A stretch of 64,000 nucleotides of DNA from Sinohyriopsis cumingii (taxonomy: Eukaryota; Mollusca; Bivalvia; Unionida; Unionidae): the NCBI GenBank assembly GCA_028554795.2, contig CM068838.1:86184944-86248943 (forward strand), in the 5' to 3' direction. Under the pieces are notes generated by a model. It worked only from the letters and a program-made list of their open reading frames with translations. It had not been told where the DNA came from and did not search any database. The position numbers and the translations under genes are program-made. Numbering within the stretch: position 1 is the first letter of the stretch; each line of letters starts with the position of its first letter. Positions 1 through 64,000 of the stretch are shown here, piece after piece.

Positions 1-1199
1 CTGTTTTGTATGCCATATAAGGATATTGCAGCATTATTTGGAAACGTCAACAGATTGTTGTCAGTATTGCATGCATTTAGTAGTATATACTAGAATATCC
101 AAATATGGTCAGGCAATCCTTATTTGGGTAAAATGAAATACCACAAGAGTCTTGTGTTATCGGCCATGGGTGACAAAGTGTGGTTAGCATAATTTATCTT
201 ATGTATACTTACTTTTATCATCAGCCAAACTTCCTAAAACACATAACTCTACTTAGGTAGTAGATTATAAGTCAATGTCATCTTTTTGTCTTGGACAATA
301 TTTTTATTTGCTCCATTGTGAGGTATAGAATCACATCACAGCCCTGACCACATCAAGGCTATGATATCACAGCTACTGCCTGTCAAGCTCTGATACACAG
401 CTAAGCTTGTATTGTCTAAAGCTCTTATACACACCTGGATCTGTATTGTCTCAACGTCTATCACACACCTGGCCATCCTCTGTCTCTCAAGCTCTAACAC
501 TTGGCCTTCTACTGTCTCTCAAGCTCTAATACCCATCTCACCCCATATTGTCTCAAAAATCTCCAATATATACCTGATCTTGCATTATATCAATTTCTAA
601 TACAACATGGCCCTCTACTGTCTCAAATTTTAATACACACCAGGCCCTACATTGACTTGTACCTTTATACACATACCTAGCTCTGTTATGTCTCAAACTC
701 CAATACACACTTTGCCCTGTATTTTCTCAAGCCCTAATATACAACTGACCCCGTACTGTCCCAACTTCTAATATACACCTGGCCCTGTATTCTCTACCTG
801 GGTTGTTGGTTTGGTTTTTTGAAGTGCAAAATTCCAGCTTCAAGTTTCAACATACCAGAAAGTTGGACAATCTAAGATTCTGCATATAACAAGAATCAAA
901 TAATAGAACCTAATATAAATCACACTTATTATTTACAACATACGGATGTGTTCAAAGCAAAACTTAAGTCATATATACTAATGTGATGAAAGTAGAGAAA
1001 TACATGCAAACTAAATCATTTTTTTCAAAAAATATAACTTATAAATAAATAACAAGTTTTACTACTTGCAATGAAAACAGCTGATACAAATCTTTTAAGA
1101 CAGTAAATAAAACTCAGCACATATAATTCATGCCATAAATGAAAAATTTACAAAAAATCTACGCTCACAATCTAGGATGCACAAAACTTAAAAATGTAC
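1..1199. repeat. Intron with degenerate ~42-bp minisatellite
   Basis: Positions 388-796 hold about ten diverged copies built on ctgtctcaagctctaatac and acacctggccctgtattg. Copies differ by many substitutions, so the array is old. No exon was found in the rest of the stretch. Confidence 0.6.
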
Positions 1200-1364
1200 C
1201 GTTTTTCCATCCACTGACTGCTCCTTCATATATTGTATCCTGTGCAGAACATGGAGGGTCTTGGATGTATGTATCAATTCCAAGTTGCTTCAACAGAAAG
1301 TTTACTGCAGCATCAGTCATAGCAGTCAATGCATGATTTTTCATCCAGGTTGTCAGAGAGAAAT
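1200..1364 (-). CDS. Exon 28, module 5 helical segment and linker (last seen)
   Basis: 165 nt, entering with 2 nt and leaving 1 nt. It encodes residues 1338-1391. Built like exon 25: [17 protein letters not shown]1375, then AVSGWKN. Its exit phase calls for a six-Cys exon next, which must lie beyond position 1 because nothing suitable is seen in 1-1199. Confidence 0.84.
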
Positions 1365-4300
1365 CTGAAATGATTCCAGGCATATTGGTTTTTACTTTAA
1401 ATGGCATTTTAGTATTTCAAAGTAATACAATATTGTACATATTTCAGCATCTATGTGATGGCATAATTCTGGTAAATAATTTTTTCAATATAAAATAATA
1501 AAATAAGTTTCAAAATAAATTTAAAGTTTGATATGTACTACGAAACCTGTTCATAAAGAACATACAAGGGAACACAAAAAAGTGCTCTGTATAAGTATCT
1601 ACAAAACGAAAGTAAAGTTTACAATGGGGATTATAACTGCTGTCACTGATAAGCAGGCATTCCTTATATCAGGTATGTCCAACCTGCGGCCCATTGGCCA
1701 CATGAGGTAATGTCCTTCACAGTGTGTGGCCCATGGCCATGTAGGCAGTCCTTATTGAAAATATGCTTTAAATTAATATCCATAATTAGTGATAAAGAAC
1801 TGTTCTTGCTCATTTGGCCCATGACCTTGTGCATTTGATTTGTTTTGGCCCCCACCCCTAAGGTTGAATGGCCAGATGATACCATCGTCCAAGTCTACTG
1901 GCCGACTAATAGTTATAATGACTGTCTGTTCATGTCCACTTTGCATAGGAATGTTTTCACATCAACATCTGCTGCAGGAAGATGGTTAGTGAATGGACCT
2001 TTATGATGGGTTTAATTAAATGTATCCAACTATAACATAAGACTTTCCATACTCACATTAAAACTGTTCATTAACACCAACACCAAAACTGTTCATTAAC
2101 ACCAAGAGTGACACTTGAGACAGTGGCTGACTACACCTGCACTGCTAATGTCCACTGCATGTAGATGATGAATATATTGTCATTTCTATCCTCAATGTGA
2201 AATTAAAGTCATGGGAACTTCATGCAAATAGTAGACTTACTAGCAAGCTACATAGGTGTCTCCTCGGCATCAAGCAAGATGCCTGATTGATGTCTGATGC
2301 GTCACTCTTATAAATACTGTATAGGGGTTTCGAGTTTGCATTAAAAATATTCAAGATGGGTTTAATTAAATGTATCCAACTATAACATAAGACTTTCCAT
2401 ACTCACCTTAAAACTGTTCATTAACACCAACACCAAAACTGTTCATTAACACCAATGCCAAAACTGTCCATTAACACCAACATCAAAACTGTTCATTAAT
2501 ACCAACACCAAAACTGTTCATTAAAACAAACATCAAAACTGTTCATTAACACCAACATCAAATTGTTCATTAACACCAACACCAACATTGCTCATTAACA
2601 CCATCAACAAAACTGTTCATTAACAGCAACATCAAATTGTTCATCAACACAAACAATAAAATTGTTCATTAACACCAACATCAAATTGTTCATTAACACC
2701 AACACCAAAACTGTTCATTAACACCAACATCAAATTGTTCATTAACACCAACACCAAAATTGTTCATTAACACCAACACCAAAACTGTTCATTAACACAA
2801 ACACCAAAACTGGTCATTAACACCAACACCAAAACTGGTCATTAACACTAACATCAAAACTGTTCACCAACACCAACACCAAAACTGTTCAACAACACCA
2901 ACACCAAAACTGTTCAACAACACCAACACCAAAACTGTTCATTAACACCAAGAGTGACACTTGAGACAGTGGCTGACTACACCTGCACTGCTAATGTCCA
3001 CTGCATGTAGATGATGAATATATTGCCATTTCTATCCTCGATGTGAGATTAAAGTCAGGGGAACTTCATGCGAATAGTAGACTGACTACCAAGCTACATG
3101 GTTGTCTCCTCGGCATCAAGCAAGATGCCTGATTGATGTCTGATGCATCACTCTTATAAATGCTCTATAGGGGGTTACAAGTTTGCATTAAAAATATTCA
3201 AGAAAACACTTTGAAAAAAGCAGTGAATTGTCACTTACTCTTATATATACTAAGAGAGGCTGAAAGGTCACAAATCAGCTGCGGCACTTCAGTTCCTTTC
3301 ATCACAGAAAACTCGATCGTGCAGTTGCCGTTAGCCTCAAAACATGCCAGTATGTCAAGGTCTATCAAGAACTTTTTCTCAGCTTCAAGTTTTCTGATGG
3401 AGAATCTGACAGAGCAAAAAAATCAGTGTGAGACATACAAATTAATAGGATATTATCAATCTTGTACTTGAGGGTATGAATATGAGCCTGGAGGTTGCTA
3501 CTGTCACCAATTCAGTTTTATAACAAATCTAGTAAAACTGATATTTGCAAGAGTCGACCTATTTTCTGTCTAAAATCCACTAATATGTACTAAATATCCC
3601 CATTACAATGTATTTTAAAGAATGTCACAAAGATGCAAGATAATGAATTGTTTGTGTCTCTAAACAACAAAGAACATAACATTTCAATGGAATCAAAGTT
3701 TGAGGCAGTTACTGCAAAACAATTGCCAGCTGACCAGTTCCATAGCCTTTTAACATTGTACTTGTGCTGGAGAAACTTAGTCTGTAATCCTCTATTAAAT
3801 TAGTCCTAAACATTGCCTTAGTGAGCTCTTTAATTAAACTGAATTTTTACATATGTGCCATAGTATTGGTACCACATGTGATATCAGTCACAAATAAAGG
3901 CACAGATTACGCTTAGATTCAGAATACTTGATGTATTGCAGAATAAAAACAACAGATAAGAGACTAACATTTTTAGCTGAAATGGATCCGCTCTTTTACA
4001 GCTTCCATTGCAAAAGAAAATGCTGACAAAGCAAGTAATTCGAGTGGAATTAATCAAACAAATATGTGCCTTGAAAAAGTAGTCAGCAAGATGTTTAAGA
4101 CAAGTTAATCTGAGCAAAATGGCTGTAAACATTAAGCCACAAACAAAAATACTAATTAAACTAACCTCACCACTGAAAAGTAATACCCAAAACATTCTAC
4201 AAAAGATAAAAAGCAAAAGATAAGACTGAAAATGGACACTCACTCAAAAGTTAGGAAGTCTAAAATGGTAAATCTTTCCTTCTTTCCTGCAAGAAAATAA

Positions 4301-7300
4301 GACATCATTGTAAAGTATTATACAACTGATACATGAAGTCATATGCGTAGAAATAGACAACTAAATCTTTGGTTTTTTAGAAACCTGACTACATGACCAT
4401 TCCAACTAGTTACTATTTATCTACACTGATACAAAGAGAAGATAAGTTTTGTTATATTATATTCTCTAATAATGGAAAGAACCAGGATGAGATGAAATTT
4501 GCTGTATTTTGTTATTAAATTGGATTCCTGATAAGAGGTATGCACATTCTGTCAGCAAACACAGTCAACACAGTCAAATGCTAACATACTAATGAATAGT
4601 CCATCGGCAACAGTCAAATGCTAACATACAAATGCAAAGCATGTCAGCAACAGTCAAATGCTAACATACTAATGCACAGTCTGTCAGCAACACAAATGCT
4701 AACATACTAATGCATAGTCTGTCAGCAACACAAATGCTAACATACTAATGCATAGCATGTCAACAACACAGTCAAATGCTAACATACTAATGCATAGCAT
4801 GTCAGCAACAGTCAAATGCTAACATACTAATTCACAGCATGTCAGGAACAGTCAAATGCTAACATACTAATGCATAGTCTGTCAGCAACACAAATGCTAA
4901 CATACTAATGCATAGTCTGTCAGCAACAGTCAAATGCTAACATACTAATGCATAGCATGTCAGCAACTGTCAATGCTAACATACTAATGCATAGTCTGTC
5001 AGCAACAGTCAAATGCTAACATGCTAATGCATAGCATGTCAGCAACTGTCAATGCTAACATACTAATCCATAGTCTGTCAGCAACACAGTCAAATGCTAA
5101 CATACTAATGCATAGTCTGTCAGCAACACAGTCAAATGCTAACATACTAATGCAATAATGGGAGATTCAGAGATGATGGAACATAGGGCAAGAACTTGCC
5201 TGTAGACTGGAAGGAGGGTAACAATGGAACAATAATAAATTCATTAAAAAAATACTGATGTAGCGTCTTGTTACTTGGTCATCGTGTTAATTATGTGAAG
5301 GCATGTTTTGTATGCGACTTTATTTATTAATTTCTGACCCCAATCATTGTAGAGCAGAAGAGGGATTTCAAAGCTGGTTTTCTCAATGCTCCCAGACATT
5401 TTGTAGCTACACATGTCAATATCATAGGCCACATGGAAAGACAGGCCAAGCTTCTCAATGAAGATACAGCAATCCAGAGCTGTACAGGATTCTGGAATGT
5501 GGCAGTGGATGGGCATGTTTTCCGGAAATGAGGGCAGGTCAACAAAACTCAGTGGACATTCTGCAATAATAATAATAATCAATATTAATAATAATAATAA
5601 CAACAACAACAATGAAATTCATGAATCAACGTCACTTGTTGAAAGTAGGCAAATGTGGTTTTGTAGTGGAAGATAGACTATGTTGGCAAAATAGCAAATG
5701 AGTCAACAATCATTACACATCTTTTAAACATTTGTAAATCAATACACTTCTGTTAAGATGGGTGATATCTAGAAAATCTGGGGAGATACCAATTCCTGTA
5801 TTATCAACTGTCCCTGCTATAATGCATTTTCAAACTTTCTGCAATTTATTGCAATTTCAGTAAAAATGTTTCCTACGAAGGCTTGGACAAGCTTGCATAT
5901 GACCTATAATGATTACAGTTCCTCCCTGGTAATTCCGCTTTAAATAAGCCGATTTATGTTTGGCACAGCAATCAGAAGACCACGATCTATTTCTGGACCT
6001 TTCTGAAGTACAATGAATTAAAAGAAGCTCAAAATAAAATCATAATAAATAGTCATATGCATTTCATTTAACAATGACTAACCTTAAGTGTCTAAGGCAG
6101 GTTGCTCAAATCTATAATTTCATTGCAACAAATCAAATTTCATCATCAAGGGAGACAATCAATGCAAGCATAAAGCATCAATAAAACAGCATGATGAAAA
6201 CATTTGTTTGTCATTAGTCACAGAATACAATGTGTGGTAGCTCATAAAGTACTCACAATGCTGGAGGATGCACATGACCCATGTTGTATTAATTTTATCA
6301 AGTGGTCAGTGAGGGATTATCTTCATACAGCCATTGTGTGATCCTGCACCTGGCTGCAGGGTTGCCATGCTTTTTAAAACAAAAATTTCCAGATCTTTTC
6401 CATATGTCTTCTGGATAAAATTATTTATTCTTTCAAGGATCAGTTATGACCATTACTTAACAGAATTTTAAAAAATTTGGTTTAAAAAACATATTTCTAA
6501 AATCAAAGGCGATTTTTATTTTCAGATGCTCCAATAACATCTAATTTATACATATGACCATGTACCAAAACACAAAAAGTATCACTGGAACTACTGAAAT
6601 ACAATCAAACCTGTCCTAATGGTCATACAAGTTCTGCAGTCACCTGGCTACAATGGCCATTCTAATTTTTCCTGTCAAATTTTCTCTATTAATTTCATCT
6701 AATCACAGTCACCTGTCTTCTGTGATCAGTGGTTATGTGTTTCTTAACCAAGCATCCATGATCAGCAGCCATGTGTTTCTAAACCAAGTAGTGGTTTCAT
6801 CTTCTGTGGTTGGTAGCCATGTTTTACTTGAACAAGCAATAGGTTCACCCTGCCTTCCATGGTCATTGAAGCTTACCTGCAGTGACCACTCCAAGTATGC
6901 AAATTAAACTTTTTTTGTTTTATGAGCAAGGCATGGTACATATAAAAATATATTATGTGAATCAATGTTTACACAGTTCATATTTTGACTGTACCATAAT
7001 CCAGTAAAACTCTAAGGTGTCAACATGTTGACTTCAAAAGTAAAGTGGATTTTATCCTTACAGGAGAGGATCAAAGCTTGATAGTGGACAAAGTAGTTGT
7101 TTGGTTGCAGCAGAAATGAGAGCCAGGCAAACTCAGGTCCAAGGGACTTTAAAAAATATAATGTCCAATTTTGATAATATTAATCCTGAGTGTAAGAGAT
7201 CACACACTATAAAAAGAAATGACGAGATTAATGAACAATGCTGGAAATGGCTCCAGGATGCCACATCCCACAGAATCAATTTATCAAGTTGAGAAAAAAT

Positions 7301-10300
7301 CTCACATTAGAGGTATACTGCACTAGTTATGTCCCTTACAGTTTAGGGGCTACTAACAATAGCCTCAGGAAGATTCTTGTCATTCCCCAATCATCAAAGG
7401 TTGCAAACAAAAGCTAATTGTCTTCTGATCTGCTGACTTTGAACATCTGCTTTAAATTTCAATTGTTTAAAGTATGAACACCTGTTTTCACACCTAATTA
7501 TGCCAACTGCCCTAAAAAAAGTCAGTTGTGTGTATCACAATTACAGATAACTAAAATGGGGATCGAGATATGTATAAAAATACACAGATCAGTGACTCTT
7601 TCATGACTTAGTTATGATTTAATGCACATGGTGGATTAAATATAGCACATATACAGTACCATTTAATGCATATGGTGGATTAAATATAGTTAGGATACAC
7701 TATCATTGTGCGGAAGTTATTTTATGAAATTTTTATTTTTATTTTTGCTAAAAAGGTAAACTATATTAATCTACCTTGGCTGCATACTACTGCTGATAAT
7801 AATAATAATACAGGTGAAATAATAATTATGCTAATGCTACTAATACATGTGCCAATCCTAATACTGAGACACATGCAGTCCACCTAGTGGGAATAGGGGA
7901 GGTAATTTATAAGATTTTTTTTCCCTGATAGAGACACATCAAAATGTTTTTGTCTTTCTGGAAGAGCTGGATTCTACATGTAGCAGAAAATAATTTCTAA
8001 TGTTAATATATCAGGTAATGAATCTGATAGAGAAATTCTTGTCTCTTATGTAACTTAAAAAAGTTGAGACGCTGAGCACTGTAAAGGCTCTTTTAACGTA
8101 ACTGAAAATAATGGTGTTAAATATCAGTATACCAAATCCCATCAACACAATATTATAACTGCAAAGTTCCTTTAAAGAAAGGGCAATTTTACTTTTGAAA
8201 TGATCAAAAGTGTATCCTTCTAAACTATTCGACAAGTCTAATATTCTTCTAGTCCACCCTACCATTCCTCCAACCACTGACTGAGGGTGAGTATGGGTTT
8301 CTGGTGTAGTCACACTGGGGTTTCAGGAGGTGTTCTGTTATTCCTAACTGGTCAAGGAGGAGTTGTGTAGCTGCAGAGGTCAGCTGGCCGACCAGTTGTG
8401 CAGTTTTGTTGGCCACCATCTCTGAAATCCAGTTGGCCAGTGAGAACTCTACAAAACACAAATGTACATTACGATAAAAGTTCATATTGTTTTAAAGTTT
8501 ACAGAATTGCTAAAAACTTTGAAGTTCCCATTTTGATAAGGATGAATTATTGATGGAAGTGAAAACAACATACATGCAATTTATAAATGTATACTTAATC
8601 TGAAGGAAACTGAAAATATTGTATAAAAGTAACATTTCCTGTTTTCTAACTCTATGGTGACCACATAAAATATAGACCCCGAAAATATTGTACAAAAGTA
8701 ACATTTCCTGTTTTCTAACTCTATGGTGACCACATAAAATATAGACCCTGAAAATATTGTATAAAAGTAACATTTCCTGTTTTCTAACTCTATGGTGACC
8801 ACATAAAATATAGACCCTGAAGCTTTCTAAAAGCACCCAACCCTTCTTGAGAGCTGCCCCATCTTAAATGTATAAGAAAACATGCTACATGAGCATTTGA
8901 GCATCAGCATGTAGGCCTTTCTTTTCACCTGCAGTGCATTATATGTAACAGTGAACACATAAACATGCCATCCCTCCCAACACAGGGTGGCTTTTGTAAG
9001 ATACTTCATCATGCTTAGAATACAAGTACTCTAATATGTGGTCCATGGATGACACTGGTTCTGAATATAAACTACAGAAAATGGTGAACATTTTAAAGCT
9101 AAAGTCACAAATTCTGATCAACTAACCATATCTACAGATATTTAAAAATGTCAGATTTAACTGTGCATGAATTTATTGCTAGGATTTATTCTCTTCAATA
9201 AAACTTACTTTTAAAACTCTCATATGCACGGGCATTACATGCAGGTATTTCCTCGCCTTGCAGTAAGGGTATCCCATCCTCACTGGGTAAACACAGAGGT
9301 GGTTTGTCTCCATTAGGGATACATATCAGTAATTTCAAGTCAACAATAAATCCAAGATTATTTTCCATCTTGTTGACTGTAAATCTGTTACAGAAAGAAA
9401 ATGTCTTTCAAACTTATAGTTCTCAGAAATGAAAACTCTATTCAATTTGAGTATATAGAAACAGCACAATAAAAAAGGATCTAAAGAGTGTGAAATGTAT
9501 AAAATAAAATATAAAGGTGACAAATATAAACTCTTTAAATATAGGGTAAAAATTGTTAAAATAACTGCATACTTGGCATGAAATGATACACCAGTGCCAG
9601 TTATCGATATGATTCATGATGTATAACTTATGATACAGTACTGATACACATATCAACTTCATGGTACCGCGTCACCCTTAGAAGGTATGCCAGTGGTATG
9701 GTGCTGCCATTTTTTATGTTGCCATCTTTGTTGTATTTCCAGTAACAAGATTACTGACAGACACTGACTTATCATCTATTCATATGCCATTCTCAACCAT
9801 GACAAGATAAAAAGAAAAATACTTCCAATTATAATACCTGTTAGTTGTCAGTGATTTTAACTAAAAAATTTTGGCCATTTCAGGATGCTCCATTTGATCA
9901 GATGCAGACTCATTTTGGTCACCACAGACTAATTGTTCTGTGCTTCTTAAAAGCTTTAAAAACATCTAATTTTATGTCTTCATTTAAACTTGGATGGCAT
10001 TACACTGTTATCTTCAAAACATAAGAACTATGCAATTTTCTTCGGCAAAGAAAATCTTATCTAGAACATGTTTAAGTGTACTCACTGCAGATACAAAATA
10101 ACTGCTATGGCCACATGCACTCATTACTATCAGTGAAAAATGAAATTATTGACAACACATATTCACCTTCAACAAATTAAGGCAAGGTCACTATAACTCA
10201 TGCAAGGTCACTATAACTCATGCAAGGTCACTATAACTTGAAACCAGCTCCCTTGCAAATTCTGTGCTCATGTTTGTTTTATCCCATCATAAAGTCACTG

Positions 10301-13300
10301 ATTACAAATATCAACATAAAAGAAGACATTCCAAACTTATTCCCAAATTGAAATACTTTACTGGTCATTTAATAGAATATTTTGCACAAAACTCATCTGT
10401 TGCTTCGATTCTATTTGGATTGAATTTTGATGCAACGTTTCAGGTGTGTCACACCATCATTTATCTTTAGTTAGTTCTGAATGGTAGTTATTGTTTTATC
10501 CTGGACTTGAACAAACAATATCAAACAATAAGAACTGAATGTAACATATTTCACTACGTGACACCCCAGAAGTGTAGCCTTCAAATTCAATCCAGGAAGA
10601 CAAGATACAAATAACTTCTTTTAAAAGTGGTCATTAAATCATCAATTAAGTATTAACTCATACATGAGGAACAAGTCTAGAATATGTCTCCTTTACTTTG
10701 ATATAAGATTGACTAATCATTTCATACATGAGGAACAAGTCAAGAATATGTCTCCTTTACTTTGATATAAGATTGACTAATCATTTCATACATGAGGAAC
10801 AAGTCAAGAATATGTCTCCTTTACTTTCATATAAGATTGACTAATCATTTCATACATGAGGAACAAGTCAAGAATATGTCTCCTTTACTTTGATATATGT
10901 CATAGGATACAAGATTGACTAATCGTTTCATACATGAGGAACAAGTCTAGAATATGTCTCCTTTACTTTGATATATGTCATAGGATACAAGATTGACTAA
11001 TTGTTTCACCCTTGCTGCATACCCTCAAAAACTACAAGATTTTGGCTGACTGTACATCATTATCTTCCTTAACTGAGTTCACATAAAGAATGTGTTCCAT
11101 GGTCAATGGACACTGGCAAGGTATACACTCTGGTCAATGTTCACTGTTTAGGACATATGCATGAGTCCAATATGTGCATCCTATCTGTGATCACAACACT
11201 ACCTCATCATCTCTGTAATTTGTTCTATCTGAAGAATGCCACTCTCCAAATGTGGCTTTGATGTTCTCATGTTTGTTTGCACTTTCATCTGACATATATT
11301 ACCATGAAGAACATGCCAGTTTATACAAAATTTAAGGTCAGTATATGGAATATGAAACAGGTAACTGCCGTGAAACTTTGAATGCTTTCTCTGCCCTATC
11401 CTTATTTTTCATACCAATGTGACTAGGTAGCCAACAGCAGTGAATACTTTTTACATAAAGTATTAGCCAATGATGTTTCTTTGAGACCTGGAATGTTAAT
11501 GGGTTATCAGCTTTTATGTTTGCAACATTTTCAGTTTGAAATGAGAATCTATAATTTTGAGGTGTCATTGCAGTTCAAACATTTCAGAATGGTTATAATT
11601 TCTGTGGTAAAAAAGGAGGCTTTCTCCAGAAACCGGTTCAAGATGGTACCATTAGGGTTCTGCAATGACAGCAACAAAATTCTCTATATCTTTCAATATG
11701 GCTCTACACAAGAACGCATAGCCACAATAGGGAACTCTGTACAATGAGAGGCTTTGCTGAGTACATTTTAAATTGGCAAAGATCAAAAATTATTTTGGGG
11801 AATTCTGTTGTTGTTGTTGTTGTAGGGTTTAACGCCATTTTTCAGCACAAGATAGGCTATACATGGCGGACAGTATAAATGGTGGAGGAAGAACCCAGGA
11901 AACCCCCGGAAAGAACCACCGACCCACGAGAAGCTACTGGCAAGCTTTCTCACATAACCACATTAGCCGAATCCGAGACTCGAACTCACGCAGACAGAGG
12001 TGAGATAGCAGTGATCCGTAACGGTGAGTGCTTTGAACCACTCGGCCACTCGGGGCCCCGGGGAATTCTGATAGACAATTTGGTGATTTGGGAACTAATA
12101 ACTCAGAAGTATTTCCAGCACTGATATTTGCTGTTTCTAAGGCATGACACATTTGTGCACCAAAAAGTAGAATGAAATTTGGTTTCAGAACATAAAAAGT
12201 TTGGCATCATATGTGAGATTAGATGGATTAAAAGATGGTTTGCAAGTATACTTAAAAGCCAAGTTCATTCATCCAGATAAAGTGATGGTTCATTTACCTG
12301 AGGTTATGTGAAGGAGTTCTAAATGCAGTCAAGACTGTGCATCAGATACAATTGGTAAGTTTTACAAGCAAATCCAGACACAAATGAGCCATAGTCAGAC
12401 CCTCTGGTCTGCTCCCCAATTTGTGTTGAAAGTAACTTGTATTAAACTCCAGGGCTTTTTGACATTTGTCCCTGATGTATCTAATATATAGAAGGAAACC
12501 TGTTTTATGAAACAATGTTTAATGGCGTCTTGCAGGCTGATGGCTACTGAAGAGCAAGTTTCTTTTATGTGTGATACTATTACTATCAGCAAGAATTACT
12601 TCAAAAGTGTAATCGATTTCAAAGTTCAGTACGTGTACCTGTTTCAAGTGTTGCCATTTTTGACATAATCCCTAAGCCTGGTAGCCTACTTGGGGAATAT
12701 TTAAGACTGCAACTCTGAAAATAGGAACTGATCTACTGAAACAGAATTTTTTTCAAGTCATTCTATTTAAACTGATTAATACAATCTGTCACCCACTGTA
12801 TGCTACATTTTTCAAGTCATTCTGTTTAAACTGATCAATACAGTCTGTCACCTATTGTATGTTACATTTTGCAAGTCATTCTATTTAAACTGATTGATAC
12901 AGTTTGTCACTCATTGTATGTTATTTTTAAATTCATTCTGTTTAAACAGATTAATAGTCTAACAGATTAATACAGTCAGTCACCCATTGTATGGTATATT
13001 TTTCAAGTCATTCTACTGAAACAGATTAATACAGTCTGTCACCCATTGCATGTTATATTTTTGAAGTCATTCTATTTAAACTGATTAATACAGTCTGTCA
13101 CTCAAACTGTATGTTACATTTTTGAAGTCATTCTATTTAAACCGATTAATGCAGTCTGTCACTCACACTGTATGTTACATTTTTGAAGTCATTCTATTTA
13201 AACTGATTAATACAGTCTGTCACTCATTGCAAGCTATATTTTTGAAGTCATTCTATTTAACTGATAATACAATCTGTCACTCATTGCAAGCTACATTTTC

Positions 13301-16300
13301 CAAGTCATTCTATTTAACTGATTAATACAGTCTGTCACACATTGCAAGCTACATTTTTCAAGTCATTCTATTTAACTGATTAATACAGTCTGTCACTCAT
13401 TGTATGTCACTTTTTGCAACTCATTAAGTATCTCATAAATACACATGACAAAATAAACACCACCTACTTGATCTGGATAGCACCATCTGCTAGTGTCAGT
13501 ATGTGTTCCTCACCTGAAAATAAAATTAAAATGAAATACAACTTTAAGAAAGGTAACTTTGAAATTTTAAGACTAATTAACTGCAAGAAAAATTTGTTTT
13601 TATATCATCAAAGATCCAGGCTATTCAATATCATTAAAAACTATTATATGTTATGTATTTCTTTAGCTGAATATCATATCCAAGGGTCATTACATTTAAA
13701 AAGATGGGCAAAGAGACCTTGTTGCAAACTGTCCAAAAATTAATAATAGCTCTCATAACATAGTCATGATCATGAATCTCATTAAACAGATTCCATTTTT
13801 AAATTAAACTTGTTTAATATTTACATTAGAGGTTAATTTACTTTTGACTCATGGGAAATCAATTTGACAGCATAATTTCCTATTATTAGACATCTTATAT
13901 TTGTGTCACTATACAGTAACATGATAATCTTACAGTCTTCAGTATAAGGTGGCCTAACTTTTAACATGGGACACTTTTAATACTACTACTACTAATAGTA
14001 ATAATAAACTTTGTTTCATGAGGGTAACTCATTTTAAATATATTATTCTCCCCAGATGCCCTTAGGATGAACAAACTATTGTAAATACAAACTGTATAAC
14101 AAAGCATACAAGTATATTAAGTACATCTAGCACCTGGTACTGATAATAATTGGAGTACATGCATTTCAAAACAATGAAAATTACTTTTGAGATAATTGTC
14201 AATTGTTTTCAAAAGCATATAGATTTGTTTCTCATTTAATGTTTTATGAGAGAATTTAATTCAATAAACACCTCCAAAGTAAGTGAATGATTCTTGTTGT
14301 CTTTGTTTTTGGCAATCGTGTTAGTAGTTAATTCTTTGCTACTGATACAAATTAAATTACTTGGTATTGTTTCTGACTTGATACAAAAGATGTTATGCAA
14401 ATATGTTGACTAAATATTTTCTTTGTTTTGAACATTATTACAGACTCAGAGTATAAGAACCTGTACTTAGTCATGTCAAAGCAGAGTATAAGAACCTGTA
14501 CTCATTCATGTCAAAGTAGAATTTTGGATGATGCTTCCAAAAGCAAATTACAATAAGTGTGTGTGTTTTAGATTTTTAACACAGCTTTAACAATTTTTCA
14601 GTCATATCACTATAATAAATTGGCACTTAATAGTTATGTCTAGCACTGTGGCATCATGCTGCGGACATGTAGCATAATGTCCCACCCAGTCACGTTATCC
14701 TGACACCAGGCCAACCAGCCCTAACACTAACATTGTAATGCTGAGTGCCAAGTGAGGCAGCTGCTAGTACAATTTTTATAAGTCTTAGGGTATGACTTAA
14801 CCAGTGTTTGAACCTGATACCTCCTACATACAATGCAAATGCTCCAACATATTATGCCACAAGAGCAGTAAGTACAATAAATTCTTCAGGTTCTTTTTTT
14901 AAGTTTATGCATCCTTTCAATAATACTTTCAATCAAATATCTTCTGACTTTAATAATAATAATAATAATAATAATAATGATTATGTCTATCTGTATCATA
15001 GTCTCTCCAAAGCTCCTGCACATATCTGCAGTGACCATTCCATGTATGCACATTCAGCTTATTTTGTTTGATGAGTAAGGCATGGAGTGTGTGTGTAATT
15101 TGGATTTGTAATGTAGCTTTAACAATTTTGCAGTCATTTTTCTATGACATCTGCAATGTGACAGTTTATAGTGGCGTCTAGCACAGGGGCATCATGCTGC
15201 AGACATGTAGCAACATGTCCCACGCAGTCACATTATCCTGACACAAGGTCAACCAGTCCTAACATTAACCACTTAATGCTGAGCGCCAAACAAGGCAGCT
15301 GTTAGTAATATTTCTGTAAGTCTTTGGTATGACTCGGCTGGGAATCGAACCCACGATCTTCTGCTTCTGACACAGATGCTCTAACCACTAGGCCACTGGA
15401 GCAGTTTGGTCCAATCAGAACATTGCCATTGCAAGGCCTGGTGTTATTATAAAGGTATATTACCTGAATCAATGTTTAAACATTTCATATTTCTATTGTA
15501 CTCATGGTAAAAACTGAAAGCACATAGCACATAAATGTGGTAGTCACGTGATGCAACAAAACCATTGTTGACACGTTGTATTCTTGATGAATCTGACTGA
15601 CTTTCTCCAAGTTTCTGGTCCTTGTTCTATGAATAATATCTTCAGAATTATGTCTTCATTCATTGACAAACATTATGTGAGTTTATTACTTTTTTCATTT
15701 TGTACAACATTGGAAAGGGGGTTTATTATTGATATTGAACCTTGGATGTCATTAACAAGTAAGTTGCGAGATTTTTGTTGTCATGTGACTGGCAATGCAA
15801 ATGGCAAGCACCAGGTAAATTTGATCAACCTGTAGTTTCATCTCAACTGTAACCAGATTAAATATATAACAATTATAATATTCACAATTTTCCAAAAAAT
15901 TATTTTTCTATCAATTTCACGCAGATATATGACTTGATGTAACATCATTTAACTTTTCTAAGCCTGCTGGTAAGTGGCTACCTTATGCTATGCCACCACT
16001 GCATTGTGGTGGTAGCAAATTTGAATTTTCTACAGGCAACTGACTCTGACCCAACACCCCAACAGAAATGTCAAAGTGACATGAGAAGGGTCAGGGGAAA
16101 GTCAGACTAACCACGTAGGTACTACTAATGATACCCTACAATGTTTCTTTTCATTACCTAATCATCAAAGGTCACAAACAAAAGCTAACTGTATTGGTGA
16201 TCTTGGTGAATTTGGGTGTAAACACAATCCGATGTCTAATTATACCAACAGGCCTGACAAAAAAGTCTGTAATGTGTTTCACAATTGGTAAGCTGTCAAT

Positions 16301-19300
16301 TATTAATTTTATGTAGAGACCATTTCTACTGATAATAAGACAAAAGTCCTTGCATATGTGAGAGAGAAGTACAAATGAGCACATGTATACATTTGAAGTT
16401 TTCTTGATTTGATGGGGATGTATTTAAATTATCAGACTGGTTTTATGAGACATTCAATGACAAGCAGAGTCCGTTACTACTGATAAATGCACACAGTTAT
16501 TTCTCTACAGGAAAATTTTGTTATTTTTCTTTTTCTAAATAGCATAATTAAATACATGTATTTGGTAACATAATACTACTGCTATAGAAATATATGTGAA
16601 ATAATAATAATAATAATAAAAATAATAATGTTATTCAGTTCATAATACATAAATCTGTCAATAACTACATTTGAGAGCTAAATCTGCCTTCTGAGGTCGC
16701 CTATCTACAAATGACACTTTTGCCTTTTCTCACAGGTGGCTGCTGTCGACAGGTTTGGCTGTATCTACATTTGATATGTAACACTCATTATAACAGACAT
16801 AACCTTTGCTAATTTTAGCCTATATGGGAAGATTTCCATAGTAATGCTTTCATTAATTATGTATATAAGAGGTGAAGCAACAATATCAGGTGAGAATATT
16901 TATTTAAGATGAATGGATCTGTCTGACCCATACCAGTTGATTTTCTCCAATTTACCCTTCAGAGTTTACTTCTAATATCTACTCATGTGATAAATGGAAT
17001 AGTGAATAGTATATCTTCTGGAACTTGAGACTCAAAATCTGGGAGAAACAAAGTTGTGCTGCACTATTATATGACACACACGATAGAATTTTAAACTTTG
17101 TATTTTACGAGTTTCATAACATGAGTTGTAAAACGGTGTATTTGCAATGAGCTAAGTGAACTTTAGCTGTCATGGCAATTCACGAAAATATCTACAATTT
17201 GGCACTACAGATATGGAATAATGTGATTACATTTGACTGAATAGAGAAATGTGGCACAATACCTGCTTGTTGAAATTATCTTGAACGTAGGTAAACAACA
17301 TTCTAAAATGCTAGGCCAGATCTCTGCAATTTGACCTTAGCTTTTGATCTGAAGGACACTTATCACCCCAAACCTATAAGGAAATTCTGTCACAACTTTG
17401 AAGAATAGTGAAGTTTTGGACAACATTAAGGCAGAAATAAAGATGCTTCAAACAAACTTCAAAGAAACTACTATTTAATATTACAAGATTGTTGGTCAGC
17501 AAGTAAAAGCTGACAATTTATCAAAATAAATTCATAAAATTTTCATTATCACTAAGTGCTGTTTCAGGATATAAAAAAATGGGACCCAGGGTAGACACTT
17601 TTAATATAGAATAGTCACCCATAGATCCATTTAGAATTTTGTATTGTTTTCATATGAATCCTTTGGGTAATCTGAGTAGCCTAGCATATATTTAGAAAAA
17701 AATGTGCCTTCCCCAGGTACCATGTATGTTTAAATGGAATAGCCCTAAGACAATCTGCAAACATTCACAACTATTGTACATGTCCAACTTGTGAAATAAA
17801 CTAGTATTCTGTCTAGGGTAAGGATTGGTGGGGAGGGTGGTCTAAAACACGAACTTTAAAAAATGGCATATGCTCCAACTGTATCTGCCATAAGTAGATC
17901 TTTCAGAGATGTAAAAACATTACCCTTTACAGTTTAGTTACTTACCCCAGTCCAGTGTTATAAAGCGTTCACTGAATCTATGTGGTCCAAATGCCATGTC
18001 AATATGGAAGTCACATGGATCTAGTTTAAACCAGAAAGGGATGTATCGTTGTACAACCAGGGTACTGAATGGAACAGGAATGGCAAAGTTAAGACAGCAC
18101 TGCAGGCCAAAACAATTATCTGGCATCTGACACAACACAACATTCTTCAAGGACTTTGGTAACTTTGCGAGAAATGATGTTAGGTTCCATGGACAGCCTG
18201 TAAAAGAATGAGAATAAAGTTTCCATCATATACAATTATTGCCAATTTAGCCAGTTAATTCACAAAGGCTTTATTCATTTGGAGTGCAGTCTATTGATGT
18301 AATGTAAATGTTGTTTATAATAAATTTACTTAAATTATAAAACTTCTTGCCCATAACCAGATATGTGTCAATACAGTATGGATGCACCAACCAACAATGT
18401 GCAAAGAAGTCAAACAAGGGCCATAATCCTATTTTAAAATGTTGGAGAATGATTAAAACAACTTGATCTAGACCTTCATAATATAACACCAATCCATCAA
18501 GTTATTGGCGTAAACAAAATTCACAATTAAATGACAGAACAATTTGTGACATGACAAAACAGAAAGGTAAGAGTAACCATGAATTACTACTGTGCTCTCT
18601 CACTATAAGACCCCTCAATATACTGCTGCCCTCTTATACTGCAGGTATGCTCAAGGATCCCATAATAATTGGTCATGTTTTGTTTGTCTTAGTAACTTAA
18701 ACTATTTCACTTCATTTTATGCTAGGCCATGAATTACTGAATTTCCTCATGAAATAATTGTGATAATTCACTGGAATGAAATAAGATAAATATTTTCACT
18801 GCTGCATCAATAAAATTACAACCAGAATTGTCTGAGCTACTTTTAGACACTTGCATGATCTAGTGATATTAAGGTCACCTCACATATAGATAAACTCAAA
18901 TAGAATAAATTGGCATAACATTTTTTTCTTAAATTTTATGTTAGGAAGAAGAATTATGTTACTACTGATATTTTCTGTGTGAATATACACAAAACACAGC
19001 AAAACATAAATGAAACAGCTGATATTATCATGCAGGACTTCAATATTGCTAGCCAATATTTTTCAGCAAAATATAAAATGAAAATTTGAATAATGGTTAT
19101 ATTTCATATCTTTGCCACTTGTGAAAATTGTAATGATATAGTTTTGTTGACAGATCTCTCAATATAAGGCTTCCTCAAGTCTATTTATGGCATTTAAAAA
19201 TAGCATTATAAAGAAAGAGTACTGTATCTTCATAATGTAATTTCTGGGTATAAATAGTGCACAAATGTTAACAAGGGCTAATAAATAATTTGGCACACAG

Positions 19301-22300
19301 CTATTAAGACTGTAAAACAACATACCTTCAGGAGGCTCTTGCAGCACACATTTACCTTCAGAGAAGTATTTCTACAGACAAAATAAAATTGAAATTCTGA
19401 AGAGATAGTGGGACAATGTAAAAAAATTCTCATTCAGCAAATGGTATCATGAAGCTACTTTTTAAAACGTTAATTGGCTTGAAAATGAGGTTCAATAGTT
19501 TCTAAACAATAATCATTTTATCTTGGGTCATTAAATCTATGGTTTACAGCAATATCATGAAGCTACTAATTAAAAGGTTAATTGGCTTGAAAATGAGGTT
19601 CTAAACAATGATTATTTTATCTTGGGTAATTAAATCTATGGTTTACAGCAAGCAAAAAATCCACAAAAACTGGTACTCCATGAAAATTATGAATTCACAA
19701 TACTAGTTAATAACTAAAAGAACTAAATTTTATTTTGGTCAAATGAGACACAAGCTTACCTTAATTCCGAGTGCTTCTAGAAGCAAATTAAATGCTTCTT
19801 CAGTCAGAGCTCCACCAACAGCATTTTTCAGGCCTTCAAAAGTTAATGCTGAAACAGAAAATGTCATAGAATATAATGAGATGGATCTCACTTCTGTCAG
19901 ACGTGGAACTGGAGTAGTAGTAGTAGTAGCAGAGTTTAATAATACGTCAGCACAATACTAGCTGTACAATGCAAATTAGAGGTCAAGCTATAAACATTCA
20001 CATGTAAGGAACTGCACGCAAGTCTTGGAAGATATTGCCTTCCTGATAAATATAAAAGGAGCTGTTAAATGATGAAGGTAAAGACGTTGAAACGTGTAAA
20101 TAAAATGACACCTGAAGACAAAAAATATAGAACATGGTCAAGATGTTTTAACTGCTCTGGTGGTACACTATACTGTTTCTTCATTGAGTCAGCATCAGAA
20201 ATTTTTGCATCAATGGGTGAAGTGATAAACTTTACAAGACTGCATTCCACTGTCAGTGTGCACACTCTGGTCAAGATCCACACTTCAGGAGGTATACACA
20301 AAGTATGTACATGTTCCCAATATGCATTTAGCACATGGATAATATGCTATTCATGGAACCCATTTTTTCTTCAACAAACAATCTGAATATGTCAGACATG
20401 ATATTTCATATGGATAAACGCCTATTCACTCTGCACTGTAGAGCATCTAAGAATGACATTTTTCATCAAGGTGTGGATATCATATTAATATGACCTATGA
20501 TGGCATTGTTTCTCCTTTCCATGTGAAGAGGAAATTCAATTGTATTCGGATATTAGTTGGAGCTCGCCTTTGTGATCCACTGTTTCTCATGGATAATGCT
20601 CTCGCCATAAGCAGAACTACCTTTAATGCTACCATTGAGGCTGTTTTGCTCAGGTTAGGTTATGATTCACATCACTATAATGTACATACCTGCCACATTG
20701 CAGCAGATACCAGTGCTGCTAAGACTGGAATTCCGTACCATAATAATAATAATGATGATGAAAATATTTATGGTAGGAAACATTATTAGGTCTTTAAGTT
20801 TGTTCTTGCAGTTGAATCTGATCCAGCCTTGGGTTGATGGTCCTTTAATGTATCTTGTAGATATATTCAGGTGGACTCTGATAGAATAGAGCTTGCTTTG
20901 TGTTGAGGCATATATCACAGCATGTTGCCTCACTTGGCAGTGTACACTTGTGTTGATCAATGCACTATTCTGCTTTTTTACTTAGTGATACCATCATACA
21001 AATTTGGAACACATCAGAGACATTGTACAGCTTGTTCTTGCCAGTCATTCATTTTCACATCCTTTGCTACATTGTCATTCCAGCTGTATTTTATATTAGT
21101 GAAGATGTGAATTCCTAACTGGTTATCAAATACATATATCTAATATTGTTATCTTTAGGCACATCTGGATTATTATGCAGTTTGAAATCTAGTTCATGCA
21201 TTTTCCATGTTATAGCATTTTCAATCATTATTATCTTTCTTTATCCATACATTTCCTTAAATTGGGGGCATTTGTTACAGTTGCACTGTTCCATAGTCAC
21301 AAGACTCCCTTGACTTTGTCTGGGTCATTGCCAAGTTTCACGCATTCACAACTTTGCTTTTGACCCCCAATTTGTGTCAGTACTTAACTGTACTCAACTA
21401 ATAAGCCCATATACTTCAAACATGCTACCTACAGTGCATGTATGGAGTACTGGCTGATGTTTGTTGTCATAAGAATTCTCAGAATCAGACTTATCGAGTT
21501 TCAGTTATCAGTGTCCCAATATACCTTGTATCAGACCCTTGCTGTTCCATATACAGGTGCTGGACACTCTTCACAGCCCTACAAACTCCCCAAGTGTCTC
21601 TTCCTCAGGTATTCCCATAGAAACCATTCAGAGCTCAGCTGGTGCAGTGTGCAGTGACAGTATTTGCCCTAATTATGCCAATTCTTTTAAATATTTACTA
21701 CAAAGTTTATATTGAACCTATGTATTGTGTATTATTTAAATTAGCACAAAGATACATTATCTTTGAGATTTTCTTCTGAATGAGGGATGACAGTCTCTAA
21801 CAATAGGTTTCATGTTATTAAGCTTGTTTATGGAGTTTTAATTCCATATATTTTACCAAGTATGAAGAACAACTCTACCTTGAATCAGGATATGGAATCT
21901 TCGAAACAGGTAAATGCAGGGCATGGAATCTTCCAAACAGGTAAATGTAGGGCAGCTCTGGCTGCTTTGTCTGTACTTTAATTACTCTTAATACAAATAC
22001 TGCAAAGTAGCCAACAGCACAGAATACCTTTTCTAGATTCTATAAGTAAATCATGGTTCTGCCAGATTCAGGATATTAAAGAATACTCAGATTTACTAAG
22101 GATTAACAAGGTTCTCAGTGTGGAAAGGGAATCCCAAAATATGATAAAATTTGTTTTCTTTTAATAGGTCTCAATGTATTTCAATGGTATCAGTATCTGC
22201 TGTAATTTCTGCAGTAGAAATGGAGGCTTACTGCTGCAACCAGATCAAGATGGTGCCATGGGGTGTTGCAATGGGATCTACAAAGCATGTTTCCATCCTT

Positions 22301-25300
22301 CAAATAGTCTGTATACATGGATGTAGAGGCACACAAAGAGATTTTGATTTCACTGAATATTCTCTGAAACTTAACAGGAACTGTTAAGGACTTTTTGAAT
22401 TTGCAAAGGTTCAATAGAGAGGTTTTGACAAATACAGTGGCATTTAGTATTACAGACTCTTGTTACAGTTGCTATATTTTTTTTTATTGCAATGGTGTGG
22501 ATGAACTTGTTTATCAAAACATGGAGACTAGAACTGGCAAAATATTTCAAGTTAAAAAATGAACTTTTATATTATTAAACTTTATAAACGGATGAAGTTA
22601 ATTTCAACCAAATAATATGAAAAACCCAATTTCTAAGTTTTCATGGAACTCTAAATCATTTTCAGACATACCCTGGATTATATTTTCTTAAAGAGTCATC
22701 TGTCAGAATGGCTTACCTGGCAATTTGAAATTTTCATTGCAAATTGGGATAGGAATCTCCATCTTTTCTACAATGGCACCATTCCAGATACAATTCCCTG
22801 GTTCTATACATAATTTCAGGCTAGAATTGACAACAAACACTTTCTTTTCATCATCCTTGTCAATAGAAAACCTGAAAGGCAATAAAATGATTTTCAATGC
22901 CTAATTAGCTGTACAGATAAATGAAAAATGTATACAATGAAATTTGCCTTCAAGAACACTTCCATATAAATTACCTCTGCTCAAAACCTATTGATAAAAA
23001 AAAAAAATTTTGGGAGTATTCTTTATCAATGGATCTAGCACTACAGGATAAATAGTTACCTTAAGTCGAATTCTGAAGAGGTCTAGAAGATGTATTATAG
23101 ATCTAACACTACAGGATAAATAGTTAATCTTAAGAGGTCCAGAAGATGTATTATAAATCTAACACTACGGGATAAATAGTTAATCTGAAGAGGTCCAGAA
23201 GATGTATTATAGATCTAACACTATGGAATAAATAGTTTATCTGAAGAGGTCCAGAAGATGTATTATAGATCTAACACTATGGGATAAATAGTTAATCTGA
23301 AGAGGTCCAGAAGATGTATTATAGATCTAACACTATGGCATAAATAGTTAATCTGAAGAGGTCCAGAAGATGTATTATAGATCTAACACTAGGGGATAAA
23401 TAGTTAATCTGAAGAGGTCCAGAAGATGTATTATAGATCTAACACATGGGGATAAATAGTTTATCTGAAGAGGTCCAGAAGATGTATTATAGATCTAACA
23501 CTTGGGGATAAATAGTTAATCTGAAGAGGTCCAGAAGATGTATTATAGATCTAACACAAGGGGATAAATAGTTTATCTGAAGAGGTCCAGAAGATGTATT
23601 ATAGATCTAACACTAGGGGATAAATAGTTTCTCTGAAGAGGTCCAGAAGATGTATTATAGATCTAACACAAGGGGATAAATAGTTTATCTGAAGAGGTCC
23701 AGAAGATGTATTATAGATCTAACACTATAGGATAAATAGTTAATCTGAAGAGGTCCAGAAGATGTATTATAGATCTAACACTATGGGATAAATAGTTAAT
23801 CTGAAGAGGTCCAGAAGATGTATTATAGATCTAACACTACAGGATAAATAGTTAATCTGAAGAGGTCCAGAAGATGTATTATAGATCTAACACAAGGGGA
23901 TAAATAGTTTATCTGAAGAGGTCCAGAAGATGTATTATAGATCTAACACTATGGGATAAATAGTTAATCTGAAGAGGTCCAGAAGATGTATTATAGATCT
24001 AACACTACAGGATAAATAGTTAATCTGAAGAGGTCCAGAAGATGTATTATAGATCTAACACTACAGGATAAATAGTTAATCTTAAGCTGAAGAGGTCCAG
24101 AAGATGTATTAAAGATCTAACACTACAGGATAAATAGTTAATCTGAAGAAGTCCAGAAGATGTATTATAGATCTAACACTATGGCATAAATAGTTAATCT
24201 GAAGAGGTCCAGAAGATGTATTATAGATCTAACACTATGGGATAAATAGTTAATCTGAAGAGGTCCAGAAGATGTATTATAGATCTAACACAAGGGGATA
24301 AATAGTTTATCTGAAGAGGTCCAGAAGATGTATTATAGATCTAACACTACAGGATAAATAGTTAATCTTAAGCTGAAGAGGTCCAGAAGATGTATTACAG
24401 ATCTAACACTAGGGGATAAATAGTTAATCTGAAGAGGTCCAGAAGATGTATTATAGATCTAACACTACAGGATAAATAGTTAATCTGAAGAGGTCCAGAA
24501 GATGTATTATAGATCTAACACTATAGGATAAATAGTTAATCTGAAGAGGTCCAGAAGATGTATTATAGATCTAACACTATGGGATAAATAGTTAATCTGA
24601 AGAGGTCCAGAAGATGTATCATAGATCTAACACTACAGGATAAATAGTTAATCTAAAGAGGTCCAGAAAATGTATTATAGATCTAACATTACAGGATAAA
24701 TAGTTAATCTTAAATTGTTATTCTGAAGGGGTCCAGAAGATGTATTATCAACATCTGACTATATCCCAGCAGAACCTAGGAAAAGAGAAGCACCAGCATG
24801 CCATTATTTTCTGTTGGAATAAATAAGGCTGAGAGAGAACAAGGGTCAAAACTGGTCATTTTCTCACTATATTGTATTGTCTGTTGCTCTGGTCAACTAG
24901 GCCCTTACCAAGGTTTAAAGTTCTGAAACAGTTTCCCTGTTCAGAGTGTCGGAGTGGGTCTCTTCCTATTTATATAGACCCTCTTTGTAAATAAAGGCAA
25001 GGTTCTAGGTTGCTGGGCCTGTGCAATAATCTTACAGTGAAGTGGATTCTAAGAAATGGAACAATTGCCAGAGAAAATTATAGAAATGATCTAAATACTG
25101 ACAATAAGGTCAGGTATTGAGATGTAAATACTCCTGACCATTAAAACGGAGAATTAAAATCAGTTTACTGTTTGATGAAACAGGCAAATGAGATGCAAAA
25201 TATTTGTCTACAATAATGATGGAGCAATCTTCTACTGATAGAAAAAAAATCAAGGATTGCTCAAACTTGACAAAGGGCACAAAATGGAAGGTTTTTGTGA

Positions 25301-28300
25301 GTCCCTCGAAACAAAGAGCTGACTAGGTGTAAGCAGAAGTAGTAACAAGTAAACAAAAATATATGGCACCAATCCCTCCATCCAAGGGTATACCACTCTT
25401 TTCTGACTTCTGTCCCAGTAAAAAGACAATGTTCAAGTGCTTTTATCACTAAAACAAGCCAAAGAAATGTAATCAACATCTTTTCTCCTTCCAGTCTTCG
25501 TAGTATATTATGATCACATAATTTATCTGAAGAATCCAAAAATCACATCATTATATTTAACACACGACCAGAAGTGTCCAAATTTTGCATCTTCCAGCTC
25601 ACAGTGACCATTGAAACCTAAATATGTAGAGTTTTTCCCCGTATCTGAGGAAAGCCATTTTTAGCTGCCAATATTAGAACTAATTTTTATTTCACAAGAT
25701 CAGAACCCATGAGCTTTGATTTTATTATCTTGAGTATATTTGTACGACTCTTTCTAGTGCTAATATCAATCTGCAGAAAATGAATAAAAAGTTTCACAAA
25801 ATTAATGTAAATAAGAAACATTACTGCACTGTACACCAAAAAAAAAAGACAAAATCAGGCCCATAAATAAATGGAAGGCACATAGATTACAGAAAAAATT
25901 ACACAATTACTAAGGTAGTGATTTTGTATATTTGGGATTTTAAAATAATACCAACCTTATGATTGTATTCGCATTAAGCTCTAATACCTCTTCTCGACCT
26001 GAAAAGACAGGAATAATTCATATATTTACATATTTAAAAACATGAGGATGTATCTATCTAAACACTAAATAGCGTTATGTGGCTTTATGTTCGTGCTATG
26101 CTATCAATCCTAACGTATAGAATGCCACTAAATAGTGTTATGTTGCTTTATGTTCGTGCTATGCTATCAATCCTAACTTATGGAATGCCACTAAATAGTG
26201 TTATGTGGCTTTGTTTGTGCTATGCTATCAATCCTAACGTATGGAATTCTACTAAACAGTGTTATGTGGCTTTATGTTTGTGCTATGCTATCAATCCTAA
26301 TGTATAAAATTCCACTAAATAGTGTTATGTGGCTTTATGTATGGAATGCCACTAAATAGTGTTATGTGGCTTTATGTTGGTGCTATGCTATCAATCCTAT
26401 CGTATGCAATGCCACTAAATAGTGTTATGTGGCTTTATGTATGGAATGCCACTAAATAGTGTTATGTGGCTTTATGTTGGTGCTATGCTATCAATCCTAT
26501 CGTATGCAATGCCACTAAATAGTGTTATGTGGCTTTATGTATGGAATGCCACTAAATAGTGTTATGTGGCTTTATGTTGGTGCTATGCTATCAATCCTAT
26601 AATATGCAATGCCACTAAATAGTGTTATGTGGCTTTATGTATGGAATGCCACTAAATAGTATTGTTATGAATTTTACATGAATACAAATATACTAGTTTC
26701 ATATGCAGATGGATATTCTGAGACTATGTTATGTTCGATGTATTACAAAACAAATGTTCTGTATGATTGATATTATGTACAACGTTCAATGTATTTCACG
26801 ATGTCTGCCATCTTTGTTTTGGAGGCAATTTACGTATTGGAGGCACCTCCAATGTGTCATATCATTGGTTTACATTGTTTCAATGCTGTAAATCACACAT
26901 ATACTAGTTTCATATACAATTGGATATTCTGAGACTATGTTAAGTTCAATGTATTACAAAACAAATGTTCTGTATGATTGATATTATGTTCAACGTTCAA
27001 TGTATTTCACGATGTCCGCCATCTTTGTTTTGGAGGCAATTTACGTATTGGAGGCACCTCAGATTTCCACTATGCGGTATATGCAGTCATTATTGAACAG
27101 CAATAAACAGTTGATATAACTAATTTTTATGTAGAATAAGTTAAGCTCAACAAGAAAATAATGCACTTACCTTCACCTGCAAGGATAACGCATGAGGATG
27201 GTGCATGTTCTAATTTTCCCGCACCACCAACTTGTTTGGAGGGCAATGTTTACTGTTTATACGTGTGACACAAGGATTTTAGTGTTTGACCATATCTTTG
27301 CGATTAAGATTGTAATAATATAATTAGCATTTAATATTTGTTTTGTATCTCAATAATTTAACGATATTTAGTATTTATTCAGTCTTAAATACTTGTTAAC
27401 AATATGTACTATTTTGGCAGAGTGTCACACTGTGTAGTGCAACCGAAGGTTATAAATATGGGTGTCGCACAAACCAGTCAGTTTCCCTTCAACCGGCATC
27501 GGGTTCGTATACAGCTACAGTATATTATCGGCTTCCAAAAGTGATAGGGCATGTTATCATTCTCTAAGTAGAAATAATAATATTAGAAATTATACATTCA
27601 TTTATGCAATATAAAAATTTAATAGTAAATTTATGTACTAAGGAAAATCAAAGCCAAAGATAAAGTGTTGAATACTCTTACGTAGGGATATAGGCCTCCA
27701 AAACGCTATTTCAGTACATCTGTATGACTTTATATTTTTATCGTAAAAGAAATGGTCACCTGTTTCGCCTGTTAATTCTATTTATTTGAATCCGTTTGTA
27801 TTGGGATTTTAATGTTACCCCTATAAACATTATAAACGTATTACAGTAAATTATATTTGATCAATATTATTATTTAATACTAACTGTTGAGACTGCTGGT
27901 TATAAGTATATGTACGTTCTGTTATACTAATTTATTTATTGACTAGGAAGAGAATATGTGAATTCTATTATATTGAAGTGTTTATTGACATGTCAAGACT
28001 AAAATAAATCCTCTATTTTTCTCATTCAGATTTTATGTTGTTTATATACTTTGATAAATAATCTCCTCACAGATAAGTAGCTAGTATAAGAAGCCATTAT
28101 TTCTACAGAGATTTCGTCTGTTATCAGACGACGTACTATGTACTACCAGTACATTATACTATTGCAACCAATTCAAAGTCTCTGTTTGAGGATTGCCGAA
28201 CCATTGAAACAGGAAGAAATTCTCTAAATATAAGGGAGCTTGCGCTGGGAAATTAACCCTGGGGTAGTGCACGTTACAGTATTATGTGGCTTTATGTTGG

Positions 28301-31300
28301 TGCTATGCTATCAATCCTATCGTATGCAATGCCACCAAATAGTGTTATGTGGCTTTATGTATGGAATGCCACTAAATAGTATTATGTGGCTTTATGTTGG
28401 TGCTATGCTATCAATCCTATCGTATGCAATGCCACTAAATAGGGTTATGTGACTTTACGTATGGAATGCCACTAAATAGTGTTATGTGGCTTTATGTTGG
28501 TGCTATGCTATCAATCCTATCGTATGCAATGCCACTAAATAGTGTTATGTGGCTTTATGTATGGAATGCCACTAAATAGTATTATGTGGCTTTATGTTGG
28601 TGCTATGCTATCAATCCTATCATATGGAATGCCAATAAATAGTGTTATGTGGTTTGATATTGGTGCTGTGCTATCAATCCTATCATATGCAATGCCACTA
28701 AATAGTGTTAGGCAACTAAAAGTAACAATCAAGTGAGGTAGCTCGCTGAGATGTGAGCATTTGCCAACTATGTTTAATAAATTATCTTTATAGGAAAGAC
28801 TGTTTGGTACAGACAAATTGCCCCTCATACAAAGATGGGATATCACTAGTCTTTCTGACTGCAACCCCAGGAAAATGAGCACTGTAATCTAATACATCTT
28901 ACCCCAATCATAGCTGATGAGAAGCCTGGTGATATTCCATTTCTCAAAATGGACTGTGAGATAGAACTGGCAGACATCAAGTTTCAGGTATGCAGCAAGT
29001 GCTTTGGTGTAACCGAACTTGGCCATGGTGAAATCCATGCAGACATCAAAACGCATGCAGTTCGGGGAGATGTAGTAATACAGATGCTTCTGTAGTTTGG
29101 GGTCACGGATGGCTGGCACGACAAAATTCCTCTCAAGCAAACTACAATCTGTTGCAACAAAATATCAAAGCTGTGTCAGTATTAAACTGTGGTTTCTTGG
29201 AAACAATTTCTCATATTAATTTTTGTTTAAATGTCCTAAATTAAACTACTGTAAAAACACATGCTCATCAATTCAAAGGGCATCATATCAATGGTCATCA
29301 ATTCATTGGTCATCAAGTCAATGGCAGTATTTATTATTAATATGCCCTGGAGCACACAAAGTTATAATAATCCCAATGCAATCCCATTTTACAATTTACT
29401 GCATATTACCAACAAGAATAAATACGACTTCATTTTTTTTTTACTCAGGTGTTTATGCGTGACAAGATCATCATCTTCATCCAATTCATAATAAAATCAG
29501 TGCTACGTATTAATTCATGTTATGTTTTAGTCAGGAAGAGAGAGAAGTAACTTTGCACATGAAAAAAAAACATTTCAACTCCTATTCCTTTTTAAAGGCA
29601 AGTCTATCATTTGTGCTATTACTGTACTTAGACTAAAACCACAGGACTAATCACTTTTTAATGTACTGGGTACTTTGTAACCATACCTAGATCATCTGTG
29701 CGAAGTGCAGCCTCAAGTTCTTCTCTGGTCCCAGTGGTCAGCAAACCTCTTTCCTCCAGAGTGGATTTCAGTGCCTGCAATGTCATATTCTCAGGGCGGG
29801 GACATGGAGGCGTCCCTGCTAGCAGATCCTGCAACGATAACAACTTTCCTTGTGAAATTTATACTAAAGCAAAAACAATTTACCAAAAGTACTTAAAAAA
29901 CTACCGAATTTGTGTTCTCAGACATTGCCAGACCTATTGATCTAATCGTTAATATAAATTAAAAAATGGTTACGTGCATGCATTTAAGCTAACTAGACCT
30001 GATGTGTTAGCATGAGCTGATGTCCTTCTGCTGATATCAAACAAGATTTTATACAAGTACTGACATCATGGGACTGTAATGATAATGTGTTTATTTTATA
30101 CTGAAAAATATTTCATATTATCCAATAAAAAGAGAATTTTTATGTTCTTGCCATGGTTTTACTCTGATTATACACCCAATGTACATTATGTCACAATATT
30201 GCTAAACTGTTAAATGTACATATCTACCATTGTTGGATACCAGTTATTTTTAGTGTGACTGTATATTCCCAAAATGTAAAAGTTGTTTGCTTGGGGTTTT
30301 TTCAATTGGCTTTGACACATTAACCTCTGACAACCCACTATTTTCAAGAGTAGCTTTTGGTATATTATGTATATTTCATTCAAGAGGAAAAATTGTAGAA
30401 TTTCAGAGACAGTGAGACCAGGTTCTAAGACTATATTTATGTTTTCAGACCTAGATTCAACTCAACATTTGGATGTTTGATGATTAATACAAATCACCAA
30501 TCAATCCAACAACAGACCTTGTAGCCGAGTTTGTGCATGAGAATGTTGTATAACTTCATGGCAAGGTCTGTTGAAATTTAATGTTTTACAAATGCAATAC
30601 AAACCTCAGATAGTCCCAGCTCACTCAATATGGTACTGGCCACAGCAGTGGCAACTTTATTAGCCACCTTTTTACCAGTCTCTTTTAGCTTCTCTACCAT
30701 TTTATCTTTACTCAACATCTCAGACCAGTTTACTGAAAAGAATTCGTGTAAATCTCAATTTATATCTTACACATATAGGTCATTATATACCTAAATAGTT
30801 TATTTTCTTCTTCTTGTGTCTCCTATTTTCAACTTTCATTTTTCTCTTTATCATATATGCATTTCCAAAATATTGGAGTGCTTATCAACAATAGATGCAA
30901 TGATTACATTACTGCGATGAAATACAAATCAAAACTAAAACTATTCCAATTAAAATTCAGCTTTGTGTTATCTTTCCAACTTCTTTTTTTTCTCCAATTA
31001 ATGAAAACATTTTTTTTTTACTTTTTCCTTCTTTTACACTTTTTCTTTAATCTTTATAAAACAAAATGAATAAGCAATTACTGTTGAAAATACACAACTC
31101 TGAACAGTTAAAACAGATGCTATACTGCCTTCACAGGTGATATTGCTCAAATTGAAAAAGAAAAATAACTGATAGGTAACCTTTTGGCCAGGACATAGTT
31201 CCATCAGGATAGCAAATAGGAAGAGGCAGAATGGCTTCATTCAATATCTTGATGTCTACAATGCAGTTACTGGTATCCTCAATCTCACAAACCCCCACCC

Positions 31301-34300
31301 CAAAAGTAAGTACTGACTCTCCACCATCCTCAAGTGTCTTCTTTGTGATGGAGTACCTTCAAGTGGAAATCAAATATTTCTTTTATAATGAGAAATGACA
31401 AATATCCAACCTCTGGACCCATTACCTATGTCTTCAGGTAAACTATGTCCAGTATTGTGACAGTTCAAGTATATTAAATTTGGTATTAGTTGGAAAAATA
31501 AAATAATTACCATTTTTTATATTTTACAAAATTCATGGCATGCAAAAATAGGATAATTACTAAATGAGCCAAAATCCTGTGACCCACCTCTTTGATGAAA
31601 TGTAACAACTGAAAAATTTACTTTCACTGCCATAAGACCAAAAATGGCAGTGTGACATCTTTTCACATCCAAATTGTCATGTGTTCTGAACTAACAACTT
31701 TTATTAACTTTTCTGTGTCACATGATGCATTCAGTTTCATCCAATTCAAATACTTGTTACAAAGGCTCCGTACAATTAGTACTGTTATAATGTAAATGCT
31801 GCAAGTCAAGGCACACAGCATGTCTCAAATTGTGGAAGATATTAATGTCCACCAATACTGATCAAAATGTACCTAAGTCCATATAAGAAAGGACATCTGA
31901 CTGGCAAATATGACACAAGGCCATAAAGGTATAGAAATAAATTAATGCCTCATGCTGGTGTAGGCAGAGCATTACAGTCATTTCAGATGATCAATTGGGT
32001 GTCAGGTCTTGTCAATCTAACCTGTAATTCTGAAATCAGTGGGCATGTAGCAGTCAACAGACATGCAATACACAAACTCTGCTTCAGAAAATATTTGTAC
32101 TGCCTGTAATTATGAATCATTAGGCATATATAAGTCTATACGCATGTAACAGTCTATACACATGTAGCCGGCTATATACAACTAGTCATATGTATACATA
32201 TAGCAGTCTATACACGTGTAGGCATCTATACATATGTAGCAGTCTGCCCACATGTAGCAGTTCATGCACATATAGCAGTTTATACACATGTAGCAGTCTG
32301 TACACTTGTAGCAATTAATACACAAGTTGCGATTAATACACACTTAATAGTCTGTTCACATCTGTACACATGTAGCAGTTTCTGCACATGTAACAGTTTA
32401 TACACATGTTGCAGTCTGTACACAAGTAGCAGTCTATACATATGTTGCTGTCTGTACCCATGTAGCAGTCTGTACACAAGTAGCAGTCTATACACATGTT
32501 GCTCTCTGTACCCATATAGTAGTCTGTGCATATGCAAGGCATGCAATAGCACTAATCAATTCAATCAGAGGTCTCACAAGACTATTTTAATTCAATCTGT
32601 CATAATATAAGTTATCTTAAAATAAGAAAAATAGAATAAAATATTTAATAATTCTTCATGTACCTCAATTTGCAGATCGTTCTAGGACACATAAAATGGC
32701 AAATACAAAAATATTTGAGCAGTATGTTTAATAAGTTATAGCTCCTTGAAATTGTGCACTGTCAAAAATACATGGAAGCATAGTATTGCATACCTGCCAC
32801 ATCATAATGTATCATACAGAAAACAAGAATTTTGACTCCAAAATCCCTAATTTGGTTGTGTTTCTAGAAACAATTAACCTCATGAAAAAACAAGACCATG
32901 CTTGAACAGCACAGTAGTCCTGTAACCTGTATCCAATATAAACAATAAATAGTCATGTCGTGCTTAACACTCTCACTAATTAGTTTGAATGGTTAATCAT
33001 CATAGAGGTGATTAAAAGCCAATGACGGTCAGAGATAAACCACCACCACTCCACAGATTACTTTATTCAATGATGATAGAAAAGGTGATTTTGTGTTTGA
33101 TACCCATTTAAGCACTGCTACTGGAGACCTCATTTAGCTATATTACACTGCTACCAGAAACCAAATTTAGCTATACTGCACTGCTACTGGAGACCTCATT
33201 TAGCTATATTGCGCTGCTACTGGAGACCTCATTTAGCTATATTGCACTGCTACTGGAGACCCCATTTAGCTATATTGCACTGCCACCAAAGACCCCATTT
33301 ATCTCTATTGCACTGCTACCATAGACCCCATTTAGCTATACTGCACTGTTACTGGAGACCTCATTTAGCTATATTGCACTGCTACCAGAGACCCCATTTA
33401 TCTCTACTGCACTGCTACCATAGACCCCATTTATCTCTACTGCACTGCTACCATAGACCCCATTTATCTCTATTGCACTGCTACCATAGACCACATTTAT
33501 CTCTATTGCACTGCTACCATAGACCACATTTAGCTATACTGCACTGCTACTGGAGACCCCATTTAGCTATATTGCACTGCTACCAGAAACCAAATTTAGC
33601 TATATTGCACTGCTACCAAAAAAAAACATTTAGCTATATTGCACTTCTACCAGACACCCCATTTAGCTATACTGCACTGCTACCAGAGACCTGATTTGGC
33701 TATTTTGCACTGCTACTGGTGACCCCATTTAGCTATATTGCACTGCTACTGGAGACCCCATTTAGCTATATTGCACTGCCACCAGAGACCCCATTTATCT
33801 CTATTGCACTGCTACCATAGACCCCATTTAACTATATTGCACTGCTACCAGAGACCCCATTTAGCTATATTGCACAAGTACACAAAGTGAAACAACCCAA
33901 TTCATTTGAAATTGGGTTATTACACTTCATTGCCTTTAATGAAAATGTTTATGGTATCTTAATTCATACTTTCTGGCTAGTTTGGGGTAATCCATTTAGT
34001 ATGTATGCAAAAATCTTGCAAAGCTTGACCCATCCCCCTTCTGTACACATCCATACTTTTTTACACACACCCCACCTACATATGTATGCTTGATGCACTA
34101 TCCCCCTGAATTCTAAAGAATGGTCTAAATTTAATCCATGCAGAAACGATCAAGGATTAATAATAATGTATTTAATAAAACAGATAGTCCACTGATGTTG
34201 AATGTCTGGCTGCATCAAAGAAATAACCTGTGTAACTTTAAAAAGTCTGTCTAGTGTCTGCTAAAATTCAAACATCCACTGAACCCAGTTAAACATGTAA

Positions 34301-37300
34301 CATATTAAACAAATTATTATCGAGGTTTAACACACACCCCATCCCCTATGCACACATACCTTATCCGTAGATCCCACCCCCATATGCAAGTGTATGAATT
34401 TGGGTACCCCCCCCATGTTTACATACTAAATGGACAGCCTCTTTGTGGTCAGCAGCAACATTTCTTTGAAAATGGATTTTACTCTATGCATAAAATGCAA
34501 AATGTGGTTATTTTTATGTAGTTGAAATGGTGAAGACACCAGTGTGGAAGTGTGATTAATCTTTTTTAAGGTAAATGTCAAAAGTCATTAAAGGATTAGA
34601 GAACTGAGGAAAGCCCAGAAAAAAATTATTTTAGATCTACTGGTTGACCAAGTCTGACTTTGCAAAATTCAGCAGTAAGCAGGATCATTTTATACTTTTC
34701 AAAAACTTGCAAACACCCCAGTGACATTAGTTATTCTTGAGTAGTGTATATGACATTCATTAAAATAGCGACAGCATCCACCATCAAGACAGAAGCAGGA
34801 AGTACATTTTTAATGCTCAGAAAAATTCAAAATGATCTTTGGGGAATTTTTTAGCAACAGTACCACCCAGTCTGTAAGGAACACAGAGATGAGAACAATG
34901 ACACTTGCATTGCCTTAAAACTCTCCAATGAACAACTGATACCATCAATGTCAGCAACCATAATACTGTATTCCACATCGTAAAGATAACTGACACCAGC
35001 AACTATAACACTGTATTCCGCACTGTAAAGACAACAAACAACACCAGGAAAGTCAGCAGCTATAATTCTATATTCCACATGGTAAAGACAACAACTGACA
35101 CCAGGAAAGTCAGCAACTATAAGACTGTATTCCACATTGTCAAGACAACAACATTGTCAAGACAACAACTGACACCAGAAAAGTCAGCAACTATAATACT
35201 GTATTCCACATTGTAAAGACATATATACCTTGCATAATTTTTAATATTTAATGACTGCATGTTGTGAGTATGTGGGTGTATGCACATGGGTGTATATATA
35301 TGTGTGATATATCACAATGCAAAGTCAAATAATTTTTATTCATTAGTGTATTAAATGCTTCAACGAAAGCACATATTTATATTTTATTTTCTTCAAATTT
35401 TAATTTCCAGTTATCTTTTATATATTTGGACCACGAGTGTTCAAACACACACCCTTGGGAGTACAAAAAATGCTTTCTGGAGTGTCAAGAAAATCTCAAC
35501 TTTGTGCCAAAGACTGGCATTTATGGTATTAGATTTGCTATTATACATCCACGTTTTTTATGTCCATTATATTAACAGTTTGTCCGATACTGGTGCAACA
35601 GTAAAATATCATAAATCTGACAATGCATAAAAACGTTTTGATGCACATGTTATAGGCATTTTTAAGGATTTATTTTTCTTTACAAACGGTACTTCTCTTC
35701 CTTAATAAGTTGTGCACAACAAAGTTCAAAAATCAAAGACCACACGTGACAAGTGAGGTCACGATTTACAAAGATTCCTCTGAAAATAATTAAGAAGGAA
35801 AAGACATAGTCACTGAGAAAATAGGTGGTGGATGGGGGGGGGTTAAATACTTGATAACCCATTTTATAATCTGGATGGTCATAACTTTTAATAAAAAGCC
35901 TACTTCCAATGATATTATTTGCTATTCAGCATAAATTAAGTTTATTTTCAAGAAATACAATCTTCAAAACAATACTCCAGTAAGTTTTTTGAAAACATAT
36001 CACATGTAACACCAGCAAAGACACTGCATATTCCATCACTGCTTTTTGCAGCTGAATGTGGATATGTTCCAGTGTTATTGTTGATTCAGAAGAGAACTCC
36101 TATCAGTCTTGTATTTTTTCATTCACAAAATAATTATTATTCATATTACAACAATTTAAATGCAAAAAAACTTTTATTTTGGTATACTCACCGTGCATCA
36201 GACCCAAACCAAAGGTGACATGTGACATAAGTGGAACTAACAATGCATAACAAAATAAACATAATGGTTTTGTTTCATTTCGAATCTAATTACAAAGTAC
36301 ATGACTCTGTAAGACTTTTATTGTTATGAGAAAGGGACATAGAAAGATGGATGAACCAATAACACTATCAGTGTTTAACACTGCATGCATTCTGTACACA
36401 TATCGTTGTAGCTGTCAGCCCTAGAAATCCGACTCCGCTCAACTAAATGAGAAGACAAAAAGTATCCAAGTTAGATAACACATTTGCTAAATGTTATTGT
36501 TTAAGCCTCTTTCTTGCCAAAGGAAGCAATAAATTAATTATGGCCTCAAGCTTTTTGAAAAACAAATACTTGCCGTGGCTACTTACTTTAGGACTACTTC
36601 AATCCCACCTAGTAAGTCGAGCTTGATTCCTGTCTTGACTTCATCCTGAAAACCCTCTAACCCTAAAATACGACATTAAAAACAAGATGAGACTGCATAG
36701 TACACACAATTTGAAGGAAACAATGAATGTGAAGATACTTTTCACTTCATGCATTTTCCAGTGAGACAAAAACAACCAAGTTAAACATGTTACCATTTTT
36801 ATTACCAAACAACTATCATTTTGTTGCTGTCTTTCAAGTATTTCATGAAATCTTTTATTGATAAGATTATTTTTAGACGGGGACAAAAGATGAAATATGT
36901 GTGCTGAATTAAAGAGTGGAAAAATATTGGAGGCACAAACTGATCCTGCATGTTGTGCTGTATACATACCAGTCTAAAATTACTGATTTTCTATGGGGAG
37001 ACAACTCCATCTCCAAGAGCTATGAATAGTTAGTAAGAGTATCAATTGCATGGAAATAAAAAGTCAATGGCAAAATCCTAACAAGACTTCTCAGTAAGAC
37101 ACTTGATATAGTTCTGTAAATTAGGTGAACTTTGAATAAGCTTAACAAAATATTATGTATTGCTTTTGTCTACTTGAAAAGCATGAAGTTCAGAAGTGTG
37201 ATTTGAGAATAATTCAGTGAAGGCTGATATGTTCAACTAAGAAGTTTTTAAAGAACTTTTAGACCTTAATTACGTCAAGTACAGGTTCACAAACTGCCAT

Positions 37301-40300
37301 TCCAAAAGACCCATGGGGATTAAGAGCTTCTTTCTAGATCTCTAAACCTGACATTATCTTTTGGGATTTTCTCAACAGACGTATAGACACATCACTCTCA
37401 GTACAGTTTTTTACACACTGAAGAACTCAAAAGGTCTTCAGAGTAAAAGTCTATATTTAGAATGAATTTTTATAGTCACATGCAAATAATGCAGATTTAG
37501 ACATGTCATATAAAGTTTTTGTCTACTAAAAATTTAGAAAATATAGATTCTTGTATTTTCATTGCTTAAATAATTTTATGACAAATATGAATGAACATCC
37601 ATCCCATTGGGAATATTATAATTCTATTTCAAAAGACCTCAGGAAAAAGGGATATCACTTGTCCAAAGCATCAACAGATCCATTTTACATGGTGATGGCA
37701 ATCATCTCCCCAGTCACCATACTCAACTTAAAACAACTCATGTCCAACTGATGTAGTCATTCTGTTCTGCACTTTTTTCTTCTTCAAGAATCTGAATTCC
37801 CCTTTATATTTCTGTACTTTTGGTTTAACGATTTTAAGAGACTTATTGTCACTTTTGCCATCAATGTGTTTCTGCTTGCTGAACACCATTTCTAGAAAAT
37901 ACTGTCAGCAACAGCTTGATCATGCAGGCATTCTGCATCAAATGTATGTGCTCTTTAAAACACTGAGGTAACTTTAGTACAGCTGATTCCATTGACTCCA
38001 ATACCGAGATCTGGATCAAACACAGTCAAGCCAGTATCTGGATTTGACCAAAATGATTGAATTTTTGTAATCTTTACTATTATTCCTTAAGTCCATTTCA
38101 GCAAGACTAAATTCAAATTATATGGTCTAGAATGAGTGCAAGACAGCTGAAGCTATTAATATACGTAGTAAAAAGTAATATTAAGTATGGCAATACCCCA
38201 AAAGTTGTTTTGGGCTGTTCCAATAAAACACACCTGTGACCCAGTGAAGGCACATTTGATATAGGGTACTCACCCAAAGACACAATTTAGAATTCTCTTA
38301 TCATTTTAATATGAACTCAATGAAATTAAAGTACCCTGGCATATATTTTTTAAACACTGCCTTCCCGGGGAACCATGTATGTTTAAATGGAACAGCCCTA
38401 ATAAGCAAGCACCAAAAATTTAATCATTCTTCCTTGTATTAACTTTAGTCATCATATCAACATTTGTTTTATTTTATAAAATGTTTCTTACAAACATTCT
38501 GTTCATACAAAAAGAGACCAAAGTGATAAGAGAAACCCATCTACTATGGGTAATGAGATAATAATAAAACAAATGCATTAAGTTTTGCAATATTACAAAA
38601 CAAGGTACATATGATTAATTTCATTTCAAACTTGTAAGAGAATAAGAGAATTCATTTAGAACCTACCATTAAGAGGGTTTTCAAAGCGAATGGTGTGAGT
38701 CCATTTATCAACTCCCATCACAAGCTGAAACTGACATGGATCAAACCGCATGAAGGACTTCATAGATTTGTGGAACATAGCTATCTTCACACTGAAACAA
38801 CACTCAACTCCCAAGCACATCTCATCAAATTTGCACCGCAAACCCTCTGGCATTGTCAGAGACATCAGAGGGCAGCCTGAAAACAAATCAGATTTGATGC
38901 AATTAGTATTTAATCTTCAACGGACTGAAATAGCTAACTCAGCATAAATTTGTCCAATCTCTCATGCATACCTATCTAAAGTGGAAGCAGTAAAACTAAT
39001 CTTTATGACAGGAAATCCACCTATAATTTTCTCAGACTCAAACACAAAATTTATCAAGTAATATAAATGAAAAAACAATTATCTCCTGAACTCAATGTCA
39101 TTATTTACTGTCACATTTATGATATTGGACTGATTATTTTTCTTTCAAATTTGTAATTGCTGACCAATTTGAGTCAATTTCAAAACATTCATGAATTATA
39201 AATGGGGAATTTTATTGTACATCAGGCATGCTTCTAAATTCAAATAACCATTAGTTCTGAGGCCCAGTACATATAAAACTAAAATACTACAAGATGTGAT
39301 CAAACATACTATTGTCCAGTGCTGTGAGGTTCCCTATTAACTCGTCTCTAGATCCTATGGGATCTATGCCTCGCTTCTGCAACTCCGTTTGTAGCTGTTC
39401 ATCAGTCATTTGAGACAGGCTGATACAAGGTTCATCATCGATAATATCCTGCAGTAAATCCAAGGTGTAATAGTTGATTTATCGTGATATTCCATAAACA
39501 AATTTTACATTTTTGGCTACTATCTTAGTTTCATGGAACTTAACCTGCAATGTGGTCATCGGTCATTCCATGAATATTCAATGAAATTCATAGGATACAT
39601 TCTCTTACTATATCGCACTATCTTATCAAATTTATCTACAGTAAATAATTTTAATAACATACGATTTTCAAATCTTCAGTAAATGTGGCACACAAGATTA
39701 CAATTTTCCTACAAGAATATGCTCCCTAAATCTGCTTCACATAAGAATGCAGTTTTCTTAAAATTAAATTGTAACTCTAGATTTCAAAACAAGATGCAAT
39801 TTTTACAGCATATTTAACTAAACCAACTTGTTACCTTGACCGTAATCATCACTTCAGCCATTTTATTCTTGCTCTCTACCATGCCCAGGTTATCCAAAAA
39901 TTCAATAATTTGACCAAGCTTCAGACGTTTTATCGAAAATTTGCTCAGGAAAGCTCCAATACTGTCAACCAAAGTTGAAATGCCTCCTGAAATTGTTCAG
40001 AAAATAGTACATAGTTGTAAGTTGTAAATTCTGCTAGTCTTTATACAATAATCCTATTTTACTGTTGTTTAGATCATATTACTAAAGGGTCATTTAATTG
40101 CAGAGTAATAACAATGTTCTCTTTCTTATTCAAAGAACAGATACATAGATGTGATCCTGTACACACCAGTTTGTCTTATCACAGAAATCTATTGGCTTTA
40201 AATATCAAAATATTGATGATAGGTAAAAAAGGAAACAGAAGAAAAAGATAATCTTATGCATTCTATCCACACATTATAGAAACCGACTAGAACCAGTCTA

Positions 40301-43300
40301 CTAGGGAACAGAACTGTTCCACCAATGCAATGACTGGTACAATGATGCATGCTGAAATGTTAACAATGGCTAACATGCTGACAAAACAAACTGTAAACTG
40401 ACCACCCTATTGTGATGATGTTTTATGAGTTGTTATGATAAAGCATTCAAAGGTAGTCTAAAATGGCATTTTAGTCTTTGACTAAAATATGTCTGACCTT
40501 TGGTGAAGGCAAGATAAAATGGAAGACCATCCCAAAAACTATTTTGGCAACTGCACCTTCATAAGCAGTTTAACTTTGTAAGAGAAATATTAAAGGGCAG
40601 TATTTATCTTTGTTTTGGTCCAGTGATGCCAAAATTCTGATCCATGCACTATCTTCCAATGCTAAACAACTACTAGCTAAGTAAAGTGTCAAGTTCATGA
40701 CATAATAATAAGTCCATTATAATAAGTCTTTGAATGAGAATCCCATGTCTACATGACTTTCCATTCAGGAGGTTTTTATGTATGATGTAAAAATTCTGAT
40801 CCATGCACAATCTTACAATGCTAAACAACTACTAGCTAAATAACCTTTCAAGTTCATGACATAATAGTAAGTCCATTATAATAAGTCCATTCAGGAGGTT
40901 TTTATAGTGATAACAAGATTATAAAGACTATTACCATGGTGACCATACTTGGCATCAGACTGGTACAGTTTTCATACTAGACAAACTTAACATTATAAGA
41001 AGTCTTCTAGCAAAAATCGCTGAAGATACAACATTCCACTTAGGAGGTGCAGTCATAACAAGATGTTAAAAATGGAGATCATACTGGCTATCAGATCTGC
41101 AAAATTTACATTTAGGACCAATTAGACATTATAAGAAGTCTTCATATGAACACCTCATGTCAATATGCAACACATATAAGATATCTAAGATACATCATTT
41201 TTAAATAGGACCAATCCTCCAAGTAGTTTAGGCAGAACTGGCAATCAAAAACTTATGCTTAAGGACAGAAGGATGATAGAAAAAAGACCACCCAATAAAC
41301 TCTTATGGTATATGACCAACAGGGCTAAATACGAGGGTTTGAAAATACAGAGTTGCCAACTGAGAGTATGCTTATCAAGAACCCTAGTGCCAATTTATCA
41401 GAGTTTGGGCATCCTGTATGGATAATACATCCTTTTGAGAAAAAAATCAAACTTCCATACAAGCATATTGCATCGTCCTGTTAAATCATACCTCCATAGT
41501 CAGTAAAAATTTATGTCAAATGATATTAAATATGAAGCATCCATTTCTCCAAAGCTGACGCTCAGAACTTCTTGAACATTTTAACAAACAGTAGCCATAA
41601 ATATTAGGTTTCTTCTTGACCTGTTGGCATCTTTTCTTTTCTTTTCATCTGTTTCCATTTTTCACCAATTTCGTCTGACTGACTGGTTTCTTGTTAATAC
41701 GTCCTCCTTTTTACATTGAAAACCATATTCTATGTAACATTCTAAGATTCTGGTGCTTAAGTATTCATCTCCCTACTTGTGTCCGCACAGGAAACTCCCA
41801 TTAAAAATTGTATCCCATCAAAATAGTAGATTCTAGATGATTTAACAAGAGTCATACAATAGTACCTGCAGATATGATGTGAAATTTTCATACCTTCAAT
41901 CAATTTTTCTTCATGATTTCTGCAAAATCTGCATTAAATGCTGCAATTTCATACTCTATGTCAGATCTACTATGACAACAGAATTCTGGTAATAACTGAA
42001 TGTACAGATTTTTAAGAAGCAGAAGAAAAGTTTAAATAGATCCTGCAATCAGAAAGCATGTAACATTTAGATGTGTTAAAATATGAGACAGCCTACCTAA
42101 TATGCTCTGACTTGCAGTACGTTTCCCAAGGCGCCCGGACTGAGACCTAGTAATGCTCTTCACTTTGGAAAACAATTTATTTGTTTCTGGAAAAAAAAAG
42201 AGAGAACATGTTAGTAATATCTCAAAGACTTACAAAACCAGATGTGTCCATACAAAGACACACCCAAGATTAGGATGCAATTAAAGGACTTGTCCAGGAA
42301 CTGGAAATGGATCTCGAGCATGTCCGTTTATTATATTGAAAACTTCTGTTAGGCAAGAAATGTGCAGATGAAAACAATGTTTGGGACACTCTACTCACAG
42401 TCAGGTTAGAAATTGTAAATTAATGAAATGAACTGATTAAGTACCTTGCACACTGAACTTAACATGTTTCATCAAAAGCTACATTCTCTTCATGAACTGT
42501 GTTATTATGCAAATTGTAATGCAATGAGGATATGTAAAATATTGTTGTAGATGTAATGAAATATTTCTGGAGTAAAATGAAATCACTGTATTGTCATGAC
42601 TGACAAAGCAAAATATTTCCACTTCACAAGTAAAATATTTCCTCAGGTCTAAAATTTAAAACAAAAAAAGATTTTCTTTTTATTATATTCTTTCTAAGGC
42701 TAAATCGATCGATTTGCAGTAAAAAATTTCTCAGTTTGGATGCCAATATAATTAATAGCTGCATTATTACATCAATAAAAAGAGGATCCAAAATTTTAAA
42801 AAGCATTTATCATAGCAACCTTTTATAAATTTAGTTCATATATATTTTGTCAAATAAATGACCGATTTCATGTGCAAATTAAGATATATTTTTTTTCTGT
42901 TAATACATTTCTTGTGTGGATTGGTACAGTGACCATTGCTGGGGTCAGGGTTTTGTAGATACATTACAAAGGTTGCATCCAACAGACTTCAGAGAACAAC
43001 AACTTTAAACTACAAAATTTAATGATTGTAAAAATGCCTATAAGGATTTTGTTTAGTTTGATAATAGATACAACAAACACTTAAATCAACACTCATTTAT
43101 CTACAATATTTTTTATCATTTTCAAACATGATGATTGTTGTTTTTACTAATTACACAATTTCATTATGCACAGAAGAGAATAACATCTATATGATGCTGT
43201 ATGTATGGGTAACAATGAATATCAAATAGGAACAGGTTAATGTTCTGGTCACTGACAATATGCATGATTCCTGTGTAAAACTGTTTTTTTTTAAAATTAA

Positions 43301-46300
43301 CACCTGAAGCCTTATATTTGGGTAGTTCATTTTCTCGGCATTTGTATATGGCAGTTCCCCAATGATTACATAAATGTATGCTCTGTTCATCCTGAGAGAG
43401 AGAGAGAGAGAGAGGAAGTAAACAGAGGAAAACAATGTATTAGGCATTAATATGGAGATACAAGTTTGAATAATACAAATAAAGGCAAATGTATTTCCTC
43501 AAAGGGAAAAGAAAGTAGTTCCAAACGTACAACTATGGTACTAAAAGTGGTATAGCCACTGTGGCAATATCGATTTTCCCCCACTGATATATTCTGTTAA
43601 CTCATTAAGAAATACATGATAAAAACATGTATCACAAAATCTTAACTTTAACAATGATGAAGAAAATGATATTGTGGCTACTGGAAATACGATACCTATG
43701 TCATGCTACAAGCTATCACAGATGAGGCAAAAAGTTTGAATCAAAGCTGAATTTAAGAGTAAATTTTTATAAACGTAATTTATTGGGTATATTATTATGA
43801 ACCATAATAACTACAGTGAAACTATAAATTAGCAAAGATACAGAAAAATAAAAATTTCATAATGATATCGATATTGAAACTCAACAGTCAATGTATGATC
43901 TAAGCATTTGAATTTCATAAAATTTGCTCACTCTAACATCTTTTAATTATGATGTCCATTACGTTTCAAAACCAGTTAAATTTCCATGATGAACACATTT
44001 TCTAGTCCAAAGAATATTCAGACTAGAGAGGTCTCACTATTAATTTATTTGGGACTAAGATATTTGTATTCGGGTATATTTTTAATTACCGAACAACCCA
44101 TACAAATCTTTGAAGGATTCAGTGTTGTAGGAAATAGCCAAATGTGATTTTGTAGAACATTCAAGCAAAATTCAAAACAACTATTAGTTAAAAAAACAAG
44201 TTACTTCTCAAAGTTTCCAAATCTTTCGATGGATCTGCTGAAACATCTAAGTCAGCAACTTCTGGAGGGGTGTCGTTTTCCACATCTGGGGATGTGTCTT
44301 CAGCCTGAGTGCCACCCAAGCCCACAATGAAACCCTCTGCTATCGTCTTGAACTGAAAAATATAATTCAAATTTTTGACAATTATTGTGTAAATATTAAA
44401 ATCCTGCACTCCTCCATAAAAAAATTGTCCATATTTTGTCTCATCAAATTAAATTAATACAAATCATTAAAAAAAATTCATTATTTAAGGTATTTCAACA
44501 CAAAAATATTGATAACTCCCTTCTGAAGATTACCCAATTCAGCAAGAGATGAATAGGTTTCTTTTATTCAACACAATATGCTGCCCATGCCCTGTATCCA
44601 AGCACACATCAGAGTTTTGATAATCAGGACATTCATTGAGTGAAGTAGCGGACCCAAGTGGCTGAGTGGTCTAAAGCACTCATCATTACGGATCACTGCT
44701 ATCTCACCTCTGTCTGCATGGGTTCGAGTCCAAGGCTCAGCTAGCATGGGTGCATGGGAAAGCCTGCCAATAGCTTCTCGTGGCTTGGTGGTTCTTCCCT
44801 GGGTTTTCCAGAGTTCTTCCTCCACCAGTTATACTGGCTGCCATGTATAGCTTATCTTGTACTGAAAAATGGCATTAAACCCTAGAACAACAACATCAAG
44901 TGAAGTAAAGATATATACATACTGAAGCTATATACCAAATTTGCAAAGGGTGGGATAAATTGGCATTGATAAAAGAAATGTAAAAACTATAAACATTGAA
45001 GTTAATTTAGGGTGTGGACCAGTGTATTTATAGATGTATAGAGAGATACACATAGATGCAAAAGTGATCACAAATTCAAACAGGGTTCTACAAAACATTC
45101 ATTACTGAATATAATTACACATTTAAAAGTTAACATCATTACCACCCAATTCAGCTTCCAAAACTATTATAGATCACTGTTCAATGGTTCTACGGGGCAA
45201 TGTCTGACCTGTGTGATACATGTTTTTGTAATCATATCATTATACGTATTTTTATCTTATAGGTGTTGTCTAATGTTGAAAAGCGCTTAGAGCTTCTCAA
45301 TATTAGGCGCTATACAAAGTTCTCATTATTATTATTATTATTATTATATGGCTTTCTATCAAGGATTCTATGGGGTAATGTCTGACCTGTGTGACATACG
45401 GCTTTTTATCAAGGGTTCTACGGGGCAATGTCTGACTTGTGTGATATATGGCATTTTATCAAGGGTTTTACAGGGCAATGTCTGACCTGTGTGATATATG
45501 GCATTTTATCAAGGGTTCTACGGGACAATGTCCAATCTGTGTGATATATGGCTTTTATCAAAGGTTCTATGGGGTAATGTCTGACCCATGTGATATATGG
45601 CTTTTTATCAAGGGTTCTACGGGGCAATGTCTGACCTGTGTGATATATGGTTTTTTATCAAGGGTTCTATGGGGAAATGTCCGACCTGTGTGATATATGG
45701 CTTTTTATCAAGGGTTCTGCGGGGCAATGTCTGACCTGTGTGATATATGGCTTTTTATCAAGGGTTCTACGGGGCAATGTCTGGTCTGTGTGATATATGG
45801 CTTTTTATCAAGGGTTCTACGGGGCAATGTCTGGTCTGTGTGATATATGGCTTTTTATCAAGGGTTCTACGGGGCAATGTCTGACCTGTGTTATATATGG
45901 CTTTTTATCAAGGGTTCTATGGGGCAATGTCTGGCCTGTGTGATATATGGCTTTTTATCAAGGGTTCTACGGGGCAATGTCTGACCTGTATGATATATGG
46001 CTTTTAATCAAGGGTTCTATGGGGCAATGTCTGGCCTGTGTGATATATGGCTTTTTATCAAGGGTAATACGGGGCAATGTCTGACCTGTGTGATATATGG
46101 CTTTTTATCAAGGGTTCTATGGGGCAATGTCTGGCCTGTGTGATATATGGCTTTTTATCATGGGTTCTACGGGGCAATGTCTGACCAGTGTGATATATGG
46201 CTTCTAAACAGCTTTAACATTAACAATAATTAAAATGCAAGCCACCACCACCACTGGACAGTGATAACTACAGATGATTGTTATCTGATAATGTAGAAAA

Positions 46301-49300
46301 GACATCTATATATTAAAAATGAAAAAGTAATTAAGGCTTTTAACTGAATCAAACTGCAATAGGTACAGAGGAAATTATACCTTCCAAACTAATCTGTAGT
46401 CATCACATTTCTGTCTCCACTCTGGCAGGATCATTTCACGTGACTCAAGGAAGCGAGTTGGGTCCATAGTACCTTCATCAACCCTAATAGCAAAGTGTAT
46501 GTGGTTCTGTGAGCAGGGAGACTGTGTAGCTATTCCAATCACTTGGCCAGCTCCCACCTGAAAGTTGACAAACTGATGGACTTAACAAATACAACAAATG
46601 TATGCAAGTTATTTCTCTCTTGATTTCATATGGGTCAAACAATTCATTGATATAACAATGCATTAATATTATTGCTGTAATGACACACATATTGATACAG
46701 GAGATGGAGAATCAATATAAAACAATACTTACCATAAGTTATTTTAGTCTTCAGCAGTCATGAATAAATCATTATTAATTTGACTTATTATTCTATAAAT
46801 ATAAAATTCATCTGAGACAGTACTTGCAGTCCTAAGCACTCTTTATTATTAGTTAAAACAAATCCATTTCGAATACTCGCTTGCTGTCTGCAAATTAACA
46901 TAAAAATGACATAGTTTGTAATCTGCCCCCCCCCACCCCCACATTCCATGCTCATATATACAAGGAAGTGCTTTACTCATAATTTAATAACCACTTTTAT
47001 GCAAACATTTCTACACTGAATTGTATCTTGACTACTTTGATCGATTTAAAAGCTACACTAATGGTGTGTCACACAGTGAAATATGTTACAATGAAATCAC
47101 ATTGCTGAATACTGCTAGTTCCAGTCCAGGTAAAACAATGACCAATAATCAGAAATTAATGTAGCTTATTCCTTGCATGACAAACTGGATGTACTGGTAA
47201 AGCAAAAATGAAACTTCATGCAAAAGTTATAAATTGATGTGTAAAGTACTTAAACACAGATGCTGTCAGGGTGTGGATTTGTGTGAATCATGCAAAATTT
47301 GAACAAATGTTTCACTTGGTGATGCATGAGAACTCCTGCAAATTTGTTGCAAGTCCTGCATGTGAAAATATACTCAGCGAAGCATAACACTTTTATTTAA
47401 CTGTTCTTGTCATGACATTTGTGAGCTGTATTTAACATTTTTTTTCTGGAGCTTTATTGTTCTCACATTTACATGTCTCCAAATTTCATTGGATTGCATA
47501 TATTTTTAATGAGCATTAATTATTATGATTGAATACATAAAGTGCTTTGAGAAGTAAAAAATACACAAATTATGTTTAATAGTGCATTTATTAGAATAAC
47601 ATGAGGGTCATTATAAATAGCTTTAAAGTTTATGAAGCTGCAAATTAAAATGTGATCAATCAACATCCTCACTTTTTTCATAAATGTATCAATTATACAT
47701 ATCTTTTAGCACTATAAGCAATATAAATAGCATTGGTATTAAATAAACAAGTGATTCTTCACCATTACATACAGTTAGGGGTATGGGGCGTCACTTTGAA
47801 AATCATCTTGTTTCCTATCGTGTTCTGACTTTTAATTCATAGTCAAGGTTACCTGCAAAAATATAAAATATTGACACCCCTCAAATTTAAAGTGATTCAG
47901 TGTTGTAATTTTTTGGGGGTGTAAAACGTGACAGCAAATTTCTCAAATCTGTCACACCTTTGTTTACAGCAGTCATACTGACTTCCTCACAGGTATTCTT
48001 CCCAGACTGGACACTGCTAATATGAGTGGGCAGAACACAGTTGATGCTAACTGTTGACAGGATCATACCATAATCCTAAATGGCCTTACAGCCAGGTGAA
48101 TTAAATCAAAATCCATGTAAGACAGTGTCTCACATGTCTTAGTAAACTTATCAGTATAACCCACCAGTTTCAAACTTTCAAAAGCTTGATGCAAGGGATC
48201 AACATTGTCGATGGTGATCTCCTGTAAAAAAAAATCAGTACATGACTACCTGATTCTCAATATACAGCGGGTCTGATTGCTTCAGGATGGTGCTGTTTGG
48301 CTCCACATTCGTAATGACCAGTGTTGATCCCCCTAATGAACCACCACTGACAACAATCAAAACTTCATTTATCCCATCTTCTGGCAGCATGATGGATCCT
48401 GGAAATGGAGCTACAACCTAACAGAAAAAGTAGAAAATTGCAAAACAGCAACTGTAAATTAACTTACAGTCTTGTATCAAGAATCCAATATCAATTAAAT
48501 CAACTTACAGTCTTGTATCAAGAATCCAATATCAAATAAATCAACTTACAGTCTTGTATCAAGAATCCAATATCAAATAAATCAACTTACAGTCTTATCC
48601 CAAGAATCCAATATCAATTAAATCAACTTAGTCTTGTATCAATAATCCAATATCAATTAAATCAACTTAGTCTTGTATCAAGAATCCAATATCAAATAAA
48701 TCAACTTACGTCTTGTCTCAAGAATCCAATATCAAATAAATCAACTTAGTCTTGTATCAAGAATCCAATGTCAATTAAATCAACTTACAGTCTTGTATCA
48801 AGAATCCAATATCAATTAAATCAACTTACAGTCTTGTATCAAGAATCCAATATCAATTAAATCAACTTAGTCTTGTATCAAGAATCCAATATCAATTAAA
48901 TCAACTTACAGTCTTGTATCAAGAATCCAATATCAAATAAATTAACATACAGCCTTGTCTCAAGAATCCAATATCAATTAAATCAACTTACAGTCTTGTA
49001 TCAAGAATCCAATATCAAATAAATCGACTTAGTCTTGTTTCAAGAATCCAATATCAATTAAATCAACTTACAGTCTTGTATCAAGAATCCAATATAATAT
49101 GCCCATTAAAACAATGTTAGAAAAACAAGTCTGCAAAATTAATTACAAAATGTCTCTGTTGAGTATATAGCAATAAAAACTAACAAACTAAAAAGAAGTC
49201 TAATAAAGAAAACAACACAGTACCATGGCTGATGGAAATTGATGCATTTTGGATGACTGATAACTTTTCTAAACTCTGCTAGCACTGAGATCACAGATTT

Positions 49301-52300
49301 TTTTATTTTAGAATTTCATGATATCAGCAATTTTCCATTTTGCTGGTTCTACTGCTCGTACTTTTTAAACCTAATTAGCTAAATGAAGAAAAAAATCTAT
49401 ATCTAAAATTTTAAAACAATGCCTACCTTTTTGGGGCAAAATTAAAAGATAAAGTATTTTTATCTATTCATAATCTTTATTTTATTAACTTTGTCATTTT
49501 TTTGTTCTTCTTTAAGTGGCTAAGAACTTGTCGCTTACATTTTCATCCTGGTCAATCACTAGGTCGACACCCTCATCAGCATACTCAGGGTCCCCAGACT
49601 TGAGGGAAGCTGGATAAAACCCAGAACCCTGGCAGCTGTCATCAGCCAATCTCGTTGTTTTTGGGAAAAGCTTGTGGGCCTTGTAGCCAAACACCTGATC
49701 AATCAGGGACCTTGCCAAACGATATCTATCATACAAAAATAGGACAAAGATTGAAAATGGAAGCCCTGTATCAATGTTCCTGGAGATGACTCTTTAAATT
49801 AATAAAATGTACACTCTGATGTATCCTTTAAACACAGGGTTAAAAACAAATGAGTTGTTAGATGTTAAATAAGTCATATTAAAGTGCATGGTATGTTTTA
49901 ATTATCTAAGTTCCTTGGAAATATAATATTATAACCTTATTATACACATCATTGTTTTCACTCACTCCGACCCCTTCTGATAAAAGTGCTGACTTACATA
50001 ATATTATAACTTTATTATATGCATCATTGTTTTCACTCACTCCGACCCCTTCTGATGAAAGTGCTGACTTACATAATATTATAACCTTATTATACACATC
50101 ATTGTTTTCACTCACTCCGACCCCTTCTGATAAAAGTGCTGACTTACATAATATTATAACTTTATTATATGCATCATTGTTTTCACTCACTCCGACCCCT
50201 TCTGATGAAAGTGCTGACTTACATAATATTATAACCTTATTATACACATCATTGTTTTCACTCACTCCGACCCCTTCTGATAAAAGTGCTGACTTACATA
50301 ATATTATAACCTTATTATACATATCATTGTTTTCACTCACTCCGACCCCTTCTGATAAAAGTGCTGACTTACATAATATTATAACCTTATTATACACATC
50401 ATTGTTTTCACTCACTCCGACCCCTTCTGATAAAAGTGCTGACTTACATAATATTATAACTTTATTATATGCATCATTGTTTTCACTCACTCCGACCCCT
50501 TCTGATGAAAGTGCTGACTTACATAATATTATAACCTTATTATACACATCATTGTTTTCACTCACTCCGACCCCTTCTGATAAAAGTGCTGACTTACATA
50601 ATATTATAACCTTATTATACACATCATTGTTTTCACTCATTCAGACCCCTTCTGATAAAAGTGCTGACTTACATAATATTATAACCTTATAATACACATC
50701 ATTGTTTTCACTCACTCCGACCCCTTCTGATAAAAGTGCTGACTTACATAATATTATAACCTTATTATACACATCATTGTTTTCACTCACTCCGACCCCT
50801 TCTGATAAAAGTGCTGACTTACATAATATTATAACCTTATAATACACATCATTGTTTTCACTCACTCCGACCCCTTCTGATAAAAGTGCTGACTTACATA
50901 ATATTATAACCTTATTATACACATCATTGTTTTCACTCACTCCGACCCCTTCTGATAAAAGTGCTGACTTACATAATATTATAACCTTATTATACACATC
51001 ATTGTTTTCACTCACTCCGACCCCTTCTGATAAAAGTGCTGACTTACATAATATTATAACCTTATTATACACATCATTGTTTTCACTCACTCCGACCCCT
51101 TCTGATAAAAGTGCTGACTTACATAATATTATAACCTTATTATACACATCATTGTTTTCACTCACTCCGACCCCTTCTGATGAAAGTGCTGACTTACATA
51201 ATATTATAACCTTATTATACACATCATTGTTTTCACTCACTCCGACCCCTTCTGATAAAAGTGCTGACTTACATATTATAACCTTATTATACACATCATT
51301 GTTTTCACTCACTCCGACCCCTTCTGATAAAAGTGCTGACTTACATAATATTATAACCTTATTATACATATCATTGTTTTCACTCACTCCGACCCCTTCT
51401 GATAAAAGTGCTGACTTACATAATATTATAAACTTATTATACACATCATTGTTTTCACTCACTCCGACCCCTTCTGATGAAAGTGCTGACTTACATAATA
51501 TTATAACCTTATTATACACATCATTGTTTTCACTCACTCCGACCCCTTCTGATAAAAGTGCTGACTTACATATTATAACCTTATTATACACATCATTGTT
51601 TTCACTCACTCCGACCCCTTCTGATAAAAGTGCTGACTTACATAATATTATAACCTTATAATACACATCATTGTTTTCACTCACTCCGACCCCTTCTGAT
51701 AAAAGTGCTGACTTACATAATATTATAACCTTATTATACATATCATTGTTTTCACTCACTCCGACCCCTTCTGATAAAAGTGCTGACTTACATAATATTA
51801 TAACCTTATTATACACATCATTGTTTTCACTCACTCCGACCCCTTCTGATAAAAGTGCTGACTTACATAATATTATAACCTTATTATACATATCATTGTT
51901 TTCACTCACTCCGACCCCTTCTGATGAAAGTGCTGACTTACATAATATTATAACCTTATTATACACATCGTTGTTTTCACTCACTCCGACCCCTTCTGAT
52001 AAAAGTGCTGACTTACATAATATTATAACCTTATTATACACATCATTGTTTTCACTCACTCCGACCCCTTCTGATAAAAGTGCTGACTTACATAATATTA
52101 TAACCTTATTATACACATCATTGTTTTCACTCACTCCGACCCCTTCTGATAAAAGTGCTGACTTACATAATATTATAACCTTATAATACACATCATTGTT
52201 TTCACTCACTCCGACCCCTTCTGATGAAAGTGCTGACTTACATAATATTATAACCTTATTATACATATCATTGTTTTCACTCACTCCGACCCCTTCTGAT

Positions 52301-55300
52301 GAAAGTGCTGACTTACATAATATTATAACCTTATTATACATATCATTGTTTTCACTCACTCCGACCCCTTCTGATAAAAGTGCTGACTTACATAATATTA
52401 TAACCTTATTATACATATCATTGTTTTCACTCACTCCGACCCCTTCTGATGAAAGTGCTGACTTACATAATATTATAACCTTATTATACACATCATTGTT
52501 TTCACTCACTCCGACCCCTTCTGATGAAAGTGCTGACTTACATATTATAACCTTATTATACACATCATTGTTTTCACTCAAACGTTCCATGCTGTCTTGC
52601 ATTTTATGTATTGCAGCTTATTAAAGCAAGCTTTGATTATAGGACATGATACAAAAAGCTACAGTTATCTTCCTTTAATACATGGAATCAGAAAACTCTA
52701 ATTCATTTAACTTATTCGGCCCCAATCCCACCTTTAGGCGTGATGAGTCTGTATCCTATTTCCAAGCTCTACAGCATCAAGGTCATTTAAGATGGGTGGT
52801 ATTATAAAGAAGCAGACAGATATAGCTCTACAATGATACCAATAACTGGAAGTTTTAGTTGCACTACAAAATACAGTGGGCAAAAACTCATTTTTTAGAC
52901 CCATTTTTGTTTTCACCCAAAATTCTCTTGTGGTCAGAATGTGATTTTGTGTCCGGATTTTAGACCTTTTGGCCTCATATCTAAGGCAGACCAGTCTGAA
53001 CTGCACACAGACAGGTGAACTTTTGCAAAAACTAGGATAACATGGGCATTTGGAATAAAGAGCGGTCTCCAAATGAAAATGATAGGTCCATTGAGCAAAA
53101 AAAAAAAGAAAAGAAAAAGAAAGAACTCCAACTTTTACCCTTCTGCTCATGTGCATGCAAAATAACCAATGGAAAATAATGTTTCTAATACAACTAGGCA
53201 TTAGTCTCATGGAAAATCTGTTGAAAGCTAATGTATTATGATGTATTCAGAAATAGCCCCCATAATGTCTTTCCTACTTGCATTTCAGGCGAAAATGACA
53301 AAAACCTCTGGGGCCAAATGAGTTAATGCATTTCTATTTCATAACAAATATGAAAGAAAAGAACTGAAACCATCAACAAAATTGATAAATGTAAAATCTG
53401 AATGCAGTTTTGAGACCATAAATGAAAAGAAAGATAACTGACAAAATGCAAATGTGAATGGAATGCAAACAGAACACAAATGGAATGCATACGGATTGTA
53501 ATTGGATCAAACTCATTTGTGATCTTAACCCTTTACCTCATGTGCAGTGCGCTAAAAATGAAACACCTGTTACCTATTTGACTCCATACACACAGGCCTG
53601 CCTGCCTGCTAACTGTTACCAATTTAAAAGTAAAATCCGAAAGTTATAGCTGTGTAATTATTTTTCATGCAAGAATTTTTTATGTGCTATAAAATCTTGA
53701 AAGAACTCGATCACCATCAAATCAGTGAAGCTGCAGGACCAACCTTTGCTGCCATTTCTCATACTCAAAATTTACAAGCTTTTGTCTGCATCTACGTCAC
53801 TAAGTCATCTGAATTTGATAATTTATAAAAACCAATTGCTGCCTACATCATTATCAGAGCCTTTATTTAAGTTATTGAAGCTTTCATATTTGTGATTCTA
53901 ATCGTGAAAACTTCATAAGTACCGAATGAAATCCATTTTATAGAGCGGAGAATGCGACCCAGTTACTTTAAATAGCAATTTCGACCAGAGCATTAACAGT
54001 GACCACGTGATCTGAGGTAATGCTCATTTACAGAAATGAATGTAGTATCTAACAGGCAGTTTTCTTCAAAGGTGATGCTATGAAAACCCGCTTAAAATGG
54101 CTGATGTTTACAGCAGGCCTCAAAAGGCACTTACATGCAAATGGGGTAGAGGCATCCAAAGGTGCTTGCATGAGATAAAGCATTAATAATATATGCCTGC
54201 AATACAAATGTGACCAAAACCTGTTGAGAAATTTTGTCTCGAGTGATCACAAGCTTATCCAATCTGATGCACAACCACCTCTTTAATATTCATGAATGTT
54301 GGTCTCAAGTAAGTTTATTTGAGAACTTGATGACATGCTTCAATAACAGATTTCATCAAATCCTGAATAGAAATGTGGAATTCCAGTTTGGCCACATGCA
54401 CAGCCAATCATTTGCAAGATCACTTCATTAATAGGTATGGATATTGCTCATAATCAAAGTCATCTGAGATCTAGATAATATTAGCTTGCAAAGGAAATCT
54501 GACACAAATCTGATTAGAAATATGGTCTCTAGAGTTTTGTTTTTCTCAAACTCAATCAAATTCAAGATCACCTCATCTATATGCATCAATATACTTCTAG
54601 AATTTCCAAAAGCTCAGTTAATCAGTTACAAGATCAATATCGTTCATAATACAACTCATCCATGGTCATGCTAATATAAGCTTACATGCTAAATCTGATC
54701 AAAATCTTGTCAGAAATATGATCTCTAAAATGTTTACAAGTTCAACCACTTAGTTGCTTGATCACCTCATTAATATGCATGGATATCACTTATAATCAAA
54801 CTCCTCTGAGATCCTGATGAAATTTACATACAATGATTGATCAAAAACATATCAGAAATAAATTCTCTAGAGTTTTCACAAATACGTATTGACAGCTGTA
54901 TCATGTACACAGGTCAAGTAAACTAAACACAGCAACACTCACCCTTCCTTGAGGGAGTTGTATGCATCTTTGATGTCTTTTACAATCTTAAAAATCTGCT
55001 GGAAATATTTGATGAATGGATCAGCAATTCCTCTCAAGGTGTCAAATGGCTCCAAAAGCTCATCCATTATGTCCTTCAAGTCCTGAACCACCTGTTTCTT
55101 TATATCAACCTGTAGCAAGATGGACAGACAGATAAAAAAGGGTATTTAAGTAGTTACCAGTAAACACAGAACAGATTAAAGTTGGACTCGTATTATATTT
55201 CATAATAATTCAACAGTGTCTAAAACTGATTCCATGCTCCCAAATATTCATGAAAATTAATGAAAATTAAATAATAAATAAATTTACCTATCTTTAGGCT

Positions 55301-55561
55301 TTGATTATATATGATTGCAATTTGTCTCTGCAACAGCAGGCGCTGCTGCTTTCAAAACTCTTGGGTCTACGATATCAAGTCCTGCTGATTTAGTATTATC
55401 AATTTTGTACAGATATTTTAAAACAGAAGTTAAGCTTACTTCACGAATTTTAAATCGATCATTTTTTGATAACCTTGATTTGGACTGAGACTAAAAGATA
55501 TCATAGCAAGTAAGTACTAATTAAACTTAGTTTACTCAATCTCAAATCTACATTAACAGCA

Positions 55562-55594
<33 letters not shown>

Positions 55595-58500
55595 ATATAT
55601 GGCTTTTTATCAAGGGTTCTATGGGGCATATTACCTGCTATTACTACATTGCTGAGTGTACCAAGCCCACTGAAGATTGATGGCCCAAGATCCGCTTCCA
55701 AGTGAACTTATCATTTTTGTTAGAAGGACACTTTAAAGTGGAGGATGACTTGAAAACTTATTGGGCTGATACAGTTGGACCTACAACAAAATGCCCTCAC
55801 TCTGGTGTGACACTGATCAAAGATCAAATGATGATAGAGTGTAGTCACATTGTCAGCAGGCAGCATTCCTGACATCATCCAAAGAACAGTGATTGAAACA
55901 AGCCCAAGATGCAACAATAGTCCAGCATCAGGGGGTTTGATTTTCTTGGAAAAATTGAGAGAAACTGATAAGCTCTTTCATAAGTCCACACAATCCACCT
56001 TAAGATAGTGGATGTCAAAATATCAGATGTACATTCAAGAAAGAGAAAAAAAAATGTATGACCCTTTCTTATCATTTCATTTAAATGTAAAGCTCCACCT
56101 ACACAAAGGACTATGTCTTGATCATCTTCAGCAGAGAACAGAAGTGATATTGTGCATTCTGATATGAACAGGAACTACCAAAGGTACCTATTTTTATCGA
56201 GAAACTCAGGTTGGCAAGACCAAATCATAGTTAACAATGAACAAAAAGGGAAACTTTTCAACTAACAAAGCATGAATTTCACCTACTTTCTGATGCTGGA
56301 GAGGAATGTTGCGGAAGATTTAGGTTACTACTGAAGGACATGTGAGGTTTATGATTTAAATGAGTGGGCATGCATGAGACACAAACAGAAGTCCACAAAC
56401 TCCAAGTAAAAAGAAAGTTATTTCATGGATCAATGTTTCAAACTTTCTACACTTGTAATATTCATTCTTTAATCTGCTGAAAATAAATTGTGTAAACAAT
56501 TATGGGTAATGAGGGATATGAGGTTTGAAACCAAAAGGCTGTGTTAAACATTCTAGAAAAATAATTTAATTTTGCAATAACATTCCCAATTCAATGATGG
56601 ATTTCAAACCTTTTAATGTAAGAATTATCATTTATGGATTTAGCATGGTCTGAGAGTAAAATTTACTTCAAAGGTCATTTGGGGAAGGCAAAGGTTGCTA
56701 TTGATGACAATGCTTAACATCATGCTCACAACGCAAACTACAGCTATCCCTCAATAAACAGCACACAACAGGAACCATGACGGCACAAGTTACAAGGGAA
56801 ATAAAAAAATCAAGAACAGGATGCCATTTACCTTGGACATGGATTAAACGCAGGGGAGATAATTAAGTAGTTTAATGGCTGAATATTCATTTCATAATTG
56901 CACTGGGAATAACTGCCAATGAAGAGCTTATCCTAATAAAGTTTTTTAGCTTTTTTGGATAAACTACTTTTATTTTCAAGACACCCAACCTCTGAAAATC
57001 ATTAATAACATATCTCCAAGATACTTCAACAAACATTGTGTGTATGTGTCTTTATGTCGTTTATATTTTCAACAGAGCTTTAACAATCTGAGTCATATAT
57101 TGCTACAATGTCTGCAGTGTGGTAGTTTAAATGTCAAGCATTGGGGCATCATGCCACAGACATGTGGCATCATGTTCCACTTATTCCCAATATCGTGATA
57201 CCAGGCCAACCAGACCTAACACTAACTTCTTAATTCTAAGCACCAAGCAATGCAGCTGCAAGTACCATTTTTCACAAGTCTTTGGTATGACTCAGCCAGG
57301 ATCTGAACCTGCAACCTCCTATTTGAGGTGGATGCTCTAAAGATTTAGGCCACCAGAGCAGTCCATGAAAACACTGTGTATTATGTCAGTGCTTTATGTT
57401 GTTGTTAATTTACAACCAAATAATATTCCTAATTTTAAAAACTAGGGCATTTTTTGAAACTATCCTCAATATGGAAACTTTAGTTTTGTTTTATTATTCT
57501 ATTAAAATATTGATGCCATAATTTCATTGCAAATAATAGTGAAGCTTCTTCTCATCCTTGTGGAAATCTGAGTGCCAATTCAGGAATTTTAGTTTGCTAC
57601 AAACTCAGGAATTTGCATTTCTATAATGAACCTCTGACATAAATGACAAGTTATGAGATATGGCACTAATCTTCTATCCAAAGGGAGACCACTCTCTTCT
57701 GACTTCTGTTTTCAAACAAAAACAAAATTTCAGCACTATAAAACTAAAACAAGCCAAAGGATACTAATATATTTTTGCTTGTGAGGGCTGGATTTGTGAG
57801 GTAGTTGATGGACTTCTAAAATATATTATGACTGGGGAACATATCTGAAGAAATTTCACCACAAATACTACCTACCATACTGGTTTTGCCTTTCGTGAAT
57901 TTTGCCACAGGATCCTCACCATCTAAATAAGTGTCTACGAACCACTGAGGTCCTCCTTTTGCCAGACTTGAAGCAGCCTCAACGGCGAGAGTTGAAATCT
58001 CTTCCCATTGTGCAGAAACATCCCACCAATATGGCTTCTCGTCTAAAAGTAACGACAGAAAACTGAAATACACATAAACGTGTTTCCAAAAAACAAAAAA
58101 ATTCCACCATTATGATTGTCATGAGCTTGATGACAGACTAGACGGTGCGAGAGACTTGCTGACAAGAAAAAATGTGATAACCATAAAGCTTCCACATCAC
58201 AATAAATGTGGCCTTAAAAACATAAAACTTTGAACCAATCAGCACAAAATCAATACTGTTGTTTTGGGGTTTAACGTCATTTTTCAGCACAAAAAATCAA
58301 TACTGCTGTTGTTGGGTTTAATGCCACATTTCAGCACAATTGTGTAGGTTTTAAGTTTTAGCAACAATATTAAACCAGAGTGTTATAAAACGTATAAAGT
58401 TTAGGATTTTATAATCTACTTTAATCATCAACATGCCCATGATTCCAGACTTACAAAGTAGTGCTCTAAATTTATATACAATGCAGTGCTATAAATTGAT

Positions 58501-61500
58501 ATACAATGCAGTGCTCTAAATTTATTTGCAAAGCAGTGCACTAATTATATACAATGAAGTGCTATAAATTTATATACAATGCAGTGCTATAAATTTCTAT
58601 GCAAAGTAGTGCTCTAAATTTATATGCAAAGCAGTGCTCTAAATTTATATGCAAAGCAGCACTATAAATATGCAAAGCAGTGCTCTAAATTTATATACAA
58701 AGTAGTGCTCTAAATTTATATATAATGCACTGCTATAAATTTATATGCAAAGTAGTGCTCTAAATTTATATACAAAGCAGTGCTATAAATTTATATGCAA
58801 AACAGCGCTATAAATTTATATACAAAGCAGTACTATAAATTTATATTCAAAGCAGTGCTGTAAATTTATATACAAAGTAGTGCTGTAAATTTATATACAA
58901 TGCAGTGCTAAAAATGTATATGCGAAGCAGTGCTCTAAATTTATATACAATGCAGTGCTATAAATTTATATGCGAAGCAGTGCTCTAAATTTATATACAA
59001 GGCAGTGCTATAAATTTACAGTGGTTCCTTGACTTACGAGTGTCCTAACTAACAAGTTTTTTGAGATACAAGTCGTCTCTCTGCCGATTTTTTGCTTTGA
59101 GTTGAGAGCTAAAATTCAGGTTATGAGCCAGCTTCAGATACCCCATCACTAGTTGGCGTAGCGAATGCCACAGTGAATGTCGCAACATCATCCCTTGTCT
59201 CACTCGTTCACTTTAAGTGGTTAGCTTGCAGTGGAAGCATCATTGTTGTGCTTGCATTTGTGCTTGCAGTTATTTTGCAAAACTTCGTTTTTCCAAACAT
59301 GGATCCAAAGAAAGTGAGTGCGAAGGACAGTGCTGAGAAGAAGAAGCGGATGATGTGCATTGAATTAAAGAAAGAAATTATCAAAAAACATTACCAAGGT
59401 GTGCGTGTAGTCGACTTGGCGAAGCAGTACGAGCGTAGCACTTCTACGATCTGCACCATACTGAAGCAAAAGGAGTCGATAAAGGCTATAATGCAAGCCA
59501 AGGGCATTAAAATAACTTCTAAACAGCGGACATCTATCCATGAAAATATGGAGAAGCCACTGATGGTATGGTTGATGGAGAAGCAGCTCGCAGGAGATAC
59601 CGTGATGGAGACAATAATCTGCGAGAAGGCACGAGCTATTTATGCTAATTTGCTGCAGCAGACCCGAGGCACTTCGACGGATGAGGCATCGGGTGAGCAC
59701 TTTAAAGCCAGTAGGGGCTGGTTTGAGAATTTTAAAAAGAGGACCAGCATTCACTCCGTTGTCAGGCATGGTGAGGCAGAGAGCGCAGATATGAAGGCAG
59801 CTGAGGATTACCTCAAAACTTTTGCTGAAATTATAGCAGTAGAAGGATACATACCCCAGCAAGTCCTCAAATGTGACGAGACAGGATTCTTCTGGAAAAA
59901 GATGCCAAGGAGGACTTATATAACGGCAGAGGAGAAGAGGATGCCAGGCCACAAACCCATGAAGGATAGGATAACCCTCGCACTGCGCGCCAATGCAAGC
60001 GGCGACTGCAAGATTAAGCCGCTGCTCGTTTATCATTCAGAAAACCCTAGAGCCTTTAAGTCACATAAAATTCTGAAAGAAAAACTGCAGGTTATGTGGA
60101 GGGCAAACCCAAGGGCGTGGGTCACCAGGCAGTTCTTTGTGGAGTGGGTGAATTTGGTCTTTGGTCCTGACATTAAGAAATATCTCCAGGAAAATAACTT
60201 ACCCCTGCAAGTCCTTTTCATCCTGGACAATGCACCTGCTCACCCACCTAACCTCGAAGATGACATCCTCGAAGAGTTCAAGTTTATAATGGTTCTCTAC
60301 CTTCCACTCAACACCACCCCTATCCTGCAGCCCATGGACCAGCAGGTGATTTCTAATTTCAAGAAGCTCTTCACCAAGCACCTGTTTCGCCGCTGCTTTT
60401 GAGGTGATGGAGAGCACAAACCTCACCCTTCGAGAGTTTTGGAAGGACCACTATAACATCGTGATATGCCTCAGAATTATCAATATGGCCTGGCAGGGTG
60501 TTACAAAGAGGACCTTGACCTCTGCGTGGACGAAGCTGTGGCCTGAGGTTGTGTCTGAAATGGACTTTGAAAGACTCGAACCCGAAGCGGCAGTGGTGGA
60601 GGAGATTGTATCCCTCGGCAAGTCCATGGGCCTGGACGTGAAAGAAGGTGACATCAACGAGCTCATCGAGGAGCACTCCGAGGAACTGACAACGGAGGAG
60701 CTAAAGGAACTACAGACGCAGCAGCACATGGAGGTTTTGCAGGAAATAGGTGATGTGGAGGAGGTTATCTCTACAAGTGAGATAAAGGAAATGTTGGGAA
60801 TGTCCGAGAAACTTTCAGACTTTATTCAAAAGAAACACCCAGAAAAAGTTGCAACTGGGCATGCGACAGCACTATTTAATGACACTTGCCTAACTCATTT
60901 CAGAAACATTCTGAAACAGAGGATGAAACAAACCTCATTAGACAGGTTTTTATCGAAAACCCCTGCAGATGAAAGTGAGGAAAGCGTGGCGAAAAGGGCA
61001 AAGATCAGCAAATAAGATTCAGTTATTCACTTCAGCCTTTCTCCTCCACCTCCATCAGCATCTTCAAGTCGTCTGATCTCCAAGGTAAATGCTGTACATT
61101 ATACTTAATAAAAAAAGTTTATTGCAGTACATTATATTGTTTTGTGTTTTTATAGAATATTCGTTATTTATAAGTACATTTTTCTTACTTAAAAAAAATT
61201 TGAGGTGTTTTTTGGGGATCTGGAACAGATTAACGGCATTTCAATTCATTTCAATGGGGAAAATTGATTTGACATACGAGTAATTTGAGTTACGAGCTCC
61301 GACACGGAACAAATTAAACTCATAAGTCAAGGAACCACTGTATATGCAAAGCAGCACTATAAATTTATATGCAAAGCAGTGTTATAAATTTATATGCAAA
61401 GCAGTGCTCTAAATTTATATACAATGCAGTGCTATAAATTTATATGCAAAGTAGTGCTCTAAATTTATATACAAAGCAGTGCTATAAATTTATATACAAA

Positions 61501-62658
61501 GCAGTGCTATAAATTTATATGCAAAGCAGCGTTATAAATTTATATACAAAGAGGCGCTATAAATTTATATGCAAAGCAGTGCTCTAAATTTATATACAAA
61601 GCAGTGCTATAAATTAATATACAAAGCAGTGATATAAATTTATATGCAAAGCAGCGCTATAAATTTATATGCAAAGCAGTGTCTAAATTTATATACAAAG
61701 CTGCGCTATAAATTTATATGCACAGCAGTGATCTAAATTTATATACAAAGCAGCACTATAAATGTATATACAAAGCAGAGCTATAAATTTATATAGAAAG
61801 CAGTGCTATAATTTATATACAAAGCAGTGCTATAAATTTATATGTAAAGCAGTGCTATAAATATACAACACAGTGCTATAAATTTATATACAAAGCAGTA
61901 TTCTAAATTTATATACAAAGCAGTGCTATAAATTTATATGCAAAGCAGTGCTCTAAATTTATATACAATGCAGTGCTATACATTTTTATGCAAAGCAGTG
62001 CTCTAAATTTATATACAAAGCAGCACTATAATTTAAATTCAAAGCAGTGCTATAAATTTATATTCAAAGCAGCACTATAATTTATATGCAAAGCAGTGCT
62101 CTAAATTTATATACAATGCAGTGCTATACATTTTTATGCAAAGTAGTGCTCTAAATTTATATACAAAGCAGCGCTATAATTTATATGCAAAGCAGCACTA
62201 TAAATTTATATGCAAAGCAGTGCTATAAATTTATATTCAAAGCAGCGCTGCAATTTATATGCCAAGCAGCACTATATATTTATATGCAAAGCAGTGCTCT
62301 AAATTTATAAACAAAGCAGTGCTATCAATTTGTATGCAAATCAGTGCTCTCAAATTATTTGCTACTTACTCAGAGCCTTTATTTCCAAAACAAATTTTGA
62401 ATGAAGAAAATTATAAATATAAAAAATGCACCTCTGTGCAACTTATGTACTGTTTAGGGTTGAAAGAATGTGAAAGGTGTAATTGCTCCACAAACTTAAA
62501 TTCTTATGAATAAAAAGACAGATGGGCATATTGATGGCTATTGTACTTACTAGGGAGATAATAAATTATCAAAAAATGTCATGTCACCTTTTAGAAAGAA
62601 GCATGCCTCCATTGTCTTGTTTTTAGCATCCAGCAACTGTTTCACTGATAAATAAATG
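1200..62658 (-). CDS. Giant modular gene, partial: M23/LECT2-like domain plus five tandem Cys-rich modules
   Basis: Span of one spliced gene, open at both ends. Twenty-eight exons were read from AG/GT boundaries (listed separately). All 27 junctions keep phase and give about 1,391 codons without a stop. Order: helical leader (1-135), M23/LECT2-like domain (136-356), linker (357-436), then five modules at about 437-686, 687-924, 925-1127, 1128-1336 and 1337 onward. A module is: helix ending Leu-Gly, SAP-like motif or one-Cys linker, six-Cys domain, connector, three-Cys domain. Cysteines per module are 10, 8, 10 and 11 for the four complete ones. N-x-S/T sequons at residues 13, 238, 526, 743, 848, 974, 1141 and 1312 suggest an extracellular protein. 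The M23 fold normally cuts peptides in cell-wall cross-links, or serves as a cytokine fold in LECT2. I do not recognise the modules and propose no function. Two adjacent genes remain possible, but no stop or start separates the two halves. Confidence 0.82.
1668..1905. mobile_element. Possible hAT-type MITE fragment
   Basis: The left part, caggtatgtccaacctgcgg at 1672, resembles the terminus of Zaphod/Charlie-like hAT elements (CAGGGGTGTCCAACCTGCGG). Several ggccca and tggccac words follow. No clear right terminus or 8-bp target duplication was seen. Confidence 0.35.
2004..3202. repeat. 350-bp duplication with second copy split by a minisatellite
   Basis: A unit at 2004-2353 is repeated as two parts, 2354-2450 and 2946-3202. 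Between the parts, 2410-2948 is an expanded ~28-bp array based on aacaccaacaccaaaactg and gttcatt. The first unit holds only two copies of the small repeat. The array seems to have grown inside the second unit after duplication. Confidence 0.8.
3251..3405 (-). CDS. Exon 27, module 4 three-Cys domain
   Basis: 155 nt, entering with 1 nt and leaving 1 nt. It encodes residues 1286-1336, starting FSIRKL. Cysteines are at 1306, 1313 and 1330 (PQLIC). There is a sequon at N1312. Confidence 0.85.
3406..4554. other. Intron stretch without recognised features
   Basis: AT-rich sequence between exons 27 and 26. A 119-codon minus-strand ORF at 3884-4243 shows no domain and no plausible splice context. 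I see nothing else. Confidence 0.5.
4555..5157. repeat. ~38-bp minisatellite
   Basis: About 15 copies of a unit containing caaatgctaacatactaatg and catagtctgtcagcaac, with small length variants (with or without agtc). It ends 118 bp from exon 26. Confidence 0.85.
5275..5560 (-). CDS. Exon 26, module 4 six-Cys domain fused to its connector
   Basis: 286 nt, entering with 2 nt and leaving 2 nt. It encodes residues 1191-1284. Cysteines are at 1191, 1209, 1215, 1220, 1221 and 1240. The domain ends NDWG and runs on without an intron into the connector (residues 1265-1284), which has one extra Cys at 1276. The donor GTAACA is acceptable, and the phase fits exon 27. Confidence 0.83.
5563..6640. other. 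Intron stretch with AAT/AAC microsatellite
   Basis: Positions 5563-5611 are (aat)n running into (aac)n beside the exon 26 acceptor. The remainder to 6640 shows no recognised element. Confidence 0.5.
6840..7810. repeat. Dispersed repeat, copy 1 of a pair
   Basis: Blocks at about 6860-6995, 7340-7560 and 7780-7830 match 15000-15085 plus 15431-15510, 16095-16290 and 16560-16630 in the same order and strand. Shared words include tgcagtgacca, gaatcaatgttta and caaacaaaagctaa. The two loci are diverged copies of one sequence, type unknown. Confidence 0.6.
8263..8448 (-). CDS. Exon 25, module 4 helical segment fused to its linker
   Basis: 186 nt, entering with 2 nt and leaving 1 nt. It encodes residues 1129-1189. 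It joins what are two exons in modules 1-3: a helix (LANWISEM to [10 protein letters not shown]) and a one-Cys linker (C1173). It ends SVSGWRN, a motif shared only with exon 28. There is a sequon at N1141. Confidence 0.85.
8612..8818. repeat. 69-bp minisatellite, three copies
   Basis: Three nearly identical units start at 8612, 8681 and 8750 (gaaaatattgtataaaagta). Sixty-nine is a multiple of three, so short ORFs cross the array, but they are not genes. Confidence 0.9.
9209..9384 (-). CDS. Exon 24, module 3 three-Cys domain
   Basis: 176 nt, entering with 1 nt and leaving 1 nt at a GTAAGT donor. It encodes residues 1070-1127, starting FTVNKM. Cysteines are at 1090, 1100 and 1118 (EIPAC). The gap between the first two is larger than in the other copies. 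Confidence 0.86.
9385..11055. repeat. Intron stretch with two small tandem repeats
   Basis: Positions 10183-10238 hold three copies of a 20-bp unit (caaggtcactataactcatg). Positions 10657-11010 hold five units of tacatgaggaacaagt and onward. The first three steps are 64 bp and the later ones 78 bp because of a 14-bp insertion (gtcataggatac and neighbours), which then spread to a neighbouring unit. The rest is unremarkable. Confidence 0.8.
11060..11760 (-). pseudogene. LINE relic: RNase H and C-terminal zinc region
   Basis: Minus-strand translation shows [19 protein letters not shown] and then LPVSYSIY, matching the end of the RNase H domain in I/Jockey-type non-LTR retrotransposons (W-x-P-S-H-x-G-I-x-G-N-E-x-A-D). 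Further on, remnants of R-I-G-x-T-x-x-T-H and [14 protein letters not shown] match the conserved C-terminal C/H region. Frames are broken by stops and shifts, so it is inactive. Confidence 0.72.
11808..12059 (-). mobile_element. tRNA-derived SINE, family 1, copy 1
   Basis: 252 bp flanked by an 11-bp direct repeat, ggggaattctg, at 11797-11807 and 12060-12070. The 5' head is at the right and reads on the minus strand as a tRNA-like A box (tggccgagtgg) and B box (gttcgagtc). The 3' tail is aaatggcgttaaaccctaca then (aac)n. Confidence 0.9.
12730..13430. repeat. ~62-bp minisatellite
   Basis: About eleven copies of a unit with caagtcattctatttaaact, gattaatacagtctgtcac and tcattgtatgttac. The array ends 38 bp from exon 23 (13468). 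Confidence 0.85.
13468..13513 (-). CDS. Exon 23, module 3 connector
   Basis: 46 nt, entering with 2 nt and leaving 2 nt. It encodes residues 1055-1068 ([14 protein letters not shown]). Position and phase match exon 18. Confidence 0.68.
13514..14548. other. Intron stretch without recognised features
   Basis: AT-rich. It contains a short (act)/(aat) microsatellite near 13980-14005 and a 40-bp local repeat at 14450-14516 (cagagtataagaacctgtac). Nothing else is recognised. Confidence 0.5.
14557..14872 (-). mobile_element. tRNA-derived SINE, family 2, copy 1
   Basis: 316 bp flanked by the 8-bp repeat tacaataa at 14549-14556 and 14873-14880. The tail side starts with (gt)n. The head is at the right and degenerate, aligning with the clearer tRNA-like head at 15330-15404. 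Confidence 0.78.
14953..14983. repeat. (AAT)n microsatellite
   Basis: About ten uninterrupted aat units. Confidence 0.95.
15086..15432 (-). mobile_element. tRNA-derived SINE, family 2, copy 2
   Basis: The head, read on the minus strand, has gctccagtggcctagtggtt and gtgggttcgattcccag, clear A and B boxes. The flanks aaggcatgg (15077) and aaggcctgg (15433) look like a diverged target duplication. The related locus near 6930 has the sequence uninterrupted, which supports an insertion here. About 28 bp beyond the head are unexplained. Confidence 0.78.
15433..17555. repeat. Dispersed repeat, copy 2, and plain intron
   Basis: Positions 15433-15510 and 16095-16630 match the repeat at 6840-7810. 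An (aat)n run sits at 16603-16630. From 16640 to 17555 I see nothing recognisable. Confidence 0.55.
17556..17745. mobile_element. Short MITE, diverged copy
   Basis: 190 bp similar over its full length to 38212-38398. The right end, taaatggaatagccc, matches the terminal repeat there with one change. The left end (gtgctgtttca) is degraded. Confidence 0.65.
17946..18197 (-). CDS. Exon 22, module 3 six-Cys domain
   Basis: 252 nt, entering with 2 nt and leaving 1 nt at a GTAAGT donor. It encodes residues 971-1053. Cysteines are at 971, 992, 998, 1003, 1004 and 1031, with LDPCDF at the last and LDWG at the end. There is a sequon at N974. It is the longest copy. Confidence 0.88.
18198..19325. other. 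Intron stretch without recognised features
   Basis: AT-rich sequence between exons 22 and 21. No repeat array, ORF with a domain, or mobile element was recognised. Confidence 0.5.
19326..19371 (-). CDS. Exon 21, module 3 one-Cys linker without SAP motif
   Basis: 46 nt, phase 0 in, leaving 1 nt, the same phases as the SAP exons. It encodes only residues 955-969 ([15 protein letters not shown]). C962 matches the Cys that precedes the SAP motif in modules 1 and 2, so the motif has been lost and the Cys kept. Confidence 0.68.
19430..19650. repeat. ~110-bp tandem duplication
   Basis: Two copies share gttaattggcttgaaaatga and attttatcttgggt, ending atggtttacagcaa. The second lacks about 12 bp of the first. 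Confidence 0.85.
19760..19848 (-). CDS. Exon 20, module 3 helical segment
   Basis: 89 nt, entering with 2 nt and leaving in phase 0. It encodes residues 926-954, the shortest helical segment, ending [10 protein letters not shown]. The first half seen in modules 1 and 2 is missing. Confidence 0.78.
20150..20340 (-). pseudogene. LINE relic, C-terminal region
   Basis: On the minus strand the words gaccagagtgt and gtggaatgca, with their spacing, resemble the C-terminal part of the relic at 11060-11340. The reading frame is degraded. It may be the displaced end of the relic at 21880-22430. Confidence 0.42.
20520..20747 (+). pseudogene. Tyrosine-recombinase relic (DIRS/Ngaro/Crypton-like)
   Basis: The plus-strand translation has [19 protein letters not shown], then [20 protein letters not shown] and TSAAKTGIP. 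This follows the phage-integrase-fold pattern of retroelement recombinases: F-x-x-x-L before a G-x-D/N, then H-S-F-R-x-G-A-A-T-x-A-A-x-x-G. The Arg of the R-x-x-H/HxxR set reads as His (HTCHIAA), and the catalytic Tyr region is cut off by an (aat)n run. It is a dead fragment. Confidence 0.6.
21880..22430 (-). pseudogene. LINE relic, RNase H domain
   Basis: Minus-strand translation contains [12 protein letters not shown] (RNase H start, Y-T-D-G-S-K-x-x), later CCWL at the W-x-P-S-H site, and [13 protein letters not shown] at the N-E-x-A-D site. Frames are broken. It parallels 11338-11760, so the two are copies of one LINE family. Confidence 0.68.
22717..22871 (-). CDS. Exon 19, module 2 three-Cys domain
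   Basis: 155 nt, entering with 1 nt and leaving 1 nt. It encodes residues 874-924, starting FSIDKD. Cysteines are at 894, 900 and 917 (IPIPIC). It has the same length as the module 4 copy (51 codons). Confidence 0.86.
23035..24745. repeat. 56-bp minisatellite, about 30 copies
   Basis: The unit includes gaagaggtccagaagatgta, ttatagatctaacac and gataaatagttaatct. Copies are over 90% alike except for a 4-base hypervariable spot after aacac (tatg, tagg, aagg, tacag). This makes a natural variant code along the array. It begins about 160 bp from exon 19. Confidence 0.95.
24746..25955. repeat. Intron stretch with one half of a dispersed pair
   Basis: Positions 25361-25475 match 57658-57770 (atatggcac, ccactctttctctgactt-like words, ctaaaacaagccaaag). 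The rest shows no recognised element. Confidence 0.5.
25956..25998 (-). CDS. Exon 18, module 2 connector
   Basis: 43 nt, entering with 2 nt and leaving 2 nt. It encodes residues 860-872 ([13 protein letters not shown]). It is very short, but it lies in the expected place with the expected phase. Its end (TIIR) matches AIQIK in module 3. Confidence 0.68.
26050..26662. repeat. 63+37-bp composite minisatellite, part 1
   Basis: A long unit (gttatgtggctttatgttgg, tgctatgctatcaatcctat) alternates with a short unit (gttatgtggctttatgtatg), each ending ccactaaatagt. Together they form a 100-bp higher-order repeat. It resumes at 28279 after the LTR insertion. Confidence 0.92.
26663..28278. mobile_element. 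Solo LTR, 1.6 kb, inside the minisatellite
   Basis: The sequence begins TGTTATGAA and ends CACGTTACA, flanked by gtat at 26659-26662 and 28279-28282 (gtatt if shifted one base). Flanks on both sides are the same minisatellite, so the empty site is known. It contains a TATAAATA at 27451-27458 and an AATAAA at 28003-28008 in the same direction, and an internal ~165-bp duplication (26689-26849 and 26896-27060). No coding region is present, so it is probably a recombined single LTR. Confidence 0.72.
27451..27458 (+). promoter_or_regulatory. TATA box of the solo LTR
   Basis: tataaata is followed about 30 bp later by accagtcagtt, an initiator-like TCAGT. With the AATAAA 550 bp downstream this gives the usual U3-R-U5 order on the plus strand. 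Confidence 0.5.
28279..28713. repeat. 63+37-bp composite minisatellite, part 2
   Basis: Same units and phase as 26050-26662, ending about 190 bp from exon 17. Confidence 0.92.
28903..29148 (-). CDS. Exon 17, module 2 six-Cys domain lacking two Cys
   Basis: 246 nt, entering with 2 nt and leaving 1 nt. It encodes residues 778-858 and ends SYDWG across the junction. Cysteines are at 778, 807, 813 and 836. The second and fourth conserved positions are Tyr801 and Val812. There is a sequon at N848 (WNIT). Confidence 0.86.
29149..30604. other. Introns flanking exon 16, no features
   Basis: Apart from exon 16 (29687-29828) the sequence is plain AT-rich intron. A short run of catcaattc-like words sits at 29263-29325. 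Nothing else is recognised. Confidence 0.5.
29687..29828 (-). CDS. Exon 16, module 2 SAP-like motif
   Basis: 142 nt, phase 0 in, leaving 1 nt. It encodes residues 730-776. [20 protein letters not shown] followed by EELEAAL is the clearest SAP-like motif in the gene. C738 precedes it (PPCP) and N743 is a sequon at its first helix. Confidence 0.88.
30605..30732 (-). CDS. Exon 15, module 2 helical segment
   Basis: 128 nt, entering with 2 nt and leaving in phase 0. It encodes residues 688-729, a lysine- and alanine-rich helix that begins NWSEML and ends ILSELGLSE. The N-W start recurs as LANW and LTTW in modules 4 and 5. Confidence 0.83.
31181..31356 (-). CDS. Exon 14, module 1 three-Cys domain
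   Basis: 176 nt, entering with 1 nt and leaving 1 nt. It encodes residues 629-686, starting YSITKK and probably beta-rich. Cysteines are at 651, 659 and 676, the last in LPLPIC. It aligns with residues 874-924, 1070-1127 and 1286-1336. GTMSWPK follows the last Cys. Confidence 0.85.
31357..32105. other. Intron stretch without recognised features
   Basis: No array, element or plausible exon seen. Confidence 0.45.
32106..32545. repeat. ~20-bp minisatellite
   Basis: About 20 diverged copies of acacatgtagcagtctgta. Some are shifted by a/c or t/g changes. Confidence 0.85.
33110..33873. repeat. 33-bp minisatellite, about 23 copies
   Basis: The unit is built from cactgctaccagagacccca and tttagctatattg. 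Thirty-three bp is eleven codons, which explains a 161-codon ORF ([10 protein letters not shown] repeats) at 33209-33694. It has no splice or start context and is not called a gene. Confidence 0.93.
33874..34914. other. Intron stretch without recognised features
   Basis: Contains short C-rich patches (34335-34425) but no recognised element. Confidence 0.45.
34915..35225. repeat. ~60-bp minisatellite, five copies
   Basis: The unit holds gacaccaggaaagtcagcaa and ctataatactgtattccaca. Confidence 0.85.
36192..36236 (-). CDS. Possible 45-nt cassette exon in module 1
   Basis: 45 nt, entering with 1 nt and leaving 2 nt, so it can be included or skipped between exons 13 and 14 without a frame change. 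The donor GTGAGT is strong. It would add 15 residues ([14 protein letters not shown] plus a split codon), with one Cys. The other modules have nothing here, and exon 13 to 14 joins directly. It may be alternative or spurious. Confidence 0.3.
36587..36662 (-). CDS. Exon 13, module 1 connector
   Basis: 76 nt, entering with 2 nt and leaving 2 nt at a GTAAGT donor. It encodes residues 604-627, with [11 protein letters not shown] near the end. Position and phase match the connectors at 25956, 13468 and the end of exon 26. It is about ten residues longer than they are. Confidence 0.7.
38212..38398. mobile_element. Short MITE with gggctgttcca terminal repeats
   Basis: 187 bp. The left end gggctgttccaataaa and right end tttaaatggaacagccc form an 11-bp perfect inverted repeat that continues imperfectly. 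No clear target duplication. A diverged copy lies at 17556-17745. Superfamily not assigned. Confidence 0.7.
38667..38876 (-). CDS. Exon 12, module 1 six-Cys domain
   Basis: 210 nt, entering with 2 nt and leaving 1 nt. It encodes residues 534-602. Cysteines are at 534, 547, 553, 558, 559 and 580. The arrangement is C-P, then C-x5-C-x4-CC, then F-D-P-C-x-F. It is the shortest of the four copies and ends FENPLNG instead of DWG. Confidence 0.87.
39310..39448 (-). CDS. Exon 11, module 1 SAP-like motif
   Basis: 139 nt, phase 0 in, leaving 1 nt. It encodes residues 487-532. After DEPC (C494) comes [20 protein letters not shown], matching the SAP pattern of L-x-x-x-L-x-x-R-G, then G-x-(K/R)-x-x-L. 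SAP domains usually bind DNA in the nucleus. Here there is a sequon at N526 and Cys-rich neighbours, so another role is likely. Confidence 0.84.
39835..39986 (-). CDS. Exon 10, module 1 helical segment
   Basis: 152 nt, entering with 2 nt and leaving in phase 0. It encodes residues 437-486. The end of the helix ([12 protein letters not shown]) lines up with [26 protein letters not shown] and LLKQLGID in the later modules. This shared ending marks the start of each repeat. Confidence 0.82.
40620..41260. repeat. 170-bp duplication and dispersed ~150-bp repeat family
   Basis: Positions 40630-40910 hold two copies of a unit with ttctgatccatgca and gctaaacaactactagcta. From 40740 to 41260 are diverged units with ccattcaggaggt, tttaggaccaa and cattataagaagtctt, the same family as the block at 62940-63690. 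Confidence 0.65.
41261..44204. other. Introns around exon 9, microsatellite only
   Basis: An (ag)n run lies at 43394-43414. A minus-strand window at 43307-43391 has good splice sites but a wrong phase (see rejected items). Otherwise plain. Confidence 0.45.
42097..42186 (-). CDS. Exon 9, basic linker
   Basis: 90 nt, entering with 2 nt and leaving 1 nt. The acceptor is a run of T then CCAG. It encodes residues 407-435, basic and serine-rich ([19 protein letters not shown]). LGKR could be a dibasic cleavage site, but this is only a motif. It joins the acidic linker to module 1. Confidence 0.68.
44205..44352 (-). CDS. Exon 8, acidic linker
   Basis: 148 nt, phase 0 in, leaving 1 nt. It encodes residues 357-405. 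After a short hydrophobic stretch (FIVGLGGT) it is rich in D, E, P and T ([19 protein letters not shown]), which suggests a disordered spacer between the M23-like domain and the modules. Confidence 0.78.
44648..44898 (+). mobile_element. tRNA-derived SINE, family 1, copy 2
   Basis: 251 bp flanked by a perfect 9-bp repeat agtgaagta at 44639-44647 and 44899-44907. The head has an A box (tggctgagtgg) and B box (gggttcgagtcc). The tail is aaaaatggcattaaacccta then acaacaacatc. Same family as 11808-12059, opposite strand. Confidence 0.92.
45230..45344 (+). mobile_element. SINE/LINE 3' tail fragment in the 50-bp array
   Basis: The words aaaagcgcttagagcttctc and aggcgctatacaaa followed by (att)n form a 3' tail common to many invertebrate SINEs and LINEs. 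A single 50-bp-array copy lies to its left (45186-45222) and the main array to its right, so it was inserted into the array. Confidence 0.6.
45345..46203. repeat. 50-bp minisatellite, about 17 copies
   Basis: The unit is gtgatatatggctttttatc, aagggttctacggggcaatg and tctgacctgt. One isolated copy occurs at 55592-55628 next to a (tg)n run in another intron of the same gene. Confidence 0.95.
46381..46557 (-). CDS. Exon 7, M23-like domain, HxH motif
   Basis: 177 nt, phase 0 to 0, with a TTTCAG acceptor. It encodes residues 298-356. [10 protein letters not shown] corresponds to the M23 K-x-G-x-x-I-G strand. NHIHFAIRV holds H316 and H318, the HxH zinc motif (nt 46495-46503), followed by DPTRFL, close to the family's DPxxYL ending. 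C312 and C346 flank it. Confidence 0.88.
46558..48089. other. Intron between exons 7 and 6, no features
   Basis: AT-rich, with a C run at 46926-46942. No element or exon recognised. Confidence 0.45.
48090..48221 (-). CDS. Exon 6, segment within the M23-like domain
   Basis: 132 nt, phase 0 to 0, with a long pyrimidine acceptor and a GTAAGG donor. It encodes residues 254-297 ([20 protein letters not shown], then [14 protein letters not shown]). It sits between the VAPFPG strand and the HxH strand, where bacterial M23 and LECT2 have loops and strands. Because it is 0-0 it could be skipped without changing frame. Confidence 0.75.
48250..48417 (-). CDS. Exon 5, M23-like domain, VAPFPG strand
   Basis: 168 nt, phase 0 to 0. 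It encodes residues 198-253. [11 protein letters not shown] matches the M23 core strand that follows the G-V-D motif (V-x-A-P-x-x-G-x-I). The rest is beta-rich, with a glycine run SGGSLGG and a sequon at N238. Confidence 0.85.
48445..49095. repeat. ~42-bp minisatellite, about 15 copies
   Basis: The unit is tcaacttacagtcttgtatc, aagaatccaatatcaattaaa. Some copies lack the three bases cag or aca. Confidence 0.92.
49539..49725 (-). CDS. Exon 4, start of the M23/LECT2-like domain
   Basis: 187 nt, entering with 1 nt and leaving in phase 0 at a GTAAGC donor. It encodes residues 136-197. The stretch from C166 ([13 protein letters not shown]) to DEGVD at 185-189 follows the LECT2/M23 pattern of Cys, Gly-rich turn and then H-x-G-V-D. 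Asp185 replaces the usual His ligand and Asp189 is the second ligand. An ORF continues past the donor to a stop, but the next exon joins cleanly and carries on the domain. Confidence 0.85.
49922..52580. repeat. 75-bp satellite, about 35 copies
   Basis: The unit contains cattgttttcactcactccg, accccttctgataaaagtgc and tgacttacataatattataa. Between about 49990 and 50590 two variants alternate (cacatc with gataaaag, and atgcatc with gatgaaag), giving a 150-bp higher-order repeat. Three copies are 72 bp through loss of aat. As 75 is 25 codons and the unit lacks stops on one frame of each strand, it produces long false ORFs on both strands (up to 653 codons). It lies in the intron between exons 4 and 3. 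Confidence 0.97.
52711..53322. mobile_element. piggyBac-like non-autonomous element
   Basis: TTAA lies at 52707-52710 and 53323-53326. Just inside are inverted termini cttattcggcccca and, on the other strand, ctcatttggcccca (two differences in 14). TTAA target sites are a hallmark of piggyBac. No transposase domain is seen in the 612 bp. Confidence 0.6.
53327..54942. repeat. Intron stretch with diverged ~150-bp repeats
   Basis: From about 54220 to 54890 words such as gatcacctcattaatatgca, cagaaatatg and tctctagagttt recur at roughly 150-200 bp spacing, an old tandem array. 53327-54220 shows nothing recognised. Confidence 0.5.
54943..55109 (-). CDS. Exon 3, amphipathic helical leader
   Basis: 167 nt, phase 0 in, leaving 2 nt. 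The donor GTGAGT is strong. It encodes residues 80-135 with heptad-like spacing of I, L, V and F ([15 protein letters not shown], then [20 protein letters not shown]), suggesting a helical hairpin just before the M23-like domain. Confidence 0.82.
55567..55628. repeat. (TG)n run next to one 50-bp satellite copy
   Basis: Fourteen tg units at 55567-55594 overlap the gtg start of a single unit otherwise known from 45345-46203. Confidence 0.9.
55629..57044. other. Intron stretch without recognised features
   Basis: A plus-strand run near 55735-55865 reads open for about 40 codons but shows no known motif. No element recognised. Confidence 0.4.
57045..57365 (-). mobile_element. tRNA-derived SINE, family 2, copy 3
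   Basis: Similar along its length to 14557-14872 and 15086-15432, from cagagctttaacaatctgag to ggccaccagagcagt. The tRNA-like boxes are degraded. Target repeats are uncertain (acattgtgtgta and acactgtgta). Confidence 0.72.
57658..57770. repeat. Dispersed repeat, match to 25361-25475
   Basis: Shares atatggcac, ccactctttctgact-like and aaactaaaacaagccaaag with the other copy, same strand. Type unknown. Confidence 0.6.
57876..58042 (-). CDS. Exon 2, helical leader
   Basis: 167 nt, entering with 2 nt and leaving in phase 0. The acceptor is TTTTAG and the donor GTAGGT. It encodes residues 24-79, Trp-rich at the start ([14 protein letters not shown]) and then an alanine-rich helix. No domain is recognised. 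Confidence 0.75.
58260..58345 (-). mobile_element. SINE family 1 tail fragments
   Basis: Two short pieces, gggtttaacgtcatttttca and gttgggtttaatgccacatt, match the 3' tail of SINE family 1 read on the minus strand. No tRNA-like head. Confidence 0.6.
58453..59018. repeat. 25-bp satellite, part 1
   Basis: About 22 copies of gcaaagcagtgctctaaatt tatat variants. Two versions alternate irregularly: gctct/gctat and gcaaag/acaatg. Confidence 0.93.
59019..61340 (+). mobile_element. Tigger (pogo/TIGD1-like) DNA transposon
   Basis: 2,322 bp inserted in the 25-bp satellite. TA lies at 59017-59018 and 61341-61342. The ends are inverted repeats, cagtggttccttgacttacg on the left and its reverse complement on the right, 23 bp with one mismatch. 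The single transposase gene reads plus, opposite to the host gene. The length is close to human Tigger1 (about 2.4 kb). Confidence 0.96.
59299..61015 (+). pseudogene. Tigger transposase with one frameshift
   Basis: I start at the ATG at 59299 ([10 protein letters not shown]), since Tigger proteins begin this way. An ORF extends 42 codons further upstream, but that stretch is hydrophobic and atypical. Domains in order: CENP-B-type N-terminal HTH (about 59330-59490), second CENP-B HTH (about 59530-59770) and DDE_1 catalytic core. Catalytic Asp codons are at 59875 (CDETG), 60226 (LDNAPAH) and 60337 (QPMDQ), all intact, with 36 residues between the last two. The frame ends in a stop at 60400-60402 within a run of four T (60397-60400). 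The next frame continues to 61015 with the acidic C-terminal region ([17 protein letters not shown]). One extra base would explain this: a true mutation or a sequencing error. Confidence 0.92.
61343..62350. repeat. 25-bp satellite, part 2
   Basis: About 40 copies continuing the array in the same phase after the Tigger insertion. Several copies lack one or two bases. It ends about 240 bp from exon 1. Confidence 0.93.
62588..62658 (-). CDS. Exon 1 (most upstream seen), leader segment
   Basis: The exon has a pyrimidine-rich acceptor and a GTGACA donor, 71 nt, phase 1 to phase 1. It encodes 23 residues including [19 protein letters not shown], with a sequon at N13. Its last base joins exon 2 to make Asp. 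It is set apart from exon 2 by 4.5 kb of satellite and the Tigger element, so it rests only on splice sites and phase. Upstream exons must lie beyond 64000. Confidence 0.55.
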
Positions 62659-62939
62659 CTGAAAAATAGAAACAAAACCATTTTTAAAACAAGAATCCCT
62701 CGAAGGGACTGATATTCTATTGACAAAAAAAATCTCTTTTTTTTCATTTTGAACCCCTGTGTATTGAACACATCTCCGACATTTTTTAACAAGATTTTCA
62801 AGCTGACCAACATGATAGCCAAATTGCATGTAAGACCGATAATGGTCTCATTTAGAAAAAAAAACAGACAACACAGGAAGTCTTTTAGTGAAAACCGTGT
62901 GTCAAGATGACAAACAATTAAAGATGAGAAGCAATCACA

Positions 62940-63690
62940 AGATTTTCAAGATGGCCATGGTGGAGATATATAGGATTTAAGATTTGCATCATTTTCATTC
63001 TAGACCAGCATATACCATGTTTTCATGAACATCCTATGCAAATATGACCATCCATTTGAAAGGAGTAGCAAAAACAAGATCTAAAGATGGCCAACATGAC
63101 AGAAATGTTGCATGCAAAATTAAGACCAAATCCATAACTAGATATCATTTCTTTTGGTGAAAATGCTCTGTCAGTAACACCATCCATTCAGTCGGAGTAG
63201 TGAGAACTAAATCTTCAAGACAGCTCTCATGGTGGCTATAACAGACTTAAGACTGGCACCATTTTTATTTAGGACCAACAGGATAACCCAAGTCTTTCTG
63301 GTGAAAATCCCATGCTGATATGACCATCCATTCAGGTGGTTTCTTGATAGCAAGATTACCAGTATGGTCACAATGGTAGTCATGGTTGATGTCAGGATGG
63401 AACAAATTTCATTTAGAACCAACTAGACATCATAAGAAGTCTTCAGGTGAAACTTTTTGTTCAACAGGATTTTCCATTCAGAAGTAGCAGAGATAAGATC
63501 TTAAAATGGCTGTCAGGAAAGCAATATTGGATGTCTGATTAACACTATTTTCTTTTAGGCTAAACAAGACATCATAAAAAGTCTTCTAGTGAACACCTGA
63601 TGTTAATATGCACATCACATCAGAAGGAAAAAACTTTCAATGAATGGCCATCCTGGAAAGCTGGCTGGAACAATTTTCATTTAGGACCAA
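62940..63690. repeat. Diverged ~150-bp tandem repeat
   Basis: About five units with tttaggaccaac, catcataagaagtctt, tggtgaaaa, atgaccatccattcag and agcaagat words. Same family as 40740-41260. Confidence 0.7.
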
Positions 63691-64000
63691 CTACTGCTTA
63701 TGGTGTGTGTATGGGTGTGTATGTAAAGTTTCATAGCGAAATTCTCCAAATCATTTGAAAAGAGCTGCATCAAAATATTTGTACTAATCATATGGTGACA
63801 GACAACAAAAACACCATTCAACAACTAATTCTGGTTTATTCGGGATATTGAACACAAATTGAAGGAGAGATCAAACTGTTAGGTTTACTGGTTCATAAAA
63901 TTTCTTCTTCACCATAAATGTTCCATTGCATAATTTAATTTAAAAATGTTAAGTTCATCAATGTTTCTGCACTGACATTATGTGATGCCATATAAATTTG
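63691..64000. other. Right edge, no features
   Basis: AT-rich sequence. The gene is expected to continue beyond, but no exon is visible here. Confidence 0.4.

Follow-up and report, generated by a model that had tools for sequence, protein, structure and literature searches.

A very large, unnamed protein of the freshwater mussel Sinohyriopsis cumingii, very probably of the large lipid transfer type, with a degenerate M23 domain and tandem cysteine-rich modules

Large lipid transfer proteins (LLTPs) are classed in the accounts of PMC1783640 and PMC10799875 as vitellogenin/clotting protein, apoB/apolipophorin and MTP; the former places the clotting protein among the crustacean relatives of the superfamily, and the latter describes MTP as having neither VWD nor DUF1081. 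The M23/LytM peptidase fold, for its part, has degenerate members such as EnvC, NlpD, Csd2 and SpoIIQ. LECT2 is a small, one-domain protein. It is presented in PMC9662197 as an animal version of the degenerate M23 fold that lacks the catalytic His. A literature search covering mainly open-access main texts gave, among the matches listed, no account of an LLTP that carries an M23 domain and no mention of six gene numbers from the family described here, whose members are labeled “uncharacterized,” “hypothetical,” “unnamed,” or “SAP domain-containing” in the databases.

We analyzed a 64-kb stretch of Sinohyriopsis cumingii DNA (referred to as the window here) and found that it encodes the middle of one very large, unnamed animal protein, which we identify with high confidence as an LLTP-type protein containing a degenerate M23 domain. 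By splice-site scoring and matching to homologues, the gene was resolved into 28 exons on the minus strand, from the first exon (62658-62588) to the last (1364-1200), with AG before, GT after and matching phases throughout. The exon number and outer borders proposed in a first-pass annotation were thus recovered, while its estimate of ∼1,391 codons was replaced by a spliced chain of 1,344 codons with no stops and 43 Cys. Mollusc proteins matched the exons among the tblastn matches listed. Neither pieces of five relatives used as queries above 62658 nor a piece of P0001 used below 1200 revealed a further exon in the window, and the chain is therefore open at both ends, as had been proposed. Its parts are as follows.

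Exons 1-3, 62658-62588, 58042-57876 and 55109-54943, minus strand: helical segment, from the splice model and matches to P0005, P0024, P0010 and others.
Exons 4-6, 49725-49539, 48417-48250 and 46557-46381, minus strand: M23-fold domain, degenerate (DEGVD, HIH).
Exons 7-9, 44352-44205, 42186-42097 and 39986-39835, minus strand: linker rich in acidic residues, plus helix; exons 7 and 9 are matched by P0002, P0004 and P0005, and exon 8 is based on splice sites and phase.
Module 1, exons 10-13, minus strand: SAP 39448-39310 (25.5 bits), six Cys 38876-38667, connector 36662-36587, three Cys 31356-31181; module HMM 103.2 bits; 10 Cys.
Module 2, exons 14-18, minus strand: helix 30732-30605, SAP 29828-29687 (30.8 bits), 29148-28903, connector 25998-25956, 22871-22717; module HMM 86.1 bits; 8 Cys, C2 and C4 both lost.
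Module 3, exons 19-23, minus strand: helix 19848-19760, linker 19371-19326, six Cys 18197-17946, connector 13513-13468, three Cys 9384-9209; module HMM 99.4 bits; 10 Cys; exons 21-23 88 to 94% identical to P0001.
Module 4, exons 24-27, minus strand: helix and linker 8448-8263, six Cys 5560-5339, connector 4286-4244, three Cys 3405-3239; module HMM 142.6 bits; 10 Cys; 78 to 100% identity to P0001 per exon.
Module 5, exon 28, 1364-1200, minus strand: helix and linker, 72% identity to P0001; remaining exons beyond the window.

The introns carry features of their own. Intron 1 contains a transposase reading frame at 59113-60402 on the plus strand (DDE_1, 105.7 bits; Tc5-type HTH, 36 bits), which we take to be Pogo/Tigger-like, and its end is overlapped in another phase by an open frame at 60350-61015. 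Minisatellites are numerous (49923-52580, 23072-24710, 45345-46203, 61341-62362 and others), the top-scoring one having a 75-base unit in 35.6 copies with a 97% match. The sole Rfam match, a tRNA at 15330-15402 on the minus strand in intron 21 (34.4 bits against a cutoff of 29), may be a tRNA-derived repeat. Among the public models, P0001 (residues about 1450-1790) and P0005 (about 1213-1340) cross short tandem repeats of the NGANGMNSKFSMHS and SVKSFRGQ types, which are probably intronic minisatellites annotated as coding.

Among the 32 fetched proteins, P0007, P0010, P0015, P0024 and P0026 align in one piece to window residues 1-1344, P0002 to 1-1320 and P0019 to 22-1256; all of these except P0019 show 38 to 44% identity to the window chain at an E value of 0. 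Since these one-piece alignments span exons 8-10, the concern that the chain might end there appears to be answered at the level of protein sequence. The closest protein is P0001 from the freshwater mussel Potamilus streckersoni (86% identity over 395 residues), whose model begins within module 3, continues past the last module of the window and is annotated without the N-terminal lipid-transfer module (N-module) described below. The idea that two adjacent genes were joined by eye into a chimeric model draws on such relatives annotated in pieces, namely, Potamilus P0001 and Solemya P0011 plus P0004 (the latter two perhaps being distinct genes). We give this idea almost no weight, as single colinear models exist in Mytilus, Mizuhopecten and Potamilus, and the order up to module 1 recurs in amphioxus and sponge models.

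Full-length relatives suggest what precedes the window. A hydrophobic, signal-like start leads into an LLT/vitellogenin N-module, low-confidence helices and a degenerate M23 domain, after which come a helix with SAP and a Cys-rich beta domain, of which bivalves carry tandem copies. Window residue 1 aligns with residue 871 of P0026, and exons 1 to 3 correspond to the helical join between the N-module and the M23 domain. Because the N-module lies beyond the window, we infer it for the mussel gene from these relatives. Of 17 LLT-bearing proteins, a tally that leaves out P0003, whose model starts inside the module, 8 score above the Pfam cutoff for LLT/Vitellogenin_N and 3 below it (P0011, P0013 and P0018), while 6 are unlisted (P0005, P0010, P0014, P0016, P0024 and P0030; P0005 reached 12.9 bits as a piece). 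The predicted fold of the N-module in P0011, a beta sheet with a helical superhelix, matches lipovitellin, MTP and apoB. In P0023 of Branchiostoma belcheri, a GDSL-lipase match at residues 185-295 interrupts the N-module, probably through a merged gene model. The long relatives have hydrophobic starts, as judged by eye, and sequons, and the mussel protein is probably secreted.

The relatives share the N-module fold, the hydrophobic start (by eye) and giant size with the LLTP superfamily (vitellogenin, apoB/apolipophorin, MTP and crustacean clotting protein), but predicted helices, a degenerate M23 domain and SAP plus Cys modules follow the N-module, and DUF1943, DUF1081 and VWD were not listed in Pfam scans of the relatives, several of whose models are cut at the C terminus. 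The region downstream of the N-module, which holds the lipid-cavity sheets in known LLTPs, is here modeled as helical with about four strands, at a pLDDT below 60 and mostly below 50. The mussel protein is very probably a variant within the LLTP kind and not categorically new.

The M23/LytM fold is present in the head domain of the window, at a score below the Pfam cutoff. The degenerate members named above differ from the mussel domain in setting, as the fold here lies within an animal LLTP-type protein, and in the particular losses of the window. Its zinc motif H(x)3D reads DEGVD, with the first zinc-ligand His replaced by Asp; the HxH motif is retained as HIH, and no His lies between GVD and HIH at all, leaving the window without the active-site His (His260 of LytM). 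In an alignment of 26 rows, only 2 keep the leading His of H(x)3D; it is absent from the other 24, one of which has a gap. In HxH, the first His is lost in P0005 to P0009, P0021 to P0023 and P0031, and the last in P0012, P0014, P0015, P0019 and P0020. At the position matched by eye to His260, each of the 25 rows that has a residue there shows Asn or Gly, although this placement may be wrong in relatives. Judged from these residues, the window domain would not be an active peptidase, and we regard activity against bacterial walls as very unlikely for this protein, even with its M23 fold, the HIH of the window and the full zinc triad of P0026 and P0013. In 15 of the 26 rows, a nearby loop carries a His some 30 residues ahead of HxH that could be an extra active-site His, so we do not claim that the domain is dead in all relatives, but none of the 26 rows combines this His with the full zinc triad.

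The head had been read as M23/LECT2-like, a description that holds for the M23 fold, GVD and HIH and very probably fails for LECT2 identity. A profile of the family reaches LECT2 chains (PDB chains of 133 to 135 residues) only at E values of 0.13 to 0.14, while this profile gives better values for an M23 peptidase and SpoIIQ (0.021 to 0.022). With the window head alone, SpoIIQ is found at an E value of 0.063 and LECT2 is not among the 12 matches listed; LECT2 is likewise missing from 50 listed fold matches, which excludes nothing. The GVD motif of LECT2 carries a zinc-binding His where the window has Asp, which would set the two apart. A true LECT2-type domain or orthologue fused to a long tail, as proposed initially, would be in keeping with these weak matches and with the loss of the catalytic His in LECT2 as well (PMC9662197). 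Unlike the stand-alone LECT2, the M23 domain is embedded in an LLTP-type chain no shorter than 1,344 residues, and given the better scores of M23 peptidase and SpoIIQ, we reject LECT2 orthology and consider any reading of the head as LECT2 improbable.

In the tail, the first-pass annotation had counted five tandem ten-Cys modules. Only the first exon of module 5 falls within the window, which therefore holds four complete modules, with 10, 8, 10 and 10 Cys. The proposed order of helix, SAP-like motif or linker, six-Cys part, connector and three-Cys part was seen, but the last three are probably not separate domains: in module 2 of P0004 they are predicted to form one antiparallel beta domain (pLDDT 79 to 92). 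The counterpart of the exon 7-9 linker in the same protein has a pLDDT mostly below 50. Two of the linkers are SAP domains by Pfam, each above the cutoff of 23.9 bits, with 43.7 bits for the whole chain. Unlike other SAP domain proteins, the mussel chain carries them in a probably secreted protein. Both have a net charge of −4, and the mean is −1 over 26 pattern-found stretches, including a single non-SAP stretch (P0024 2871); this acidity would speak against conserved DNA binding.

Modules were counted with a local HMM built from 67 seed stretches, 3 of them from the window and some from amphioxus but none from sponge. Its matches number 4 in the window, 6 in P0010, 9 in P0026, 11 in P0024 and 14 in P0025; amphioxus P0021 and the sponge have a single match apiece. 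P0001 contains eight module stretches and shares two with the window, so a total of at least ten is probable for the complete gene. Across 86 of the 98 module stretches, Cys losses come in sets: C2 goes together with C4 in 16 rows (15 module 2 orthologs plus one further row), C6 together with C9 in 6 (from Mytilus and Mercenaria) and C7 together with C8 in 3, against which two rows lose only C8. This pattern predicts bridges C2-C4, C6-C9 and C7-C8, giving 6 of the 10 Cys per module a partner within the module and leaving 4 without an assigned one; the C6-C9 bridge would tie the six-Cys and three-Cys parts together. In a paralog from Mytilus galloprovincialis, P0003, VWA domains (227.8 bits, two stretches) lie between the Cys modules. 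Another protein, P0032 from Mercenaria (4,605 amino acids), matches P0026 residues 487-1244 (E value of 4e-77), covering the end of the N-module and the helical and M23 parts, and contains no match to the module HMM.

Relatives occur in molluscs, including clams, in amphioxus and in a glass sponge. In pairwise comparisons with mussel P0026, sponge P0031 aligns over residues 29-1428 (24.6%, E value of 3e-91) and amphioxus P0021 over 8-1507 (27.4%, 4e-150), and the N-module, helical, M23 and SAP-Cys segments of the sponge each match amphioxus and mussel at pairwise E values of about 1e-9 or better. Some observations speak against complete correspondence: Pfam lists no SAP in P0021, and in P0031 no M23 and only a subthreshold SAP (14.3 bits), and the aligned M23 part of the sponge is without a long stretch. 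The C-terminal halves of P0031 and P0021 form a common tail with a PAN domain and no match in P0026. Its last part, with a subthreshold fn3 match in amphioxus, is more alike between the two (35% identity, 3e-103) than the other segments compared. The simplest reading of these alignments is one old domain order, in which bivalves would have replaced the tail by tandem Cys modules. The gastropod models end too soon for their tail type to be seen, and the sponge has no secure position in the tree.

Building on the gene, its domain order, relatives, predicted folds, residue losses and module number, we infer a protein that would be secreted into body fluid or matrix, in which the M23 groove may bind instead of cut and the string of modules would present a surface for binding or self-association many times over. 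Because of this repetition, we propose a multivalent recognition or scaffold molecule, such as an opsonin, a clotting or an adhesive protein. That the protein is a secreted LLTP-type molecule with degenerate M23 and Cys modules serving this end, and not mainly a fat carrier, is the explanation we favor by a little over even chances; the role in body fluid or matrix, taken by itself, is a tentative assignment. As reported in PMC7949091, crab vitellogenin binds bacteria through DUF1943 and VWD and not LPD_N, which calls for caution, since neither DUF1943 nor VWD was listed here; in coral, according to the same source, DUF1943, VWD and LPD_N all bind bacteria.

Two other roles are possible, though we think each of them rather unlikely. 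Acting as a carrier of lipid or as a yolk-type lipoprotein, the protein would load lipid through its N-module as vitellogenin and apoB do, and its M23 and Cys parts would only steer uptake. The predicted N-module fold is consistent with this, as are the named LLTP classes, which in the accounts of PMC10799875 and PMC1783640 mostly carry lipid or help carriers, but the unlisted DUF1943, DUF1081 and VWD and the low-confidence helices with about four strands after the N-module argue against it. A structural matrix protein of egg envelope, byssus, mantle or cuticle, cross-linked by its disulfide modules, would account for tandem Cys domains in variable copy number, for the VWA domains of P0003 and the PAN domain of the amphioxus and sponge relatives, and for the four Cys per module left over by co-loss. 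Such cross-linking sits less well with the six paired within the module, and structural use alone leaves the conserved M23 fold unexplained.

On the multivalent recognition or scaffold reading, a broader history can be sketched, which we offer as speculation. An LLTP class apart from vitellogenin, apoB and MTP would predate the sponge-bilaterian split, have exchanged its lipid cavity for helices, gained a bacterial-type M23 domain whose enzyme function was then mostly lost, and become a multivalent recognition scaffold, with bivalves multiplying a disulfide module up to 14-fold; vertebrate LECT2 could descend from its M23 domain. If molluscs, amphioxus and a glass sponge do share a further LLTP class with its own conserved order, the origin story of the superfamily would change, and this class would be a direct route to testing a very early recognition or scaffold use of the lipid-transfer module.
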